64,000 bases of DNA from Comamonas sp. (lineage in GTDB: Bacteria > Pseudomonadota > Gammaproteobacteria > Burkholderiales > Burkholderiaceae_C): contig JADMKK010000021.1 in assembly GCA_015478895.1 (NCBI GenBank), positions 62,001 through 126,000 of the forward strand, written 5' to 3'. The number at the start of each line of letters is the position of its first letter. The stretch's first letter is position 1. The translations under genes were made by a program, and so were the position numbers. Below the pieces are notes generated by a model. The model was not told the origin of the DNA and searched no databases. It saw only the letters and a program-made list of their open reading frames with translations. This document shows positions 1 to 64,000 of this stretch, piece after piece.

Positions 1-1671
1 CTGTGGTTTACGGCACTGTCCTCGATCTGGCCGCTGGATTTGGCCACGCTGTCCATTCACCATGGCTCGCTCGACCACGCCATGCGCCTGCACGTTGAAG
101 ACGGCCTGCGCCAGCAGCGCATGCGCTGTGTGGTGGCCACCAGCAGCCTGGATTTGGGCGTGGACTTTCCTGCAGTGGACTTGGTAATCCAGGTCGGAGG
201 CGCGCATTCGGTGGCGCGTCTGGTACAGCGCGCAGGCCGCGCCAGGCACCGCCCCGGTGTGCCCGTGCACATCACCACCGTTGCTACGCAGGCTATGGAC
301 TTGTGCGAATTTGCCGCCACGCGCGAGCTGGCCCAAGCCCAGCAATTCGAAAGCAGCCCACCGCTGCGCCTGTGTCTGGATGTGCTGAGCCAGCACGCCA
401 TGTCCATGTCGCTCGCTGGCGGCTTTACCGGCAATGCGTTGCTGCAAGAGGTGCGCAGCACCGCAGCCTTCGCCGATTTACCAGATTCGCAATGGCAAGC
501 AGTGCTGGATTTTTTGCAGCATGGTGGTCAGGCTTTGGATGCTTACCCGCAATATCGGCGTCTGGCGCGCGATGGCATGCAGCGCTATGTCCCTGCGGAT
601 GCCAAAGTGGCCTGCAGGCACCGCATGGCCATCGGCACGATTGCAGAACAAAGCCTGGTCAACGTGCAATTTCTGCGCGGTGCACGGCTGGGCAGTGTCG
701 AAGAGGGTTTCATCACCAAGCTGTCGCCGGGCGATGTGTTCAATTTTGCGGGCCGCAGTCTGGAGTTGTTCCGCGTCGAGAACCTCACCGCATGGGTGCG
801 TAAATCCTCCAAACCAGGTACCAGAACGCCTGCGTGGACGGGCGGTTTTCTGCCGTTTTCCAACCCCGTAGGCCAGCGCATGAAGTCGCTGCTGGCAGCC
901 ACGCACCATACGCCCGATGCCCCAAAAGTGCCCGAGATGGCGCACTTGCAGCCTTTGATTGCGCTACAAGCCACGCGCAGCCATGTGCCGCACCACACTG
1001 AACTACTGGTGGAAATCATCAACACCGCCCCGGCCCGCAGCCGCAAGGCACGCGAGGCGTCGACCGGTGTGGCCTGGTTTATCTACCCATTTGCAGGGCG
1101 GGTGGTACACGAAGGGCTGGCGCTGCTGCTGGCGCACCGCTTGGCACAGCAGCAAGCCAATACCTTTTCCTGGGCGTGCAACCATATGGGGCTGATGCTG
1201 GTGCCCGCCGTGGCAGTGGATGCGCATGCGCTGAACTGGCCCGCGTTACTTGGTAGTGAACATCTGGCCGAGGATCTGGCCGCTGCCGTCAATTTCAGCG
1301 AAATAGCACGGCGGCGTTTTCGTGAGATTGCACAGATCGCGGGCTTGCTCAACGCACGCATTCCGGGCATGAGTTTCAACACGCGCCAGTTGCAGGTGTC
1401 TGCGGGCCTGCTGTTTGATGTGCTGAGCAAATACGACCCCGAGCATGTGCTGCTGCACGCCGCCCGGCGCGAGGCTATGGAGCAGGACTTGCACCTGCCC
1501 GATCTGCAAGCGCTGCTGGCGCAACTTTCGGCGCAAACCGTGGTGCTCCAGCACCCGGATCAACACACACCGTTTTCGTTTGGCCTGTGGGCCGAATCCA
1601 TGCGCGGCCAGTTGAGCAATGAAAGCTGGACCGACCGCATCCGCCGCATGGCGCAAAAAATGGAAGGGTAA
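1..1671 (+). CDS. Lhr-like ligase-associated DEXH helicase (C-terminal part)
   Basis: The reading frame is open from base 1, so this is the 3' part of a larger gene cut by the window edge. The visible protein begins within the second RecA-like domain: ATSSLDLGVDFPAVD matches helicase motif V and QRAGRARHR matches motif VI, which contacts ATP. The remaining ~450 residues correspond to the winged-helix and C-terminal regions of Lhr-family helicases. In proteobacteria such proteins sit beside an ATP-dependent DNA ligase, an exonuclease and PdeM in a DNA damage response cluster. The next gene, 6 bases downstream, is the PdeM-type phosphoesterase, which supports this assignment. A general Lhr helicase without the ligase association is the alternative. 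The ATP-binding motifs lie outside the window. Confidence 0.88.
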   Translation: MWFTALSSIWPLDLATLSIHHGSLDHAMRLHVEDGLRQQRMRCVVATSSLDLGVDFPAVDLVIQVGGAHSVARLVQRAGRARHRPGVPVHITTVATQAMDLCEFAATRELAQAQQFESSPPLRLCLDVLSQHAMSMSLAGGFTGNALLQEVRSTAAFADLPDSQWQAVLDFLQHGGQALDAYPQYRRLARDGMQRYVPADAKVACRHRMAIGTIAEQSLVNVQFLRGARLGSVEEGFITKLSPGDVFNFAGRSLELFRVENLTAWVRKSSKPGTRTPAWTGGFLPFSNPVGQRMKSLLAATHHTPDAPKVPEMAHLQPLIALQATRSHVPHHTELLVEIINTAPARSRKAREASTGVAWFIYPFAGRVVHEGLALLLAHRLAQQQANTFSWACNHMGLMLVPAVAVDAHALNWPALLGSEHLAEDLAAAVNFSEIARRRFREIAQIAGLLNARIPGMSFNTRQLQVSAGLLFDVLSKYDPEHVLLHAARREAMEQDLHLPDLQALLAQLSAQTVVLQHPDQHTPFSFGLWAESMRGQLSNESWTDRIRRMAQKMEG

Positions 1672-1677
1672 GGCTCG

Positions 1678-2325
1678 GTGCTGGACATCCATCTCGGCCC
1701 CTTGCACCTGCAAGCCTGGCCCCAGCGCGCGCTGTACTGGCCCGCACAAGACTGCGTGCTGATTGCCGATCTGCACCTGGGCAAGGCCGATACATTGCGC
1801 CAATTTGGCATTGCCGTGCCCCAGCAGGTGCAGCGCAGTGATTTGCTGCGGCTGGATGACTTGCTTGCCACTTTGCAGCCCCAGCGCTGCCTGATCTTGG
1901 GGGATTTGGTGCATGGCCGCATTGTCGGTCCGGAGACGGCAGAGGCCTGGAATGCGCTGCTGCAAGCGCACCCGGCCACCCGCTTTGAGCTGATTCTGGG
2001 CAACCACGACCGTGCATTTCAGTCAGATCTGCTGCATTTGCATGCCGTGCATACGGCTTTGCAGCTGGGGCACGTCTGGCTCAGCCACGAGCCGTTGCCT
2101 GCACAGGCCTTGCAAGCCCCGGGCAGCTTGAACATTCATGGACATATCCACTCCGCCATCCGGCTGGAGGGCTGCCGTAGCAAACTGCCCGCGCTGGTGT
2201 ACCAGCCGCCCTACCTGAGCCTGCCCGCGTTTTCAGAATTCACCGCAGGCGTCACGCCGAAAGGGGCGTGCCAAGGCATCTGGGTGTTTGCCAGCGATGC
2301 CTCCAGTGTGGTTCGTATGCGCTAA
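1678..2325 (+). CDS. pdeM: ligase-associated metallophosphoesterase PdeM
   Basis: A 215-residue calcineurin-like phosphoesterase beginning at GTG, 6 bases after the helicase stop. The metal-binding motifs occur in the expected order: DLHLGKAD near residue 31 (DxH), GDLVHG near 75, GNHD near 108, a His in SHEP near 136 and GHIH near 154. The length matches the ligase-associated PdeM family, predicted to act with the Lhr-like helicase, an exonuclease and a DNA ligase in end processing during DNA repair. It is probably translated from the same mRNA as the helicase. The stop lies 24 bases from the convergent cobQ stop. The nuclease/phosphodiesterase role is inferred from the family. Confidence 0.88.
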   Translation: MLDIHLGPLHLQAWPQRALYWPAQDCVLIADLHLGKADTLRQFGIAVPQQVQRSDLLRLDDLLATLQPQRCLILGDLVHGRIVGPETAEAWNALLQAHPATRFELILGNHDRAFQSDLLHLHAVHTALQLGHVWLSHEPLPAQALQAPGSLNIHGHIHSAIRLEGCRSKLPALVYQPPYLSLPAFSEFTAGVTPKGACQGIWVFASDASSVVRMR

Positions 2326-2349
2326 AGCCCCCGCCCAAAACGGCGTGGA

Positions 2350-3855
2350 TCAGGCATCGCCAGATCGCGCAAACCAGCGCTCGACACCGTCTGCCAGCGT
2401 GGCAAATACTGTCTCCAAGCCTTGTATGGACTGCCCGAACAGCGCTTGCATGAACGCTGTGTTCTCCAGCATGCCGTGCCAGTAGGTGCCCCAGACATTG
2501 CCCGCACCGTTTTGCCAGACCATGCCGGGCACCAGCTCTTGTGCGGGATCGGCAGCGCCCGCCTGCATATCAGCGCGCAACTGGGTCTGCCCATGGTGGA
2601 TTTCATACACATTCAGCGCCATGCCCTGCAGCGCATGCCATGGTGCGCGCAGCGGTGGCAGGTGCACCTGCACGTTCTGCACCGTCTTGTTCGGAGCAAA
2701 CAGCGTGGCCAGTGGCAGCAGTCCCAAGCCCGCGGCATTGCCATCCACACCATGCAAGTCAATCAGCGCTTCACCCAGCATCTGCAAACCACCGCAGATA
2801 CCCAGCACGCGCCCGCCCGCGTTGGCATGCGCTGTAACGGCAGCATCCAGCCCTTGGCTGCGCATCCACGCCAGATCAGCAGCCGTAGCTTTGCTGCCGG
2901 GCAGGATGACCCAATCCACCCCCACAAACTGGGCAGGCGTGCGTGCCCACACCACGCGCACGCCAGCAACGTTCAGCAGTGGCTGAAACTCGTCATGGTT
3001 GCTCATGCGCGGATAGGCCACGATGGCGACGGTGGTGTGAATGCAGCCCTGGCCGGTGCTGCAGGTGTCAAACACCCCGTCTTCTTCTGGCAGCCCGTGG
3101 TTCCATTGCATCGGAATGGTCGCCACCGTCGGCACACCCGTTTTGGCCTGCAGCATCTGCGGCGCAGGGGCCAGCAGCGCGGCGTCGCCGCGAAACTTGT
3201 TGAGTACAAAGCCGGCAATCAAGGCCTGCTCATCGGGCGGCAGCAGCGCCCAGGTGCCATAGAGGTGGGCAAAGGCACCGCCCCGGTCAATGTCGGCCAC
3301 CACCAGGCAATGCGCCTGCGCGTAGGCGGCCACGCGCATGTTCACCACATCGCTGGTGCTCAGGTTGATTTCTGCAGGCGAGCCCGCACCTTCGATCACT
3401 ACCACCTCGTAGTCCTGGCGCAGGCTGTCCAGCGCCGCAGCAATGTGCGGCCAGACCTGCGCGCTGCGGCTGCGCCACGGCAGGCTGGACAGCTGCGCGT
3501 TGACTTGCCCCATCAGCACCACCTGGCTGCGCGTATCGGCCTCAGGCTTGAGCAAGAGCGGGTTCATGCGCACATCGGGCTGGCAACCGGCAGCCAAAGC
3601 TTGCAGGTATTGGGCGGTGCCGATTTCGCCCCATTGACCGCCAGGTGTAGCCACCACGCGGGCGTTGTTGCTCATGTTCTGGGCTTTGAAAGGGGCCACC
3701 TTGTAGCCTTGCGCCCGGTACCAGGCGCACAAGGCCGTGGCCACCCAGCTTTTGCCGGCATTGCTGCTGGTGCCCTGCACCATGACGCACAGCGCTGCAC
3801 GCTGGCCGGGTTGTGGCAAGGGTAAATTCACGTGCGGGTGCATCGTTGCGGTCAT
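2350..3855 (-). CDS. cobQ: cobyric acid synthase CobQ/CbiP
   Basis: A 501-residue glutamine-dependent amidotransferase that amidates side chains b, d, e and g of adenosylcobyrinic acid a,c-diamide in cobalamin synthesis. The N-terminal dethiobiotin-synthetase-like domain carries QGTSSNAGKSW, the P-loop-like ATP site, followed by FKAQNMSNN. The C-terminal class I glutaminase domain has the nucleophile in LGICGGLQML (Cys near residue 354) and a His in GTYWHGMLEN. I chose the ATG at 3855, ten bases after the preceding gene's stop; the frame stays open upstream to 3987 but that stretch overlaps the decarboxylase gene and does not look like CobQ. It is the last gene of the riboswitch-led operon. 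Confidence 0.95.
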   Translation of the reverse strand: MTATMHPHVNLPLPQPGQRAALCVMVQGTSSNAGKSWVATALCAWYRAQGYKVAPFKAQNMSNNARVVATPGGQWGEIGTAQYLQALAAGCQPDVRMNPLLLKPEADTRSQVVLMGQVNAQLSSLPWRSRSAQVWPHIAAALDSLRQDYEVVVIEGAGSPAEINLSTSDVVNMRVAAYAQAHCLVVADIDRGGAFAHLYGTWALLPPDEQALIAGFVLNKFRGDAALLAPAPQMLQAKTGVPTVATIPMQWNHGLPEEDGVFDTCSTGQGCIHTTVAIVAYPRMSNHDEFQPLLNVAGVRVVWARTPAQFVGVDWVILPGSKATAADLAWMRSQGLDAAVTAHANAGGRVLGICGGLQMLGEALIDLHGVDGNAAGLGLLPLATLFAPNKTVQNVQVHLPPLRAPWHALQGMALNVYEIHHGQTQLRADMQAGAADPAQELVPGMVWQNGAGNVWGTYWHGMLENTAFMQALFGQSIQGLETVFATLADGVERWFARSGDA

Positions 3856-3865
3856 CTGATTGCTT

Positions 3866-4876
3866 TCATCCAAAGGAACGCCAAGCCTGCCACAACGCTT
3901 GTTGTGATGCTGGTGGCAACACCCCCATGCGCACATGGCCTGGCAAGCCAAAGCTGCTGCAGTCGCGCAGCTTGATGCCATGCCCACGCAAAGCCTGCAA
4001 GCGCTGAGTCATGGCATCGCCTTGACAATCTGCAGGCCAACGCGCCACCCAGTAATTGGCCTGGTGCCCGTCGATGATCTGCCAGCCCAGTTGCTGGCAT
4101 AACGCCAGTTGCTGGGTTTTCCAGCTGCGCAAGGTCTGCAGGCTTTGCGCCAACCAGTCCTGCACAGGAGCCGTCGTCCACGCCCGCAGCATGGCCACAC
4201 CATGCGCGCCCACCACCCATGATGGTGCCAGCGTGCGCAGCGTCTGTACGGTCTGCGCACAGCAACCCAGCGGCGCAATCACATAAGCGGCGCGAATACC
4301 TGTCATGCCCAGCGCCTTGTTGGGCGTCCACATTTGCCAGACATGATCGAGCGCAGACTGTGCAGCACAGGGCTCCAGCCGCAGTGGTGCATACGCGCAG
4401 TCCAGCACCCGCCATCCTTCTGGCGGTGCGGGCTGCGCCCAATGCGGCCACACCGTTTCTTCCTGCCCCAAAGGGCTCGATGGCGCGCAAGCCCAGTGCA
4501 AACCGGGGCCAGCGGCATGTACAGCACGCTCCACGAGTTCCAGCTTCCACAATGCCGCAGCATGCGGATAGTCGCCATAGTGGTGCTGCGGCAGCGTGAC
4601 GTGCTGCGCCCCACAGCGGGCCGCGTGCATGCTGATGCGGTGGATCCACTCACTGGCGCTGCCTGCCACCACCATGCGCGCAGCATCCACACCATGAAAA
4701 TCCGCCAGCTGCGCACGCAACTGTGTGTACGTTGGGTCCGGGTATTGCGCCGTATTGGCCGTTTGCAATGCAGCTACTGCGGGCGGGCAAGGGCCGCAGG
4801 CATTGCGATTGGTGGAAAAGTCATGCTCCGGCACACCCAGTGCATCGGTGCCGCCGTGGACAAGATCAAACAACAT
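3866..4876 (-). CDS. cobC: threonine-phosphate decarboxylase (CobC/CobD family)
   Basis: A 336-residue fold-type I PLP enzyme. It begins with VHGG and then DFSTNRNACGP, close to the family signature HGG...DFSxNxNPxGP. The PLP-binding lysine is probably Lys187 in WTPNKALGMTGIRAAY. These enzymes decarboxylate L-threonine O-3-phosphate to (R)-1-aminopropan-2-ol phosphate, the linker joined to cobyric acid by CbiB. The gene overlaps cbiB by 11 bases and cobQ follows 10 bases later, so the enzymes making and attaching the linker are translationally coupled. It is called cobC in Pseudomonas/Rhodobacter usage and cobD in Salmonella usage, so the symbol depends on nomenclature. Confidence 0.9.
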   Translation of the reverse strand: MLFDLVHGGTDALGVPEHDFSTNRNACGPCPPAVAALQTANTAQYPDPTYTQLRAQLADFHGVDAARMVVAGSASEWIHRISMHAARCGAQHVTLPQHHYGDYPHAAALWKLELVERAVHAAGPGLHWACAPSSPLGQEETVWPHWAQPAPPEGWRVLDCAYAPLRLEPCAAQSALDHVWQMWTPNKALGMTGIRAAYVIAPLGCCAQTVQTLRTLAPSWVVGAHGVAMLRAWTTAPVQDWLAQSLQTLRSWKTQQLALCQQLGWQIIDGHQANYWVARWPADCQGDAMTQRLQALRGHGIKLRDCSSFGLPGHVRMGVLPPASQQALWQAWRSFG

Positions 4877-5924
4877 AGGCTGAACTCCCTGCGAGCGCCA
4901 TCACCAGCAACGCCAAAACCACCACCGTGGTCACCACGCGGGATGCCACTTGCACGGCGCGGTATACATGCTCGGCTTGCGGCACTTGCCCCTGCGCGTT
5001 GAGCACATACACGCCGGGTTTGCCCAAGCGGATGCGCAGCACCTGCGCCATGGCCCCCATGGGCCAGCCGCCGTTGGGCGACAGGGTGACTGCTGCATCG
5101 CGGCGTAAGGCAGACCACGCCACACCACGGGCCATGCAAGCCAGCAGCGCTGCCGTCATGCGCGCAGGCAGCCAGTTGAGCACATCGTCCGCTCGCGCGG
5201 CCCATTTACCGGCCCATTGCCAATAGCGGCGTTGGCTGCCTTGGCCGCGCCAGCCGGGGTAGCCCCACATGGCGTCTGCCGTATTCGCTAGGCGATAGGC
5301 CGCAGCACCGGGCAAGCCTAGCAGCGCAAACCAGAACAAAGGCGCAATGACCGAGTCGCTCAGGTTCTCAGCCAGCGTTTCAATGGCGCTTTCACGCACC
5401 GTGCCCGCATCAAGTTGCGTGGTGTCGCGGCTGACCAGCCATGACAAGCGCTCGCGACCGGCAGGCAGCGAGGTTTGCAAGGCCGCTTCCACCGCCAGCA
5501 CTTCGTTTTTCAGCATGCGCCATGACAGCAGCGGCTTAAGCAGCACGCCCAGCACCATGCCATCGATCCACCAAACGATAGTTGGCAGCCACCACTGCAG
5601 CACGGCGTAAAACGTAAAAAAGAGAGCTACTAGCCCGCACCAACTAACACTTCCAGCTACAAATGACTTGCAATGCGAGACATCATCACGGCCAGGTGCT
5701 ATTTTTTTACCTATTTTGTCTAGCAACTTGCCCATGCCCACCACGGGGTGCAGCCACGTGGGCGGCTCGCCCCACAGTTTGTCCAGCAGCAGCGCCACCA
5801 GCACGGCCAGCGTGGCCGTCATCACCAGCGCCGCAGCACCCTGCTGCGTTGGGCCTGTGGCGCTGGCCCATTGCCACAGCCACGCGGCAGGGCTTAGCGC
5901 CAGCAACGCATCGACTACCACCAT
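4866..5924 (-). CDS. cbiB: adenosylcobinamide-phosphate synthase CbiB/CobD
   Basis: A 352-residue integral membrane protein that attaches aminopropanol (phosphate) to adenosylcobyric acid. The family signature LLLDKLWGEPPTWLHPVVGMG lies near residues 45-65 and is followed by several membrane segments. LSDSVIAPLFWFALLGLPGAAAYR and NTADAMWGYPG in the middle are also typical. The ATG at 5922-5924 shares one base with the cobO stop (TGATG), a coupling arrangement; a TTG one codon upstream is less likely. Residues about 87-104 are encoded by a copy of the dispersed palindrome (5614-5666), which seems to have lengthened the protein just before a membrane segment without breaking the frame. Confidence 0.93.
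   Translation of the reverse strand: MVVVDALLALSPAAWLWQWASATGPTQQGAAALVMTATLAVLVALLLDKLWGEPPTWLHPVVGMGKLLDKIGKKIAPGRDDVSHCKSFVAGSVSWCGLVALFFTFYAVLQWWLPTIVWWIDGMVLGVLLKPLLSWRMLKNEVLAVEAALQTSLPAGRERLSWLVSRDTTQLDAGTVRESAIETLAENLSDSVIAPLFWFALLGLPGAAAYRLANTADAMWGYPGWRGQGSQRRYWQWAGKWAARADDVLNWLPARMTAALLACMARGVAWSALRRDAAVTLSPNGGWPMGAMAQVLRIRLGKPGVYVLNAQGQVPQAEHVYRAVQVASRVVTTVVVLALLVMALAGSSAYVV
5614..5666. repeat. dispersed palindrome copy inside cbiB
   Basis: AAAAAAGAGAGCTACTAGCCC, 14-base loop, ACACTTCCAGCTACAAATGA. It keeps the cbiB frame and encodes about residues 87-104. Confidence 0.7.
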
Positions 5925-6493
5925 CAATCTTCAATCCCACGCTGCGCAGGCACGCCCGCTTTGAAGGCGTGCTTGATCATCTGCATCTCGGTCACGGTAT
6001 CGGCCACGTCAATGATTTCCTGCGGGCAACGGCGCCCCGTCAGGCAAACATGCACCTCCTTAGGGCGTGCGGCCAGCGTGTCGAGCACCTCTTGCAGCGG
6101 CAGCCAGCCGTAGATCAGCGGGTAAGTCACCTCATCGAGCACCACCAGAAAATACTCGCCCGACAGGATCGCTGCCTTCGCTTTGGCCCAGCCATCGCGC
6201 GCCAGTTGGCCGGAGTGCTCCAAGTCTTTGCTCTTCCAGCTAAAGCCATCGCCCAGCCCTTCCACAGGCAGGCCGACTTGCTCGGCCAGTCGGTGCTCAC
6301 CAAAACGCGCCGTGGGCACTTTCATGAACTGGAACACCTTGACCGCCTTGCCCCGGCCCGTGGCGCGGAAAGCCAGGCCAAAGGCGGCCGTGCTTTTGCC
6401 CTTGCCGTCGCCGGTGTTGACGATGACCAGGCCACGGCGCTCGCCCTCAGGCTTTTCATAGGGCTTGGACGATGGGGGATTTTCAATTTTCAT
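5924..6493 (-). CDS. cobO: cob(I)yrinic acid a,c-diamide adenosyltransferase CobO/BtuR
   Basis: A 189-residue corrinoid adenosyltransferase of the CobA/CobO/BtuR family that transfers adenosyl from ATP to Co(I) corrinoid. The P-loop NTGDGKGKST is at residues 26-35; VVLDEVTYPLIYGWL near 130 and CLTGRRCP near 160 are family hallmarks. The length matches the family. It serves both de novo synthesis and salvage of imported corrinoid, fitting the co-transcribed btuB and btuF. It overlaps cbiB by one base. The start codon lies in the terminal GCTATGAAAAT part of a dispersed palindrome (about 6488-6534), so the translation start region may derive from that repeat. Confidence 0.95.
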   Translation of the reverse strand: MKIENPPSSKPYEKPEGERRGLVIVNTGDGKGKSTAAFGLAFRATGRGKAVKVFQFMKVPTARFGEHRLAEQVGLPVEGLGDGFSWKSKDLEHSGQLARDGWAKAKAAILSGEYFLVVLDEVTYPLIYGWLPLQEVLDTLAARPKEVHVCLTGRRCPQEIIDVADTVTEMQMIKHAFKAGVPAQRGIED

Positions 6494-6534
6494 AGCTACT
6501 TACCAAGGTCTGACGAGGGCCAGACCGTTATTTC
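6488..6534. repeat. dispersed palindrome copy over the cobO start codon
   Basis: TTTCATAGCTACTTACC, AAGGTCTG, then CAGACCGTTATTTC. The CAT at 6491-6493 is the complement of the cobO ATG. The core differs more from the consensus than other copies. Confidence 0.55.
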
Positions 6535-6567
6535 ATCTAAATAAACAGGTGGAAATGTGGTGCCAAT

Positions 6568-7491
6568 TCAGCGGCGCGGCGCTTTGTCGCGCAGGCATTG
6601 GGCAATGATGCGGGCGGCCTCATCCATGCGAGGGCCGGGGCGCACGATGATGCCGGACTCCTCCACGCTAAAGCCGCAGATACGGTTATGTTTGACGGCT
6701 TCCAGCATGTGCCAGCCCGGATAGGTATGCGCCACTTGCATGCTGTGGCTGCCCATGAGCAACACATCCGGGCGCGAGAGCAAGATGAACTCCGGGTTCA
6801 AGCGCGGAAACGGCCCCATATGGTCGGGCACCACGTTCTTGACGTGCATGCGCGTCAAAATTTCGCCGATAAATGACGATGGCCCGGCCACAAACGGCCC
6901 ACGGCTGACCTCAAAGTACACCTTGGCACCGTGCACGCTTTCCGGCACGGTGCCCGCGGCGGCATCCACCCCGGCTTGCAGGCGCTGCCACTCCGCCTCT
7001 GCCCGCTCACGGGGCAAACCCAGCAAATGGCCAATCGCATGCGTGACGCGGTAAATATCGGCCTGCGTACGCGGCTCCAGCGCCACAGTGCGCAGGCCCA
7101 GCATCTCGAGGCGCTCAATCACACGCGAGGCATTGGACAGCACCACCACATCCGGGCGCAGCGCCACAATGGCTTCGACATTGGGATCCAGCCCGCCCCC
7201 CATTACGGGTAGTTTTTCCACTGTGGCTTTGGGCCAGGTGGAAAAGCGATCGACCCCAACCAAGCGGTCACAGGCCCCCAGTACGCACAGGGTTTCGGTC
7301 AGCGAAGGCAGCAAACTGACAATGCGCTGAGGAGGCTGCTCAAATTTCACACTACGGCCACGGTCGTCCACGTAGACATGCTCAGTGACAGAAGCCGAAG
7401 CCAAAGCAGGGGCTGCTGCCCACGCACTGCTGCACAGCAGGCTCCACAGCACACTGCACCAAAGCGCTCCACTGCCAAGTTGTTTACGCAT
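6568..7491 (-). CDS. btuF: periplasmic cobalamin-binding protein BtuF
   Basis: A 307-residue substrate-binding protein of the BtuF/FecB (PF01497) family. A signal peptide spans about residues 1-25 (LLCSSAWAAAPA). The mature part has RIVSLLPSLTETLCVLGACDRLVGV, VEAIVALRPDVVVL and a C-terminal helix, the usual two-lobed type III fold. It should carry cobalamin from BtuB to an inner membrane ABC importer. No BtuC permease or BtuD ATPase is present in the window, so the inner membrane part must lie elsewhere or be replaced. The start overlaps the end of cbiA by 8 bases, and 74 bases containing a repeat copy separate it from cobO. Substrate assignment rests on the B12 operon and riboswitch. Confidence 0.88.
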   Translation of the reverse strand: MRKQLGSGALWCSVLWSLLCSSAWAAAPALASASVTEHVYVDDRGRSVKFEQPPQRIVSLLPSLTETLCVLGACDRLVGVDRFSTWPKATVEKLPVMGGGLDPNVEAIVALRPDVVVLSNASRVIERLEMLGLRTVALEPRTQADIYRVTHAIGHLLGLPRERAEAEWQRLQAGVDAAAGTVPESVHGAKVYFEVSRGPFVAGPSSFIGEILTRMHVKNVVPDHMGPFPRLNPEFILLSRPDVLLMGSHSMQVAHTYPGWHMLEAVKHNRICGFSVEESGIIVRPGPRMDEAARIIAQCLRDKAPRR

Positions 7492-8845
7492 ACGCGCCTC
7501 CTTCCCATTGCACCGCTACTGCACCCAACAAAGCCGCGATGCCCGCTGGGTGCGAGGCAAACCATGCATGAAAGTAGCTGGCATGCACGCTGCGCCAAGC
7601 GTAAATCGCCTCCCCGCTTTGCGCGCTAACAGGCTGATCGGCACGGCTGGTGCGCGCCGCTTGGGGCGCTTCACTCTCAAAACGCGAGTAATGAAAGGTA
7701 TGCCCCCGCAGTACGCCACCTTGCAATACGCATTGCTGCATGCCCAAACCACCCAAGCGTGTTTGCATGCGCGCATGGCCCGGCAACACGGCCCACATGG
7801 GGTGCTGTACGCCTTCAGCGTCGGTAATGCTTTGGCTCAGCGCCATCATTCCACCGCACTCGGCCCAGATGGCTTTACCAGCCTCGACATGCGCGTGCAA
7901 ATCACGCGCCAGCGCCGTGTTGGCTGCCAGCTTGGCAGCATGCAGTTCTGGATAGCCGCCGGGCAGCCACAAGGCATCGCACACAGGCAGTCGCTCGCCC
8001 GCCAAGGGCGAGAAAAACGCCAGTTGCGCCCCCATGCTGCGCAAACAATCCAGATTGGCTGGGTAAATAAAACTGAATGCCGCATCGCGCGCAATCGCAA
8101 TGGTTTTGCCTTGCAGCAAGGGCGGCATAGAAGGCGCTGCGGGCATGGACGGAAAATCCACCGCCCAGCGTTGCCAGTCGGCCCACGGTTGCTGGCACAA
8201 GGGCGTGGAGCCTATTGCTTCAGCCGCACGGTCGAGGCGCTCCATGGCATCCGGCAGCTCATGCGCTGCGATCAGGCCCAAATGCCGCTCAGGCAGTAAG
8301 TGACCATCTTTACCGTCTACCAAGCGCTGCACCGCGCCTTGCCACAGCGCGGTATCGCGCAGGCTGGATTGCAGCATTTGCGCATGCATGGCGCTGCCCA
8401 CGCGGTTGGCCAGCACGCCTGCAAAAGGCACACCGGGCTGATAAAGCTGCATGCCCAGCACCAGCGCGCCAAAGCTGCCCGCCATGGCGGCGGCATCCAC
8501 CACCAGCAGCACCGGAATGCCCAGTTGCTGCGCCAGATCCGCGGCGGTGGGGCGGCCATCAAACAGGCCCATCACGCCTTCAATCAAGATCAGATCGGCC
8601 TCCTGCGCAGCATCCGCCAAGCGCGCACGCACGGCATCCATGCCCACCATCCAGCCGTCCAGGTTGTGCACCGGCGCGCCGCTGGCCAGCGCGTGCCAGT
8701 AGGGGTCGAGATAATCCGGGCCGCATTTGAAGACGCGCACACGCCGGCCTTGCTGCGTGTGCCAGCGCGCCAGCGCTGCGGTGATGGTGGTTTTGCCCTG
8801 ACCCGAGGCCGGGGCGGCAATCAATAAAGCGGGACAGCGAGACAT
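7484..8845 (-). CDS. cbiA: cobyrinic acid a,c-diamide synthase CbiA/CobB
   Basis: A glutamine-dependent amidotransferase that amidates carboxylates a and c of (hydrogeno)cobyrinic acid. The N-terminal domain has APASGQGKTT (P-loop), FKCGPDYLDP and LIEGVMGLFDG; the C-terminal glutaminase domain has WLPGGYPELHA, WAECGGMMALS (nucleophilic Cys) and a late His near VHASYFHAW. I chose the ATG at 8845 because family members start with a short lead into CPALLIAAPASGQGKT, giving 453 residues. An ATG at 8860 and a GTG at 8881 are in frame upstream, and the one at 8860 sits in a TATGAAATG stretch resembling the end of the dispersed palindrome. None of the candidates has a strong Shine-Dalgarno sequence. 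Confidence 0.93.
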   Translation of the reverse strand: MSRCPALLIAAPASGQGKTTITAALARWHTQQGRRVRVFKCGPDYLDPYWHALASGAPVHNLDGWMVGMDAVRARLADAAQEADLILIEGVMGLFDGRPTAADLAQQLGIPVLLVVDAAAMAGSFGALVLGMQLYQPGVPFAGVLANRVGSAMHAQMLQSSLRDTALWQGAVQRLVDGKDGHLLPERHLGLIAAHELPDAMERLDRAAEAIGSTPLCQQPWADWQRWAVDFPSMPAAPSMPPLLQGKTIAIARDAAFSFIYPANLDCLRSMGAQLAFFSPLAGERLPVCDALWLPGGYPELHAAKLAANTALARDLHAHVEAGKAIWAECGGMMALSQSITDAEGVQHPMWAVLPGHARMQTRLGGLGMQQCVLQGGVLRGHTFHYSRFESEAPQAARTSRADQPVSAQSGEAIYAWRSVHASYFHAWFASHPAGIAALLGAVAVQWEGGAYA

Positions 8846-8866
8846 AGATTCACATTTCATAGCAAC

Positions 8867-8911
8867 GTTGCCCGTAGTCACAACTCGGCGTGCGGCATGG
8901 CTACGGGCAAA
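8867..8911. repeat. inverted repeat between btuB and cbiA (possible dispersed-palindrome copy)
   Basis: Perfect 10-base arms TTGCCCGTAG (8868-8877) and CTACGGGCAA (8901-8910) with a 23-base spacer in the btuB-cbiA gap. The flanks (CATAGC on one side, GATGCC on the other) resemble the dispersed palindrome, but the core differs, so family membership is tentative. It has no T-tract and is not a classical terminator; mRNA processing or stabilisation is possible. Confidence 0.5.
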
Positions 8912-8928
8912 GATGCCTTACCAAAGGA

Positions 8929-10788
8929 TTACTGAGGCATCCACTTGAGCTGCACAAAGAACGTACGGCCAGCCGTAGCGTAATCCTTGGCCAAGGTGTA
9001 GTCGCGGTCCAGCAGGTTGTCGACGCGGGCCGTGAGTGTGAAGTCCTTGCCCAAAGGCTTGGAGGCCGACAGGTTCAGCAAGGTGTAGCCACCCAGCATG
9101 TCAGCACCACCCTCTTTGTCATAGCGGCGGCTGGCGGTTTGCACCTGTGCATCCCAGTTCACACCGGCGGCGGGCAGCTCCAGCCCCACGGTGGCAAACC
9201 GCTTGGAGCGGCGCTGCAACTGGTTGCCGGTTTTCTCGTTGTGGGGATTTTGAAAGTCGACCGAGCCATAGGCCTTGACCTGGTTCCAGCGGTAGGCACC
9301 CGACAGCGTGATGCCTTCCAGCACAGCGCGATCCACATTCAGATAGCAAGACGTCTGGCCGCAGCTGCCTTGCCCACGCGTAAAGGCCACCAGGTTTTTG
9401 ATCTGGTTGCGGTAAATCGTCACACCCAGCTGCTTGTCCTGCACTTGCCAGCGCAGCCCCAGCTCTTTGTTCAAGCTTTCCTCGGGTGCCAGGCTGCTGT
9501 CACCATAGGCAGAAAAGCGCTGAAACAAGGTGGGCACATGAAAGCCGGTGGCCATCGAGGCCGTGGCTTTCCAGTGCGGTGCAAAGCTCCAGCCATAGCC
9601 CAGACCCGCGGTGTTCTTGCGGCCAAAGTCGCTGTCGTCATCGCTGCGCACATTGGCTTGCAGCGTGTGCGCATCCCACTGCAGACCATAGCCCAGCGCC
9701 ACAGCGTTTTGCTGGCGCTGCTTGCGCGGGATGGGCTGCAAGTCAGCGTTGTCCAGCGTGTCTTCGCGGCGCTCCAGCGTCACATTGAGCACACCCTCGC
9801 CCAGCTGCCAGTCGTTTTGCAACAGGTAGTTGCGGAGCGTGGTTTCGGTAAAGTAGGTGCTGGTGCCCAGCGTTTCATAGGTGTTGACCGATTCGCTGGC
9901 CGACAGACGCATGCTGTGTGCATCGCTCCAGCGTGCAGACCACGTCAGACCATACGCATCCAAAGCCCGTATGCCCCGGTCATCCTGCATGGATTTGCTG
10001 GCGTCGTACCCTGCATTGGATTCGCTGCGCAGCAGCGTGGCATCGAGACGGTGGTTATCGGTGAGCTGCCAGCCCAAGCGCCCATTCGCGGCTTTGCGGG
10101 TATAGCCATCTTTGTCCAGATTGCGCCCCACGCTGGTCTTGGAGTCGAAACCTTTGCTGTCCACGTGCGACAGGCCCAATGCGTAATCCCATTGCCCCGC
10201 GCCACCGCTGAGCCCGGCTTCTTGCTGGTACGTCTGGTGTGCACCAGCGCCCACGCTCACATAGGGCTGAAAACCTGATTTGCCGCGCTGCGTAAAGATC
10301 TGTACCACACCCGCCAACGCGTCAGAGCCATAGACTGCACCCGCCGGGCCACGCAAAATTTCAATGCGTTCGACCAAATGGACGGGAATGGCTTCCCAGT
10401 TGGCACCACCGGAGCCGTTTTGCGCATCAATGCGAATGCCATCCAGATACACCGCAGTGTGCTGTTTGGTGGCGCCGCGCAAGTGCAGCACCGTCTCTGT
10501 GCCAGGCCCGCCGGTGCGGGTGATCTGAATACCGGGCTGCTTGGCCAGAATGTCTTCGATGGACTGGCCCACCTCGCGTTGCAGGGTGGCTCGGTCGATG
10601 ACGGTGATATCCGCCACCACCTCCGACAGCGGCTGGTCACTGCGGGTGGCGGTAACAACCACGGGCTCCAACGTCTGGGGTGCTGCGTGAGCGCCTGCAG
10701 TTATCAGGCAAACACAAACAGCCATGCTGACAGGACGCACGGCCGACGACAAAGCGACGCGTACGCGCCTTTGCTCAATTTTCTTCAT
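8929..10788 (-). CDS. btuB: TonB-dependent cobalamin receptor BtuB
   Basis: A ~619-residue outer membrane receptor: signal peptide ending near AGAHA (about residue 36), TonB box LEPVVVTATR, plug domain with GTETVLHLRGATKQHTAVYLDG and RIEILRGPAGAVYGSDALAGVVQI, then a 22-strand barrel. It is the first gene behind a cobalamin riboswitch and is followed by B12 synthesis genes, so the ligand is almost certainly cobalamin or cobinamide. The protein ends with LKWMPQ rather than a terminal aromatic residue; Trp and Phe occur a few residues earlier. ATGs at 10788 and 10797 are both plausible; neither has a strong ribosome binding site, consistent with a start region controlled by the riboswitch. Confidence 0.93.
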   Translation of the reverse strand: MKKIEQRRVRVALSSAVRPVSMAVCVCLITAGAHAAPQTLEPVVVTATRSDQPLSEVVADITVIDRATLQREVGQSIEDILAKQPGIQITRTGGPGTETVLHLRGATKQHTAVYLDGIRIDAQNGSGGANWEAIPVHLVERIEILRGPAGAVYGSDALAGVVQIFTQRGKSGFQPYVSVGAGAHQTYQQEAGLSGGAGQWDYALGLSHVDSKGFDSKTSVGRNLDKDGYTRKAANGRLGWQLTDNHRLDATLLRSESNAGYDASKSMQDDRGIRALDAYGLTWSARWSDAHSMRLSASESVNTYETLGTSTYFTETTLRNYLLQNDWQLGEGVLNVTLERREDTLDNADLQPIPRKQRQQNAVALGYGLQWDAHTLQANVRSDDDSDFGRKNTAGLGYGWSFAPHWKATASMATGFHVPTLFQRFSAYGDSSLAPEESLNKELGLRWQVQDKQLGVTIYRNQIKNLVAFTRGQGSCGQTSCYLNVDRAVLEGITLSGAYRWNQVKAYGSVDFQNPHNEKTGNQLQRRSKRFATVGLELPAAGVNWDAQVQTASRRYDKEGGADMLGGYTLLNLSASKPLGKDFTLTARVDNLLDRDYTLAKDYATAGRTFFVQLKWMPQ

Positions 10789-10868
10789 GGGGAACATTGA
10801 CAGATTCGCCCTGCCGACCTCCCCGTCAGCAATTGGGCAAACATTGCCTGACATCCATCAGGCAGACC

Positions 10869-11094
10869 TTCGTTGGCCGGTATCCGGGCTGACCTGACAC
10901 TTCCTTGCCTTCCCATGCGCATCGCAAGCGATGCACACAGTGGCGTAGTGAAGGAAGGGGCCTCTGAAACTCAGAGGCCAAGGCTCACCGTTGCGGGGAC
11001 AGCGCAGGCTAGAAAACCACCCAAGTTTGGGTCATCTTCACTCTGCTTCCCGTTTAACTGCGCTGCCATGAACAGCAGCGCGAGCACCAACGAA
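10869..11094 (-). ncRNA. cobalamin riboswitch (AdoCbl aptamer)
   Basis: Minus-strand RNA directly upstream of btuB. The B12 box appears as CAGCCCGGATACCGGCCA (complement of 10874-10891) and the conserved core CGCTGTCCCCGCAA lies at the complement of 10991-11004. The ends form a perfect 8-base-pair P1 (TTCGTTGG from 11087-11094 with CCAACGAA from 10869-10876). Two further perfect stems are visible: CCTCTGA/TCAGAGG (10961-10977) and GCATCGC/GCGATGC (10919-10934). About 80 bases separate the aptamer from the btuB start; I see no strong terminator with a U-tract there, so translational control of btuB looks more likely. It should repress the seven-gene operon when adenosylcobalamin is abundant. 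Confidence 0.95.
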
Positions 11095-11099
11095 CCGCA

Positions 11100-11105
11100 A
11101 TTCTA
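11100..11105 (-). promoter_or_regulatory. candidate -10 element for the riboswitch operon
   Basis: On the minus strand TAGAAT lies just upstream of the first base of P1, which places the predicted transcript start near 11092-11094, where the aptamer begins. No good -35 hexamer is visible at 16-18 bases. Confidence 0.45.
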
Positions 11106-11164
11106 GTGCGTCGCGGCACAACAAGCTGTACCCAGGTTATGTTGCGCACGCAAAACCTATAAGG

Positions 11165-11215
11165 CAAAACAGCTGCTAGCCCTTGCGGCACTTGGGCCGA
11201 CAGCTATCTATTTAA
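11165..11215. repeat. dispersed palindrome copy (btuB riboswitch/fadJ gap)
   Basis: AACAGCTGCTAGCCCTTGC followed by a short loop and CTTGGGCCGACAGCTATC. The two halves are imperfectly complementary. It matches the copies at 46284, 56886 and 62403 in core and spacing. Confidence 0.75.
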
Positions 11216-11273
11216 GAATCCGATTGCGCACCACCAGTGCTTGGAGTAGCAAAATTCACTGGCGATTGCGGCA

Positions 11274-13325
11274 TCAAATGCTCAGCAAATGCAGATCGCC
11301 CTTCACAAAGCCGTGGCCCACGTGCTCGGCCAGTTCCTGCTGCATGCTGGCCTGCGTGGCCGCATCCAACTGGCTCAACCAGAACAACGGGCCGCCCTCC
11401 CAGCGCGGGAAGCCATAGCCCTGCACCAGCGCCACATCAATGTCTGACGGCTGGCGGGCCACGCCTTCGGCCAGCAGCAGTGCCGCTTCGTTGCACATGG
11501 CCATCAATGCACGGCGCACGATTTCTTCGTCGCTCAGCGTTCGCCGTGGCAAGCCACGCGCAGCGGACGCCTGCTCAATCACGGCTTGCACCGAGCTGTC
11601 CACGGCTGCGGATTTTTTACCCTCGGCATAGCTGTAATAGCCTGCGCCGGTCTTGCGGCCCAAGCGGCCTTGCTCACACAGCGCATCAAGAATGGACACA
11701 TAGCGCTCCTGCGGGTCGCGCGTAGCGGCTTGCGATTTACGCATGCGCCAGGCAATGTCGAGCCCGGACAGATCAGCCACCGCAAACGGGCCCATGGCAA
11801 AGCCAAATTTTTGCAGGGCAGCATCGACTTGCTCAGGCAAAGCACCGTCTTCCAGCATGAATTCGACTTGCTTGCGGTAGGCGTTGTAGATGCGGTTGCC
11901 GATAAAGCCAAACCCATTGCCGCACAGCACGGGCAGCTTGCCCAGCTTTTTGCCCAGCGCCATGGCCGTGGCAATCGCTTGCGGGGTGGAGGATGCAGCT
12001 TTCACCACTTCCAGCAGCTTCATCACGTTGGCCGGGCTGAAGAAATGCAGACCAATCACATCCTGCGGGCGCGCGGTGGCGTTGGCAATGGCGTCAATGT
12101 CCAGGTATGAGGTGTTGGTGGCCAGCACCGCACCTGGGCGGGCGTGCTGGTCGATCCTGGCAAACACTTGCTGCTTGACTTGCAGGTCTTCAAACACAGC
12201 TTCAATCACCACGTCCACAGCGGCCAAGTCTTCCCAGGCCAAAGAACCTTGCAAAGCCGCTTTGCGGGCCTGTGCCTTGTCGGCGCTCAGTTTCTGGGCG
12301 GTGACACGCTGGTCATAAAAATCGCGCACGCGCTGCAGGCCGCGCTCCAACGCAGCATGGTCTTGCTCCAGCAACAGCACTCGCAAGCCTGCATCCAGCG
12401 CGCTAATGGCAATGCCTGTGCCCATGGTGCCTGCACCGATGATGGCGATGTGCGCAAAAGGCAGCGCTGGCACATCCAGCGTGGCGGGCAATTTGGTGGT
12501 CTGGCGCTCCGCAAAGAACTGGTGACGCAGCGCAAACGCATCGCGCCCCAGCCGCAGGTTCTGGAACACTGTGCGCTCTTTGGCCAAAGCTTCGTCGATG
12601 GGCAGCTCTGCGCACCAGCGCACCGCCTCAATGGCCGCAGCCACATTGGGGCGATTTTTCCCCTTGCGCAACAGCTGCTGTGCCAAGGCATCCCATGCGG
12701 CCGTATCCACCGGTGCGACAGCTTCATCACGGATGCGCTGTTTGCGGCCCTGCATACCCTTGGCAAATGCGACAGCGCCTTGCAGCAGATCGCCCTGAAC
12801 AACCTGCTCCACCAGATGCAAGTCATGGGCTTGCTCCGCCGTAATGCGCTCACCGCTGCACACCAGCTCCAGCCCTTTGAGCAGGCCCGTGCGACGCGGC
12901 ACGCGCTGGGTGCCACCGGCACCGGGAATCATGCCCAGCGTAATTTCTGGCAGGCCCAAGCGGGTGCCAGGCGCTGCTACGCGGGCATCGCAAGCCAGCG
13001 AAAGCTCCAACCCGCCACCCAGTGCGGCACCATGCAAAGCCGCGACCACGGGCTTGCTGCAGCCTTCAATAGCAGCAATCACTACCGGCAACTGGGGTTC
13101 TTGCAATGGCTGACCAAATTCGCGCAAATCGGAGCCTGCCACAAAGGTTTTACCAGCGCCGATCAGCACGGCGGCCTGCAGCGCAGGGTCGGCCTGCAAC
13201 TGGGCCACGGCATCCAGTACGCCTTGGCGCACGCCCAGCGATCCGGCGTTGATGGGGGGGTTGTCGATCCAGATCACCAGCACCTGATCGACGCATTCTG
13301 TACGTACCAATTTCACTTCACTCAT
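11274..13325 (-). CDS. bifunctional enoyl-CoA hydratase / 3-hydroxyacyl-CoA dehydrogenase
   Basis: A 683-residue FadB/FadJ-like fusion. The N-terminal crotonase domain (about 1-190) keeps both catalytic glutamates, in GGGLELSLACD and LPEITLGMIPGAGGTQR. The dehydrogenase domain starts with IIGAGTMGTGIAI (NAD-binding, near 300) and keeps the catalytic His in IGLHFFSPANVMKL; two C-terminal 3HCDH repeats follow. It converts enoyl-CoA through 3-hydroxyacyl-CoA to 3-ketoacyl-CoA. The ATG at 13325 follows a good AGGTGAG site; the open frame extends to 13385 but overlaps the MmgE/PrpD gene. No thiolase partner is adjacent, and neighbours suggest a dedicated organic-acid route rather than housekeeping beta-oxidation. 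The domain layout is closest to monomeric peroxisomal-type multifunctional enzymes. Confidence 0.9.
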   Translation of the reverse strand: MSEVKLVRTECVDQVLVIWIDNPPINAGSLGVRQGVLDAVAQLQADPALQAAVLIGAGKTFVAGSDLREFGQPLQEPQLPVVIAAIEGCSKPVVAALHGAALGGGLELSLACDARVAAPGTRLGLPEITLGMIPGAGGTQRVPRRTGLLKGLELVCSGERITAEQAHDLHLVEQVVQGDLLQGAVAFAKGMQGRKQRIRDEAVAPVDTAAWDALAQQLLRKGKNRPNVAAAIEAVRWCAELPIDEALAKERTVFQNLRLGRDAFALRHQFFAERQTTKLPATLDVPALPFAHIAIIGAGTMGTGIAISALDAGLRVLLLEQDHAALERGLQRVRDFYDQRVTAQKLSADKAQARKAALQGSLAWEDLAAVDVVIEAVFEDLQVKQQVFARIDQHARPGAVLATNTSYLDIDAIANATARPQDVIGLHFFSPANVMKLLEVVKAASSTPQAIATAMALGKKLGKLPVLCGNGFGFIGNRIYNAYRKQVEFMLEDGALPEQVDAALQKFGFAMGPFAVADLSGLDIAWRMRKSQAATRDPQERYVSILDALCEQGRLGRKTGAGYYSYAEGKKSAAVDSSVQAVIEQASAARGLPRRTLSDEEIVRRALMAMCNEAALLLAEGVARQPSDIDVALVQGYGFPRWEGGPLFWLSQLDAATQASMQQELAEHVGHGFVKGDLHLLSI

Positions 13326-13345
13326 CGTCTCACCTGTCGTTGTTT

Positions 13346-14677
13346 TTAAAGACTGCTGACTGCGCTTTGCGCCTGCAGATTCCAAAGCACTTGTGCAATT
13401 GCTTGTGCCTGCTGGGCGCCCAAGACGGGCACTACCAGTTCATCAAACTTGTCCTGCAGTTCTGCATCGGTCAATGCCATGTCGGGGTCGCCCTTGCGGG
13501 TGGGCTGCAAAAAGGTATGCGCTTGGCCATCCTTGGTAAACAGCGTGACCAGTGCTGCACGCTGTCCGGGAAATTGCGCGTCCAGTTCGGGATGAACTTT
13601 CAGCTCCACCATCCCCATCAGGGCCTGCAGATCACTGTCTTGCAAACGCTCGGGCGCAAATGCCGCCAGGCGCACGCTGCCATAGCGCAGCGCAGTACTG
13701 ACCACAAAAGGAATGCTGAAACGCGCTTCCGCAGGGGTACGGGGAACAGGATTACCGGCTACCGCCAGTGCAGGGCTATAGGTTTCCACCACAACCCGAG
13801 CAATGTCCTGCCATGCAATCTGATCACGCTGTTGAATGACCAAAGCGCCATCAATAGGTGCAAACGTGTGACCACAGCAAGCATGGTTCTTGAACGTCAT
13901 GGCAGTGATATTGAATTTGCTGCCCAGATCGTCCATCACAGGCTGCCACTCCGGATCGTTGCTCATGGCTGCACCTAGCCCATAGACGCCTTCCAGCACA
14001 TCCAATGAGCCGGTGATGCCCTGACGTGCCATGTCTGCGGCGGCCACTCCGGCTTCGGCCGCGCGACCTGAATGCAAAGGCTTGGACATAGAGTCCATCT
14101 TGAAAGCCTGCTGCAGGCCCGCTGCAAATGTTGCTGCCGTGCACAACGCATGGGTAAAGCGGGTGGCATCCAGTTTCAACAAATAGGCCGCTGCTGCAGC
14201 GGCCCCGAAAGTGCCTGCCGTACCAGTGTTGTGCCAGAACTTGTAGTGTGTGCGGCCTAATACTTTGCCAATGCGGGTGCTGACTTCATAACCCACGATG
14301 ACGGCCTTGATGAGCTCCAAGCCACCCACGCCCTCCTGTTGCGCCACAGCCAGTGCGGCTGAAATAGTGGGTGCACCAGGGTGATAGATGGCTTCCTTGA
14401 AGATGTCATCCACTTCCGCAGTATGCGAGGCAGAGCCATTGATCAGCGCCGCTGTGCGCGTTGTGGCGCTACGTCCCAGTGCCAAACGTGCACGGCCTCG
14501 ATCCAAATCCTCGGCATAGGCTTTTTCCAGTAGCGGTGTGGGTTCCATCACGTACCCCGGGATCAGTGCCGCATACCAATCAACGATGGCGCGCTTTGCG
14601 TGATGAAGTACTTCTTCATTCACGTTCACCGAATGGAAGTTAGAACCGAACCGACCTAGCTGCTCGCTGATATACAT
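13346..14677 (-). CDS. MmgE/PrpD family protein
   Basis: A 443-residue protein of the MmgE/PrpD superfamily, which includes 2-methylcitrate dehydratase and cis-aconitate decarboxylase. Visible family features are RAIVDWYAALI near the N-terminus, AALINGSASHTAEVDDIF, HPGAPTISAALAVAQ, GYEVSTRIGKVLG and the conserved TFKNHACCGHTFAPIDG region in the second half. It lies 20 bases upstream of the hydratase/dehydrogenase gene on the same strand, so they are probably one operon. No methylcitrate synthase or lyase is nearby, so the substrate is probably another polycarboxylic or branched acid. The ATG at 14677 is preferred over a TTG three codons upstream. The reaction is not predictable from sequence alone. 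Confidence 0.85.
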   Translation of the reverse strand: MYISEQLGRFGSNFHSVNVNEEVLHHAKRAIVDWYAALIPGYVMEPTPLLEKAYAEDLDRGRARLALGRSATTRTAALINGSASHTAEVDDIFKEAIYHPGAPTISAALAVAQQEGVGGLELIKAVIVGYEVSTRIGKVLGRTHYKFWHNTGTAGTFGAAAAAAYLLKLDATRFTHALCTAATFAAGLQQAFKMDSMSKPLHSGRAAEAGVAAADMARQGITGSLDVLEGVYGLGAAMSNDPEWQPVMDDLGSKFNITAMTFKNHACCGHTFAPIDGALVIQQRDQIAWQDIARVVVETYSPALAVAGNPVPRTPAEARFSIPFVVSTALRYGSVRLAAFAPERLQDSDLQALMGMVELKVHPELDAQFPGQRAALVTLFTKDGQAHTFLQPTRKGDPDMALTDAELQDKFDELVVPVLGAQQAQAIAQVLWNLQAQSAVSSL

Positions 14678-14869
14678 AAGACTCAAGGAAAGAAAGTTAA
14701 GAAAGAGGCGTTGCTATGTATCGAATGATGCTTTAGCAGCCCTCTGAATGGGTGGAGCAAGAGTCCAAAAGAAATAACCAAAACTCATATCTAGAGGCAA
14801 AACAGGAACATCTGTGACTGCGCAAAAAAGCCATCATTTGTCCATTGATTTTTTTGCTCAGGACTCACC
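14678..14869. promoter_or_regulatory. divergent promoter region of the CoA-catabolic cluster
   Basis: This 192-base gap separates the minus-strand MmgE/PrpD operon from the plus-strand acyl-CoA dehydrogenase operon and must hold both promoters. It is more A/T-rich than its surroundings. I find no convincing -35/-10 pair or LysR-type T-N11-A box; the LysR gene of the cluster (19892) is the obvious candidate regulator. Confidence 0.4.
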
Positions 14870-16024
14870 ATGGACTTTCAACTTTCCGAAGAACACCAAG
14901 CTTTTGCCGACAGCGTCGCACGCTTTGCACAAGACAAGCTGGCACCCGGTGCTCTGGCACGTGCCCACCACCCCCACTGCCCATGGGATGCCGCAAAATT
15001 GATTTCAGAGCAAGGACTGATGGGGATTGCTTTCCCCGAAGAAGATGGCGGGCAAGGCGGCACTTTGATGCACTCGGTACTGGCAATTCAGCAAGTCGCA
15101 TTGGCTTGCCCCAAGAGCGCCGACCTGGTGCAAGCGGGTAACTTTGGCCCTATCCGCACTTTTGTGGAATACGCCACTGCTGAGCAAAAGCAACGCTTCC
15201 TGCCTGACTTGCTGGGCGGACGACAACTCATTTCTCTGGGCATGAGTGAGCCAGATGCAGGCTCTGCCGTTACAGAGCTGAAAACTACAGCTGCGTTCGA
15301 TGGCGATGAAATCGTCATCAATGGCAGCAAGGTGTTCTCCACCCACAGCCCTGAAGCTGAATTGTTCCTCATCTATGTGCGCTTTGGCCCTGGCGTCAAT
15401 GGCATTGGTTCTGTGCTGGTGGAGCGTGGCGCGCCCGGTTTCACGGTTGGCCAACCTTCCAACTTCATGAACGGCGAACAATGGTCGCAGTTGTACTTTG
15501 AAAACTGCCGCATCCCCAAGGCCAACCTGCTGTTGGGCGAAGGTGGCTTCAAGAAGCAAATTTCCGGCTTCAACGTGGAACGTTTGGGCAATGCTTCTCG
15601 TGCATTGGCGCTGGGCCGCTATGCCTTCAACCAAGCACGTGAACATGCCATGGTGCGCAAGCAATTTGGCCGCGAGCTGTGCGAATTCCAAGGCTTGCAG
15701 TGGAAGTTCGCCGACATGTGGATGAAGCTGGAACAGGCCCAAATGTTGCTCTACAAAGCTGCTCTGGAAGGCGAACACGGTCTGCCCAGCGCACAGAGCA
15801 CGGCCATGGCCAAACTGGCTTGCAATCTGGCGGGCTGGGAAGTGTCGAACGAGGCCATGCAAGTCATGGGCGGTATGGGCTTTAGCCAGGAATCACTGGT
15901 GGAGTACTGCGTTCGCCGCACCCGTGGCTGGATGATCGCTGGTGGCTCCATCGAGATGCTGAAAAACCGCATCGCAGAAGGCGTGTTCCAACGCAGCTTC
16001 TCACAACGCGCTGAAAAAAAATAA
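14870..16024 (+). CDS. acyl-CoA dehydrogenase family protein
   Basis: A 384-residue FAD-dependent acyl-CoA dehydrogenase. N-terminal helical domain MDFQLSEEHQAFADSVARFA, central beta domain with ISLGMSEPDAGSAVTELKTTA and NGSKVFSTHS, and C-terminal helical domain with MVRKQFGRELCEFQGLQWKFADM and QVMGGMGF. The MCAD-type catalytic glutamate segment YEGT is replaced by IAGGSIE (Gly358 at the Glu position). Glu237 in FNVERL aligns by eye with the helix-G glutamate used by isovaleryl-CoA dehydrogenase, so it may be active with that geometry. First gene of the plus-strand half of the cluster; the Bug protein gene follows after 49 bases. Likely role is oxidation of a short or branched acyl-CoA. Confidence 0.88.
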   Translation: MDFQLSEEHQAFADSVARFAQDKLAPGALARAHHPHCPWDAAKLISEQGLMGIAFPEEDGGQGGTLMHSVLAIQQVALACPKSADLVQAGNFGPIRTFVEYATAEQKQRFLPDLLGGRQLISLGMSEPDAGSAVTELKTTAAFDGDEIVINGSKVFSTHSPEAELFLIYVRFGPGVNGIGSVLVERGAPGFTVGQPSNFMNGEQWSQLYFENCRIPKANLLLGEGGFKKQISGFNVERLGNASRALALGRYAFNQAREHAMVRKQFGRELCEFQGLQWKFADMWMKLEQAQMLLYKAALEGEHGLPSAQSTAMAKLACNLAGWEVSNEAMQVMGGMGFSQESLVEYCVRRTRGWMIAGGSIEMLKNRIAEGVFQRSFSQRAEKK

Positions 16025-16073
16025 TTTCCAACAGCGCAGAAAAGATCCAAAAAACTAATCCAAGGAGACATCC

Positions 16074-17042
16074 ATGAAAAGACGCAATTATTTAGGCGTA
16101 ATGGCGGCTGCCAGCTTGATTGCAGCCACTGGCACTGCATGGGCTGATAACTACCCTAGCAAGCCTGTAAAGATCGTCGTTGGCTTCCAGCCAGGAGGCC
16201 CAACAGACGTTGTTGCCCGTTTGGTTGCCAAGGCACTGCAAGACGAGCTCAAAGGCACATTCATTGTTGAAAACCGCCCAGGTGCGACCAGCAATATTGC
16301 TTCGGAAATGGTGGCTGCATCGCCCGCTGACGGCTACACATTGTTGCTAGCCGCTGCGCCGCTGGCCATGAATAAATACGTGTTCCCCAAGCAAAAGTTT
16401 GACCCCCTCAAGAGCTTTGAGCCCATTTCTAAGGTGTCATCCGCACCTGGCGTGTTTGCAGTCAGCCCTCAGCTGCCTGTAAAGGATTTCAAAGAATTCA
16501 TGGAGCTGGCCAAAAAGACGCCCGGCAAAACCACTTACGGCACGACTGGTGCAGGTGGCACACAGCACATGGCCACACTGCGCCTGGAACAGTTGACAGG
16601 CATTCAGATGCTGCACGTACCTTATTCGGGTGGCTCGGGCGTACTTAACGACTTGATTGCTGGTGTCATTGATTCAGCATTCATGACTTCCACTGGTGCA
16701 ATGCCCAATCTGGAAGCAGGCAAAGTACGACCATTGGCAGTAGCAGGCCCTCAACGCTTGCCCGGCATCCCGAATGTGCCGACGTTCGCTGAAGTGGGTT
16801 TCCCCGGCATGGTTTCTGACTCATGGAATGCCTTGTTAGCCCCCGCAGGCACGCCCAAACACATCATTGACAAGCTGGCCAAAGTCATGATGAAAGCCAC
16901 CCAAAGCGAGGAATTCAAGCGCACCTTGATTCCTCAAGGTGCCGTACTGATTGGCAACACCCCTGAGCAATTTAAGGCTGAGCTACAAGCCGAAGTTGCG
17001 CACTGGGGCGAGCAATTCAAGAAATTTAATGTAGAGAAGTAA
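16074..17042 (+). CDS. Bug-family periplasmic solute-binding protein (TctC-like)
   Basis: A 322-residue tripartite-tricarboxylate-receptor type protein. A Sec signal peptide ends near TGTAWA (about residue 25), followed by NYPSKPVKIVVGFQPGGPTDVVAR, the classic Bug ligand-pocket start, then ENRPGATSNIASEMVAASPADGYTLL and PYSGGSGVLNDLIAGVID. The ribosome binding site AAGGAGA is strong. Bug proteins bind small carboxylates or amides. No TctA/TctB membrane pair is encoded in the window. Its place between an acyl-CoA dehydrogenase and a CoA ligase suggests it captures the acid that this cluster activates and degrades; that is inference. Confidence 0.92.
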   Translation: MKRRNYLGVMAAASLIAATGTAWADNYPSKPVKIVVGFQPGGPTDVVARLVAKALQDELKGTFIVENRPGATSNIASEMVAASPADGYTLLLAAAPLAMNKYVFPKQKFDPLKSFEPISKVSSAPGVFAVSPQLPVKDFKEFMELAKKTPGKTTYGTTGAGGTQHMATLRLEQLTGIQMLHVPYSGGSGVLNDLIAGVIDSAFMTSTGAMPNLEAGKVRPLAVAGPQRLPGIPNVPTFAEVGFPGMVSDSWNALLAPAGTPKHIIDKLAKVMMKATQSEEFKRTLIPQGAVLIGNTPEQFKAELQAEVAHWGEQFKKFNVEK

Positions 17043-17045
17043 GAC

Positions 17046-19133
17046 ATGTTGACTGCAAAGACATCCTCCACAGACGTGGGCCAAGCACTCTTGTACCCAA
17101 AGAGCATTGCATTGGTCGGAGCATCTGACGATGCCAAAAAAACCGGCGGCCGCCCGCAGTTGTTCCTGCGCCGTTCGGGCTTCCAAGGCAAGGTCTACCC
17201 GATCAACCCCCGTCGCACCGAAGTACAAGGCGAAAAAGCATGGCCCAGCCTGTCTTCGCTACCTGAAGTGCCGGAGCATGTCTTTGTTCTTTCACCTACA
17301 GATACCGTAGTTCCTACTGTTCAGGAATGCGCCAAGCTGGGCGTCAAGCTGGTCACTATTTTGGCCAGCGGATTCTCGGAATCGGGCCCTGAAGGTGTCG
17401 AGCGTGAAAACCAGCTGCGTGCAATTGCCCAAGAAAGCGGCATTCGCATTCTCGGCCCCAGCAGCTTGGGTGTTGTGAATCCCAATAATGGCCTGATGCT
17501 GACCGCCAATGCAGCCTTTGCAGAGCCTGATGTCCCTAAGGGCAAGGTGTTTGTCGCCTCCCACAGTGGCAGCATGATTGGCGCGCTGGTATCGCGCGGC
17601 AAGGCACGCGGCGTAGGTTTTGCGGGGTTGGTGTCTGTAGGCAGTGAAGTGGATTTGAGCGTGGGCGAAATCTGCGCAGCCACACTGGATGACCCAGCCA
17701 TTGAAGGTTATGTGCTGTTCTTGGAAAGCCTGCGCCACGGCGATCAGCTGCAGGCTTTTGCCCGAGAAGCGGCCAAGCGCGGCAAGTCCGTGATTGCTTA
17801 CAAACTGGGGCGCTCCAGCGCCGCAGCTGAAATGGCAGCCACCCACACTGGCGCGCTGGCAGGTGAAGACGATATTGCCGATGCATTCCTGAAAGACTTG
17901 GGCATTGCTCGCGTCGAAATGCTGGAAACGCTGTTCGAAATTTTCCCACTGGCACAAAAAATTCCAGCTCAAACAAAGGTTGCTCAGCGTGTAGCCGTCG
18001 TCACCACTACGGGTGGTGGTGCAGCCATGGTGGTTGATCAGCTGGGCGTACGCGGCATTACCGTACAACCGCCTTCGGCAGAAACCATTGCCAAACTGCA
18101 AGCCGCCGACATTCCGGGCAATGCAGGCCGTGTGCTGGACCTGACGCTGGCAGGCACCAAGTACGAAGTCATGATGAAGGCGCTGGACATTTTGCTCAAC
18201 GCACCTGAGTTCGACATGGTGATTGCCGTGGTGGGTTCCTCCGCCCGCTTTAACCCCGACTTGGCGGTCAAGCCCATCATGGACAGCGCAGGCCACAGCA
18301 AACCACTGGTCACCATGCTGGTGCCCGATGCACCACAAGCGCTGGCGCAGTTGACCCAGGCTGACATCCCTTGCTTTCGCACGCCAGAAAGCTGTGCAGA
18401 TGCAATCGCTTCGGTGTTCTCTCGCCGCCAGCTCAGCGTTCCTGCCATCGTCAAGGGCCATGCCACCACCGCCACCCGTGCGTTGAGTGAAGCCCAAGCC
18501 TACGATCTACTGGATACCCTGCAAGTGCCCCACGCGCCTGCAGCCACCTTTGATTTGCAGACCCTGCAGCCCGGCGCACTGCCTTTTGACTTCCCTGTGG
18601 TGGCCAAGGTTTGTTCCGAGCACATCCCCCACAAGACAGAAGTGGGCGGTGTCGTGCTGAGTATTCGCAGCCAGGAAGAATTGGCAGCTGCTTTTGCCAC
18701 GCTGCGCAACAATTTGCAGGAGCGCGCCCCAGGCGTGCCTTGCGATCAGGTGCTGGTGCAGCCCATGCGCAAAGGGCTGACCGAAGTGCTGGTGGGCTAC
18801 CGCATTGATCCTGATGCAGGCCCCATCATCATGCTGGCAGCAGGCGGCATCTGGGCTGAAGTCATGCGTGACCGAAGCATTCGCCTGGCACCCGTGAGTG
18901 TGGAAACCGCCCAGGAAATGATTGGTGAGGTGAAGATGCTGCAAACCGTAGCCGGGTTGCGTGGCAAGGCCAAGGGTGACCTGAACGCGCTGGCGCAGAC
19001 CATCTCCAATCTCTCACAACTGGCGTTGCGTACTGACTTGAACGTGACGGAAGCGGAAGTCAATCCCTTGATGGTGATGCCTGAAGGTGAAGGCGTGTTG
19101 GCCGTCGATGCTTTGGTGATGCAACCGCTGTGA
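17046..19133 (+). CDS. acetate-CoA ligase family protein (NDP-forming acyl-CoA synthetase)
   Basis: A 695-residue single-chain NDP-forming acyl-CoA synthetase. Domains in order: CoA-binding Rossmann fold (LLYPKSIALVGASDD, 15-30, to ~135), succinyl-CoA-ligase-like domain with SGSMIGALVSRG and the phospho-histidine candidate His267 in AATHTGALAGEDD, a second ligase domain with TTTGGGAAMVVDQLG near 325, and a C-terminal ATP-grasp domain (~480-695) with FPVVAKVCSEHIPHKTEVGG and EAEVNPLMV. It activates a carboxylic acid to its CoA thioester using ATP. It starts 3 bases after the Bug gene and overlaps the next gene by 4 bases (GTGA), so the three are tightly coupled. The likely role is activation of the acid bound by the Bug protein. 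Confidence 0.9.
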   Translation: MLTAKTSSTDVGQALLYPKSIALVGASDDAKKTGGRPQLFLRRSGFQGKVYPINPRRTEVQGEKAWPSLSSLPEVPEHVFVLSPTDTVVPTVQECAKLGVKLVTILASGFSESGPEGVERENQLRAIAQESGIRILGPSSLGVVNPNNGLMLTANAAFAEPDVPKGKVFVASHSGSMIGALVSRGKARGVGFAGLVSVGSEVDLSVGEICAATLDDPAIEGYVLFLESLRHGDQLQAFAREAAKRGKSVIAYKLGRSSAAAEMAATHTGALAGEDDIADAFLKDLGIARVEMLETLFEIFPLAQKIPAQTKVAQRVAVVTTTGGGAAMVVDQLGVRGITVQPPSAETIAKLQAADIPGNAGRVLDLTLAGTKYEVMMKALDILLNAPEFDMVIAVVGSSARFNPDLAVKPIMDSAGHSKPLVTMLVPDAPQALAQLTQADIPCFRTPESCADAIASVFSRRQLSVPAIVKGHATTATRALSEAQAYDLLDTLQVPHAPAATFDLQTLQPGALPFDFPVVAKVCSEHIPHKTEVGGVVLSIRSQEELAAAFATLRNNLQERAPGVPCDQVLVQPMRKGLTEVLVGYRIDPDAGPIIMLAAGGIWAEVMRDRSIRLAPVSVETAQEMIGEVKMLQTVAGLRGKAKGDLNALAQTISNLSQLALRTDLNVTEAEVNPLMVMPEGEGVLAVDALVMQPL

Positions 19134-19837
19134 TCTCGTACGCCCCGCCCCCGGTTGACACAGAGGCGGATGCCCTGAATGGGCAGCCACACCTTCTGCT
19201 ACAACACGCCAATGCGCCACGGATGCCGACAGGCAGTGGCATTGTCTGGCACAGCTGGGGCCAAGGCGCGGTGCTGGTGCTGTTGCATGACTGGAACCAC
19301 AGCTGGCAAGAGTGGCAACACAACATCGAACCCTTGTCACGCAAGTTTCAGGTTTGTGTGGCACAGCTTCCCGGTTCGCTGGAAAAGCATGCGCCAGACT
19401 GGGAGGACACCCAGGCTTGGGCACTGGCGCTGCGCAGTGACTTGCATGCGTTTTTTCCGGGTCAGTCATTCAGCCTGCTGGGGCAAGGGTGGGGCAGTAT
19501 TTTGGCAGCCTATATCGCGCCAGATATGGAGCAACTGTCTAGCTTGGTGCTGCTGGGTGTGGGGGGACATGGCAGTGCCCCGCATCTTGCAGCACCACAG
19601 CCAGACGTGCTGGCAGCCAAGCTGCAACGCCACTGGCAATACTTTTCCAAGCCTGCATTACTAATATGGGGAGAAGGCGAAGGCGTTCCCTCACCCAGCC
19701 GGGCAGCGATTACTTTGGCAGCAGGCCATGAAGAGCGTGAATGGATGGCCTTGCCCAATGCTGCCTACCCGCTTCAGCAAACCTGCGCCACGGAAGTCAA
19801 CATGGTGCTCACCCATTGGCTGCTGTCACACAGCTGA
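19130..19837 (+). CDS. alpha/beta-hydrolase-fold protein lacking catalytic Ser and His
   Basis: A 235-residue alpha/beta-hydrolase-like protein starting at GTG overlapping the CoA ligase stop. Fold landmarks include VLVLLHDWNHSWQEWQ (oxyanion-loop region), the nucleophile elbow and a late YPLQQ segment. The elbow reads LLGQGWGSIL, so the nucleophile position of the usual GxSxG is glycine, and the usual terminal GHxP reads AAYPLQQ, with Ala where the catalytic His is expected. Both substitutions come from unbroken sequence. It therefore looks like a pseudoenzyme or a non-hydrolytic member of the fold, retained in an operon of CoA-thioester enzymes. The closest functional hydrolases of such operons act as thioesterases or carboxylesterases. 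Confidence 0.75.
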   Translation: MISYAPPPVDTEADALNGQPHLLLQHANAPRMPTGSGIVWHSWGQGAVLVLLHDWNHSWQEWQHNIEPLSRKFQVCVAQLPGSLEKHAPDWEDTQAWALALRSDLHAFFPGQSFSLLGQGWGSILAAYIAPDMEQLSSLVLLGVGGHGSAPHLAAPQPDVLAAKLQRHWQYFSKPALLIWGEGEGVPSPSRAAITLAAGHEEREWMALPNAAYPLQQTCATEVNMVLTHWLLSHS

Positions 19838-19891
19838 CGCCGCCAGCCTCGGTGTACGCTGGGCCAACTAGTGCGCTCCCTAGAATGCCGT

Positions 19892-20800
19892 ATGAGTAAA
19901 AAGCTACCGCCGCTGAATCCACTGAAAGTCTTTGACACAGTGGTTCGCACCCAGAATTTGACCAAGGCGGCACAAGAGCTACACATCAGCCAGTCCGCGG
20001 TCAGCAAGCAGTTGAATGTCCTGCAGACGTACCTCGGCGTTGAACTATTTCGCCGCGAGCGGCATGGCATCAGCCTGACCTATTCTGGCCAGCGCTACGC
20101 CGAGGCCATCAACCCGGCTTTCGACATGCTTTCCAAGGCCACCGAGGATCTGATGCGTTCAGGCTCGGACAGCACGCTGCGCATCCAAACCTACACCACA
20201 TTTGCGGCCAAATGGCTGATTCCACGTCTGTCAGATTTCAACAGCAAGCATCCTGATATCACCGTCAAGATCACCAACTCGGTTTCGAACGTGGACTTTG
20301 ACCGCGACAACGTTGATCTGGCGATTCAGATGGGCAACGGCGCATGGCCAGGGCAGGACAGCGATTTTCTGTTTGAAGACATCATTGAGCCAGTCTGCAG
20401 TCCCGAGTTTCTCAAACTCCATGCCCCGGATGCACGCTATCCGCAGGCCCTGCTGCGCGTGCGCTTGCTGGTTTCACATTTCCGCCCCCACGACTGGAAA
20501 ACCTGGGCCAAATTGTGCCGCTATGACCAGGAGATCGAGCGCACAGAGCAAATGCGCTTTAGCAGCTCCATACTGACTTGGCAGGCAGCGGCAGACAGTC
20601 TGGGCATTGCGATTGGCCAGACCACTTTACTGGTCGATGACCTGAAAAAGCAAAAGCTTATTGCGCCCTTCAACTTACCGGTCAAGACAGGCTTGTCGTA
20701 CTACCTGGTGCGACCTCAGTTACAGCGTCACTCGCGCAAAGTAGAAATTTTTAGAAGCTGGATTGCCACGCAGCTTGAACTCCTCCAACACCCCGCCTGA
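19892..20800 (+). CDS. LysR-family transcriptional regulator
   Basis: A 302-residue LysR regulator of the GcvA-like subgroup. The winged helix-turn-helix is at residues 5-65 (NPLKVFDTVVRTQNLTKAA, ISQSAVSKQLNVL, LGVELFRR), followed by a periplasmic-binding-like effector domain with SDFNSKHPDITVKI and DLAIQMGNGAWPG. The ATG at 19892 is chosen; an in-frame GTG at 19871 gives only seven more residues. A TAGAAT hexamer lies 6 bases before the ATG, which could make the mRNA nearly leaderless. It lies at the end of the plus-strand CoA operon and is the likely regulator of the cluster, perhaps through the divergent gap 14678-14869. Confidence 0.9.
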   Translation: MSKKLPPLNPLKVFDTVVRTQNLTKAAQELHISQSAVSKQLNVLQTYLGVELFRRERHGISLTYSGQRYAEAINPAFDMLSKATEDLMRSGSDSTLRIQTYTTFAAKWLIPRLSDFNSKHPDITVKITNSVSNVDFDRDNVDLAIQMGNGAWPGQDSDFLFEDIIEPVCSPEFLKLHAPDARYPQALLRVRLLVSHFRPHDWKTWAKLCRYDQEIERTEQMRFSSSILTWQAAADSLGIAIGQTTLLVDDLKKQKLIAPFNLPVKTGLSYYLVRPQLQRHSRKVEIFRSWIATQLELLQHPA

Positions 20801-20801
20801 G

Positions 20802-21920
20802 ATGACCGCCCACCGACACAGGCTTGCGCCGATCTTCGCCTACCTGATGACATTGACAGCAGCATTTGTGGCTGCCCAGTGCTTTATCTGGCTGCAAATT
20901 CCCCTGCCTTGGCTCACTGGCCCTTTGCTTTGTATCGGCATCCTGTCTGTGCTGAATACGCCGGTCGTGAGCATCGTCATGGTGCGCAATCTGGCGCAAT
21001 GGGCGATGGGATCGGCACTGGGGCTTTATTTCACGCCGGAGATTTTGGCGATCATATCTCAGCTGTGGTGGTGCGTGGCACTCACGGTGCTGGTGGCGAT
21101 TGCGCTGGGACTATTTAGCACCCAGTTCATCACATTTTTAAATCGCAACAACACCGGCTTTAGCAGCCGCCAGCAATTGGTGGCAACGGCTTATTACGCA
21201 GGGGCCATTGGAGCAGCATCGGAGATGACACTGCTGGCAGAGCGCCAGCAAGCGCGCACGGATCTGGTGGCTGCCAGCCATAGTTTGCGACTGATGATCG
21301 TCACGTTGTGCATTCCATTTGCCGTCACCTTGATCGAAACGTCGTCTGCCGGCTCCAGCACCACGCTGGCCCCCCTACCGTTGCAAGCGTTCCAGCCATT
21401 AGGTTTTGCGCTGTTTGCGCTGATTACTGCTGCGGGTATTGGCGTGCTCCACTATTTCAAGATGCCCAATCCCTGGTTCTTGGGGCCATTTTTTGCTTCC
21501 GTCATTTTGGCTGTGCTGGAATGCAATTTGTCGGCCATGCCTCCTGGCTCCAGCAGTGCTGCGCAGCTCATCATTGGCGTGAGCTTGGGAGTGCGTTTTA
21601 GCAGTGAGTTTCTCAAAAGCGCACCCTTCTGGGCTTTCAGCATTGCACTGCTCAGTCTGTGCTTGATCGCCATCAGCGCAGGTTTTGGCTGGCTGCTGAG
21701 CCAATTCGTGCCCGTTGATTTCGCGTCGCTGCTGCTGGCAACTGCACCCGGCGGCATCGTTGAAATGGCCATTACCGCCAAAATTTTTGCACTCTCTGTG
21801 CCCGTGGTTACCGCCTTTCAGGTCACCCGTCTGGTGGCAGTATTGCTGCTGTCGAACTGGGTCTATCGCTGCATCTATCGAGAAGCTCCCGCGCCAGAGT
21901 CAACGAGCGCCAAACGCTAG
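20802..21920 (+). CDS. AbrB-family membrane protein (duplicated AbrB domain)
   Basis: A 372-residue multi-membrane-span protein of the AbrB family (PF05145), named from homology to an E. coli regulator of aidB, not the Bacillus AbrB DNA-binding protein. Two related halves are visible, each with a conserved element: PLPWLTGPLLCIGIL near the start and NPWFLGPFFASVIL in the second half, and TAYYAGAIGAASEM matched by TAPGGIVEMAITAK. Function of the family is unknown; transport has been suggested. It starts 1 base after the LysR stop. An in-frame TTG at 20763 inside the LysR gene is unlikely. Its position in the cluster makes an inner membrane carrier for the same substrate an attractive guess. 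Confidence 0.85.
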   Translation: MTAHRHRLAPIFAYLMTLTAAFVAAQCFIWLQIPLPWLTGPLLCIGILSVLNTPVVSIVMVRNLAQWAMGSALGLYFTPEILAIISQLWWCVALTVLVAIALGLFSTQFITFLNRNNTGFSSRQQLVATAYYAGAIGAASEMTLLAERQQARTDLVAASHSLRLMIVTLCIPFAVTLIETSSAGSSTTLAPLPLQAFQPLGFALFALITAAGIGVLHYFKMPNPWFLGPFFASVILAVLECNLSAMPPGSSSAAQLIIGVSLGVRFSSEFLKSAPFWAFSIALLSLCLIAISAGFGWLLSQFVPVDFASLLLATAPGGIVEMAITAKIFALSVPVVTAFQVTRLVAVLLLSNWVYRCIYREAPAPESTSAKR

Positions 21921-22114
21921 TAAAAACCCTATGTTTTTCAACTATTTATGAAAAATATAGACGCTTTCACCCCCATCGTCACAAACCCGTCAGCAACTTA
22001 AAGGGGTGCTCCGTAAAATCGCGCGATTGCGCATTTCTACAAGTCTGCCGGGCAGTTTTTGGCCACACGCCAAGAGGTGTACCTGCGGCACATCTCGCGC
22101 TTTTTGGAGACACC

Positions 22115-22726
22115 ATGCAAGCACTGTTACGACTCTCACGGGGGATCGACTGGCTCAATGCCCAAGTCGGTAAATACGTTATCTGGCTCATTTTGGCGGC
22201 CACCGTTATCAGCGGTCTGAATGCCATCGTGCGCAAAGCTTTTCACACCAGCTCTAACGCTTTCCTAGAGGTGCAGTGGTACTTTTTTGCAGCGTCTTTC
22301 CTGCTCGCTGCAGGCTATACGCTGCTGGAAAAAGAGCACGTCAAGGTGGACGTCATCAACGCCAAGCTCAAGCTGCGCACACGGGTGTGGATTGACATCA
22401 TTGGCTTTGCCTTTTTCCTCACGCCCATGTGCGCCATCGTGGTGTATTACGGCACGCCCTTCTTCCTGCAAGCGCTGAACTCCGGCGAAATGTCCAGCAA
22501 CGCTGGCGGTCTGATCCGCTGGCCCGTGTATTTGATGATGCCCCTTGGTTTTGGCTTACTGCTGCTGCAAGGCTTCTCCGAACTCATCAAACGCATTGCC
22601 TTCCTGCAAGGGTTGATTGACGACCCGATGGTCAAAATCGTCGCCAAAACGCCCGAAGAAGAGTTGGCCGAGGCCATTCTCAAAGCCGAAGAAGAAGCGG
22701 CCCGCAACGGCGTCAAACGCGTCTAA
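22115..22726 (+). CDS. TRAP transporter small permease (DctQ/FcbT2 type)
   Basis: A 203-residue small TRAP permease with four membrane segments (about 20-40, 55-75, 97-117, 142-165). WLILAATVISGLNAIVRKAF and the following VQWYFFAASFLLAAGYTLLEKEHVKVDV are typical of DctQ from the mannitol/chloroaromatic TRAP group. A long charged cytoplasmic tail rich in Glu and Ala closes the protein. TTTTGGAGA precedes the ATG. The large permease gene starts 17 bases downstream. No binding-protein gene accompanies the pair; two tandem binding proteins of the same TRAP group are at 50653 and 51905. Confidence 0.92.
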   Translation: MQALLRLSRGIDWLNAQVGKYVIWLILAATVISGLNAIVRKAFHTSSNAFLEVQWYFFAASFLLAAGYTLLEKEHVKVDVINAKLKLRTRVWIDIIGFAFFLTPMCAIVVYYGTPFFLQALNSGEMSSNAGGLIRWPVYLMMPLGFGLLLLQGFSELIKRIAFLQGLIDDPMVKIVAKTPEEELAEAILKAEEEAARNGVKRV

Positions 22727-22743
22727 GCAAGAGGGACATAGTT

Positions 22744-24501
22744 ATGGAATTCCTTACCAACAATATGGCCCCGATCATGTTCGTGGGCCTGATCTGCTTC
22801 TTGCTACTGGGCTTTCCCGTGGCATTCAGCCTGGGCGCGTGCGGCTTGTTCTTTGCTGTAGTGGGCATTGAACTGGGCGTGTTGCCCGAAGCCTTGATGC
22901 AGGCATTGCCGCTGCGCATCTACGGCATCATGCAAAACGAGACGATGCTGGCCATTCCGTTCTTCACGCTCATGGGACTGATCCTGGAGCGAAGCGGCAT
23001 GGCAGAAGACCTGCTGGACACCGTAGGCCAGCTGTTTGGTCCCATTCGCGGTGGTGTGGCCATTGCGGTGATTTTGGTAGGTGCGATGTTGGCGGCCACC
23101 ACCGGTGTGGTGGCAGCTTCGGTGATCTCGATGGGTTTGATCTCGCTGCCCATCATGCTCCGGTACGGTTATGACCGGCGCGTTGCCTCCGGTGTAATTG
23201 CGGCCTCGGGAACACTGGCTCAGATCATCCCGCCCTCGCTGGTATTGATTATCTTGGCCGACCAATTGGGCCGCAGCGTGGGCGACATGTACAAAGGCGC
23301 ATTCATCCCCGGCTTCATGCTGGTGGGTTTTTACATGGTCTTCATTTTCCTGCTGGCTTTCTTTAAGCCCAGCATGGTGCCTGCGCTGCCCCCGGAAGCG
23401 CGCAGCCTCAAGGAAAAAGATGGCTCCAACGGCATGACCTCGCTGGTGGTATTAACCGTGCTGTGCGTGGGCGTGTCGATTTTTGCGGCGCAGAACATGA
23501 CCACCATCCACACCTGGTTCACCGGTGAAGTAGTGGAACGCGTGGCCAAGGACGAAACCATTGTGTTCTCCATGTGCTTTGGCGTGGCACTGGCGTTTGT
23601 GGCCGCCATGGTTAACCGCATCACGGGACTTGGCCTGCTGTCCCACGTGGCAGAAAAGGTCACCTTTGTACTGATCCCTCCGCTGCTGCTGATCTTCTTG
23701 GTACTGGGAACGATTTTCTTGGGCATTGCCACACCAACCGAAGGCGGTGCCATGGGTGCCTTGGGCGCCATGGTGATGGCCTGGGTGCGTCGCCGACTAA
23801 GCTTTACCCTGCTCAAGCAGGCGCTGACAGCCACCACCAAGCTGTCGTGCTTTGTGATGTTCATTCTGATCGGTGCGACTATCTTTGGCCTGACCTTCCA
23901 AGGCGTGGACGGCCCGCTGTGGGTGGAACACCTGCTGTCGGATCTGCCAGGTGGCCAGATGGGCTTCCTGATCCTCGTGAACATCATGGTGTTCGTGCTG
24001 GCGTTCTTCTTGGACTTCTTTGAGCTGTCCTTCATCGTGGTGCCGTTGCTGGCCCCCGTGGCCGACAAACTGGGTATTGACCTGGTGTGGTTCGGCGTGC
24101 TGCTAGCGGTGAACATGCAGACTTCGTTCATGCACCCGCCATTTGGATTTGCGCTGTTCTTCCTGCGTTCGGTAGCGCCGGACAAGGAATACACAGACAA
24201 GCTGACCAAGCGCCGGATTGCACCCGTGACCACTGAGCAGATCTACATGGGCGCGATTCCGTTCCTGTGCATCCAGCTCCTCATGGTGGGCCTGATCATT
24301 GCCTTCCCGGGCATTGTCTCCAGCGGCATGGACGAGAAAGTCGATTACGACCTGGATGCCATCCGTGAGCAGATGGAGTCGTCCATGCCTGCGCCGATTG
24401 ACTTTGACAATCCGTACATGGAGCAAAGCGGCCCAGACGCCACCAGCGATACGGCTGACGAAGATCCGATGAAGGCACTTCAGGATGCGATGGGCAAATA
24501 A
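22744..24501 (+). CDS. TRAP transporter large permease (DctM/FcbT3 type)
   Basis: A 585-residue sodium-coupled TRAP permease of the longer DctM subgroup (mannitol/chloroaromatic type). Features include NETMLAIPFFTLMGLILERSG, GTLAQIIPPSLVLIILADQ and a C-terminal half with GIATPTEGGAMGALGAMVMAW and MHPPFGFALFFLRSVAP. About a dozen membrane segments are visible, plus an extra loop around 220-300 and an acidic cytoplasmic tail. With DctQ it forms the membrane part of a binding-protein-dependent secondary importer for an organic acid. A good terminator follows the stop. The substrate is not determined by the permease sequence. Confidence 0.93.
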   Translation: MEFLTNNMAPIMFVGLICFLLLGFPVAFSLGACGLFFAVVGIELGVLPEALMQALPLRIYGIMQNETMLAIPFFTLMGLILERSGMAEDLLDTVGQLFGPIRGGVAIAVILVGAMLAATTGVVAASVISMGLISLPIMLRYGYDRRVASGVIAASGTLAQIIPPSLVLIILADQLGRSVGDMYKGAFIPGFMLVGFYMVFIFLLAFFKPSMVPALPPEARSLKEKDGSNGMTSLVVLTVLCVGVSIFAAQNMTTIHTWFTGEVVERVAKDETIVFSMCFGVALAFVAAMVNRITGLGLLSHVAEKVTFVLIPPLLLIFLVLGTIFLGIATPTEGGAMGALGAMVMAWVRRRLSFTLLKQALTATTKLSCFVMFILIGATIFGLTFQGVDGPLWVEHLLSDLPGGQMGFLILVNIMVFVLAFFLDFFELSFIVVPLLAPVADKLGIDLVWFGVLLAVNMQTSFMHPPFGFALFFLRSVAPDKEYTDKLTKRRIAPVTTEQIYMGAIPFLCIQLLMVGLIIAFPGIVSSGMDEKVDYDLDAIREQMESSMPAPIDFDNPYMEQSGPDATSDTADEDPMKALQDAMGK

Positions 24502-24524
24502 ACCCTAGCGCCACCCCAAGCCCC

Positions 24525-24557
24525 AGCCCCTGACGCGCACAGCCTCAGGGGCTTTTT
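24525..24557 (+). terminator. rho-independent terminator after dctM
   Basis: Perfect 9-base arms AGCCCCTGA (24525-24533) and TCAGGGGCT (24545-24553) followed by TTTTT. Confidence 0.9.
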
Positions 24558-24651
24558 GATGGCATTTTGGACATCGCGCTTACCCAGACCCGATGACCCG
24601 CAAACGCACTCAATCTAGGCTTTAGGCAAGGTTGGCAGGATGACACATCCT

Positions 24652-24694
24652 AAAAAGATAGCTACCTGCCGTTATGTTTGCTAGTTTTCATAGT
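24652..24694. repeat. dispersed palindrome copy (dctM/nhaA gap)
   Basis: AAAAGATAGCTACCTGCC, then GTTATG, then TTTGCTAGTTTTCATAG. This is a degenerate copy in the opposite orientation to the one at 46284 and most similar to the copy at 40144. Confidence 0.6.
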
Positions 24695-24760
24695 CAAACC
24701 TCATCAATAACCAGAAAACAGAAGGGCTTACTGCTCTCATTACTGATAAACACGGAAGAG

Positions 24761-24789
24761 TTGAATGGCTCTGTGGACTTGGCTACACT
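24761..24789 (+). promoter_or_regulatory. sigma70 promoter of nhaA
   Basis: TTGAAT (24761-24766), 17-base spacer, TACACT (24784-24789), giving a predicted transcript start near 24796. A 20-base segment covering the -10 (CTTGGCTACACTGCCGCCTG) recurs exactly at 37764-37783. Confidence 0.7.
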
Positions 24790-24795
24790 GCCGCC

Positions 24796-24893
24796 TGGGT
24801 GCCCGCTGCATACGGTGGCGATGGCAGGTGAATGTTCATGCGCAGGTCGGGCCGCCTGCGCTGCACGTTATGCGTGCGCGCCCGCCTTTTGCA
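24796..24893 (+). ncRNA. structured nhaA leader RNA, possible nhaA-I (Li+/Na+) riboswitch
   Basis: A G/C-rich leader between the predicted start site and the nhaA ATG. Visible pairings: hairpin GCGCAGG (24840-24846) / CCTGCGC (24855-24861); a GU-containing stem CGCTGC (24804-24809) / GGTGGCG; a possible pseudoknot GCCCG (24801-24805) with CGGGC (24848-24852); and GGGTGC (24797-24802) with GCGCCC (24878-24883), which would bring the 5' end next to the translation start. Unpaired GGCGATGGCAGGTGAA looks like a conserved core. Position and layout recall the nhaA-I motif reported as a lithium-responsive riboswitch, but I match it from memory of the class, not by model. No Shine-Dalgarno sequence is visible outside this fold. 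Confidence 0.5.
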
Positions 24894-26276
24894 ATGCCCC
24901 CACAAGACCCTTTCACGCTGCACCCACAGTTTCCTTCACCGAGCCCCCGTATTCCTGGGCTGCAAACAGCGACTACCAAAGCCTCTGCAGGCTTTGTTCG
25001 TATGCTTCACATTGAGTCCATGAGCGGCATCGTGCTGCTCATAGCCGCAGCCCTGGCACTGTGGTGGGCCAACTCCCCCTGGGCAGCCAGCTACTTCGCC
25101 ACCTGGCATGCTCCTTTGTCCCTGACGCTGGGGCCATGGAGCTGGAGCACCGACCTGCACTTTTTCGTGAACGACGTGCTGATGACCATCTTCTTCTTGG
25201 TCGTCGGCATGGAGATTCGCCGCGAAATGTACAACGGCGCGCTGTCTAACTTGCGCCAGGCCAGCCTGCCGGTCATTGCTGCGGTGGGCGGTGTCATCGT
25301 GCCCGCTGCCATTTATGTAGCCTTCGCGGGCAGCGACCGCATGCTGCTCAACGGCTGGGCCATTCCCACCGCCACCGACATTGCTTTCGCCGTGGGTGTG
25401 CTGGCGTTGCTGGGTAAATCTATTCCTGGGCCTTTGCGCATTTTTCTGCTGGCGCTGGCCATCATTGATGACATCGTGGCTGTCCTCATCATTGCGTTCT
25501 TTTACTCCGGTGGCTTGGATTACAGCGGCTTTGCGATTGCCTTGCTGGGCTTCGTACTGGTGTTGCTGTTTAACCGCATGGGTATTGCGTCAGCATGGGC
25601 CTATGCATTGCCCGGAGCCATTTTATGGATGGGTTTGCTGAAAACGGGCGCCCACCCTACGCTGGCAGGCGTCGTACTAGGACTGATGACACCTGTCGCC
25701 ATGCGCCCTGCACAAAGACACCATTTAGAAGAAGCATTGGGAGCGCTCAGCCGCATTCATCGGCAGGCTCAACAAGGCCCTTTGGAGGCCCACACGCTGC
25801 ACCACGAGCTGCAGATTGCGACCGCTGCACAGCGCGACCTGTTGCCACCAGTGTTTCGGTTGCCCACCTTACTGCACCCTTGGGTCGCGTTCGGTGTGAT
25901 GCCTATCTTTGCACTGGCCAATGCCGGTGTGCAGTTTGGAGGCGTGGACCTGTCGGCGCCCGCGCAGCAAACCGTGGCCTTGGGCGTATTGTTAGCGCTG
26001 GTCATTGGCAAACCCATCGGCGTGTTTCTGGCGACCTTTCTTGCCGTCAAATCTGGTGTGAGCAGTTTGCCTCCAGGGGTGAACTGGACAGGCGTGGTGC
26101 TGGTGGGGGTGCTTGCGGGCATCGGTTTCACCATGGCCATTTTTGTAGGCGGTCTGGCCTTTAACGATCCGGGTTTGCTGGGCGCAGCCAAGTTAGGCAT
26201 CTTGGCGGCATCGGCCACTGCTGCTGTGATTGGCCTTGTCTTTGGTTTCATGGTGCGCCGCAAGCTTTCTGCCTGA
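24894..26276 (+). CDS. nhaA: Na+/H+ antiporter NhaA
   Basis: A 460-residue inner membrane sodium/proton antiporter with 12 membrane segments. The ion-binding aspartates are present: Asp in [12 protein letters not shown] (E. coli Asp133 equivalent) and the pair in [11 protein letters not shown] (Asp163/Asp164 equivalents). [24 protein letters not shown] and ANAGVQFGG are further family landmarks. It is longer than the E. coli protein (388) because of an N-terminal tail and a His/Gln-rich loop around 280-320. The start is uncertain: the frame is open back to 24765, but that stretch coincides with the leader RNA, so I place the start at the ATG at 24894; ATG 24870 is the alternative. A bidirectional terminator follows. 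Confidence 0.92.
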
Positions 26277-26291
26277 ATGCACGCAGCGCAT

Positions 26292-26332
26292 AAAAAAGCC
26301 GCTGCCTTGTCACCAAAGGCAGCGGCTTTTTT
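26292..26332. terminator. bidirectional terminator between nhaA and macB-like gene
   Basis: Perfect 17-base arms AAAAAAGCCGCTGCCTT / AAGGCAGCGGCTTTTTT with a 7-base loop. A- and T-tracts on both sides let it serve the convergent genes on each strand. Confidence 0.95.
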
Positions 26333-26354
26333 GCGTGGATGCTGAATGCAGCGC

Positions 26355-27560
26355 TTACTCGTGGCGCAAGGCCTCAATCGGATCCAGTTGCGCTGCGCGG
26401 CGGGCCGGGAAGTAGCCAAACACCACCCCAATCGCGGCCGAGAACACAAACGACAGGCCATTGACCATCGGGTTGAAGATGAACGGCACCTGCATGATCT
26501 GCGCCAGCCCCATGGAAGCCACTGCCGCAATGGCAATACCAATCAAACCACCCAATGCGGCCAGCACCACGGCTTCAATCAAAAACTGCAGCAACACCTC
26601 GCGCTCCAGCGCACCAATGGCCAAGCGCAGCCCAATCTCTCGCGTGCGCTCAGTCACGCTCACCAGCATGATGTTCATGATGCCAATGCCGCCCACCAGC
26701 AAGCTCACTGCCGCTACAGCGCCCAGCAGTGTAGTCATCACTTTGGTCGTGCCGGCCATGGTGTCGGCCAGCTGTTTGGTGTCGAGCACGTTGAAATTGT
26801 CTTCATCCGAAGGCGCAAGTTTGCGCAACTCACGCAGCAAGTCCCGCAGGCTGCTTTTCACGCGCTCGGGATCGCTGTTATCGGCCATGGACACCAGCAA
26901 GGTGCTGACACGGTTGTTGCCCGTTACGCGCCGCTGCAAAGTCTTCAGGGGAATCAGTACCTGATCGTCCTGGTCGTTGCCAAACGCGCCTTGGCCCTTG
27001 GATTCGAGCACGCCAATGATGGAGCACGAGAAGGCTTTCACACGCAGTTGTTGCCCAAGCACATCGGCAGCATTCGCGTACAGCTCGCGGTGCAGGGTTG
27101 AACCAATCACGCAGACTGAAGCGCCCGCACGCAGCTCTTCGTCGCTGAATTCACGGCCTTGCGACAGCTTCCAGTTGCCGGTTTTGAGCCATTCGTTGGT
27201 GCTCCCAATCACGGTCGATGACCAATTGCGTCCATCCGCCACCAAAGTCACGCTCGAGCGTGCCTCAGGCGCCACAGCAGCAATGCCGCCGATTTGCGCT
27301 TCAATCGCCCCCGCATCGGTGTCTTTGAAGGCAGGGGCTGGCGCCGCGCCTGGGCCCATGCGCATGCCTGCGCGAATCTGCAGCAAATTGGTGCCCAGGC
27401 CCTGAATTTGCGACTGCACGGCCATGGTGGCCCCGTTGCCCAGCGTGACCATGGTGATTACGGCACTGACGCCAATCACAATGCCCAAAATGGTCAGAAA
27501 TGAACGCAGCATGTTGCGGCGAATCGAGCGCAAAGCCAAAAGAATGGTGTTGCCAAACAT
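26355..27560 (-). CDS. MacB-type ABC transporter permease
   Basis: A 401-residue permease of the MacB/FtsX type: one N-terminal membrane segment (SFLTILGIVIGVSAVITMVTLGNG), a ~220-residue periplasmic MacB_PCD domain, then three C-terminal segments with GGIGIMNIMLVSVTERTREIGLRLAIGA and FPARRAAQLDPIEALRHE. In E. coli MacB the ATPase is fused to this part; here it is a separate gene whose stop shares one base with this start (TGATG). With the adaptor and the TolC-like lipoprotein it forms a tripartite pump that drives periplasmic substrates such as macrolides, peptides or siderophores out of the cell. The substrate is unknown. Confidence 0.92.
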   Translation of the reverse strand: MFGNTILLALRSIRRNMLRSFLTILGIVIGVSAVITMVTLGNGATMAVQSQIQGLGTNLLQIRAGMRMGPGAAPAPAFKDTDAGAIEAQIGGIAAVAPEARSSVTLVADGRNWSSTVIGSTNEWLKTGNWKLSQGREFSDEELRAGASVCVIGSTLHRELYANAADVLGQQLRVKAFSCSIIGVLESKGQGAFGNDQDDQVLIPLKTLQRRVTGNNRVSTLLVSMADNSDPERVKSSLRDLLRELRKLAPSDEDNFNVLDTKQLADTMAGTTKVMTTLLGAVAAVSLLVGGIGIMNIMLVSVTERTREIGLRLAIGALEREVLLQFLIEAVVLAALGGLIGIAIAAVASMGLAQIMQVPFIFNPMVNGLSFVFSAAIGVVFGYFPARRAAQLDPIEALRHE

Positions 27561-28336
27561 CAGTGCGCCTCCCCATTCGCAGCATCCGACTCTGCGGTTT
27601 GCTGGCGCAGCATGAAGGGCTCATTGCGCACATCGGTGTCAAGCAGGCCATCTTTAAACCGCACAATGCGGCGCGCATAGGCAGCCATTTCTGGCTCGTG
27701 CGTCACCATTAGCACGGTGATGCCCTGCTCAATGTTCAGGCGCCACAGCAGCTCCATGATTTCTTCGCTGCGCTGCGTGTCCAAGTTGCCCGTGGGCTCA
27801 TCGGCCAGTAGCACCACGGGGTTACTAACAATGGCACGCGCAATCGCTACGCGCTGTTGCTGCCCGCCAGACAGTTCTGCGGGCGTGTGGTGCTCCCAGC
27901 CGTTCAAACCTACCGCCTCCAATGCCCTGGCGGCGGCAGCTTTGCGCTCTTGCGCGGTCTCACCCCGGTACAGCAAAGGCAGCTCCACGTTTTCCTGCGC
28001 GGTGGTGCGTGGCAGCAGGTGAAAGCCCTGAAACACAAAACCAAAATAACGGCGGCGCAAGCGCGCACGCTCGTCCCGATCCAGATCTTCTACGTGCACG
28101 CCCTTGAACAGGTACTCACCCGAGGTCGGGCGATCCAGGCAACCCAAGGTGTTCATGGCAGTAGATTTGCCTGAGCCACTGGGGCCCATGATGGCGACAA
28201 AGTCACCCTCTTCAATATCCAGATCAAAGCCTTTGAGCGCCTGGAATGCCAAGCCGCCTTCGCCGTACACCTTGACGATATTGCGCAGCCGTATCAACGG
28301 CATGGCGCCGCTGTCAGTATGCAGCGCTGTATTCAT
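27560..28336 (-). CDS. MacB-type ABC transporter ATP-binding protein
   Basis: A 258-residue ATPase of the LolD/MacB group. Walker A GPSGSGKST near residue 48, Q-loop FVFQGFHLLPRTTAQENVELPL, signature LSGGQQQRVAIARA, Walker B VVLLADEPTGNLD and the switch His in MVTHEPEMA are all intact. It overlaps the adaptor gene by 4 bases (ATGA) and the permease gene by 1 base, so the three are translationally coupled. It powers the adjacent MacB-type permease. Confidence 0.94.
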   Translation of the reverse strand: MNTALHTDSGAMPLIRLRNIVKVYGEGGLAFQALKGFDLDIEEGDFVAIMGPSGSGKSTAMNTLGCLDRPTSGEYLFKGVHVEDLDRDERARLRRRYFGFVFQGFHLLPRTTAQENVELPLLYRGETAQERKAAAARALEAVGLNGWEHHTPAELSGGQQQRVAIARAIVSNPVVLLADEPTGNLDTQRSEEIMELLWRLNIEQGITVLMVTHEPEMAAYARRIVRFKDGLLDTDVRNEPFMLRQQTAESDAANGEAH

Positions 28337-29730
28337 TGGGCCGCTCCACTGCGCTGGTCGGTAATGACCTGCGCACCCAGCGCCAGCTTTTCGCTGTCCA
28401 CTTCGGTCATGCGGCCATCACTGATGCCGGTTTTGACCTGTACCGCCACCGGCGCATTATTTTCCAGCACCCACACATAGCGGGTCTGCCCCACGCCCAA
28501 AGCCTGGCTGCCACCAGCGCCACGGCTGGAGCGCATGCGCTGAGGCATCAGTTGCCCCATGATGCCGCCGCTGCCTCCCGAAGCACCGCTGCCACCTTGA
28601 CCTTGAGGACGAGGGCCGCGCTCGCCCCCCGCTGCTGGTCCACCCGCACTACCTGCAGCGCCTGGTGCGTTAGGTGCCTGCATTCCTACCGGCGTAAAGC
28701 GCAATGCCGCGTTGGGCACCAGCACCACATCGTTGCGCTCATTGGAGCGAATGGTGGCCGAAGCAGTCATGCCCGGGCGCAATGACAAGTCTTCATTGCG
28801 CACTTCCAGACGGGCCAAATACGTCACCACGTTGTCTGTCTTGGTAGAGCCAAAGTCCACCCGTGTGACCTTTGCGGGATAGGTACGCGAAGGATGTGCA
28901 CTGACGGTAAAACTGGCCCGCTGGCCCGCCTGGACTTGACCAATGTCCGCCTCATCGACCGACACTTCCAGACGCAGCTTTTGCAAGTCCTCCGCCACAG
29001 TGAACAGCGTCACGGCTTGCAACGATGCGGCCACGGCATTACCGGGGTCCACTGTCCGCGTCAAGATTACCCCGTCAATGGGCGACTTGATCGCAGATTT
29101 TGACAAGTTGGTTTCATCGGTTTTCAGTGCTGCTCTTGCATCATCCACAGAGGCACGGGCAGCAGCCTCATCGGCCGTGGCCCGCTCTACCGACGCACGC
29201 CCGGCATCCATTTCTGCCGCTGAAGGCACCTTGCCTCCCGAAATGCGATGCACTTCTTCCAAACGCGCAAAGTTGGCACGCGTCTCTTTGAACGTGGCCT
29301 GCGATTGCTGCAAGCGCGCTTGCGCGGAAGCCACTGAGGCCTTAGAGCGGCTCATTTGCGCTTGCAGCTTGTCCGCGTCCAGCTCCACCAGCACCTGACC
29401 TTTTTTGACCGTATCGTTTACATCCACCAGCACGCTGCGCACGGTGCCGGACAGCTCGGAGCCGACATTCACGGTGCGCGTCGGTTGCAAAGTGCCATTG
29501 GCCAGCACTGTCAGCGAGAGGTTGCCACGTTTGACCTCTTCGGTGATGTAGACAGGCTTGGCATTGGCTTGCTGTTGCTTTTGCCAGTACCAATAGCCGC
29601 CCACGGCCCCGGCAACCGCTACGGCACCAATCCACAGCGTCGGGCTTTGCCACCAGCGGCGTTTGAGACCATCGCCCAACAGCGCTTGAACATCTTTGGA
29701 AGTGCTTGTGGTGTTTTTCTTGTTCATCAT
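28333..29730 (-). CDS. MacA-like periplasmic adaptor protein
   Basis: A ~465-residue HlyD/RND-type membrane fusion protein. A single N-terminal membrane anchor (LWIGAVAVAGAVGGYWYW) is followed by a beta-barrel/lipoyl half-motif (VKRGNLSLTVLANGTLQPTRTVNVGSE), a coiled-coil hairpin of about 110 residues rich in Ala, Arg and Glu, and the second lipoyl half (KSPIDGVILTRTVDPGNAV). A Gly/Pro/Ser-rich insert near residues 355-410 interrupts the C-terminal membrane-proximal domain and is unusual. It links the inner membrane ABC pair to the outer membrane channel encoded 18 bases upstream. Two ATGs in tandem at 29725-29730 could each initiate. Confidence 0.92.
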   Translation of the reverse strand: MMNKKNTTSTSKDVQALLGDGLKRRWWQSPTLWIGAVAVAGAVGGYWYWQKQQQANAKPVYITEEVKRGNLSLTVLANGTLQPTRTVNVGSELSGTVRSVLVDVNDTVKKGQVLVELDADKLQAQMSRSKASVASAQARLQQSQATFKETRANFARLEEVHRISGGKVPSAAEMDAGRASVERATADEAAARASVDDARAALKTDETNLSKSAIKSPIDGVILTRTVDPGNAVAASLQAVTLFTVAEDLQKLRLEVSVDEADIGQVQAGQRASFTVSAHPSRTYPAKVTRVDFGSTKTDNVVTYLARLEVRNEDLSLRPGMTASATIRSNERNDVVLVPNAALRFTPVGMQAPNAPGAAGSAGGPAAGGERGPRPQGQGGSGASGGSGGIMGQLMPQRMRSSRGAGGSQALGVGQTRYVWVLENNAPVAVQVKTGISDGRMTEVDSEKLALGAQVITDQRSGAAQ

Positions 29731-29748
29731 GAATTCCGTTGCATTTTT

Positions 29749-31221
29749 TTAGGGTTGTACTGTGGCGTTGCTGATGTCTTGGCCGTCCACCCCCAATGGC
29801 TGCCAGCCACCGCCCAAGGCTTTGTACAGCCGCACATAGTCAGTACTGATAGCCGCTTGCCCGTTGGCCACGCTGTCTTGCGAAGACAGCAACGTGCGCT
29901 GTGTATCCAGCACAGTCTGAAAGTCCACCAGCCCACTGCTGTAGCGTTGATTGGCCAGCAACTGCGCGTTGCGCGCGGCCTCTTCTGAAATCTGCAGCTG
30001 CACCAGGCGCTCTTGATCGCCTTGTAATTGCACCAGCGCGTCTTCCACCTCTTGGAGTGCGGTCAGTACCGTGGCACGGTAGTTGATACGTGCTTGTTCC
30101 ACCGCCGCTTGCTGTATCTGAATTTGCGCACGGTTTGCGCCCCCATCAAACAGCGGTGCGGACAGGCTGGCCGCCAGACTGGCGGCTACGGAAGCGCCAT
30201 TGGTCAAAGCGCCGACAGTCAAGGCGCTCAGGCCCAGCGAACCGCCCAAGCGCAAGCTAGGAAAATTGGCACGCTCTTGTGCAGACAAATTAGCCACGGC
30301 GGCAATCACCCGCTGCTCTTGCACACGCACATCGGGACGCTGGCGCAAAGTGTCTACAGGCAATGTCATGGCCAGATTGGCCGGTGCCACCGGCAACGCT
30401 TGCGCTGCCATCAACACGCCAGCTAGAGCCGCAGGCACTTGCCCTGTCAATATGGCCAATGCATGGCGCGACTGCGCCATGGAGGTTTGAAGCGCAGGTA
30501 TCTGCGCCGCCGTCTGTGCCGTGGATGAGCGCGCTTGCTCGGCATCCAGCGAAGTAGCCAGGCCCGCCTGCACGCGCCACTCAGTGATCTGCTGGTTTTC
30601 GCGTTGAATGGCCAAATTGTCTTGTGCAATACGCAGTCGGTTTTGCAGGCTGCGCAGCCCAATATAGGTCTGCGCCACTTCAGCGGCCAAAGACACGTGC
30701 GTGCCTTCCAGCGTCGCCAGCGCAGCCGCTACATTGGCTTCACCCGCCTGTACTGCGTTGTCTTTGCGCCCCCACCAATCGGGTTCCCAGCTGGCATCAA
30801 TCCCTGCGTTGTAGCGATTACCAGCATCGTTATTCCCTTGGCGGCTACGGCTCGCCCCGGCACTGCTTCCCACGCTGGGCAGCAAATTCGCTTCTTGCAC
30901 ATTGAGCTGCGCGCGTGCCTGCCGCAAAGCGGCTTGTGCAGACTGAATACTGGAATTGGCCTGCAACGCTTGCTCAATCAAGCCTGTCATTTGCGCATCG
31001 CCAAAAAGCTGCCACCAACGGCTCAGGTCTTGGGGAGCTTGCAGCAGCGGTGCAGCGTCCGTGCTGTTCCACTGCGCGGGGACTGCAACCGCTTCGCTTT
31101 GCCCGGCAAATTGCGAAGTGTGGCTGCAACCTGCAATGAACACGGCGCAAGCCAGGGCCACCGGTAAAGCCCATGAGCGCGCCGGGTGGTGGTGAAAAAG
31201 AATGTTGTGGTTATTGTGCAT
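29749..31221 (-). CDS. TolC/NodT-family outer membrane efflux lipoprotein
   Basis: A ~490-residue outer membrane channel. The lipoprotein signal peptide ends in the lipobox FIAGC (near residue 31 from the chosen start). Two OEP repeats follow, with QALQANSSIQSAQAALRQARAQL and FPSLRLGGSLGLSALTVG as typical helical and strand segments. I chose the ATG at 31221, which places a normal signal peptide at the N-terminus; the frame is open to 31380 but that part does not resemble an export signal. First gene of the four-gene efflux operon. The amount of NodT-type sequence supports efflux rather than type I secretion. Confidence 0.92.
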   Translation of the reverse strand: MHNNHNILFHHHPARSWALPVALACAVFIAGCSHTSQFAGQSEAVAVPAQWNSTDAAPLLQAPQDLSRWWQLFGDAQMTGLIEQALQANSSIQSAQAALRQARAQLNVQEANLLPSVGSSAGASRSRQGNNDAGNRYNAGIDASWEPDWWGRKDNAVQAGEANVAAALATLEGTHVSLAAEVAQTYIGLRSLQNRLRIAQDNLAIQRENQQITEWRVQAGLATSLDAEQARSSTAQTAAQIPALQTSMAQSRHALAILTGQVPAALAGVLMAAQALPVAPANLAMTLPVDTLRQRPDVRVQEQRVIAAVANLSAQERANFPSLRLGGSLGLSALTVGALTNGASVAASLAASLSAPLFDGGANRAQIQIQQAAVEQARINYRATVLTALQEVEDALVQLQGDQERLVQLQISEEAARNAQLLANQRYSSGLVDFQTVLDTQRTLLSSQDSVANGQAAISTDYVRLYKALGGGWQPLGVDGQDISNATVQP

Positions 31222-31346
31222 ACGGAAGAGACATGAAAGCAGTGGCCTTATTTCTACCCGCGATTGTGCAGATCCCATGTAGGGCCATGGCAAAAGCCAT
31301 GTGAAGCTTTGGTAAAGGCTGCATGGCAGCACAAAAGCAGCACCCA

Positions 31347-31371
31347 TAAAAACGCCCTCACACGGAGGGCG
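31347..31371 (-). terminator. terminator downstream of tsaD
   Basis: On the minus strand CGCCCTC, a 5-base loop, GAGGGCG, then TTTTTA. It ends the tsaD transcript before the efflux operon. Confidence 0.8.
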
Positions 31372-31392
31372 CAGATGCACAGCCTGGTGAAA

Positions 31393-32451
31393 TTAAAGGG
31401 CCACGTTTTTCTCGACGATGGAATCGAGCGGCCAGCGCGGTTTCACATCAAACGCATAAGTCTTGCTAGCTTGCTGCTGTCCGGCTTGAATGCGCATGGC
31501 TGCAGCCATGGCAATCATGGCGCCGTTGTCGGTGCACAAGTGCAGCTCCGGATAATGCACGCGAATCTTGCGTTTGGCACACTCCTGATTGAGTTGCTCG
31601 CGCAGTAACTTGTTGGCGCCCACACCACCCGCCACCACCACACGCTGCATGCCCGTTTGCTTGAGTGCATTGAGGGTTTTTTTCACCAGCACATCCACAA
31701 TCGCCGCCTGCGTACTGGCCGCCAAGTCTGCCTTGCGTGGCTCCAGCTCATCCCCCAGCTTTTTGGCTTGTGTGAGCACCGCTGTCTTTAAACCAGCAAA
31801 CGAGAAATCGAGATCGCCGCTGTGCAGCAAAGGGCGTGGCAGCTTGAAGGCTTGCGGGTCGCCGCCTTCTGCCAGTTTCGACAAAATCGGGCCGCCCGGA
31901 TAAGGCAGACCCATGACTTTGGCGGACTTGTCAAAAGCTTCTCCCGCTGCATCGTCAATGGTTTCACCCAAAATTTCGTAGCGGCCAACACCATCCACGC
32001 GCATGAGCTGCGTGTGTCCACCCGACACCAACAACGCGATGAAAGGAAACTCGGGCGGGTCATCACTCAAAAACGGCGAGAGCAAATGCCCCTCCAAGTG
32101 ATGCACGCCCAGCACCGGCTTATCCAGCGCAGCCGCCAAGGCACAGGCGACCCCCGCACCCACCAGCAAAGCACCTGCCAGCCCCGGGCCTCGGGTGAAG
32201 GAGACCACATCAATGTCCTGCAAGGTTTTGCCTGCGTCTTCGAGCACCTGCCTCGTCAGTGGCAATACACGGCGAATATGGTCACGACTGGCCAGCTCAG
32301 GCACGACACCGCCATACGCACGGTGCATATCAATTTGGCTGTGCAAAGCATGGGAAAGCAGCGTTGGCACGCCCCCACCTTCCGGAATGCGCACCACGGC
32401 CACACCGGTTTCATCGCACGAAGATTCAATACCCAAGATCAGCTCACTCAT
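31393..32451 (-). CDS. tsaD: tRNA threonylcarbamoyladenosine synthase subunit TsaD
   Basis: A 352-residue ASKHA-fold protein that with TsaB and TsaE transfers the threonylcarbamoyl group to A37 of ANN-decoding tRNAs. [16 protein letters not shown] opens the fold; the metal ligands are the histidines in [39 protein letters not shown] and [10 protein letters not shown]-like [12 protein letters not shown] are also diagnostic. The length equals the bacterial norm. It appears to be monocistronic, bounded by terminators on both sides. Confidence 0.97.
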
Positions 32452-32522
32452 AGCCCGTAAGTGTAGAACTGCGGCCGACTATGGCCGCGCAAGTCACGCA
32501 ATGGCCTTGTGCTGTAGGCAAG

Positions 32523-32544
32523 AAAAAAGCACCCGAAGGTGCTT
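32523..32544 (-). terminator. terminator downstream of the DUF937 gene
   Basis: On the minus strand AAGCACC-TTCG-GGTGCTT followed by TTTT. The UUCG tetraloop and T-tract make this a textbook rho-independent terminator. Confidence 0.93.
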
Positions 32545-32562
32545 GCGAAGATGAGCGAGTGC

Positions 32563-33213
32563 TTAACGCTTGTTCAGGAAACTGCTGCCCAGCTTGAACA
32601 AATCCCCGACGTCCAGTTTGCCGTCACCGTTTTGGTCCAGCAAGCTGCCCAGCAGCCCCCCTGCCAAGCCCCCTTGTTGCTGGACCTGGGCGCGTTCCTG
32701 GCCCAAAGTCTCGCCCAAAGTACCAGCGTCCATATTGCCGGCTTTCACACGATTGGCGAGAAAAGCCATCACGATGGGCGCCAACATGGCCAGCAGTTGA
32801 CCGGCGTTGTTGCCCAAACCTGTCGCCTGGCCCAGCCCGGTTTCTGCCTTTTGGCGATGGTTGCCAAAAATGTGTCCCAAGATGGCAGCGCCGTCACCCA
32901 AGGGATTGCTTGTACTGCTCGCAGCAGGCGATTGCGCACCACCACCCAGCACAGCGCCTAACAATCCACCCAAACCGCCAAGGCCCTGTGGCATGGCGGT
33001 GCTGTGGTCACGCTGCAAGGCACTGAACAGCTCGGCCGCGCCCTGCGGCTTGGCGGCGTTATTACCCAAAGCGCCCAACAGCAAAGGCAATGCGGCACCT
33101 ACTGCAGACTGGATTTGTTGGCTATTGGCCCCCAACTGCTGGGCCATTTGCTGCATGGGCGCGCCTTGCAGTTGCGCCATCAGGTCGGATACCAGAGATT
33201 GCTGCTGACTCAT
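32563..33213 (-). CDS. DUF937 (YidB-like) protein with a C-terminal EF-hand-like loop
   Basis: A 216-residue Ala/Gly/Gln-rich protein of the DUF937 family. Residues 1-70 contain SLVSDLMAQLQGAPMQQMAQ and IQSAVGAALPLLLGAL; a second amphipathic repeat with GQLLAMLAPIVMAFLANRV lies near 135-160. Near the C-terminus DQNGDGKLDVGDL fits the EF-hand/dockerin consensus DxNxDGxxxxxD, suggesting Ca2+ binding, an addition I do not associate with the whole family. No signal peptide is visible. TTGGAG lies 8 bases before the ATG. It is monocistronic with its own terminator. Function unknown. Confidence 0.85.
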   Translation of the reverse strand: MSQQQSLVSDLMAQLQGAPMQQMAQQLGANSQQIQSAVGAALPLLLGALGNNAAKPQGAAELFSALQRDHSTAMPQGLGGLGGLLGAVLGGGAQSPAASSTSNPLGDGAAILGHIFGNHRQKAETGLGQATGLGNNAGQLLAMLAPIVMAFLANRVKAGNMDAGTLGETLGQERAQVQQQGGLAGGLLGSLLDQNGDGKLDVGDLFKLGSSFLNKR

Positions 33214-33421
33214 GTTTTTTCTCCAAATGACAAGACGTCAAAACTGTAGGCACGAAGTATGCGTCGCTGCGTGCGGCTTGCCACCATTACGGTGCAGGTT
33301 CAGACAAAGACTGACATTTCCAAGAGCAAGACCCGAGTGAAAAATCTCAAAGCGCTATTTCAATATAAGAAATAGACATAAAGAATCACTCAAAATATCT
33401 TAAATTCTTTTAAAGATACCC

Positions 33422-34372
33422 ATGAGCACCATCCAGCACTACCTCAAGGAAATCGGACGCGGCAAAGACGGCGCCCGCGCATTGACACGCGATCAAGCGT
33501 GTGAACTTTTGGGCTGGCTGCTGGATGGTCAGGCGCACCCCCTGCAAGTCGGTGCGTTTTGCTTGGCCATGCGGATCAAGGGAGAAACTGCACAAGAAAT
33601 GGCAGGGTTTATGGATGCCGTCCAGGCCCGCATGCCGGCCAGCACGCTGTCCATATCACCCGTGGTGGTGCTCCCCAGCTACAACGGTGCCCGGCGCCTG
33701 CCTGTATTGACCCCCTTGCTCGCTTTGTTGCTGGTGCGTGAAGGCCTGCCAGTCCTGCTGCATGGCAGCACCACCGAAAGCAGCCGTGTGACTGCGGCAC
33801 AAGTCCTGGAGCATCTGGGCTATGCCGCCTCTAGCGAATTAAGAACGCCCCAGTCCGGCGAATTGGTCCATCTGCCTACGCGTGCGCTGTTGCCCGGTTT
33901 GGCAGATTTGCTGGATGCCCGCGCCACCATTGGCTTGCGCAACCCAGCGCACAGTTTGGTCAAACACATGAATCCGCTGGCATCCAGTGGGGTACACAGC
34001 CTCGTGGTGGGTTGCTATACACACCCTGAATACAGCATCAGCATGGAGCACACCCATGCCGAAGCCCAAACCCACGCCCTGCTGCTGCGCGGCATGGAAG
34101 GCGAACCTGTGGCCGACCCGCGCCGCCAACCGGCCATGCGCGGCATCGTGCAAGGCCGCAAGGTGCTGGAGTTAAGCAACGAAAGTGGCTCTGTGCCTGT
34201 TGCCCCGGAGTTGCCTGCAGGCCTGGACATTGCAGCCACCGCAGCCTTTATCCGTGAAGTGCTGGAGGGTCATCGCTCCGTACCTGCACCGATAGCTGCC
34301 CAAGTGCGCACCATCATCGATTTACACCGCCAGATCAGCGCTTTGCCAGCACTCCAAGGAGCACCCGCATGA
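33422..34372 (+). CDS. ybiB: DNA-binding protein YbiB (TrpD2 family)
   Basis: A 316-residue protein of the anthranilate phosphoribosyltransferase-like TrpD2 family. IGRGKDGARALTRDQACELLGWLLDGQA (helical N-domain) and LLLVREGLPVLLHGSTTES in the Rossmann-like domain match YbiB, and the PRPP-binding GTGGD of true TrpD is absent. In E. coli YbiB binds nucleic acids without sequence specificity and belongs to the LexA regulon; no CTGT-N8-ACAG box is visible here. The stop overlaps the cobA start by 4 bases (ATGA). In related bacteria this pair often ends a nitrate/nitrite assimilation operon, but no such genes precede it here. No Shine-Dalgarno sequence precedes the ATG; an A/T-rich inverted repeat (TATCTTA..TAAAGATA) abuts it. 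Confidence 0.88.
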   Translation: MSTIQHYLKEIGRGKDGARALTRDQACELLGWLLDGQAHPLQVGAFCLAMRIKGETAQEMAGFMDAVQARMPASTLSISPVVVLPSYNGARRLPVLTPLLALLLVREGLPVLLHGSTTESSRVTAAQVLEHLGYAASSELRTPQSGELVHLPTRALLPGLADLLDARATIGLRNPAHSLVKHMNPLASSGVHSLVVGCYTHPEYSISMEHTHAEAQTHALLLRGMEGEPVADPRRQPAMRGIVQGRKVLELSNESGSVPVAPELPAGLDIAATAAFIREVLEGHRSVPAPIAAQVRTIIDLHRQISALPALQGAPA

Positions 34373-35169
34373 CCGCCCGCACTTCACATACATTCGGTAC
34401 TTGCACTTTGGTGGGTGCCGGCCCGGGAGACCCAGAGTTACTCACCCTCAAAGCGCTGAAAGCCATTCAGGCAGCCACCGTCTTGCTGGTCGATGACCTG
34501 GTCTCCCAAGCCATCGTGGATTTTGCGGCGCCCCATGCACGCCTGGTTTATGTCGGCAAGCGGGGTGGCTGCAAAAGTACGCCCCAAGCCTTTATTGAAA
34601 AGCTGATGGAAGCCGAGGTGCGCAACGGAGAGCATGTGGTGCGCCTGAAAGGGGGCGATCCTTTTATCTTTGGCCGGGGTGGTGAAGAAGTCGAACACCT
34701 GCGCAGCGCGGGCATTGAAGTGCAGGTGGTCAATGGAATTACTGCAGGCTTGGCCGGCTTGACCAGTCTGGGCGCACCGCTGACGCACCGTGCGCATGCA
34801 CACGGCGTAGTCTTTATTACCGGTCACGCCAAGCCCGGTGACAGCGGCACCGACTGGCGCGCACTGGCAGCCACGGCGCAAGCGGCCAAGCTCACGCTGG
34901 TGATTTACATGGGCGTTAGCGCCATCGAACACATCAGCGCAGAGTTACAAGCCGGCGGCATGCCAGCCCATACCCCTGCCGCCATCATTCAGCACGCCAG
35001 CCTGCCCCAGCAGCGCCATGCCATTACCAATTTGCAAGAGCTGGCGCATACACTGCACACGGAGGGTCTGGCCAGCCCTAGCGTGCTGGTGATTGGCGAT
35101 GTGGTACAGGGCATCGCCTCCTGGGCGCAGCAAGTCGGTCAGAGCCCAGCGCTGCAAGCCACAGGCTAA
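34369..35169 (+). CDS. cobA: uroporphyrinogen-III C-methyltransferase
   Basis: A 266-residue SAM-dependent methyltransferase that converts uroporphyrinogen III to precorrin-2, the branch point for siroheme and cobalamin. Motifs in order: LVGAGPGDPELLTLKA, VYVGKRGGCKSTPQ, RLKGGDPFIFGRGGEEVEHL, NGITAGLAGLTSLGAPLTHR, FITGHAKPG and IYMGVSAIE. It is a stand-alone SUMT without the CysG siroheme synthase domain. It is coupled to ybiB. Because the upstream operon encodes only middle and late B12 steps, siroheme for nitrite or sulfite reductase is the likelier main destination of its product. A repeat copy follows the stop. Confidence 0.95.
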   Translation: MTARTSHTFGTCTLVGAGPGDPELLTLKALKAIQAATVLLVDDLVSQAIVDFAAPHARLVYVGKRGGCKSTPQAFIEKLMEAEVRNGEHVVRLKGGDPFIFGRGGEEVEHLRSAGIEVQVVNGITAGLAGLTSLGAPLTHRAHAHGVVFITGHAKPGDSGTDWRALAATAQAAKLTLVIYMGVSAIEHISAELQAGGMPAHTPAAIIQHASLPQQRHAITNLQELAHTLHTEGLASPSVLVIGDVVQGIASWAQQVGQSPALQATG

Positions 35170-35175
35170 ATCATC

Positions 35176-35224
35176 ATTGATAGCTACCTACCCTTGCTAT
35201 ATAAGGGCTAGAGGCATATTTTAT
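35176..35224. repeat. dispersed palindrome copy (cobA/chemoreceptor gap)
   Basis: TTGATAGCTACCTACCCTTGC, short loop, AAGGGCTAGAGGCATATTTT. One of the best conserved copies; its complement aligns with the copies at 46284 and 62403. Confidence 0.85.
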
Positions 35225-35412
35225 GCTTATTTAAAGAACCAGGGCCGTACTGGTTAGCCCGGTGAAAGTTTTTGAAAAAAGCAAGCGCAATTGCGGCGGG
35301 TGAGCAGGCTGCCTACAAGATCTGCGATCTGTCTTATTTTTGCTATCTACATTCGTGAAAATGTCACGTAATAGTGTTTTATTGGTAAGTATTAGCGATT
35401 GCGAGGCGATTC

Positions 35413-37173
35413 ATGCGTTATGCAGATTTCAAAATAGGCACCAAACTCGGCAGCGCTTTTGCACTGCTGCTGGTCGTCACACTGGCTTTGGGTGGAATCG
35501 CACTCATGCAGCTAGAACGCATGCACCAGGCCATGCAAACCATGGGTAGTAGCGCGCTACCTAGCGTGTCAGAGGCCGGCAACATCCGCTCACAATGGAA
35601 CCGCTTTCGCCGCCTAGAAAGCCATTTGCTGCCTACCCAGTCCGAGCAGAGCGCACAAGCTCTGGTGCAGCAAGTGCAAAGCGTTCGCACCTCCATCGGC
35701 CAATCTGAAAAGAACTACGAAGCGCTGCCCCATTCCGAGGAAGAAATGCAGCTCATGCGCGCTTACCTGCAGCACCGCGACACCTATCTTGCGTCGCACC
35801 AAAAGTTCACCACTGCTGCGCAAGACCTGCACCGCAATAACTCGGACGATCCTGCCAGTCTGCAATCGCTGCAGCACATGTATGACGAGGCGGAAACCAG
35901 CTTTGCCGCGCTGGCAGAAACCGTCGGCAAACTCTCCAGCCTGACCCAGCGCGACGCGCAAACGCTGCGCCAGGACAGCGAATCCTTACGCGCCTCGGCC
36001 GTGTGGTGGGTGGCTGCAGGCATGGGCCTGAGCGCCCTGCTGGCGACAATATTCGCCATCATCGTGACACGCTCGGTATCGCGCCCCGCCAATCTGGCAG
36101 TAGAGGCGGCCACGCAAATTGCCAATGGCGATCTCACCCACACCATCCCCCCTGCCGGCAAGGATGAAATGGGCGTGCTCATGGCGGCGCTGGAGCAAAT
36201 GCGTGGCAACCTCAATCAGGTGGTGCAACGTGTGCGCCATAACGCAGAATCAGTGGCTACGGCCAGCGAAGAAATCTCCAGCGGCACCACGGATTTGTCG
36301 TCCCGCACTGAAGAGCAGGCCAGCGCCTTGCAACAAACGGCGGCGTCCATGGAGCAGCTGTCCTCCACCGTGCGCCAGAACGCGGACAGCGCCCAGCAAG
36401 CCAATCAACTGGCGCTCAATGCGTCGCAAGTGGCCGCGCAAGGAGGCGATGTCGTGGGTGAGGTGGTGGAGAACATGCGCACCATCACCAGCAGCAGCCG
36501 CAAGATTTCCGACATCATTGGCGTGATTGATTCGATTGCCTTCCAGACCAATATCCTGGCCCTCAATGCTGCGGTAGAAGCCGCCCGCGCGGGCGAACAG
36601 GGGCGGGGCTTTGCCGTGGTGGCCAGCGAAGTGCGCTCATTGGCGCAACGCAGCGCGGAGGCCGCCAAGGAAATCAAGCAACTGATTACCCACAGCGTTG
36701 ACAGCGTCACCGCCGGTACGGCCCTGGTGGATCGCGCGGGCACCACCATGCAGGACGTGGTCAGCTCGATTCGCCGCGTCACCGATCTGGTGGGCGAAAT
36801 CAGCGCCGCCAGCACCGAGCAAAGCCAGGGCGTGAGCCAAGTCGGCGAAGCCATCACGCAAATGGACACCGCCACCCAGCAAAACGCTGCCTTGGTGGAA
36901 GAAAGCGCAGCTGCGGCAGAAAGCCTCAAACGCCAGGCGCAGGAGCTGGTACAGGCGGTGTCTCATTTCAGAACCACCGGCACCGCCCAGGCCTCACGCA
37001 GCCTCAGCGCGCACCCTGCCCCCATGCCACGCACAGCGGCCCGGCCTGCGGTCCCCATGCCGCGCAAGCCAACGCCCACACCGGCGACTAACCCGCGCAT
37101 CGCGGCATCGTCCAAAGCCCCAGTCCAGCCCCCTAGCGCCAAGGGCAGTGATGACGACTGGGAAACTTTCTAA
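35413..37173 (+). CDS. methyl-accepting chemotaxis protein with C-terminal DWETF tail
   Basis: A 586-residue chemoreceptor. Membrane segment 1 spans about 13-33; a ~160-residue periplasmic helical (4HB-type) sensor follows; membrane segment 2 is about 197-219; HAMP about 220-272; the signalling domain has the hairpin tip IAFQTNILALNAAVEAARAG and FAVVASEVRSLAQRSAEAA. The last ~60 residues form a Pro/Ala linker ending in DWETF, an equivalent of the NWETF pentapeptide that tethers CheR and CheB to high-abundance receptors. The ligand is unknown. No che genes are adjacent, though flhDC lies 22 kb away. Confidence 0.95.
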   Translation: MRYADFKIGTKLGSAFALLLVVTLALGGIALMQLERMHQAMQTMGSSALPSVSEAGNIRSQWNRFRRLESHLLPTQSEQSAQALVQQVQSVRTSIGQSEKNYEALPHSEEEMQLMRAYLQHRDTYLASHQKFTTAAQDLHRNNSDDPASLQSLQHMYDEAETSFAALAETVGKLSSLTQRDAQTLRQDSESLRASAVWWVAAGMGLSALLATIFAIIVTRSVSRPANLAVEAATQIANGDLTHTIPPAGKDEMGVLMAALEQMRGNLNQVVQRVRHNAESVATASEEISSGTTDLSSRTEEQASALQQTAASMEQLSSTVRQNADSAQQANQLALNASQVAAQGGDVVGEVVENMRTITSSSRKISDIIGVIDSIAFQTNILALNAAVEAARAGEQGRGFAVVASEVRSLAQRSAEAAKEIKQLITHSVDSVTAGTALVDRAGTTMQDVVSSIRRVTDLVGEISAASTEQSQGVSQVGEAITQMDTATQQNAALVEESAAAAESLKRQAQELVQAVSHFRTTGTAQASRSLSAHPAPMPRTAARPAVPMPRKPTPTPATNPRIAASSKAPVQPPSAKGSDDDWETF

Positions 37174-37189
37174 GCACTGATTGCGGGGC

Positions 37190-37684
37190 TCAGGTTTCGG
37201 AGGGCGCGGACTTGCGAGTTTGCGCAAAGCGCAGCGCCACTTCCTTGCGCATTGCTTTGCGGATCAAGGCGGAATGCCAACGGCGCTTTTCGTCCTCGCT
37301 TTCGGGCTGCAACGCAGGCACCGAGACGGGCTTGCGCTCTTCGTCCACCGCGACCATGGTGAAAAAACAGCTGTTGACGTGGCGCACCACTTGGCCGCGA
37401 ATGTCTTCCGCAATCACCTTGATGCCAATTTCCATGGAGGAAGTGCCGGTGTAATTGACACTGGAGAGAAACGTCACCAGCTCGCCCACATGGATGGGCT
37501 GCAAAAACATGACTTGGTCGACGCTCAGCGTCACGCAATAGCGCCCCGCATAGCGGCTGGCGCAGGCGTAGGCCACTTCGTCGAGTTTTTTCAAGATAGC
37601 GCCCCCATGCACATTGCCGGAGAAGTTGGCCATGTCAGGGGTCATCAGCACGGTCATGCTGAGTTGGTGGGAAGGCAAATTCAT
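37190..37684 (-). CDS. acyl-CoA thioesterase (hotdog, YciA/BACH type)
   Basis: A 164-residue hotdog-fold thioesterase. The family core is MANFSGNVHGGAILKKLDEVAYACASRYAG (conserved HGG with the following Asp), and VTLSVDQVMFLQPIHVGELVTF is also typical. It hydrolyses acyl-CoA to free acid and CoA in the cytosol. I chose the ATG at 37684; the frame stays open to 37717. The C-terminus is long and basic. It is divergent from the flavoprotein gene and convergent with the chemoreceptor gene 16 bases away, with no obvious terminator in that gap. Confidence 0.9.
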   Translation of the reverse strand: MNLPSHQLSMTVLMTPDMANFSGNVHGGAILKKLDEVAYACASRYAGRYCVTLSVDQVMFLQPIHVGELVTFLSSVNYTGTSSMEIGIKVIAEDIRGQVVRHVNSCFFTMVAVDEERKPVSVPALQPESEDEKRRWHSALIRKAMRKEVALRFAQTRKSAPSET

Positions 37685-37763
37685 GGGTTGGCATTGTAAG
37701 AATTGATAGCAAGGCAAGCACTTTGCATGCCCGGCAACCCAGCATCAAAGCAGGACTTGGAGG

Positions 37764-37825
37764 CTTGGCTACACTGCCGCCTGACTTTGATTACGCGCCC
37801 GTTGGATGACGGGCTTTTGTTTTTT
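37764..37825 (+). promoter_or_regulatory. promoter-like 20-mer followed by a leader terminator hairpin
   Basis: CTTGGCTACACTGCCGCCTG (37764-37783) repeats exactly the nhaA promoter segment and carries a TACACT -10-like hexamer, but no good -35. Downstream, GCCCGT (37797-37802) / ACGGGC (37809-37814) with TTTTGTTTTTT forms a terminator-like hairpin 21 bases before the flavoprotein ATG. It could attenuate that gene or end a very short RNA. Confidence 0.45.
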
Positions 37826-37845
37826 GCACTGCCGCCCCTTGCCTT

Positions 37846-39123
37846 ATGACCCGCCACGCCACCAGCCCCTCGCTCTCGAAATTTGACGCAGTCATCATTG
37901 GTGCCGGGGCTGCGGGGCTGTTTTGCGCCGCCCAGGCGGGACAGCTAGGCCTCAAAGTCTTGCTGATTGACCACGCCGAAAAAGTGGCCGAAAAAATCCG
38001 CATCTCCGGCGGCGGGCGCTGCAACTTCACCAACCGCGATCTGGATGTGCGCGCGCCACACAAACACTATGTGGGGCAGAACCCGCAGTTTTGCCGCTCC
38101 GCCCTGTCGCGCTATACGCCCTCTGACTTCATCGCACTGATGGACAAGCACGGCATTCCCTACGAAGAAAAACACAAAGGCCAGCTGTTTGCCACCACCA
38201 GCGCGGAAGACATCATCCGCATGCTGCTGGCCGAATGCGCAGCGGGCGGCGTGGAGCACTGGCAACCTTGCGCTGTTAAAAAAGTAGTGTTTTTGCCTTC
38301 TAGCCCAGACACAGCAACGGCTGGCAGCTATGAAATTCACACAGACCGTGAAACGGTCTCCGCGCCACGTCTGGTCATTGCGACCGGTGGTCTGTCGATT
38401 CCCAAAATTGGCGCCACCGACTTTGGCTACCGGCTGGCCCAGCAATTCAAGCTGCCGCTGATTGAGCGCCGTGCAGGCTTGGTGCCGCTGACCTTTGATG
38501 GCACGGGCTGGCAACCGTATGCGCAGTTGGCAGGCCTGGCGCTGCCAGTGGAAATCAGCACCGGCAGCAAAAAAGAGCGCATGACGTTCCATGAAGATTT
38601 GCTGTTCACGCACCGCGGCCTGTCTGGCCCGGCGGTGCTGCAAATTTCCAGCTACTGGAAAGACGGTACGCCGCTGCACATCAACCTGCTGCCCGGCACC
38701 GACATGGCCGCGTTGCTGCAAGACGCCAAAAACCGCTCGCGCAAACTGGTTGCCAACGAGCTGGCGGCACACATGCCCACGCGCCTGGCCGACGCCTGGA
38801 CCAGCCAGCAGCCCGAGCTGCAGCGCCCCATCAACGAAGCCAGCGACAAAGCGCTGACCAAGCTGGCCGAACAACTGAGCCGCTGGGAGATCACGCCCAA
38901 TGGCTCTGAGGGCTATAAAAAGGCCGAAGTCACCTTGGGCGGTGTGGACACCAAAGCCCTGTCGCAACAGACCATGGAAGCCAAAACCCAGCCCGGTCTG
39001 TACTGCATTGGCGAGGTGGTGGACATCACCGGCTGGCTGGGTGGCTACAACTTTCAGTGGGCATGGGCCAGCGGTTTTGCCTGCGCGCAGGCCATGGCGC
39101 AGCAACACGCTGAGACAGCTTAA
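37846..39123 (+). CDS. HI0933-family FAD-dependent oxidoreductase (YhiN-like)
   Basis: A 425-residue flavoprotein of the HI0933/YhiN family. The FAD dinucleotide-binding motif VIIGAGAAGLFCAAQAG starts at residue 16; EKIRISGGGRCNFTN near 50, VIATGGLSIPKIGATDFGY near 180, and CIGEVVDITGWLGGYNFQWAWASG near 385 are family hallmarks. Members have no established reaction. Residues about 148-165 (FLPSSPDTATAGSYEI) coincide with a copy of the dispersed palindrome at 38290-38337, an in-frame insertion in a loop of the substrate domain. Confidence 0.93.
   Translation: MTRHATSPSLSKFDAVIIGAGAAGLFCAAQAGQLGLKVLLIDHAEKVAEKIRISGGGRCNFTNRDLDVRAPHKHYVGQNPQFCRSALSRYTPSDFIALMDKHGIPYEEKHKGQLFATTSAEDIIRMLLAECAAGGVEHWQPCAVKKVVFLPSSPDTATAGSYEIHTDRETVSAPRLVIATGGLSIPKIGATDFGYRLAQQFKLPLIERRAGLVPLTFDGTGWQPYAQLAGLALPVEISTGSKKERMTFHEDLLFTHRGLSGPAVLQISSYWKDGTPLHINLLPGTDMAALLQDAKNRSRKLVANELAAHMPTRLADAWTSQQPELQRPINEASDKALTKLAEQLSRWEITPNGSEGYKKAEVTLGGVDTKALSQQTMEAKTQPGLYCIGEVVDITGWLGGYNFQWAWASGFACAQAMAQQHAETA
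38290..38337. repeat. dispersed palindrome copy inside the flavoprotein gene
   Basis: TTTTTGCCTTCTAGCCC, 13-base loop, GGCTGGCAGCTATGAAATTC. Matches the core and both flanks of the intergenic copies but lies wholly inside a coding sequence and keeps frame. Confidence 0.75.
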
Positions 39124-39179
39124 GGCCCCTTCATTCAGGCGCTCAACGCCCGAACGCCCGAACCCTCTGCAAAATCCGC

Positions 39180-39312
39180 TACAATGCTCGACTTTGCTGG
39201 CAATACCCCGTCGGCCATACTAGTTAAATAGAGACGGGGAATAACCGCTGCACATGGCTCTTAGGCCCGATCTCCCAAGAACCCTCTGTCAGCACAGATA
39301 TCTGGAAATTGA
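39180..39312 (+). promoter_or_regulatory. rpsU promoter -10 and leader
   Basis: TACAAT (39180-39185) is a good -10 without an obvious -35. The leader contains CCCCGTC (39206-39212) pairing with GACGGGG (39233-39239) and ends with a weak CTGGAAA before the ATG. Leader autoregulation of rpsU is possible but not shown. Confidence 0.5.
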
Positions 39313-39525
39313 ATGACTACCATCCGCGTCAAAGAAAACGAACCCTATGAAGTTGCCCTGCGCCGCTTCAAGCGCACCATCGAAAAGCTGGGCCTGCTGA
39401 CAGACCTGCGCGCTCGTGAATTTTACGAAAAGCCTACGTCTGAACGTAAGCGCAAGAAGGCTGCTGCCGTCAAGCGTCACTACAAGCGCGTGCGCAGCAT
39501 GCAACTGCCTAAGAAGATGTACTAA
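39313..39525 (+). CDS. rpsU: 30S ribosomal protein S21
   Basis: A 70-residue, strongly basic protein that matches bS21 throughout: [20 protein letters not shown] at the N-terminus and [17 protein letters not shown] near the C-terminus. S21 joins the 30S subunit near the anti-Shine-Dalgarno region and aids initiation. In many bacteria rpsU heads the rpsU-dnaG-rpoD macromolecular synthesis operon; here it is followed by its own terminator and yqeY, while dnaG and rpoD lie 21 kb away. Confidence 0.98.
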
Positions 39526-39574
39526 TCAGTACTGATCTTCCAAGGTTAGGATTCGTCGGCCCTTAAAAGCCGCA

Positions 39575-39608
39575 AACCCGCGCTCGGGACGCCAGGCGCG
39601 GGTTTTTT
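39575..39608 (+). terminator. terminator between rpsU and yqeY
   Basis: AACCCGCGC (39575-39583) / GCGCGGGTT (39596-39604), 12-base loop, then TTTT. It would separate or attenuate yqeY expression from the rpsU promoter. Confidence 0.9.
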
Positions 39609-39660
39609 GTTTTCTGGCCACTGCAATGGTGCAGTGACCTTCCTACTGAAGGAGTTCGCC

Positions 39661-40107
39661 ATGAGCCTCAAGGCCCAAATTACCGAAGACATGAAGACCG
39701 CCATGCGCGCCAAAGACAGCGTGCGCCTGGGCACCATCCGCCTGCTGCAAGCTGCCATGAAGCAGCGCGAAGTGGACGAGCGCATTGAACTGGACGACGC
39801 CGCCATCGTGGCCATCGTCGACAAGCTCATCAAGCAGCGCAAGGACTCCATCGCCGCGTTTGAAACTGCCAACCGCACAGACCTGGCCGATATTGAAAAG
39901 GCCGAGCTGGAAGTGCTCAAGGTGTACCTGCCCGAGCGCATGTCAGAAGCTGAAATCACCACCGCCGTGCAAGCCATCGTGGCTGAAGTCGGCGCAACCG
40001 GCCCTGGCGACATGGGCAAGGTCATGGGCAAAGTGAAGTCTGCACTGGCAGGCAAAGCCGATATGGGTCTGGTGTCTGCTGCGGTCAAGGCTGCACTGAG
40101 CAAATAA
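39661..40107 (+). CDS. yqeY: GatB/YqeY domain protein
   Basis: A 148-residue protein with an Asp/Glu/Lys-rich helical N-terminal half (MSLKAQITEDMKTAMRAKDS, IRLLQAAMKQREVDER) and the GatB/YqeY tail with YLPERMSEAEITTAV and GDMGKVMGKVKSAL. The tail resembles the tRNA-binding end of GatB amidotransferases, but the protein has no amidase partner nearby and no established role. The ATG at 39661 follows GAAGGAG with ideal spacing. The rpsU-yqeY order is common and links it with translation. Confidence 0.95.
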   Translation: MSLKAQITEDMKTAMRAKDSVRLGTIRLLQAAMKQREVDERIELDDAAIVAIVDKLIKQRKDSIAAFETANRTDLADIEKAELEVLKVYLPERMSEAEITTAVQAIVAEVGATGPGDMGKVMGKVKSALAGKADMGLVSAAVKAALSK

Positions 40108-40143
40108 CGTCGCCATCAGCTTGGGCACCTGCTTACCAAGTTG

Positions 40144-40186
40144 CAAAAAAAAGGAGCTATTAGTCCTTGTCAATGCTAGTTTTCAG
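40144..40186. repeat. dispersed palindrome copy (yqeY/metallo-hydrolase gap)
   Basis: AAAAAAAAGGAGCTATTAGTCC, short loop, ATGCTAGTTTTCAG. A degenerate copy most similar to that at 24652. Confidence 0.55.
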
Positions 40187-40358
40187 TGTCTTTTGAGATT
40201 GAAAACCAAGCAAACCAAGGGGCTGCAGCTCCTTTTTTTACGCCTAAATGGATGACACGGACTAGGACACGTCTGACAGTACATCTACCGTCTTGTCAGC
40301 TCAGGGTGGTGGCATTAAAAATGCTTCTCTCTTTTTACAACCACCAAGGATGCCCACC

Positions 40359-41312
40359 ATGCAGATTTCTCGCCGTCATTGCCTGCTCTGGGGTGCAGGG
40401 CTTGCTTCTGGCAGTTTGCTGGGTGCCTGTGCCACGCCATCGAGCACCAAGACCGTATCTAGCATGGGATTTTTCCAGCAGCAACTGGGCAAGGCACGCA
40501 TCACCGCGCTGAGCGATGGCATCGGTCGCCGCCCACTGGATGCAGGCTTTGTCAAAAACGCGCCCTTGGCCCAAGTACAAGCCGCGCTGGCTGCCGCCAA
40601 CCTGCCCACCACGCACATTGATGTGCCCTACACCTGCTTTGTGGTGGAGCTGGACGGCAAACGCTATTTGCTGGACACCGGTTTTGCCGACAACGGCGCA
40701 GCTGGCACGGGGCACCTGCACCAGCACATGCGCGCGGCGGGCATTGATCCGGCAAACATTGACGCCGTCATCATCAGCCACATGCATGGCGACCACATCA
40801 ACGGCCTGCGCCGCAAAGATGGCAGCCTGGTGTACCCCAAAGCCAAGGTTCACATCCCGCAGGATGAAGCGGCCTTCTGGCTCGACGACGCACGCATGCT
40901 GGCATTGCCAGAATCGGGCCGCGGTGGCTTTCAGAATGCGCGCCGCGTATTCAAGGGCTACCCCCGCGAGCTGATTCAGCTGTTTAAGTCAGGCGAGGAT
41001 ATTGCCCCGGGCATCAGCACACTGGCAGCCTTTGGCCACTCACCGGGGCATACGGCCATCCGCGTGCAATCGGGCAGTGAGCGCTTTACGTTTATTGGCG
41101 ATGCCGCACACTTGCCGGTACTGTTCGTCAAAAACCCAGACTGGCAGGTGCAATTTGACATGAACCCTGAGCAGGCACGCATTACGCGCCACGCCCTGCT
41201 GGCCCGCCTGGCGGCAGACAAGGACTGGGTCGGTGGCTACCACTTCCCACTGCCTGCCATCGGACAGCTGCAAAAATCAGGCGCAGGTTACGAGTGGGTC
41301 CCTCGCAAATAA
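40359..41312 (+). CDS. metallo-beta-lactamase-fold hydrolase, predicted lipoprotein
   Basis: A 317-residue protein with an export signal combining a twin-arginine-like start (QISRRHCLLWGAG) and a lipobox LLGAC, so it is probably lipid-anchored. The MBL fold carries ISHMHGDHINGL (HxHxDH metal site, near residue 150), a later His in FGHSPGHTAI, GDAAHLP and a terminal GGYHFP. The layout resembles quorum-quenching lactonases and related hydrolases, but the substrate is open. The ATG at 40359 is preferred because AAGGA lies 8 bases upstream and the signal peptide begins there. A terminator follows. Confidence 0.85.
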   Translation: MQISRRHCLLWGAGLASGSLLGACATPSSTKTVSSMGFFQQQLGKARITALSDGIGRRPLDAGFVKNAPLAQVQAALAAANLPTTHIDVPYTCFVVELDGKRYLLDTGFADNGAAGTGHLHQHMRAAGIDPANIDAVIISHMHGDHINGLRRKDGSLVYPKAKVHIPQDEAAFWLDDARMLALPESGRGGFQNARRVFKGYPRELIQLFKSGEDIAPGISTLAAFGHSPGHTAIRVQSGSERFTFIGDAAHLPVLFVKNPDWQVQFDMNPEQARITRHALLARLAADKDWVGGYHFPLPAIGQLQKSGAGYEWVPRK

Positions 41313-41333
41313 GCAGGCGCCCTTGCAATCACC

Positions 41334-41359
41334 GCCCTAGCCAATGCTGGGGCTTTTTT
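41334..41359 (+). terminator. terminator after the metallo-hydrolase gene
   Basis: GCCCTAGC (41334-41341) / GCTGGGGC (41346-41353) with one GU pair and a TTTTTT tract. Confidence 0.85.
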
Positions 41360-41450
41360 GTGCCTGCAGCCCTCAGCTACATCGCTTGTACATGCTTGAA
41401 GCACCTTCCAAATGGATAAACAATCCGTCCATTCAAAACAAGGATGGACC

Positions 41451-42536
41451 ATGTCTACACCCAAGAAAATTGCAGTGATCGCTGGCGACGGAATCGGCAA
41501 GGAAGTGATGCCTGAGGGCCTGCGCGCCTTGGAAGCTGCTGCAAAAAAATTCAATTTACCGCTGGAGTTTCACCACTTTGACTGGGCGCACTGCGACTAC
41601 TACGCCCAACACGGCCAGATGATGCCGGATGACTGGAAGGCGCAGTTGCAAGACATGGATGCCATCTTCTTTGGCGCCGTGGGCTGGCCTGCGACGGTGC
41701 CCGATCACGTCTCGCTGTGGGGTTCGCTGCTCAAATTTCGCCGCGAGTTTGACCAGTACATCAACTTGCGCCCGGTGCGCCTGTTCGAAGGTGTGCCCTG
41801 CCCGCTGGCGGGCCGCAAGCCCGGTGAGATTGACTACTACGTCGTGCGTGAGAACACCGAAGGTGAATACACCGCGCTGGGCGGAATCATGTTTGAAGGC
41901 ACAGAGCGCGAGATCTGTATCCAGGAATCGGTCTACAGCAAAAAGGGCGCTGAGCGTTTGCTGAAATATGCCTTTGAACTGGCCCAGAGCCGCAGCAAAA
42001 AGCACGTCACGCTGGCCACCAAATCCAACGGTATTGCCATCAGCATGCCATGGTGGGACAAGCAGGCCGATGCCATGCACCAAAACTACCCCGAAGTGGT
42101 GCTGGACAAGCAGCACATCGACATCCTGACGGCCCGCTTTGTGCTGCAGCCCGGCCGCTTTGATGTGGTGGCCGCTACCAATTTATTTGGAGACATCTTG
42201 TCAGACCTGGGGCCAGCCACGACCGGGACGATTGGCCTGGCACCTTCGGCCAACTTGAACCCTGAGCGCACGTTCCCCAGCCTGTTTGAGCCCGTCCATG
42301 GATCGGCCCCTGACATTTACGGCCAGAACATTGCCAACCCCATCGCCATGATCTGGTCCGCCGCTTTGATGCTGGATTTTCTGGGGCACAGCCAAGGGCC
42401 GTGGCGCGCAGCGCACGATGCCATCGTGGCCGCCATTGAAGACACCCTGCGCCAAGGCCCGCGCACGCCAGACTTGGGCGGCACCGCCACCACCACGCAG
42501 ATGGGCGAGGCGATTGCAGCACGCTTGGCGGGGTAA
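41451..42536 (+). CDS. TtuC-like tartrate/D-malate dehydrogenase
   Basis: A 361-residue member of the isocitrate/isopropylmalate dehydrogenase family. IAVIAGDGIGKEVMPEGL starts the NAD-binding fold; LRPVRLFEGVPCPL, YYVVRENTEGEYTALGG, TKSNGIAISMPWW, AATNLFGDILSDLG (metal-binding aspartates) and FEPVHGSAPDIYGQNIANP follow. The pattern ENTEGEY with LFEGVPCPLAG fits tartrate dehydrogenase/decarboxylase and D-malate dehydrogenase rather than LeuB, and no leuCD genes are nearby. The ATG at 41451 follows AAGGA; an upstream in-frame start at 41412 is less likely. It appears to be monocistronic. Confidence 0.88.
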   Translation: MSTPKKIAVIAGDGIGKEVMPEGLRALEAAAKKFNLPLEFHHFDWAHCDYYAQHGQMMPDDWKAQLQDMDAIFFGAVGWPATVPDHVSLWGSLLKFRREFDQYINLRPVRLFEGVPCPLAGRKPGEIDYYVVRENTEGEYTALGGIMFEGTEREICIQESVYSKKGAERLLKYAFELAQSRSKKHVTLATKSNGIAISMPWWDKQADAMHQNYPEVVLDKQHIDILTARFVLQPGRFDVVAATNLFGDILSDLGPATTGTIGLAPSANLNPERTFPSLFEPVHGSAPDIYGQNIANPIAMIWSAALMLDFLGHSQGPWRAAHDAIVAAIEDTLRQGPRTPDLGGTATTTQMGEAIAARLAG

Positions 42537-42625
42537 AGCTGCCATCGTTTGACATCGTTTGAAGTAGCTTGAGCTTGCATCGCGGGCTCAAACCCCTGCC
42601 CAGCGATGCAAGTGCCCCCGCGCGG

Positions 42626-45214
42626 CTAGCTGCCTGCAGTCTCCAGCATTCGCTCTTGCACCCAAAGCTCAAAATCTTTGGGTGCCAGCGGTCGAGAGTA
42701 CAGATAGCCTTGTGCCACGGGGTAGCCCTGGTCACGCAGCATGACGTTTTGCAATGCTGTCTCCACCCCTTCCGCGACCACGGTCAGACTCAGACTTTTG
42801 CCGATGCCCAAGATGGCGGTGCTCAATGCACGCGCGGCCTCATCGTTTTCCAGATCTGCCACAAAGCTGCGATCGAGCTTTAACTCACTGACGGGCAAAC
42901 GTCGCAAGTAACTCAGGCTGGAGTAACCGGTACCAAAATCATCCATCGACAGGCGCACGCCGTGGGCATGCACTGCTTCAATGGTTTTCATGGTGCTGAT
43001 GTTGGTGTCCAGCAAAATGCTTTCCGTCAGCTCCAGCGTCAGGTCTTTGGGGGCCAAGGCGTTGCGCTCGAGCGTGTCGGCGATCATGCTCGGCAAATCC
43101 AGGTTGTGAAAGTTCGACGGCGACAGATTTACGGCCACCGAAGGTACCACCAGGCCTTGCGCGCGCCACTGCGCCAACTGGCGGCACGCTTCAGTCACGG
43201 CCCAGCGCCCCAGATCGGCTATCAGCCCGCATTCCTCTGCCAACGGAATAAAGCGTGCCGGAGAGATTTCGCCCAGCGTGGGATGGGTCCAGCGTGCCAG
43301 TGCCTCCACGCCGTACAGACGCCCCGTGTCCATTTCCACCTGCGGCTGGTAGTGCAGCAGCAATTGTCCATCCAGCAGCGCCTGGCGCAGTGCGTTCTCC
43401 AGCGCCAGGCGCTCTTGAGCGAGGCGATTCATTTCACTGCTAAAGAAACTAAAGCGGCCTCGCCCTGAACTTTTGGCCTGGTACATGGCCATGTCTGCGC
43501 GGTGCAGCAAGGTTTCCATGTCACGACCATCTTGGGGGAACATTGCCACGCCAATGCTGGCAGACACAGCCACCGAGGTTTCCAGCAAATTCAAGGGCTC
43601 GGCCAATAAGTTTTGCAAGCGCTCAATGACAAGGCCAACATCATCGGCATTGCATTCCGGCAGCACCACCACAAACTCATCGCCCGACAAGCGCCCGGCA
43701 ATATCAGATTGCCGCAGTACCTCTTTCACGCGCGACGCCACCACACACAGCAACTCATCTCCGGCAGGATGACCCAGTGAGTCATTGACCTGTTTGAAGC
43801 GATCCAGATCAATGAACAACACCGCAGCCTTTTGGTCGGCGCGTTCGGCTGTTGCCAGCACTTGTTCGGCTTTCGCTTGCAGCAAGCTGCGGTTCGGCAG
43901 GCCCGTCAGCGCGTCGTAAAACGCCAGTTGACGGATCCGCAAGCGTGACTGCTCGCGCTCCATGGCCAGCGCGCACAGGTGCGTGCAGGCGTTGACGAGC
44001 TGACGGTGGTAGTCCGACGCCACGCCCGCGCCCGAGTCACGGTAATAAAACGCAAAGGTGCCCAAGACGGTGCCGTCTTTGTCAACAATTGGCGTTGACC
44101 AGCAGGCGCTATAGCCAAGCGGCAAGATCAGGGCCTTGAAATCTTCCCACAGCGGATCGGTGGCAATGTCACTGACCAATACCGCTTCTTTGCACCACGC
44201 TGCGGTGCCGCACGAACCCACGTTAGGGCCGATAGCCACGCCATCGAGCTGCGACGAATAGGAAAACGGCAAACTCGGCGCGGCCAGCGGGTGCAGCAGC
44301 CCCTGCGCATCTACGCGCAATATAGAAGCGCTGATTTCTGGTGCAATCCGCTCGACCTCTTCGCAGACCATCTCCAGCACTTCCATCAAAGGCCGATCGC
44401 GGGCCATGGCCTCCATCACCCGATGCTGCAAAACCTCGTGCATTTTGGAGCTGGTGATATCGGTCAGCACCGTCACCGTGTATTGCCAGCTACCAGCGTC
44501 GTCAGAGACTGGGTTGCTGATCACTTTGGCCCAGTAACGCTGCCCGTCTTTGCCAACGACCACCTCCTCCATGCTGACCGCCCGACCCGCACGCAAGTCG
44601 CTGCGGTAATACTCGACGAAGTGGGGCGTTTTTTGCGGGGACAGTAATTCAATGGCAGCGTGGTCTGCAATTTCCTCCAATGTCCAGCCAAACATTCGGC
44701 TAAAACCATCATTGACGTACAAAATGCGTGAGCGTTCATCACTGATAACGATGGCATTGTCCGTTGCACCCGCCACCAGTGAGAGGCGTCGCAAATGCTC
44801 TTGCTGCGCAAGCTCAATCTCATGGCGTTCGGTAATGTCGGAGGCCACCTTCAACACATGCGTCAACACCCCCTGCTCATTGGCGATGGGTGAGTACAAA
44901 GCCTCCAGCCAGCAGGTACTGCCATCGCTGCGCACACGCTCCACCACCCCCGAAAATTCTTGCCCTGCGCGCAAGCTTTTCCACATGTCGGCATACGCGG
45001 GGCTCTGCCCCAACGCAGGCGAACAAAAGCTTTGGTGTGTGCGCCCTTGCCACTGCGTGCCTTGCAGTTGCAGCATTTCCAGGTAATTAGGATTGGCATG
45101 GATCAGGTGGCCATCCAGATCAAACTCCGCCAAAGCCATCACCCGCTCCAGCACTCCAAACCGCGCCGCTTGTAACGGGATAGTTGCTTGGTTCTCTATA
45201 TCCACTGCCTGCAT
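42626..45214 (-). CDS. PAS-PAS-GAF-GGDEF-EAL cyclic-di-GMP signalling protein
   Basis: An 862-residue soluble protein without membrane segments. Order: PAS 1 (~15-130) and PAS 2 (~140-262) each followed by a PAC-like segment, GAF (~270-425, GPNVGSCGTAAWCKEAV), GGDEF (~430-590) and EAL (~605-855). The cyclase motif reads SGDEF, a common variant, and the product-inhibition site RQSD lies five residues upstream of it. The phosphodiesterase domain keeps EAL in GVEALARW, the DDFGTGYSS loop and the Lys in ELKLDRSF. Either or both activities may operate, gated by the sensory domains. AAGGA lies 7 bases before the ATG at 45214. No cognate partner is adjacent. Confidence 0.93.
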   Translation of the reverse strand: MQAVDIENQATIPLQAARFGVLERVMALAEFDLDGHLIHANPNYLEMLQLQGTQWQGRTHQSFCSPALGQSPAYADMWKSLRAGQEFSGVVERVRSDGSTCWLEALYSPIANEQGVLTHVLKVASDITERHEIELAQQEHLRRLSLVAGATDNAIVISDERSRILYVNDGFSRMFGWTLEEIADHAAIELLSPQKTPHFVEYYRSDLRAGRAVSMEEVVVGKDGQRYWAKVISNPVSDDAGSWQYTVTVLTDITSSKMHEVLQHRVMEAMARDRPLMEVLEMVCEEVERIAPEISASILRVDAQGLLHPLAAPSLPFSYSSQLDGVAIGPNVGSCGTAAWCKEAVLVSDIATDPLWEDFKALILPLGYSACWSTPIVDKDGTVLGTFAFYYRDSGAGVASDYHRQLVNACTHLCALAMEREQSRLRIRQLAFYDALTGLPNRSLLQAKAEQVLATAERADQKAAVLFIDLDRFKQVNDSLGHPAGDELLCVVASRVKEVLRQSDIAGRLSGDEFVVVLPECNADDVGLVIERLQNLLAEPLNLLETSVAVSASIGVAMFPQDGRDMETLLHRADMAMYQAKSSGRGRFSFFSSEMNRLAQERLALENALRQALLDGQLLLHYQPQVEMDTGRLYGVEALARWTHPTLGEISPARFIPLAEECGLIADLGRWAVTEACRQLAQWRAQGLVVPSVAVNLSPSNFHNLDLPSMIADTLERNALAPKDLTLELTESILLDTNISTMKTIEAVHAHGVRLSMDDFGTGYSSLSYLRRLPVSELKLDRSFVADLENDEAARALSTAILGIGKSLSLTVVAEGVETALQNVMLRDQGYPVAQGYLYSRPLAPKDFELWVQERMLETAGS

Positions 45215-45360
45215 TGTTTTTCCTTTTTGTATGGGCAACGTGCTGCGACAGCCACCTGCTCCATCAGGGGCTGCCTTGGAATACTTGCACCGCGCAGACC
45301 GGCTACCGGCCCTATTAGACGGTGGCAAGTATGACGGAGAACTGACGAAAAGTTACAAAC

Positions 45361-46284
45361 TCAACTACCCCTTGAACGCCACAACCAGCGCCCACCCATC
45401 TGATTCACTAGCATGCCCAACAACACGCCCAGCGTGCCCAGCCATTGCATGCCGGTGGGGAATTCACCCAGCAAGAGCATGGCAGAAATCAAACCAATCA
45501 CCGGCACCAGCAGCGACAACGGCGCCACCGTGCTGGCTGGATAGCGCTGCAGCAATTGCGTCCAGAGGCCATAGCCCAGCAAGGTGGACAGCAGCGCCAG
45601 ATACGCGATGACCCCGAGCCCTTTCCATGTGATGGCTTGCAACTGCTGCTGCATGGCATCGACCCCGCCTTCCAGCCACACGGACAGCAGCAGCATCGGA
45701 AGGATAGGAAAGACACTGCTCCACACCAGAAATGGCACGGGCTCATAGGCGCCGTACTTGGCCGCGTGGCGCGTAATCAGGTTGGAGGCGGCCCACATGG
45801 CGGCCGACCCCACCGTGCACAAAAACCCGATCAGCGTCATCTCCGAAGCGCTGTTGCCGTGTGCGGAGCCAATGGTGATCAATCCCACAATCGCGATGCA
45901 CAGGCCCAGCCACTGCCAAGGCTGCGGACGCTCTTTCAAAAACGCAGCGGCCATCAGTAACGTGATGAAGGCTTGGGTTTGCAGCACCACCGAGGCCATG
46001 CCAGCCGGCATACCCAGTTGCATGCCCACAAACAGCAGCCCAAACTGGCCCACCCCCTGCACCAGGCCGTAAGTCGCCAGCAGGCCCCAAGACAAGGTTT
46101 TGGGCGGGCGCACAAAAAATAGAAATGGCAACGACGCCGCCATAAAGCGCAGCGCACACAGCAGCAAAGGCGAGAGCTCTTGCAAGCCCCATTTCATCAC
46201 CACGAAGTTCACCCCCCACACCACGATCACGACGAGTGCCAGCAGCCAGTCTGCGCCGCTCAATCCCTTGCTGTTGTTATGCAT
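45361..46284 (-). CDS. EamA/DMT-family transporter
   Basis: A 307-residue inner membrane protein with ten predicted membrane segments in two EamA repeats. WLLALVVIVVWGVNFVVMKWGL opens the first repeat and MTLIGFLCTVGSAAMWAASNLI the second; STLLGYGLWTQLLQRYPASTVAPLSLLVPVIG is typical of the EamA (YdeD) subgroup that exports cysteine pathway metabolites. The substrate here is unknown. The short upstream region contains a dispersed palindrome copy and the pmbA terminator. Confidence 0.9.
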   Translation of the reverse strand: MHNNSKGLSGADWLLALVVIVVWGVNFVVMKWGLQELSPLLLCALRFMAASLPFLFFVRPPKTLSWGLLATYGLVQGVGQFGLLFVGMQLGMPAGMASVVLQTQAFITLLMAAAFLKERPQPWQWLGLCIAIVGLITIGSAHGNSASEMTLIGFLCTVGSAAMWAASNLITRHAAKYGAYEPVPFLVWSSVFPILPMLLLSVWLEGGVDAMQQQLQAITWKGLGVIAYLALLSTLLGYGLWTQLLQRYPASTVAPLSLLVPVIGLISAMLLLGEFPTGMQWLGTLGVLLGMLVNQMGGRWLWRSRGS

Positions 46285-46333
46285 GTTTTTGGCATCTAGC
46301 CCTTGCCCTGTCTAGGCAAGAAGCTATAAATTT
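46284..46333. repeat. dispersed palindrome copy (EamA/pmbA gap)
   Basis: TTTTTGGCATCTAGCCCTTGC, short loop, GGCAAGAAGCTATAAATTT. It aligns almost base for base with the rpoD-upstream copy at 62403. Confidence 0.85.
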
Positions 46334-46350
46334 ATTGATATTGATGGACG

Positions 46351-46380
46351 AAAAAAAGGCATGCTGTGCGCAGCATGCCT
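46351..46380 (-). terminator. terminator downstream of pmbA
   Basis: On the minus strand AGGCATGCTG / CAGCATGCCT (10-base perfect stem, 4-base loop) followed by TTTTTT. Confidence 0.93.
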
Positions 46381-46407
46381 GGGTTGGAGGAAGCTGGTAC
46401 AGCAGCT

Positions 46408-47817
46408 TTAGCTGCCCGCCACCTTCATGCGGTTGATCAATATCGAACCCACCGTCTTGGCTCCGTAGTTATACGCGTCTGCGCCAATCGCCTCAATGCC
46501 CATGTACATGTCTTTGAGGTTGCCCGCAATCGTGATCTCTTGCACCGGGAAAGCGATCTCGCCGTTTTCTACCCAAAAGCCCGAGGCACCGCGCGAGTAG
46601 TCACCCGTGACGTAGTTCACGCCCTGGCCCATCAACTCGACCACCAACAGGCCCGTGCCCAGTTTTTTGAGCATGGCATCCAGATCATCACCACGGCGCG
46701 TCAGGCGCGAGGTCATGGCGAGGTTGTGCGAGCCACCGGCATTGCCCGTGGTCTTCATGCCCAGCTTGCGCGCCGAGTAGCTCGACAGGAAGTAGCCCTC
46801 TACGCGGCCACTGTCGAGCACCATGCGACGCTGAACGCGCACACCTTCATCATCGAAGGGCGAGCTGCCTTTGCCGCGCAGGATGAACGGGTCTTCTTCG
46901 ATGCTGATGTGCTTGGGGAAAACTTGCTTGCCCAGCGAGTCCAGCAAGAAGCTGCTCTTGCGGTACAGCGTGCCGCCGCTGATGGCTTGCACAAAACCAC
47001 CCAGCAGGCCAGCGGCCACGGGCGACTCAAACAGCACCGGGCATTCGATGGTCGCAATCTTGCGGCTGCCCAAGCGGCTCAAAGCGCGCTGCGCAGCGTA
47101 GCGGCCAATCTCTTCGGGCGAAGCCAGCTCTACCGCATCGCGCATGGAGCTGTACCAGTAGTCGCGCTGCATCTCACCATTGCGACCGGGCAGGGACGCA
47201 ATAGGCGCCACCGACACGCTGTGGCGCGAGCTGGCATAACCACCGCGAAAACCACGCGTGTGGGCGCTAAAAAAGTGGCTTTGCTGGGCCGAAACGCTGG
47301 CGCCTTCGCTGTTGGTGATGCGCTTGTGCGTTTTCATCGCGGCATCTTCCGCCTGAATCGCAATGCGCGCAGCTGCTTCGCTGGTCACATTCCAGGCGTG
47401 GAACAGATCCATGTCTTTGTGCGTGTCTTGCGGCGCGATGTCATCGGCATCGGGCAAACCTGCCGTCGGGTCTTCGGCAGTAAAGCGGGCGATATCGAAA
47501 GCCGCCTGCACCGTTTGCTGAATCGCAGCTTCCGAGAAGTCCGAGGTGCTGGCATTGCCACGGCGTTGGCCCACATACACCGTCACGCCCAGCGACTTGT
47601 CGCGGTTGCGTTCCACGGTCTCCAGCTCACCCTTGCGCACACTCACAGACAGGCCGCAGCCTTCTGAGGCATCAGCACCAGCGTCGGTGGCGCCCAGCTT
47701 TTTGGCGTGTGCAAGGGCCTGGTCCACCAGACCTTCAAAAAAGGAACGGCTGTAGCTAAAGCCGGAATCAGCCTGTGCTGCGGTGGTGCTTGTGGAGCGT
47801 GTGCGGGGTTTATTCAT
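46408..47817 (-). CDS. pmbA: metalloprotease-like regulator PmbA/TldE
   Basis: A 469-residue protein of the PmbA/TldD family. GCGLSVSVRKGELETVERNRDKSLGVTVYVG near 55-85 is the typical first domain; the middle has NSEGASVSAQQSHFFSAHTRGF and the C-terminal beta domain has GNAGGSHNLAM, YVTGDYSRGASGFWVENGEI and VGSILINRM. TldD carries the catalytic HExxxH; PmbA is its partner without it, and I see no such motif here. The TldD/E complex degrades or trims peptides. The ATG at 47817 gives the usual length. It is divergent from darP, as in many proteobacteria. Confidence 0.93.
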   Translation of the reverse strand: MNKPRTRSTSTTAAQADSGFSYSRSFFEGLVDQALAHAKKLGATDAGADASEGCGLSVSVRKGELETVERNRDKSLGVTVYVGQRRGNASTSDFSEAAIQQTVQAAFDIARFTAEDPTAGLPDADDIAPQDTHKDMDLFHAWNVTSEAAARIAIQAEDAAMKTHKRITNSEGASVSAQQSHFFSAHTRGFRGGYASSRHSVSVAPIASLPGRNGEMQRDYWYSSMRDAVELASPEEIGRYAAQRALSRLGSRKIATIECPVLFESPVAAGLLGGFVQAISGGTLYRKSSFLLDSLGKQVFPKHISIEEDPFILRGKGSSPFDDEGVRVQRRMVLDSGRVEGYFLSSYSARKLGMKTTGNAGGSHNLAMTSRLTRRGDDLDAMLKKLGTGLLVVELMGQGVNYVTGDYSRGASGFWVENGEIAFPVQEITIAGNLKDMYMGIEAIGADAYNYGAKTVGSILINRMKVAGS

Positions 47818-47883
47818 AGCGGCGGATATGATACCCAGCACTGCAGCCCCTATGCGCTGCCACCCTATTCCCTCTGAGAAAAC

Positions 47884-48579
47884 ATGTCACGCAAACCCAA
47901 AAAAGGCTATTACGTAAAGGGCGTTTTCGTTGCTGAAGGCAGCGATCGCGACCTGGAACTGAAAGCCGAACTCAAAGGCACCTGGGACCAGACCCGCACT
48001 GATCGCAAAGTAGAAAGCGACGCCCTGCAAGACCTGGGCGAAGCACTGCTGGGCCTGCGCCCCAAGCTGCTGGAACGCCTGCAACTGCCTGAAAAGCTGA
48101 TGGATGCGTTTGCCGAGCAAAAGCGCCTGACCAACTTTGAAGCCAAGCGCCGCCAGATGCAGTTCATCGGCAAGCTGATGCGCAAGCTGGAAGAAAGCCA
48201 GGTCGAAGCCGCCAAGGCCGCGCTGGAAGAACAGCGCACCGGTGTGAGCCTGGAGCAAACCAACATCTTGGTGGCCGAGCAATGGCGCGACCGCCTGATC
48301 ATCGGCGACGAGCCCTTGACCATCTGGCTAGAGCAGTTCCCGCAGACCGATGTGCAGGAACTGCGTACCTTGATGCGCCAAGTGCGCAAGGACGACGCCA
48401 CCGCCTTGAAAAAGGCCGCTGAAGCCGAAGCCAAGGGCCACATCCTGCCACCCGCCAAAAAAGGCACGGCGTACCGCGATCTGTTCAAAGTGCTGCTCTC
48501 GCACATCAACGGCACCGCCAACCGCACGACCGATGAAGTCGAGGTGGAGCCTATCGATGAGGGAGAGGACGCTGAATGA
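47884..48579 (+). CDS. darP: ribosome biogenesis factor DarP (YjgA)
   Basis: A 231-residue, highly charged helical protein of the YjgA/DUF615 family, a late 50S assembly factor that helps form the peptidyl transferase centre. Core segments: LEAKRRQMQFIGKLMRKLE (here NFEAKRRQMQFIGKLMR), DRLIIGDEPLTIWLEQFPQTD and YRDLFKVLLSHI. The C-terminus is acidic. It is longer than the E. coli protein because of both tails. It overlaps mog by 4 bases (ATGA), and the pmbA gene diverges from it. Confidence 0.95.
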   Translation: MSRKPKKGYYVKGVFVAEGSDRDLELKAELKGTWDQTRTDRKVESDALQDLGEALLGLRPKLLERLQLPEKLMDAFAEQKRLTNFEAKRRQMQFIGKLMRKLEESQVEAAKAALEEQRTGVSLEQTNILVAEQWRDRLIIGDEPLTIWLEQFPQTDVQELRTLMRQVRKDDATALKKAAEAEAKGHILPPAKKGTAYRDLFKVLLSHINGTANRTTDEVEVEPIDEGEDAE

Positions 48580-49172
48580 GCCAGTACGATGCAGTCAAGA
48601 TTGGCATTGTCTCCATCAGCGACCGTGCCAGTACCGGCTTCTATGCAGACAAAGGCCTGCCTGCCCTGCAAGACTGGCTGACGCGCGCGCTGCACAACCC
48701 CATCACGTTCGATGCGCGGTTAATCGCTGACGAGCAAGCCACCATCAGCCAAACGCTGATTGAACTGGTGGATGCCGGTTGCAGCCTGGTGCTGACCACC
48801 GGTGGCACCGGCCCCGCGCTGCGCGATGTGACGCCCGAGGCCACTTTGGCTGTGGCGCACAAAGAAATGCCAGGCTTTGGCGAGCAAATGCGCCAGATCA
48901 GCCTGAAGTTTGTGCCCACTGCGATTTTGTCGCGTCAGGTGGCGGTGATCCGCAACCAGAGCCTCATCATCAATCTGCCGGGCCAGCCCAAGGCCATTGC
49001 CGAAACGCTGGAAGGCCTGAAAGATGCCGAAGGCCAGCAATTGGTCAACGGTATCTTTGCCGCTGTGCCTTACTGCATCGACCTGATTGGCGGCCCCTAC
49101 CTGGAAACTGAGGACGCGGTCTGCAAGGCGTTTCGCCCCAAGAGCGCCATCCGGGCCAGCCATACAGCTTGA
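48576..49172 (+). CDS. mog: molybdopterin adenylyltransferase
   Basis: A 198-residue MoaB/Mog-family protein that adenylylates molybdopterin before molybdate insertion. IGIVSISDRASTGFYADKG at the start, LVLTTGGTGPALRDVTPEAT near 72-92 (the MPT-binding TTGGTG loop) and NLPGQPKAIAETLEGL near 140 are diagnostic. The length fits Mog rather than the shorter MoaB. It is translationally coupled to darP and followed by a strong terminator. No other molybdenum cofactor genes are in the window. Confidence 0.95.
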   Translation: MSQYDAVKIGIVSISDRASTGFYADKGLPALQDWLTRALHNPITFDARLIADEQATISQTLIELVDAGCSLVLTTGGTGPALRDVTPEATLAVAHKEMPGFGEQMRQISLKFVPTAILSRQVAVIRNQSLIINLPGQPKAIAETLEGLKDAEGQQLVNGIFAAVPYCIDLIGGPYLETEDAVCKAFRPKSAIRASHTA

Positions 49173-49203
49173 AGGGTTGCGCTGCGCGGCCCCTTTCCCC
49201 AAG

Positions 49204-49232
49204 AAGGCACATGGCACCCATGTGCCTTTTTT
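49204..49232 (+). terminator. terminator after mog
   Basis: GGCACATGG (49206-49214) / CCATGTGCC (49218-49226) with a 3-base loop and a TTTTTT tract. Confidence 0.95.
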
Positions 49233-49268
49233 ACGGGATGACGCTGCCATCACCTGTCGATTGAACGC

Positions 49269-50468
49269 ATGAAGAACCACGCTGTACTGACCTTTATTTT
49301 TGCCATGTGCACCATGATGGGTGCGCTGGGCATTGACACTTACCTCCCGTCCTTTCACGCCATTGCGCAAGAGTTTGGCGTCGGCCCCACCGCCGTGCAG
49401 CAAACGCTGAGCGTGTACGTGCTGGCTATGGCCATCACCATGCTGTTTTACGGCACGCTGAGCGACACGTTTGGCCGCCAGCGCGTGCTGATTTTTTCGG
49501 CCACGGGCTATGCCCTTACCTCATTTGCCGCAGCCTTTGTGACCAGCATTGAAGGCATGGTGGCGATTCGCTTTTGCCAGGGCTTGATGGCTGGCGCGGG
49601 CATGGTGGTGGTGCGCGCCATGGTGCAAGACAAATACCAGGGCACCGACGCCCAGCGCATGATGAGCATGGTCATGTTCTGCTTTGGCCTAGCGCCCGCT
49701 TTGGCGCCAATTTTTGGTGGCTGGCTGCAAGCGCACGGTGGCTGGCGGGCGGCATTTTTCTTCCTGTCCGCATTCGGCGTGGTGTTGGCGCTGCTGTGCT
49801 GGCGTGCGTTGCCCGAGACACTACCGCGTGAAAAACGTGTGCCGCTCAAACTGCGTGTCATTGCTGGTAACTACCTGATCGCGCTACGCAACCCGCAATT
49901 TCGATTGATGGTGATCGGCCTGGCGCTGATGGCGGGTGCCAACGCCATCTACATCAGTTCTGCGGCGGAATTCATCATGGGTGTGCTCAAGCTCAGCGAG
50001 ACTGCGTTTGGCTGGCTGTTTATTCCGCTGATTGGCGGCTCCATGGTGGGCTCCGCCATCTCCGGCACCTTGGCCAAACGGATTGCACCGCAGGTGCAAA
50101 AAACCATTGGCTACAGCTGTCTGGCGCTGGGTTGCGCCAGCAATGTGCTCTACCACCTGTTCACCGACATGCCCGTGGTGCCGTGGGCCGTGCTGCCGAT
50201 AACGGTCTACACCTTGGGAATCGCCTTGCTGATGCCGATTTTGTCGCTGCAAATCATGGGCATGTTCCCCCAGATGCGCGGTTTGGCGTCCTCCCTGCAA
50301 GGCTTTGCGCAGATGAGCGTGTTTGCCGCCATGGCCGGCTTGGTCGTGCCGCATTTGTTTCACAGCGGTCTGGCACTGGCACTGGGGCAGATGCTGACGG
50401 TGGGACTGGGCATGCTGGTCTGGTGGTGGTCGACCCACCATGTCGCTAAAAAAAATAAGAGCGCCTAG
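49269..50468 (+). CDS. Bcr/CflA-family multidrug MFS transporter
   Basis: A 399-residue 12-segment major facilitator of the drug/proton antiporter group. GALGIDTYLPSFHAIAQEFGV in segment 1, YGTLSDTFGRQRVLIFSATGY (loop 2-3 motif A, GxxxDxxGRR-like) and GLMAGAGMVVVRAMVQDKYQG are typical of Bcr/CflA. It probably exports small hydrophobic compounds such as sulfonamides or chloramphenicol-like drugs. The last codons and the TAG stop fall inside a dispersed palindrome copy (50450-50500), so the C-terminal KKNKSA may be repeat-derived. Confidence 0.92.
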   Translation: MKNHAVLTFIFAMCTMMGALGIDTYLPSFHAIAQEFGVGPTAVQQTLSVYVLAMAITMLFYGTLSDTFGRQRVLIFSATGYALTSFAAAFVTSIEGMVAIRFCQGLMAGAGMVVVRAMVQDKYQGTDAQRMMSMVMFCFGLAPALAPIFGGWLQAHGGWRAAFFFLSAFGVVLALLCWRALPETLPREKRVPLKLRVIAGNYLIALRNPQFRLMVIGLALMAGANAIYISSAAEFIMGVLKLSETAFGWLFIPLIGGSMVGSAISGTLAKRIAPQVQKTIGYSCLALGCASNVLYHLFTDMPVVPWAVLPITVYTLGIALLMPILSLQIMGMFPQMRGLASSLQGFAQMSVFAAMAGLVVPHLFHSGLALALGQMLTVGLGMLVWWWSTHHVAKKNKSA

Positions 50469-50500
50469 CCCTTGTTATTCATAGACTTCAGATAGTTTTG
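50450..50500. repeat. dispersed palindrome copy over the MFS gene stop codon
   Basis: AATAAGAGCGCCTAGCCCTTG, loop, AGACTTCAGATAGTTTTG. The TAG stop of the transporter lies within the CTAGCCC core. Confidence 0.65.
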
Positions 50501-50548
50501 TATTGCTAACGCTTGAAAATCAACGGCCCATAGCTATCAATTTCAAAC
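50500..50548. repeat. second, degenerate palindrome copy beside the first
   Basis: TTGCTAACGCTTG, loop, CGGCCCATAGCTATCAATTTC, in the same orientation as the neighbouring copy. Confidence 0.5.
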
Positions 50549-50587
50549 AAACTTAAAAAGACTCAAACGAACGCTGTGCGGCGGCGC

Positions 50588-50617
50588 AAAAAAAGGTAGC
50601 CAGATGGCTACCTTTTT
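50588..50617. terminator. bidirectional terminator between the MFS and TRAP binding-protein genes
   Basis: AAAAAGGTAGCC / GGCTACCTTTTT, perfect arms with a 4-base loop and A/T tracts on both sides, serving two convergent genes. Confidence 0.93.
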
Positions 50618-50652
50618 CGTTAGCGAAAGCAACCGCGAAAATCGCATGCGGC

Positions 50653-51732
50653 TTACAGCTTTTGCGACGACATGAAGTTGTCGAAACGGCCTTCGGCAAA
50701 GCGAAACCACAGCACTTGGTCGCGCTGGAAATTGCGGTAGTCCGCATAGATTTTTTTCCAATCTGGGTTGCTGGTGTCCAGACCGGCATAGACCTCCATG
50801 GAAGCCTTGAACGAAGCGTCCATGACTTGCTGGGGAAACGGCAGCACTTTGGCACCCGCAGCCACCAATTGCTTCAATGCCACGGGGTTGCGCGCATCGT
50901 AGCGGCCTTGGCAGGTGACGTGGGCTTCGTAGGCTGCTGCCTTGACGATGGCCTTGTACTCATTGCTCAGGCTGTTGAAGGCCTTGTCGTTGATGTAGAA
51001 AGAAAGGTTCAGTGAACCTTCCCACCAGCCGGGATAGTAGTAAAACGGTGCTACCTTGTTCAGGCCCAGCTTCAGATCGTCATAAGGGCCAATCCACTCT
51101 GCGGCATCGATCGTGCCTTTTTCCAGCGACTGATAAATTTCGCCTGCAGGAATGTTCTGAGGCACAGCACCCAGCTTTTCCAGCACCTTGCCGGCAAAGC
51201 CACCCACGCGGAACTTCAGGCCCTTGATGTCTTCGGTGGTCTTGACTTCCTTGCGGAACCAGCCGCCCATCTGCGCGCCCGTATTACCACCCATGAACGG
51301 CACAATGTTGTACTTGGCATAGAACTCAGTCATCAGCTTATGACCATTGCCATCCACCATCCACGATGTCAGCTGGCGCGAGTTCATTCCAAAAGGAATC
51401 GCACCGCCAATGGCAAACACTTCGTTCTTGCCAAAAAAGTAGTAAGGCGCTGTGTGGGCTACTTCCACGCTGCCACTTTGCACACCGTCGACCACATTGA
51501 AGGCAGGCATTAACTCGCCAGCCTGGTGCACCGTCACATCAAACTTACCGCCTGTCATCGCTTTGACCGATTGGGCAAACACGTCAGCAGCACCATAGAT
51601 GGTGTCGAGCGACTTCGGAAAGCTAGAGGCAATGCGCCAGCGCAGTGCAGGTTGTGCATGCACGGCTGGGGCTGCTGCGGCAGCCAGAACACCGGCGATA
51701 CCGGCATTTTTGAGCATAGAACGACGATCCAT
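50653..51732 (-). CDS. TRAP transporter periplasmic binding protein, copy 1
   Basis: A 359-residue DctP-family protein of the TakP/FcbT1 group. The Tat-type signal MDRRSMLKNAG with the Ala-rich stretch ending VHAQ is followed by ALRWRIASSFPKSLDTIYG. FFGKNEVFAIGGAIPFGM, GGNTGAQMGGWFRKEVK and FRVGGFAGKVLEKLG (with the carboxylate-binding Arg of this group) and YYYPGWWEGSLNL are conserved with copy 2. AAGGAGA precedes the ATG. No permease is adjacent; the DctQM pair at 22115 belongs to the same TRAP subgroup. Ligands in this group include alpha-keto acids and chlorobenzoates; the specific ligand is unknown. Confidence 0.92.
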   Translation of the reverse strand: MDRRSMLKNAGIAGVLAAAAAPAVHAQPALRWRIASSFPKSLDTIYGAADVFAQSVKAMTGGKFDVTVHQAGELMPAFNVVDGVQSGSVEVAHTAPYYFFGKNEVFAIGGAIPFGMNSRQLTSWMVDGNGHKLMTEFYAKYNIVPFMGGNTGAQMGGWFRKEVKTTEDIKGLKFRVGGFAGKVLEKLGAVPQNIPAGEIYQSLEKGTIDAAEWIGPYDDLKLGLNKVAPFYYYPGWWEGSLNLSFYINDKAFNSLSNEYKAIVKAAAYEAHVTCQGRYDARNPVALKQLVAAGAKVLPFPQQVMDASFKASMEVYAGLDTSNPDWKKIYADYRNFQRDQVLWFRFAEGRFDNFMSSQKL

Positions 51733-51805
51733 GAGGAGTCTCCTTAAGGGTTATGAAACTAACCAATCCCTCCTGCTCCGCTTCTGATTGAGGGATTGCA
51801 GGAAC

Positions 51806-51850
51806 AAAAAAAACCGGTGCAGTGAGCGGGAACGCGCAGATACACCGGTT
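51806..51850 (-). terminator. terminator between the two TRAP binding-protein genes
   Basis: On the minus strand AACCGGTG / CACCGGTT with a 23-base loop followed by TTTTTT. It ends the upstream copy 2 transcript, so the two paralogues have separate transcription units. Confidence 0.8.
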
Positions 51851-51904
51851 CTTATCAATAGGCTGCCTTGCGTGATGAATACGTCAAGACAGCCAAGACC
51901 ATGC

Positions 51905-52987
51905 TTAGAGTTTCACTGAGGTCATGTACTGGTTGAAGCGCAGCTCGGAGAAGCGCTCCCACAGCAACTGGTCGCGCTGGAAGGCGCGCATGTCCTGGTG
52001 AATTTCCTTGAAAGCAGGGTCCTTGGCTTCGTGTTCGGCAAACACTTCCATCGAAGCCTTAAAGCCAGCATCCATCACATCCTTGGGGAATGCCTTGAGC
52101 TGGGTCTTGTCGGCCACCAGCTTTTTCAGGGCAACGGGGTTGAAGGCGTCGTACTTGGCCGTCATGTCGCGGGCCGCCACACGGGTTGCAACATCAACGA
52201 TGGCTTTGTACTCGTCGGACAACGCAGCGTAGGCCTTGGTGTTCACGAAGAACTCCAGCTCTGCACCACCTTCCCACCAACCGGGGTAGTAGTAAAACGG
52301 CGCAACTTTGTTAAAGCCCAGCTTCTGGTCATCGTGCGGGCCAACAAACTCGGTGGAATCCAGCGTACCTTTTTCCAGTGCCTGGTACACATCGCCGGCA
52401 GGCATGTTTTGTGAGACCACGCCCAGCTTGGCCATGGCCTCACCGAACAGGCCGCCGCCCAGGCGCATCTTCAAGCCCTTCAAGTCGGCCACTGACTTGA
52501 TTTCTTTGCGGTACCAGCCGCCCATCTGGGTGCCCGTGTTGCCAGCGCTGTAGCTCTTGATGTTGTAGTTGGCGCAGAACTTGTCAAACAGCTTGCGGCC
52601 GTTGCCATGCTCCATCCACGCATCCATCTGGCGCGCTGTCAAGCCAAACGGCACAGCGCAGCCAAACGCAAAAATGGAGTTCTTGCCCGTGAAGTAGTAC
52701 GGCGCAGTCTGCGCCATTTCAATGGTGCCGTTCTCCAGCGCATCGACCACACCAAAAGCGGGCATCAACTCGCCGGCTGCATGCAGCGAAACCTCAAACT
52801 TGCCACCTGACAATGCTTTGACGGTCTGTGCAAACTTTTCGCCGCTGCCAAAGATAGTGTCCAGCGACTTGGGAAAGCTCGAAGCCAGACGCCAGCGCAC
52901 TGCAGCTTGCGCGTGAACCGCTGGGGCTGCTGCGGCAGCCAAGACACCAGCAATGCCAGCTTTTTTGATGAGGGAACGACGGTCCAT
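51905..52987 (-). CDS. TRAP transporter periplasmic binding protein, copy 2
   Basis: A 360-residue paralogue of the downstream binding protein with the same Tat signal (MDRRSLIKKAG...VHAQ), RWRLASSFPKSLDTIFG, FTGKNSIFAFGCAVPFGL, AGNTGTQMGGWYRKEIK, MRLGGGLFGEAMAKLG and YYYPGWWEGGAELEF. The two proteins are clearly related along their whole length but differ in the ligand-pocket segments, suggesting duplication followed by change in specificity. TAAGGAGA precedes the ATG. As for copy 1, no permease lies nearby. The Tat signal implies folding, or ligand binding, before export. Confidence 0.92.
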   Translation of the reverse strand: MDRRSLIKKAGIAGVLAAAAAPAVHAQAAVRWRLASSFPKSLDTIFGSGEKFAQTVKALSGGKFEVSLHAAGELMPAFGVVDALENGTIEMAQTAPYYFTGKNSIFAFGCAVPFGLTARQMDAWMEHGNGRKLFDKFCANYNIKSYSAGNTGTQMGGWYRKEIKSVADLKGLKMRLGGGLFGEAMAKLGVVSQNMPAGDVYQALEKGTLDSTEFVGPHDDQKLGFNKVAPFYYYPGWWEGGAELEFFVNTKAYAALSDEYKAIVDVATRVAARDMTAKYDAFNPVALKKLVADKTQLKAFPKDVMDAGFKASMEVFAEHEAKDPAFKEIHQDMRAFQRDQLLWERFSELRFNQYMTSVKL

Positions 52988-53185
52988 TATTTCTCCTTAA
53001 TTTTTCACACGCAGTTGCTGCAAATACAGCAGACTGCCTTTACACAGTGCCGCCTGCCGCAGGTGTACAAAATTGTAGGAATGGAGCTTGTAGAAACCGT
53101 CGGGGGTAAACCCCCGAAGCATTGAAGTCTTCAGCCAAATGTCAGACAGCTACGCTATTTATTTCGCATCTGCCTGCATTGATTT

Positions 53186-55090
53186 TTAAGGCTTGGGCGC
53201 CAAAAAATGCTGGCGAATGGATTGCTCGATGCCCGTTGCATCCAAACCTTGCAAAGCCATCAGTTTGACTGGATCACCGTGCTCAATGAAACGATCTGGC
53301 AAGCCCAAATGCAGCACAGGCAGGGTGATGCCAGCTGCCGCCAACGCTTCAGAAACCGCCGCACCTGCGCCCCCTGAGATGCAGCCATCCTCGACCGTCA
53401 CCAACACATCGTGCTGGGCTGCCAGCTCATGCACCAGCGCTTTATCCAGCGGTTTGGCCCAACGCATATTGGCCACCGTGGCGTTGAGCGCTTCGCCCGC
53501 CTGCAAAGCGGGATACAGCAAGGTGCCAAATGCCAAAATCGCAATCCGGGGCTGCGCCTGGCGACCTTCACCATGGCGCGGCGCCGCGCTTTCCCGGCGC
53601 ACTTCACCCTTGCCAAAGGGCAGGGATGACAAGTCGTTCAAAACCTCGACACCGACACCTGCACCACGCGGGTAACGCACGCAGACGGGGTGATTCTGCT
53701 CGTAAGCCGTGGTCAGCAACTGGCGGCATTCCCGTTCATCTGAAGGGGTGGCCATGCTTATATTCGGAATGCAGCGCACAAATGCGATGTCATAAGCGCC
53801 AGCATGCGTCGCACCATCAGCCCCTACCAGCCCAGCGCGATCCAGCGCAAACACCATGGGCAAATTTTGCAAAGCCACATCGTGAATTAACTGGTCGTAG
53901 GCGCGCTGCAAGAAGGTCGAATAGATAGCCACTACGGGCTTTACACCCTCACACGCCAGGCCTGCCGCAAACGTTACCGCATGTTGCTCGGCAATACCAA
54001 CGTCGTAATAACGCTGCGGAAAACGCTTTTCAAACGCCACCATGCCAGAGCCCTCGCGCATGGCAGGCGTAATGCCCACCAGTCGCTCATCCTTGGCAGC
54101 CATGTCACACAGCCAATCCCCAAACACTTGGGTGAATGTCGGTTTGGCAGGTACTGTGGATTTCACAATACCGACAACAGGATCAAACTTGCCCGGTCCG
54201 TGATAGGTGATGGGATCCGCTTCTGCGCGCTTATAGCCTTTGCCTTTTTTGGTGACCACGTGCAAGAACTGAGGGCCTTCCAGGCTGCGAATGTTTTCCA
54301 GCGTAGGGATCAGCGAGTCGAGATCATGACCATCAATCGGGCCAATATAGTTAAAGCCAAAATTCTCAAACAAAGTGGCTGGCACCACCATGCCTTTAGC
54401 GTGCTGCTCCAAACGTTTGGCTAACTCCAGCAACGGCGGTACTTTGCTCAACACGTTTTTGCCGACATTGCGGGCCGTGGCGTAAAACTGGCCACTCATA
54501 AGCTGCGCCAGATAACGATTGAGCGCGCCCACGGGTGGGCTGATGCTCATATCGTTGTCGTTCAAGATCACCAGCAGATTGCCATCCAGTACGCCCGCGT
54601 TGTTCATGGCTTCAAACGCCATGCCCGCAGTCATTGCGCCATCACCAATCACGGCAATCGCGCGGCGATTTTCCCCTTTGCGCTTGGCAGCCATGGCCAT
54701 GCCCAAAGCCGCCGAAATACTGGTGGAGGAGTGACCCGCACCAAACGCGTCGTGCTCGCTTTCTGTGCGCAGCGGGAAACCTGAAATACCGTCTAACTGG
54801 CGCAGCGTCGACATGCGATCACGGCGGCCCGTCAAAATTTTGTGAGGATAAGTTTGGTGACCCACATCCCAGACGATCCGGTCATGCGGAGTGTTAAAGA
54901 CAGCGTGCAAGGCCACGGTCAATTCCACCGTACCTAAGTTGGAACTGAGGTGGCCACCCGTTTGAGACACGCTCTTCAGCACATAGGCACGCAGTTCATC
55001 AGACAGCGCCTTGAGATCACTGCGCGACAAAGTACGCAGGTCAGAAGGCGCGTTCACATTCTGAAGCAAAGGGTAGGCATTGGTGGTCAT
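53186..55090 (-). CDS. dxs: 1-deoxy-D-xylulose-5-phosphate synthase
   Basis: A 634-residue thiamine diphosphate enzyme that condenses pyruvate and glyceraldehyde 3-phosphate, the entry step of the MEP isoprenoid pathway. [18 protein letters not shown] near 46, [18 protein letters not shown] near 75, the ThDP/Mg site [18 protein letters not shown] near 150, and [17 protein letters not shown] near 370 are intact, as is [15 protein letters not shown]. The length is normal. It is the last gene of the xseB-ispA-dxs cluster, about 100 bases after ispA. Confidence 0.98.
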
Positions 55091-55196
55091 CAGCTAATCG
55101 TAGGGAAGAAGGGATGGCATAAGACTCACAGTGTGCGCAAGCAATAGCAACCCAAGCAATAGGAGAAATTCGGCGTTGATAGGTAGGCTGCAGTGC

Positions 55197-56132
55197 TCAA
55201 TGTGAGCGCTGCACCACCATCAGGGCCAAAGCAGACAAGGCACGCACGTCGGACAAGCCCGTGTCTTGCAGTGCCAGCAGCGAAGTTTTGAGCAATTGGT
55301 CCGCATAAAGGCGCGCACCTTCCAGACCCAGCAAAGACACATAAGTCGGTTTTTCATTGGCAGCATCCTTGCCGGGTGTTTTGCCCAACGTTGCTGCGTC
55401 GGCAACCACATCAAGCACGTCGTCAACCACCTGAAACGCCAAGCCCAGCGCCTTGGCATAACGACTCAGCGCCACCTGCACATTGGGCGCCACGTCCGCA
55501 CATGCAGCGCCCATGGACACTGCCGCTTCCAGCAAGGCCCCGGTTTTTAAAGCATGCATATGGCTTAACTGTGCTTCGTCCAAAGCAAGGCCCACGCTGG
55601 CCAAGTCAATCGCTTGGCCGCCCGCCATGCCTTGCCCGCCTGCGGCTTGGGCCAGCAAGCGGCATAGTTTTGCTTGAATGGCTGCGGGTACTTCTTGTTC
55701 TGAAGGCGTCAGCAATTCGAAAGCCTGAGCTTGCAATGCATCCCCAGCCAGCAAAGCCACCGCTTCCCCGTACTGCACATGCACGGTGGGTTTGCCACGG
55801 CGCAGGACATCGTTGTCCATACACGGCATGTCGTCATGCACCAGTGAGTAAGCATGGATCAACTCCAGCGCACAGGCCGCACGCAAAGCCGCTTGGGGCT
55901 GACCTTGTACGGCTTGGGCTGCAGCAAGCACCAGCAAAGGGCGTAGCCGTTTACCACCATCCAACACTGCGTAACGCATGGCTTGCCCCAAGTCTGCCGG
56001 GGTATCTACGCCCACCCATCCTTCGAGCGCTTGCTCTACACGCAGCAGTTGCGCGGCAGACCACTGGCTGAAATCAAAATGTGCAGGCGAAAGTATCGAT
56101 GTGGTATCAGTGCTCAAAATTTCTTGTTCCAT
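55197..56132 (-). CDS. ispA: farnesyl diphosphate synthase
   Basis: A 311-residue class I trans-prenyltransferase. The first aspartate-rich motif is LVHDDMPCMDNDVLRRGKPT and the second is QVVDDVLDVVADAATLGK; GGKRLRPLL near 62 binds diphosphate. It builds geranyl and farnesyl diphosphate from IPP and DMAPP. The residues just before the first DDxxD are typical of bacterial FPP synthases. The frame is open to 56258, overlapping xseB, so the ATG at 56132, 10 bases after the xseB stop, is the sensible start. Confidence 0.96.
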   Translation of the reverse strand: MEQEILSTDTTSILSPAHFDFSQWSAAQLLRVEQALEGWVGVDTPADLGQAMRYAVLDGGKRLRPLLVLAAAQAVQGQPQAALRAACALELIHAYSLVHDDMPCMDNDVLRRGKPTVHVQYGEAVALLAGDALQAQAFELLTPSEQEVPAAIQAKLCRLLAQAAGGQGMAGGQAIDLASVGLALDEAQLSHMHALKTGALLEAAVSMGAACADVAPNVQVALSRYAKALGLAFQVVDDVLDVVADAATLGKTPGKDAANEKPTYVSLLGLEGARLYADQLLKTSLLALQDTGLSDVRALSALALMVVQRSH

Positions 56133-56142
56133 GTCTGCCTGC

Positions 56143-56391
56143 TCAGTCCTGCGACCATTTTTTGACTTGCCCCTCATCCAAAGCACGGATCTGAGCTTCC
56201 ACCTCATCCAACTGCCCGCGGCAAAACTCCAGCAGAAAGGATGCGCGGCGGTAGCCATTCATCATTTCGCCCAGTGGCAGCTGCCCGGTTTCCATCGCTG
56301 AGGCCAAAGTTTCCAGCTCTGACAAAGCCAGTTCGTAGCTGGCAGGAGCTACCGAAATGTCAGAAGGTGCGGGGGACTTCGCCTTGGCCAT
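56143..56391 (-). CDS. xseB: exodeoxyribonuclease VII small subunit
   Basis: An 82-residue helical protein. SYELALSELETLASAMETGQLPLGEMMNGYRRA is the XseB signature; the tail with LDEVEAQIRALDEGQVKKW is usual. It combines in several copies with XseA to form an ssDNA exonuclease. The gene heads the xseB-ispA-dxs unit, a conserved gammaproteobacterial and betaproteobacterial arrangement; xseA is not in this window. Confidence 0.95.
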   Translation of the reverse strand: MAKAKSPAPSDISVAPASYELALSELETLASAMETGQLPLGEMMNGYRRASFLLEFCRGQLDEVEAQIRALDEGQVKKWSQD

Positions 56392-56660
56392 GGGTATTTT
56401 TGGATAGAGGGTGGAAAGCTAGTGATTTTAGGCCGTGCTTGCTCCTGCATGGTGCAGCCCCTCGGGGGCGGGCTCGGCCCTAAAAAAATGATGCCAATTA
56501 CACCCTAAGCTTTTGATTCCAATCAAAAAAACTTTCACTGCAAAACCCTACACGATACCAACCCTTTTCAGCAGCGCTCTCTTTACGCACGTTGCGCTGG
56601 TTGGGCGTTTAGCTCAAACATGAGGAATGTTTCAGTGGAGCGGCCCCGATTTCATGATTT

Positions 56661-56688
56661 CAATAGGCCCATCCCAATAGGCCCATCC
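56661..56688. repeat. two tandem copies of a 14-base unit
   Basis: CAATAGGCCCATCC occurs twice head to tail (56661-56674 and 56675-56688). No function is apparent. Confidence 0.9.
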
Positions 56689-56885
56689 CCCTCTTGATCC
56701 GTCAAAGTGACCGCGCAAATTCTGTGGGGTACGTAGCGTCCATCCAAATGAAGAACACCATCAGCGACCCCGCCGCAAGAGGGTGACTACCAGAGTCTGC
56801 AAAAAATGGCATGCAGTATTTCCATGGTGGGTATCGCGAAATGCTGGGCAAACGCCTCCAAACACGAATCGCTTTTTGCTATCCT

Positions 56886-56940
56886 CCTAAGAGCTACCTG
56901 CCCTTCTGCAGCAAGGGCTAGGGGCTGTTTTTACTTAAAA
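56886..56940. repeat. dispersed palindrome copy upstream of the EamA gene
   Basis: AAGAGCTACCTGCCCTTCTGC, AGCAAGGGCTAGGGGCTGTTT and an adjoining T/A-rich end. The inverse complement aligns with the copy at 11165. It ends about 45 bases before the ATG. Confidence 0.85.
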
Positions 56941-56985
56941 ACAGCAAACACTACAAAAACATATCAAACAGGGATAACAAAAACC

Positions 56986-57897
56986 ATGCAAGCGCTTTGG
57001 ATGGTGGTAGGTGCTTTTCTCTTCGCCTCCATGGGCGTGTGCATCAAATATGCTGCGGTGCACTTCAATACGGCAGAAATCGTGTTTTATCGCGGTCTGA
57101 TCGGCATGCTGGCGCTGTGGCTGCTGAGTTCCTCGCAAGGCGTCTCCCTCAAAACCCGGCATCCTTGGATGCACGCGTGGCGCAGCTTGGTGGGCGTCAC
57201 CGCCATGGGCTGCTGGTTTTATGCCATCACCCAAATGCCGTTGGCCAGTGCCATGACGCTCAACTACATGAGCAGTATCTGGATTGCCGTTTTCTTGCTC
57301 GCCGCAGCCCTGTGGTCACTGCGCCCGCAAAGCACTGCGCCCAAGCAGCCCCTGAATTTCCCTTTGCTCATGACCATCTTGCTCGGATTTTTCGGGGTGG
57401 TGCTCATGCTACAGCCCAGCTTTGCCCAAGCACAATCGACTGCTGCCTTGATTGGCTTGGCCTCTGGTTTGCTCTCTGCGTTTGCCTATCTGCAAGTGGT
57501 GGCGCTGTCGCGCATTGGAGAGCCTGAGTCACGCACCGTGTTCTTCTTTGGCTTAGGTTGCACCGTGGTCGGCGGTATCGCAGCTTTGGTCACCGGTTTT
57601 TCAGACTGGCCGGGCTGGGGTCCAGCGTTGTGGCTGCTGCCGATTGGTCTGCTTGCCGCAGGCGGGCAACTCTGTATGACGCGCGCTTATGCCAATGCAA
57701 AAACTGCGCGCGGCACGCTGGTGGTGGCTAATTTGCAATATTCCGGCATTGTTTTTGCAGGCGGTTACAGCTTGTTTTGGTTCAAAGACGCGCTGGGATG
57801 GGAAAGTTGGCTGGGTATGCTACTTATCATTGTCAGCGGTATTGCCGCAACCATTTTCCGCACCCGGGGTGTGACCCGAGCACCGTCACCACGCTAA
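56986..57897 (+). CDS. EamA/DMT-family transporter (RhaT/YdcZ-like)
   Basis: A 303-residue inner membrane protein with ten membrane segments in two EamA repeats. MQALWMVVGAFLFASMGVCIKYA starts the first repeat, YAITQMPLASAMTLNYMSSIWIAVF and ALSRIGEPESRTVFFFGLGC follow, and GGQLCMTRAYANAKTARGTLVVANLQYSGIVFAG is typical of S-adenosylmethionine/purine-type DMT exporters. The substrate is unknown. The frame is open to 56806 but the upstream part encodes no membrane start. It ends 2 bases before the sulfurtransferase start, so both are one operon. Confidence 0.9.
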   Translation: MQALWMVVGAFLFASMGVCIKYAAVHFNTAEIVFYRGLIGMLALWLLSSSQGVSLKTRHPWMHAWRSLVGVTAMGCWFYAITQMPLASAMTLNYMSSIWIAVFLLAAALWSLRPQSTAPKQPLNFPLLMTILLGFFGVVLMLQPSFAQAQSTAALIGLASGLLSAFAYLQVVALSRIGEPESRTVFFFGLGCTVVGGIAALVTGFSDWPGWGPALWLLPIGLLAAGGQLCMTRAYANAKTARGTLVVANLQYSGIVFAGGYSLFWFKDALGWESWLGMLLIIVSGIAATIFRTRGVTRAPSPR

Positions 57898-57899
57898 CT

Positions 57900-58802
57900 A
57901 TGACCTACACCACACTGATTTCATCGACGCAGTTGCAATCCTTGCAAGCCAGTGGCCAGCCAATGATGGTGTTTGACTGCAGCTTTGACTTGATGCACCC
58001 GTCAGCCGGGCACCAGCAATATTTGGAATCACACATTGCAGGGGCCGTCTACGCCAACTTGGATCTGCACCTCAGCGCGCGGCATGGCGCACCGGATGCA
58101 AAAGGCCGTGTCCATACGGCGCAAACCGATCAACCAGCGTCGGGTGGCCGTCACCCTCTGCCCAGCCGAGAGCGTTTTGCGCAATGGCTGTGCGCCGTAG
58201 GCTTTCGCAACGACATGCAAGCCGTGGTCTATGACCGCCAGGGTGCGAATTTTTGTGGCCGCCTGTGGTGGATGCTCAAGTGGGCGGGTCATGATGCGGT
58301 GGCTGTGCTCGATGGTGGTCTGCAGCATTGGGTGGCCCACGGCGGTGCAGTAACCGCTGGCGAAGAAGCCGCACACTTTCAGTCGAACTTTGCTCTGCAG
58401 CCTAGCTTGCGCACGCTGGTCACGGCCGATCAAGTGCTGGCCGATCTGGGGCAGCCGGCCCAACAAACTATCGTAGATGCCCGCGCGCCGGCACGTTATC
58501 GCGGAGAGGTTGAGCCCCTTGATCCAGTGGCAGGGCATATTCCCGGCGCTTTGAATCGCCCCTTTACAGACAACATCGCTCTGGATGGTCGCTTTAAACC
58601 CAAAGAATTGCTGCGTGCGGAGTTTGAGCAGCTATTGCAGGGACAAGACCCCCAAACCGTCGTGCACCAGTGCGGTAGCGGCGTGAGCGCCTTACCCAAC
58701 TTGATTGCCATGGAGCTTGCTGGTTACCCCCCTACACGCCTGTTTGCAGGTAGCTGGAGCGAATGGTGCAGCCAAGGCAACCGACCTGTGGCCAAAAGTT
58801 AA
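57900..58802 (+). CDS. sulfurtransferase with two rhodanese domains (SseA-like)
   Basis: A 300-residue thiosulfate/3-mercaptopyruvate sulfurtransferase. The first rhodanese domain (1-~145) is catalytically silent and has GHQQYLESHIAGAVYANLD and the DRQGANFCGRLWWMLKWAGH end; the second holds the active loop VHQCGSGVSA with the persulfide Cys near residue 263. The CGSGVS loop favours 3-mercaptopyruvate over thiosulfate as the donor. The ATG at 57900 lies 2 bases after the transporter stop. Possible links between the EamA exporter and sulfur metabolites are speculative. Confidence 0.9.
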   Translation: MTYTTLISSTQLQSLQASGQPMMVFDCSFDLMHPSAGHQQYLESHIAGAVYANLDLHLSARHGAPDAKGRVHTAQTDQPASGGRHPLPSRERFAQWLCAVGFRNDMQAVVYDRQGANFCGRLWWMLKWAGHDAVAVLDGGLQHWVAHGGAVTAGEEAAHFQSNFALQPSLRTLVTADQVLADLGQPAQQTIVDARAPARYRGEVEPLDPVAGHIPGALNRPFTDNIALDGRFKPKELLRAEFEQLLQGQDPQTVVHQCGSGVSALPNLIAMELAGYPPTRLFAGSWSEWCSQGNRPVAKS

Positions 58803-59213
58803 ACATCTTTTCCGCCCGGAACTAAACGGTATTTGCACCTTTTTCAGGAGCATTAAACGGTCAAAATACGGGCAAGATACAGACATCTAACCAAACATTT
58901 TGGACGACCAAAAACGGTTGGATTGGGTTCCTTTTCAACCGTTCATCTCCGCTTCAAATTGCAGCTTCTTGTTACAATTTTCGGTATCGCGCCATGGCAG
59001 TCGCGATATTCGTGTCAGAAAAAACCTGACAAGGGGATAGTCCTTGGTAGACAAAAGTAAATTACCAACGAGACACACCGCACCGACAGACGCTGACTCA
59101 AGTCTTTGTTAACGCCATCGCACAATTCATCCCATCAGATCGCTGACTGCAACACAGCCACAGCGACACCCGACAAGCGCAAGCTTGCCTTTGGATACTG
59201 GAAAGGATGAACC
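58803..59213 (+). promoter_or_regulatory. flhDC upstream regulatory region
   Basis: A 411-base gap. TGTTACAAT (58970-58978) is an extended -10 (TGn-TACAAT), predicting a start near 58985 and a ~229-base leader. Upstream, AACGGT boxes occur at 58825-58830, 58856-58861 and 58913-58918, the first two exactly 31 bases apart; the third is part of an inverted repeat AACGGTTG (58913-58920) / CAACCGTT (58936-58943) centred near -57. A 7-base inverted repeat TATCGCG/CGCGATA (58985-59008) sits at the predicted start site. AAAGGA precedes the flhD ATG. The regulator is unknown. Confidence 0.6.
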
Positions 59214-59540
59214 ATGAATGACGAACAACTGCTTGCTGAGATCCGTGAAGCCAATCTGACTTATCTGATGCTGGCTCAGACTCTGATTCGCAAAGACAAG
59301 GCTGAAGCGGTTTTCCGCCTGGGTCTGAGCGAAGAAGCATGCGACATTCTGGGCACCCTTTCTGCAGCGCAAGTGCTGAAAATCTCCTCACGCAACACCA
59401 TGCTGTGCAGCTTCCGGGTGGACGATGATCTGGTCTGGAACCTGTTGACCAATCACAGCAGCAACAAGATCGGCAACGAAGCTACGAACACGCTGCACGC
59501 CAATATCTTGATGGCCAGCCGCGTCTCCGAAGTTCTGTAA
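59214..59540 (+). CDS. flhD: flagellar transcriptional regulator FlhD
   Basis: A 108-residue protein that with FlhC forms the FlhD4C2 master activator of class II flagellar genes. LLAEIREANLTYLMLAQTLIRKDKAEAVFRLGL covers the dimer helices and LSAAQVLKISSRNTMLCSFRVDD the DNA-contact region; the Cys65-equivalent disulfide residue is present in MLCSF. The length is normal for betaproteobacteria. The flhC gene starts 27 bases downstream. Confidence 0.97.
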   Translation: MNDEQLLAEIREANLTYLMLAQTLIRKDKAEAVFRLGLSEEACDILGTLSAAQVLKISSRNTMLCSFRVDDDLVWNLLTNHSSNKIGNEATNTLHANILMASRVSEVL

Positions 59541-59567
59541 TCCCTTGCATCAGACACGGAGCACACC

Positions 59568-60113
59568 ATGGCAACAGCATCCACCAAGAGCGTTCTGAAC
59601 GAATCCAAGCAAATTGAGCGTGCTGCCATGCTCATCGGCATGGGCGCACGCATGCAGGTTTTGGAGTCAGAGACCACGCTCTCTTATGAGCGCCTGATCC
59701 GCCTGTACAAAGAAATCGCCGGCAAATCCCCCTCCAAGGGTCAATTGCCTTTCTCGACCGACTGGTTTCTGACCTGGCAAGAGAACATCCACAGCTCGCT
59801 GTTTCTGAACATTTATGAATACCTGTCCAAAGGTGTGGATGCAGATTCCATCGAAATTCTGACCAAAGCTTACCGCCTGTACACCGAGCAAATTACCGCT
59901 TCGCAACTCGATTGCCTGCTGTCCTTTACCCGAGCATGGCGCTTGATCAAGTTTGTGGATGCCAACATGCTCACCCGCACCAAGTGCAGCCAATGCACAG
60001 GCATGTTTGTGACCGAACTCTACGAAAACGCACGCCATTACGAATGTGGCCTTTGTACCCCTCCAGCGCGTGCTGGCAAAAGCAAAAACGCTGGCGCATT
60101 GATGCTGCAATAA
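59568..60113 (+). CDS. flhC: flagellar transcriptional regulator FlhC
   Basis: A 181-residue partner of FlhD. The four zinc-binding cysteines are in RTKCSQCTGMFV and YECGLCTPP near residues 140-162. LPFSTDWFLTWQENIHSSLFLNIY is the typical central segment. A good terminator follows, so flhDC is a two-gene unit. In related genomes motA, motB and che genes often follow flhC; here dnaG follows instead. Confidence 0.97.
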   Translation: MATASTKSVLNESKQIERAAMLIGMGARMQVLESETTLSYERLIRLYKEIAGKSPSKGQLPFSTDWFLTWQENIHSSLFLNIYEYLSKGVDADSIEILTKAYRLYTEQITASQLDCLLSFTRAWRLIKFVDANMLTRTKCSQCTGMFVTELYENARHYECGLCTPPARAGKSKNAGALMLQ

Positions 60114-60146
60114 ACCGCAGCTGGTTACCCCTTTCCCCTTCTTAAT

Positions 60147-60176
60147 AGCCCGGCCTTCACAGGTTGGGCTTTTTTT
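60147..60176 (+). terminator. terminator after flhC
   Basis: AGCCCGGCC / GGTTGGGCT with two GU pairs, 5-6 base loop, then TTTTTT. Confidence 0.9.
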
Positions 60177-60222
60177 CGTCCGCCCCAAAGCCCGAACGCA
60201 GCCATGCCGGACAATACGCCCT

Positions 60223-62238
60223 GTGTCCATCCCCCAATCTTTCATTCAAGAGCTACTCGCCCGCATCGACGTTGTCGATGTGGTGGGCCGCTACGTGCCC
60301 CTGAAAAAAGGCGGTGCCAATTTCATGGGCCTGTGCCCATTTCATGGCGAAAAGTCGCCCTCTTTCAGCGTGAGCCCAGCCAAACAGTTCTATCACTGCT
60401 TTGGCTGCGGGAAAAACGGCAATGCCATCAGTTTTTTGATGGACCACGCAGGCATGGGCTTCGTGGAAGCCGTGCAAGACCTCGCCAGCCAAGTTGGCAT
60501 GGTTGTCCCGCAGGAAGACGTCAGCCCGCAGGAGCGTGACCGGCAGGCAGCAGCCAAAGTCAAGCAAGCCACGCTCAACGATGTGCTGGAGCGTGCAGGG
60601 CATGCCTACCGCAACCAGCTCAAAGACAGCCCCCATGCGGTGCAATACCTCAAGCAACGCGGCGTCAGCGGTGCCATCTCCAGCAAATATGGCTTGGGCT
60701 ACGCACCAGCAGGTTGGCGCAATCTGGCCAGCGTGTTTCCGGAATATGACGATCCGCAACTGCAGGAAAGCGGCCTGGTCATCGTGGGCGAAGACGAAGA
60801 CAAGCGCTACGACCGCTTTCGGGACCGCATCATGTTCCCGATTCGCGATGTCAAAGGCCTGTGCATTGGCTTTGGCGGGCGCGTGCTGGGCGATGAAAAA
60901 CCCAAATACCTGAACTCTCCCGAAACGCCACTGTTCCACAAAGGGCGGGAACTCTACGGCCTGTTTGAAGCGCGCGATGCCCTGCGCAGCATGGGCTATG
61001 CCTTGGTCACTGAAGGCTATATGGATGTCGTGGCGCTGGCACAGCTGGGCTTTCCCAACGCCGTAGCCACACTGGGCACGGCCTGCACCGCCGACCACGT
61101 GCAAAAGCTGTTTCGTTTCACCGACTCCGTCGTGTTCAGCTTTGACGGTGACAGCGCCGGTCGCCGCGCTGCGCACAAAGCGCTCGAAGCCGCACTGCCC
61201 TATGCCACAGACACGCGCAACGTCAAATTTCTGTTCCTGCCTGCCGAGCATGACCCCGACAGCTTTATTCGTGAACAGGGCAGCGATGCGTTTGCTCGCC
61301 ACATCAGCAATGCCTTGCCACTGAACGCTTTTTTACTGGAAGCAGCCAGCGTTGACTGCGATTTGGGCCAGGCCCAAGGCCGCGCCAAGCTCTCCAGCCA
61401 GGCGCGCCCGCTGTGGAATCTATTGCCAGACGGCGCTTTCAAACGCCTGGTGCTGGCCGAGCTGGCCCAAAAGATTCACATCGAAACGCGAGAACTTTCC
61501 GAACTCTGGGCCCAGGCTGAAGCACAAGAAAAACGCTACCAGCGCAGCCCCAGCAAACCAGCCCTAAGCTTTGAAACCCCGCCCAGTGACTACGGCCACA
61601 GCGTGCCGGACTGGATGCCCGACTTCGCCCCCCCTCCACCGATGGCAGGCAGCCACGGTGCAGCGCGCAATTACCAAGATGGATGGCGCAGTAACCCGCG
61701 CAGTGACTGGAAACGCCCGGGCGGCGGCAAGTTTGATCGCAAAAAAGACAGCTGGCAGCCCATGTCCCAAGGGCCACGTGTGGCGCCCTCCACGGCGCCC
61801 GACCAAGCTGCGCGCCTGCTGCTGTCGCACATGCGGTTTATAGAACAGCTCGATAACGACGATCTGGACACCTTGGTGCACCTGCCTGCGCCGCACGGGC
61901 CGCTGTTCGCCTGGATTGAAAGCCACTTTCAAGACCATGGCCCGCTGCCTTGGGCCATCTTGAAAGAGCAAGCGGCCAACTCCGTCTACGGTGCTTTCGC
62001 CATCCAGCTGATGGAAAGCGACCACGGCCACCCCGAAGGTGAAGAAGCGGAGCAGCTTGCAGAATTGCGCCGCATATTGAGCCCCATGATGGCCAAGCGC
62101 ATCGAAGTGCTAGAGCGTGAAGCCCTGAATGCCTATGCCGCCAACCCCAGCGACACCAACATCCGCACGCACTACCAAGCTTTGGTTGAGCGTCGCAAGC
62201 AATTGCAGGCTGCTGCGCTACCACCTTCTGACAAGTAA
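60223..62238 (+). CDS. dnaG: DNA primase
   Basis: A 671-residue primase beginning at GTG. The CHC2 zinc finger CPFHGEKSPSF...YHCFGCG is at residues 38-64; the core includes VTEGYMDVVALAQLGFPNAVATLGT (TOPRIM glutamate), SFDGDSAGRRAAHKAL (DxD) and HDPDSFI. The C-terminal helicase-binding domain is preceded by a low-complexity linker (~440-520) rich in Pro, Gly, Ser and Arg. It synthesises RNA primers at the replication fork. No Shine-Dalgarno sequence is obvious before the GTG. Confidence 0.97.
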   Translation: MSIPQSFIQELLARIDVVDVVGRYVPLKKGGANFMGLCPFHGEKSPSFSVSPAKQFYHCFGCGKNGNAISFLMDHAGMGFVEAVQDLASQVGMVVPQEDVSPQERDRQAAAKVKQATLNDVLERAGHAYRNQLKDSPHAVQYLKQRGVSGAISSKYGLGYAPAGWRNLASVFPEYDDPQLQESGLVIVGEDEDKRYDRFRDRIMFPIRDVKGLCIGFGGRVLGDEKPKYLNSPETPLFHKGRELYGLFEARDALRSMGYALVTEGYMDVVALAQLGFPNAVATLGTACTADHVQKLFRFTDSVVFSFDGDSAGRRAAHKALEAALPYATDTRNVKFLFLPAEHDPDSFIREQGSDAFARHISNALPLNAFLLEAASVDCDLGQAQGRAKLSSQARPLWNLLPDGAFKRLVLAELAQKIHIETRELSELWAQAEAQEKRYQRSPSKPALSFETPPSDYGHSVPDWMPDFAPPPPMAGSHGAARNYQDGWRSNPRSDWKRPGGGKFDRKKDSWQPMSQGPRVAPSTAPDQAARLLLSHMRFIEQLDNDDLDTLVHLPAPHGPLFAWIESHFQDHGPLPWAILKEQAANSVYGAFAIQLMESDHGHPEGEEAEQLAELRRILSPMMAKRIEVLEREALNAYAANPSDTNIRTHYQALVERRKQLQAAALPPSDK

Positions 62239-62683
62239 TACTCAATAAATGAGCAGTGAGCCCTGATGTAAATTGGGTTTCAGATAGTTATCTATTTGAA
62301 AACCTAAAATATCAACGGTATACCGCTCTCTTATTGATAGCTTGCTTTCTTTTATCAGAGAGAAAACGGGCACTTGTAACAGAGGCAAAAAATATTTGCA
62401 GAAAAAATGCATTTAGCCCTTGCAATTTCTGGCAAACGCTATAATTAATCATTCATCGGCAAGAGCGACAGCAGCACCTCCGGCCCGGGCACCGTGATGG
62501 AATCACGTGTTTAGCAGCAATTGCTAGCCCAATATCCGCAAGGACTGCATACCAAATGATCGCCCAGACATCTTGCCGTGGAGCTTATTCGCTCCCCGTA
62601 CGTGCTTCAGTACGTCCATGCGCCGGGTTAGGTGGCGCTTGCGTTTTCCCTTTGTGAGATAGCTTTTGACCAAGAGGTAGTGC
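62239..62683 (+). promoter_or_regulatory. rpoD promoter and leader region
   Basis: A 445-base gap. TATAAT (62440-62445) is an excellent -10, placing the start near 62452 and leaving a ~230-base leader. TTGCAA (62420-62425) is present but only 14 bases away, so the -35 is unclear. The -10 lies at the end of a dispersed palindrome copy. The leader has possible hairpins GTGAT/ATCAC (near 62495) and CGTAC/GTACG (near 62600). GAGG precedes the rpoD ATG. No gene is visible; the first ~160 bases are A/T-rich and include another partial palindrome half (ATTGATAGCTTGC). Confidence 0.6.
62403..62450. repeat. dispersed palindrome copy carrying the rpoD -10
   Basis: CATTTAGCCCTTGC, loop, GGCAAACGCTATAATTAAT. 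It aligns with the copy at 46284 and its final AGCTAT(A)AA element reads CTATAATTAA here. Confidence 0.75.
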
Positions 62684-64000
62684 ATGCCCGTTTCAAAGTC
62701 CGCGAAGTCCAAGCAGGCGCCCATCGCTTCCGCGAAGCCCAAAACGTCTAAAACCATTGCAGTTGCCAGCGCCCCAGCGCCTGCTGCAAAAAAAGTGACT
62801 CCTGCAGTTGCTGTGAAGAAGCTTGCTGCTGCGCCCCAAAAGGCAGCAACTTCCAAGAAAGATTCCGATATGGCGACCTTGTCCCAAGCTGAACTCAAAG
62901 CCATGGCCGATGCGCTGCTGGCCGAAGCCACTCCCAAGCGCAGCAAAAAGAAGGCTGATGCCGACGATGCGCCCGTAGCCAAAAAGCCTGCGGCTAAAAA
63001 AGCCGCAGCACCCAAAGAAAAAGAAGCCGCAGCCCCTAAGACTGCTGCAGCAAAGAAGGCACCCGCCAAGAAGGCAGTCAAAGCCGTTGAAGAAGCCAAG
63101 GCACCTGCAAAGCGCGGCCGCAAGCCCAAGGACCAGGAAGCGTCCGATATGGACGATGCTGACCTGGGCGACATTGAAGCCGACTTGGAAGTCGAAGCTG
63201 AGCCAGAAGTTGTTGTGGCTGAGGCCGGCACGCCCGAGAAAGTCAAGCCCCTGCGCATGAAGATCAGCAAGGCCAAAGAACGTGCCTTGATGAAGGAATT
63301 TGGTCTGGACGAAACCGTTCTGACTGAAGACGAATTGAATACCCGCCGTCAGCGTCTGAAGATGCTGATCAAGCTCGGAAAGACACGCGGTTACCTGACT
63401 CACTCTGAAATCAACGACCACTTGCCCGACAAGCTGGTCGATGCGGAAACGATGGAGGTCGTCATCTCCATGTTGAGCGACATGGGTGTGGCGGTGTACG
63501 AGCAAACGCCCGACGCCGAAACCCTGCTGCTGAACAACACCGGCCAAGCTGCCACCACTGAAGAAGAAGCGGAAGAAGAAGCGGAAGCCGCTTTGTCGAC
63601 CGTGGATTCGGAATTTGGCCGCACGACCGACCCTGTGCGCATGTACATGCGTGAAATGGGCACCGTCGAGTTGCTGACCCGCGAAGGCGAAATTGAAATC
63701 GCCAAGCGCATTGAAGGCGGTTTGATGGACATGATGGAAGCGATCTCTGGATCGCCCGCCACCATTGCCGAAGTGCTGGGCATGGCGGCTGACATTCGCG
63801 AAGGTAAGGTCGTTATCTCCACCATCGTTGACGGCTTTGTGAACGCCAACGAAAACGATGACTACGTGGCCGAAGAAGACTTCGACGAATACGATGAAGA
63901 AGACGACGACGATGGCAAGGGTGGCTCCAAGGCGCTGACCAAGAAGCTCGAAGAGTTGAAGAACGAAGCTTTGTCGCGTTTTGACAAAATTGCCGAGAAC
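62684..64000 (+). CDS. rpoD: RNA polymerase primary sigma factor RpoD (5' part)
   Basis: The gene runs off the window; 439 residues are visible. Residues 1-~185 form a Lys/Ala/Pro-rich then acidic extension with KKPAAKKAAA-like runs and RGRKPK near 142. Region 1.1 follows (~187-285; RMKISKAKERALMKEFGL, LIKLGKTRGYLTHSEINDHLPD), then an acidic Glu-rich break and region 1.2 (EFGRTTDPVRMYMREMGTVELLTREGEIEIAKRIE, from ~307). An acidic Asp/Glu-rich insert (near 395-412) lies in the non-conserved region. Long N-terminal extensions are known for betaproteobacterial RpoD. Regions 2-4 are outside the window. Confidence 0.96.
   Translation, partial: MPVSKSAKSKQAPIASAKPKTSKTIAVASAPAPAAKKVTPAVAVKKLAAAPQKAATSKKDSDMATLSQAELKAMADALLAEATPKRSKKKADADDAPVAKKPAAKKAAAPKEKEAAAPKTAAAKKAPAKKAVKAVEEAKAPAKRGRKPKDQEASDMDDADLGDIEADLEVEAEPEVVVAEAGTPEKVKPLRMKISKAKERALMKEFGLDETVLTEDELNTRRQRLKMLIKLGKTRGYLTHSEINDHLPDKLVDAETMEVVISMLSDMGVAVYEQTPDAETLLLNNTGQAATTEEEAEEEAEAALSTVDSEFGRTTDPVRMYMREMGTVELLTREGEIEIAKRIEGGLMDMMEAISGSPATIAEVLGMAADIREGKVVISTIVDGFVNANENDDYVAEEDFDEYDEEDDDDGKGGSKALTKKLEELKNEALSRFDKIAEN

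Follow-up and report, generated by a model that had tools for sequence, protein, structure and literature searches.

The window, by which we mean the whole stretch of 64,000 nucleotides analysed here (G000:C21:62001-126000, part of the 3.2-Mb host genome G000), contains imperfect palindromes, at most six short and five long copies, dispersed among genes that include cbiB, a gene of the aminoacetone-oxidase family, and a dnaG-like gene. A preliminary description had listed twelve positions as one family of about a dozen. The repeat itself is real, but the positions belong to two related families, SHORT and LONG: a scan with model R1 places 11165, 35176, 38290, 46284, 56886, and 62403 in the short kind, while 5614, 24652, 40144, and 50450/50500 are of the long kind, 5614 being doubtful. 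The positions 50450 and 50500, counted there as separate copies, are the two arms of one long element, and the copy at 6488 is unsupported (R1 15.7 bits, E 0.1). Elsewhere in the window, an unrelated symmetric hairpin between convergent genes (26287-26333; R1 17.8 bits) looks like a plain terminator; near it and away from the elements lies a BcKCsr2 match (26291-26378) below the cut-off. Two neighbouring genes, the first encoding a DctP-like TRAP binding protein, contain direct repeats that are 69-74% identical (51016-51498 and 52268-52753) and likely reflect a gene duplication.

The core of the palindromes is over-represented both in the window and genome-wide. With up to two mismatches, TCTAGCCCTTGC occurs 15 times in the window versus 6.6 expected, and with up to three mismatches GGGCTANNAGCTAT occurs 59 times versus 36.7; none of 100 shuffles reaches either count. 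Exact GGGCTAGNAGCTAT is found 29 times in the 3.2-Mb genome, versus zero for the reversed control. Three models were used to follow the elements. R1 was built from 14 copies, the six short window copies included, so its recovering those six proves nothing. R2 was built from 62 copies of G000 and other genomes and contains, of the six short window copies, only the one at 35170; at E<=0.01 it recovers those at 35170, 11153, 56880, and 46273, with no match at 38290 or 62403. R3 was built from 27 long copies, those at 24650, 50450, and 40144 among them and those at 62242 and 5615 left out. Across G000, R1 gives at least 150 matches (some being both strands of one copy) and R3 at least 113. No Rfam family was found at any window element in a search up to E 5.

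The short element measures ~58-66 nt, spanning about -20 to about +37 or +45 in a column-by-column profile, and forms a hairpin with a 7-nt loop. From a left border TT it runs through an AT-rich left part, the stem TAGC[S]CTT, the loop ATNNANC, and the stem AAG[S]GCTA to GCAGCTATCAATTT, and its consensus ends are TTTTAAGC and AGCTATCAATTT. The loop is 7 nt in every copy among the matches listed, under a pattern permitting loops of 3-12 nt. As to G-U pairs and strand preference, one pair leans to each strand. The preliminary description spoke of the lack of a one-sided T-tract; the consensus of this kind has no conserved one.

The first short copy in the window (11153..11217, +; R2 40.8 bits, E 2.3e-7) lies downstream of a gene at 11274-13325(-) and upstream of a cobalamin riboswitch (10858-11106, -), which itself scores above the gathering score. 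The second (35170..35234, -; R2 60.7 bits, the copy itself being in R2) lies 2 nt past a uroporphyrinogen-III C-methyltransferase-like gene (34369-35169, +). Two others are situated between a pmbA-like gene (46408-47817, -) and an exporter-like gene (45361-46284, -), at 46273..46337 (+; R2 33.3 bits, E 4e-5), and between divergent called genes, at 56880..56944 (-; R2 37.4 bits, E 2.3e-6). A weak copy at 62402..62450 (+) is matched by R1 alone (37.4 bits, with the copy in R1).

The remaining short copy (38277..38341, +; R1 43 bits, the copy being in R1) falls within the coding sequence of the aminoacetone-oxidase-family gene (37846-39123, +), which encodes a TIGR00275-family enzyme. Its support comes from relatives, where 8 of 29 loci have an R2 match at the corresponding position of the orthologous gene. 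At this site, most homologs from outside the family and also some inside it are ~8 residues shorter (45 of 80 alignments listed); because eight residues are fewer than the whole element, the site is not a clean full-length insertion. The palindromes had been said to encode no protein, which is wrong for two, this copy and the doubtful one inside cbiB. Another in-gene site (L110:13147-13197, L234, L222) is of the short type in G000 and G010 and looks like the long type in G002, a possible size swap.

Some R1 matches spanned 92 nt, which pointed to the second family; the idea that they were an artefact of the model's length limit was ruled out by a paired-arm scan and by a scan without core pairs. 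The long element has an 80-nt core, nearly all of it stem, with A-tract and T-tract flanks, and here the claim of a missing T-tract fails. Its geometry, too, is fixed: the core is exactly 80 nt in 35 of 41 rows of the paired-arm scan, which permitted 78-89 nt, and with the core pairs unscored, 17 copies were found at 80 nt, one at 74, and none at the other 12 lengths between 74 and 87. The latter scan repeats the core count free of a selection bias, as the long G000 copies used for placement, anatomy, and ortholog-pairing counts had partly been chosen for GCC/GGC. Across 26 long copies, the outer arms are conserved, TTTC...GAAA lies near the loop, the middle varies yet is paired, and A-tract/T-tract flanks are present; the ends are mostly ATAG, AGAG, GGAG, or TGAG. 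Chance matches inside genes (window 12535, L120 12478, and L126 18783) had been dropped before the anatomy, the building of R3, the flank mapping, and the near-copy comparison.

Among the long copies in the window, that at 24650..24745 (+; R3 57.7 bits, in the model; fold z -0.73) follows a gene at 22744-24501(+); an nhaA-I RNA at 24797-24860 (+) scores above the gathering score. The copy at 40145..40240 (+; R3 66.8 bits, in the model), with its A-tract and T-tract, follows a gene at 39661-40107(+) and forms a strong hairpin (-43.4 kcal/mol, z -7.9). A third copy (50450..50545; R3 57.7 bits, in the model; z -0.79) lies between convergent genes, and a fourth, missed in the preliminary description (62242..62337; R3 50.9 bits, outside the model; z -8.3), sits just past the dnaG-like gene (60223-62238, +). 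The long-type candidate inside cbiB (5615..5710, -; gene 4866-5924, -; R3 31.1 bits, outside the model; z 0.34) is doubtful: weak matches at the same place occur in L302 and L303 alone of 20 loci, and congener homologs align without an insertion at that place of the protein.

Both families extend across the 3.2 Mb of G000 and occur patchily in Comamonadaceae, mostly after stop codons. Placement was judged on home-made gene calls over 464 kb, using the R1 copies with E<=0.1 and, from the window, three weaker matches. Intergenic position applies to 56 of the 62 R1 copies with context, versus ~13% of the sequence lying in gaps of >=55 nt; many begin within ~50 nt of a stop codon, in either orientation, and several copies occupy short gaps between codirectional genes. 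By gap type, the intergenic R1 copies divide into 37 codirectional, 14 convergent, and 5 divergent (p 0.023 by number of gaps), and the 25 intergenic long copies into 14, 11, and 0, respectively (p 1.9e-5 by number of gaps). Four of 29 long candidates fell inside called genes, three of which were taken as chance.

Across 22 congeners, R3 has 53-113 matches listed in 13 genomes, 35 in one, 4 in one, and none in seven. The two families largely co-occur in these congeners, the exceptions being G004 (0 short, 4 long), G007 and G018 (1 short, 0 long each), and G011 (8 short, 0 long). Genomes of other families in the same order gave R1 matches in 0 of 24 and R3 matches in 1 of 14. Within the family, R2 at E<=1e-4 and under stricter filters, with up to 21 matches scored per genome, finds the element in 74 of 250 genomes and 50 of 141 genera. 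In one family genome (G180), the first 16 matches listed are all on the + strand, and later ones are on both.

At three sites, some genera carry an element and others are 44-66 nt shorter. Site A is filled in L138 versus L146, L152, L136, and L162; in L166, L155, L153, and L148 its place is taken by different sequence of about the same length. Site B, whose flanks we take to be nirB-like and nirD-like reading frames from their translated ends, is filled in L142 and L138 versus L155 and L139, and site C is filled in L134 versus L152, L149, L144, and L179. No target duplication is visible in the alignments of these three sites across genera. Movement of the elements by insertion at some past time is supported.

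Between congeners, the picture is one of conservation in place. In a comparison with 1.195 Mb of G010, 33 of 85 G000 elements could be placed by both flanks (71-89% identical); the short list for this mapping was drawn up without window 6484 or any R1 match longer than 60 nt, and the gap test was run without two R3 matches truncated at the end of a stretch and without the R2 rows that were long copies. The orthologous G010 gap holds a copy of the same class at 14 of 15 long sites (R3) and 10 of 18 short sites (R2). For random 150-nt intervals, the share that overlaps such matches is 1.8% and 0.6%, respectively, a chance that is raised at the few gaps longer than 150 nt (up to 1.3 kb). At the fifteenth long site the match is to R2 instead of R3, and the other eight short sites have no R2 match at the orthologous gap. 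Vertical conservation with no empty sites, the finding that the preliminary description had named as speaking against mobile elements, is largely what congeners display; between genera, empty sites do occur. Copying has not been nil, since two G010 long copies at unrelated places (L263:7108 and L294:18036) share an identical inner stem segment and are alike at 71 of 80 positions, in a comparison that left out 59 of the 68 R3 places of G010. Among 29 long G000 copies, the two most similar are 72% alike.

The sequence of the conserved sites has changed considerably, and the pairing has been kept. Thirteen orthologous long cores are 39-68% identical between G000 and G010, with 76% and 71% standard pairs in the two genomes; among pairs changed on both sides, 81 of 108 stay paired, against a permuted mean of 65% and a maximum of 74%. 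This test used 13 of the 15 long sites, leaving out the cbiB site and a long site without an R3 match. Earlier covariation counts were inflated, as copies had been picked partly for pairing or motif; the ortholog comparison and the scan with the core pairs unscored are fairer.

One stem pair of the core has switched in both families. With the pair unscored, it is C-G in 16 of 17 long G000 copies versus G-C in 43 of 45 long G010 copies, and for the short kind, 27 of 29 G000 matches have AAGGGC as their right arm, where every match listed from 11 other congeners has AAGCGC. Copies of the GGG type also occur in G002, G022, and G036 (L046, L041, and L054), as found by R1, which favours that form; the switch therefore concerns most copies rather than every copy in a single lineage. 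Several genomes also have mismatched copies in which the left arm has CCC and the right arm GCG. Restriction avoidance of AGCGCT was rejected as the cause of the switch, this hexamer having an observed/expected ratio of 0.92 in G000. In both G000 and G010, the 8-mer AAGCGCTT is rarer than expected (0.37 and 0.61, respectively). This leaves as causes a factor reading the stem or copy-to-copy conversion; that entire elements were converted recently is disfavoured because even the best pair of long G000 copies is so dissimilar.

With places kept, sequence changed, and a pair swapped, the elements look less like still-jumping DNA and more like inherited sites read by a factor. The explanation that we prefer, at chances that we put at about even, is that they are REP/REPIN-like palindromes of two sizes sharing arms, which formerly inserted, are now inherited in place, and act as folded hairpins. 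They would have spread once by insertion and afterward been inherited where they stood. The folded hairpins may act at gene ends and between operon genes, most likely in RNA rather than in single-stranded DNA, where they would protect or end mRNA 3' ends. The stem core (GC[S]CTT paired with AAG[S]GC, flanked by AGC/GCT) would be read by a putative sequence-specific factor, perhaps one and the same for both sizes. Several observations count against this explanation. Most single window copies fold no better than shuffles, with 9 of 11 at z -1.33 to 0.36 and only the copies at 40145 and 62242 as outliers, and the 8 of 18 short sites mentioned above are unmatched in G010. The near-copy pair in G010, the GGG-type copies in G002, G022, and G036, and the low counts of AAGCGCTT in both genomes also weigh on this side.

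An unlikely alternative, though the strongest, is a REPIN population with slow turnover, in which REP doublets are copied as single-stranded DNA by the genome's own RAYT (a Y1/HUH transposase). The long elements fit the REPIN description in PMC3116915, and empty sites between genera and the near-copy pair in G010 also favour it. There is also a candidate enzyme, as G000 has a single PF01797 (RAYT-type) gene (G000:C8:87206-87433, L077) and 34 of 37 genus genomes have at least one match. On the other hand, no copy lies within ~2 kb of the RAYT gene in any of the 20 loci (L077-L096) covered out of the 34 genomes with a match: R2 copies are present in two of these loci, each >2.3 kb from the gene, and R3 gives only cross-matches to those two. 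G005, G012, and G029 likewise have elements, and no PF01797 match was found in them. The state of the catalytic residues points the same way. The RAYT tyrosine was located by a motif presumed to mark it, and the HUH pair from an alignment to the solved transposase 2xm3. Of the 20 genomes, only G007, G014, G018, G020, and G032 have both histidines and the tyrosine, with 0-1 short copies each; an HUH or Tyr residue is lost in 10 of the 10 copy-rich genomes and also in five copy-poor ones (Fisher p 0.033, ignoring shared ancestry). The conservation of sites between congeners likewise argues against continued copying. We reject the RAYT as the present mobiliser of G000, given the lack of adjoining copies and the lost residues, and the earlier suggestion of mobilisation in trans is, with G010 gaps keeping the same class, unsupported for G000 today.

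Congeners keep the RAYT open frame itself even though 15 of 20 loci have lost HUH or Tyr residues, possibly a domestication without nuclease activity. Downstream of the gene, most of L077-L096 share another conserved motif pair, about ATATGTCCCTAATTA ... GTATCTGACCCTAATTAAA; a pattern search for it gave no match, the pattern being so strict that it missed the RAYT locus itself.

Less probable still are MITE-like elements, moved in bursts by a transposase now absent or unrecognised and surviving as decaying relics. Filled and empty sites, an in-gene copy common to several genera, and the patchy census (74 of 250 family genomes) would all suit such a history. Relics would, however, lose pairing and length, both of which the orthologous copies keep; in addition, no target duplication was seen in the filled/empty alignments, and the 29 long G000 copies are only 72% alike in the best pair. 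Most doubtful are ordinary (bidirectional) intrinsic terminators resembling each other by chance, which would account for the A-tract/T-tract flanks of the long kind, the position after stops, and the convergent enrichment, but need neither a fixed 80-nt core nor a common core switching in concert, and fit poorly with the short kind's want of a conserved T-tract and with the several copies in short gaps between codirectional genes.

Returning to inherited hairpins read by a factor, we would tentatively go one step further, to a possibility that we rate below the explanation itself. Comamonadaceae may have an undescribed factor that reads the hairpin core at hundreds of gene ends; its specificity could have changed in the G000 lineage, and nearly all sites, in both size classes, would have tracked that change where they stand, through a compensatory exchange at one stem pair. 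Most discussion of REP-like repeats treats them as selfish DNA with side effects. Kept sites, kept pairing, and a swapped pair make it directly testable whether REP-like hairpins are functional sites or transposition debris, and the swap offers a handle, namely which gene changed alongside, on a possible factor binding RNA or single-stranded DNA hairpins.

Searches of the literature, mostly of non-subscription journals, found no paper for the core strings or for a palindromic intergenic repeat of Comamonadaceae, and no account of these elements was found in the available parts of PMC2817692, PMC3116915, PMC6006769, PMC3733652, PMC8266576, PMC3110155, and PMC12306157. The preliminary likening to REP or MITE-like elements stands as far as REP/REPIN-like anatomy and extragenic placement go, MITE-like elements being the less probable rival discussed above. 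With REPs and REPINs, as described in Nunvar 2010 (PMC2817692) and Bertels and Rainey 2011 (PMC3116915), the elements share the form of extragenic imperfect palindromes at high copy number. A REPIN is there given two conserved ends and a fixed-length spacer that keeps its pairing, and the long kind similarly has inverted conserved ends, a fixed-length spacer, a hairpin, and compensatory changes. RAYT-associated REPs accompany a RAYT gene flanked by the same palindromes (PMC2817692). Here, in contrast, the RAYT gene is unflanked by copies and intact only where copies are nearly absent, neither the short nor the long consensus ends carry a strict GTAG/GTGG tetranucleotide at the hairpin foot, and sites are conserved between congeners with a core pair switched in place. 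We do not file the elements as REPINs, because RAYT flanking and the GTAG feature were both looked for and not found.

Other palindromic repeats offer partial parallels. CGTC-tagged REPs and Rickettsia palindromic elements, as described in PMC3733652, are palindromic as well, lie downstream of genes and in some cases in frame within them, and lack a dedicated transposase; unlike these, the elements here have no CGTC tag in either consensus, come in two size classes sharing arms, and belong to another taxon. The beta-proteobacterial repeat elements (BRE), reported from Polaromonas, Rhodoferax, Delftia, and Acidovorax in PMC3110155, are similar in their ~90 bp with shorter forms and in their mostly intergenic position with some copies in coding sequences; by that description, Bordetella BRE have 69% GC and are often in tandem, whereas the long matches here have 26-50% GC and are dispersed. 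With intrinsic terminators the elements share a hairpin, a T-tract, and the position after genes, and they differ from them in fixed geometry, shared core, and core switch. In anatomy, then, they are closest to REPs and REPINs, and they may work as REP hairpins work.
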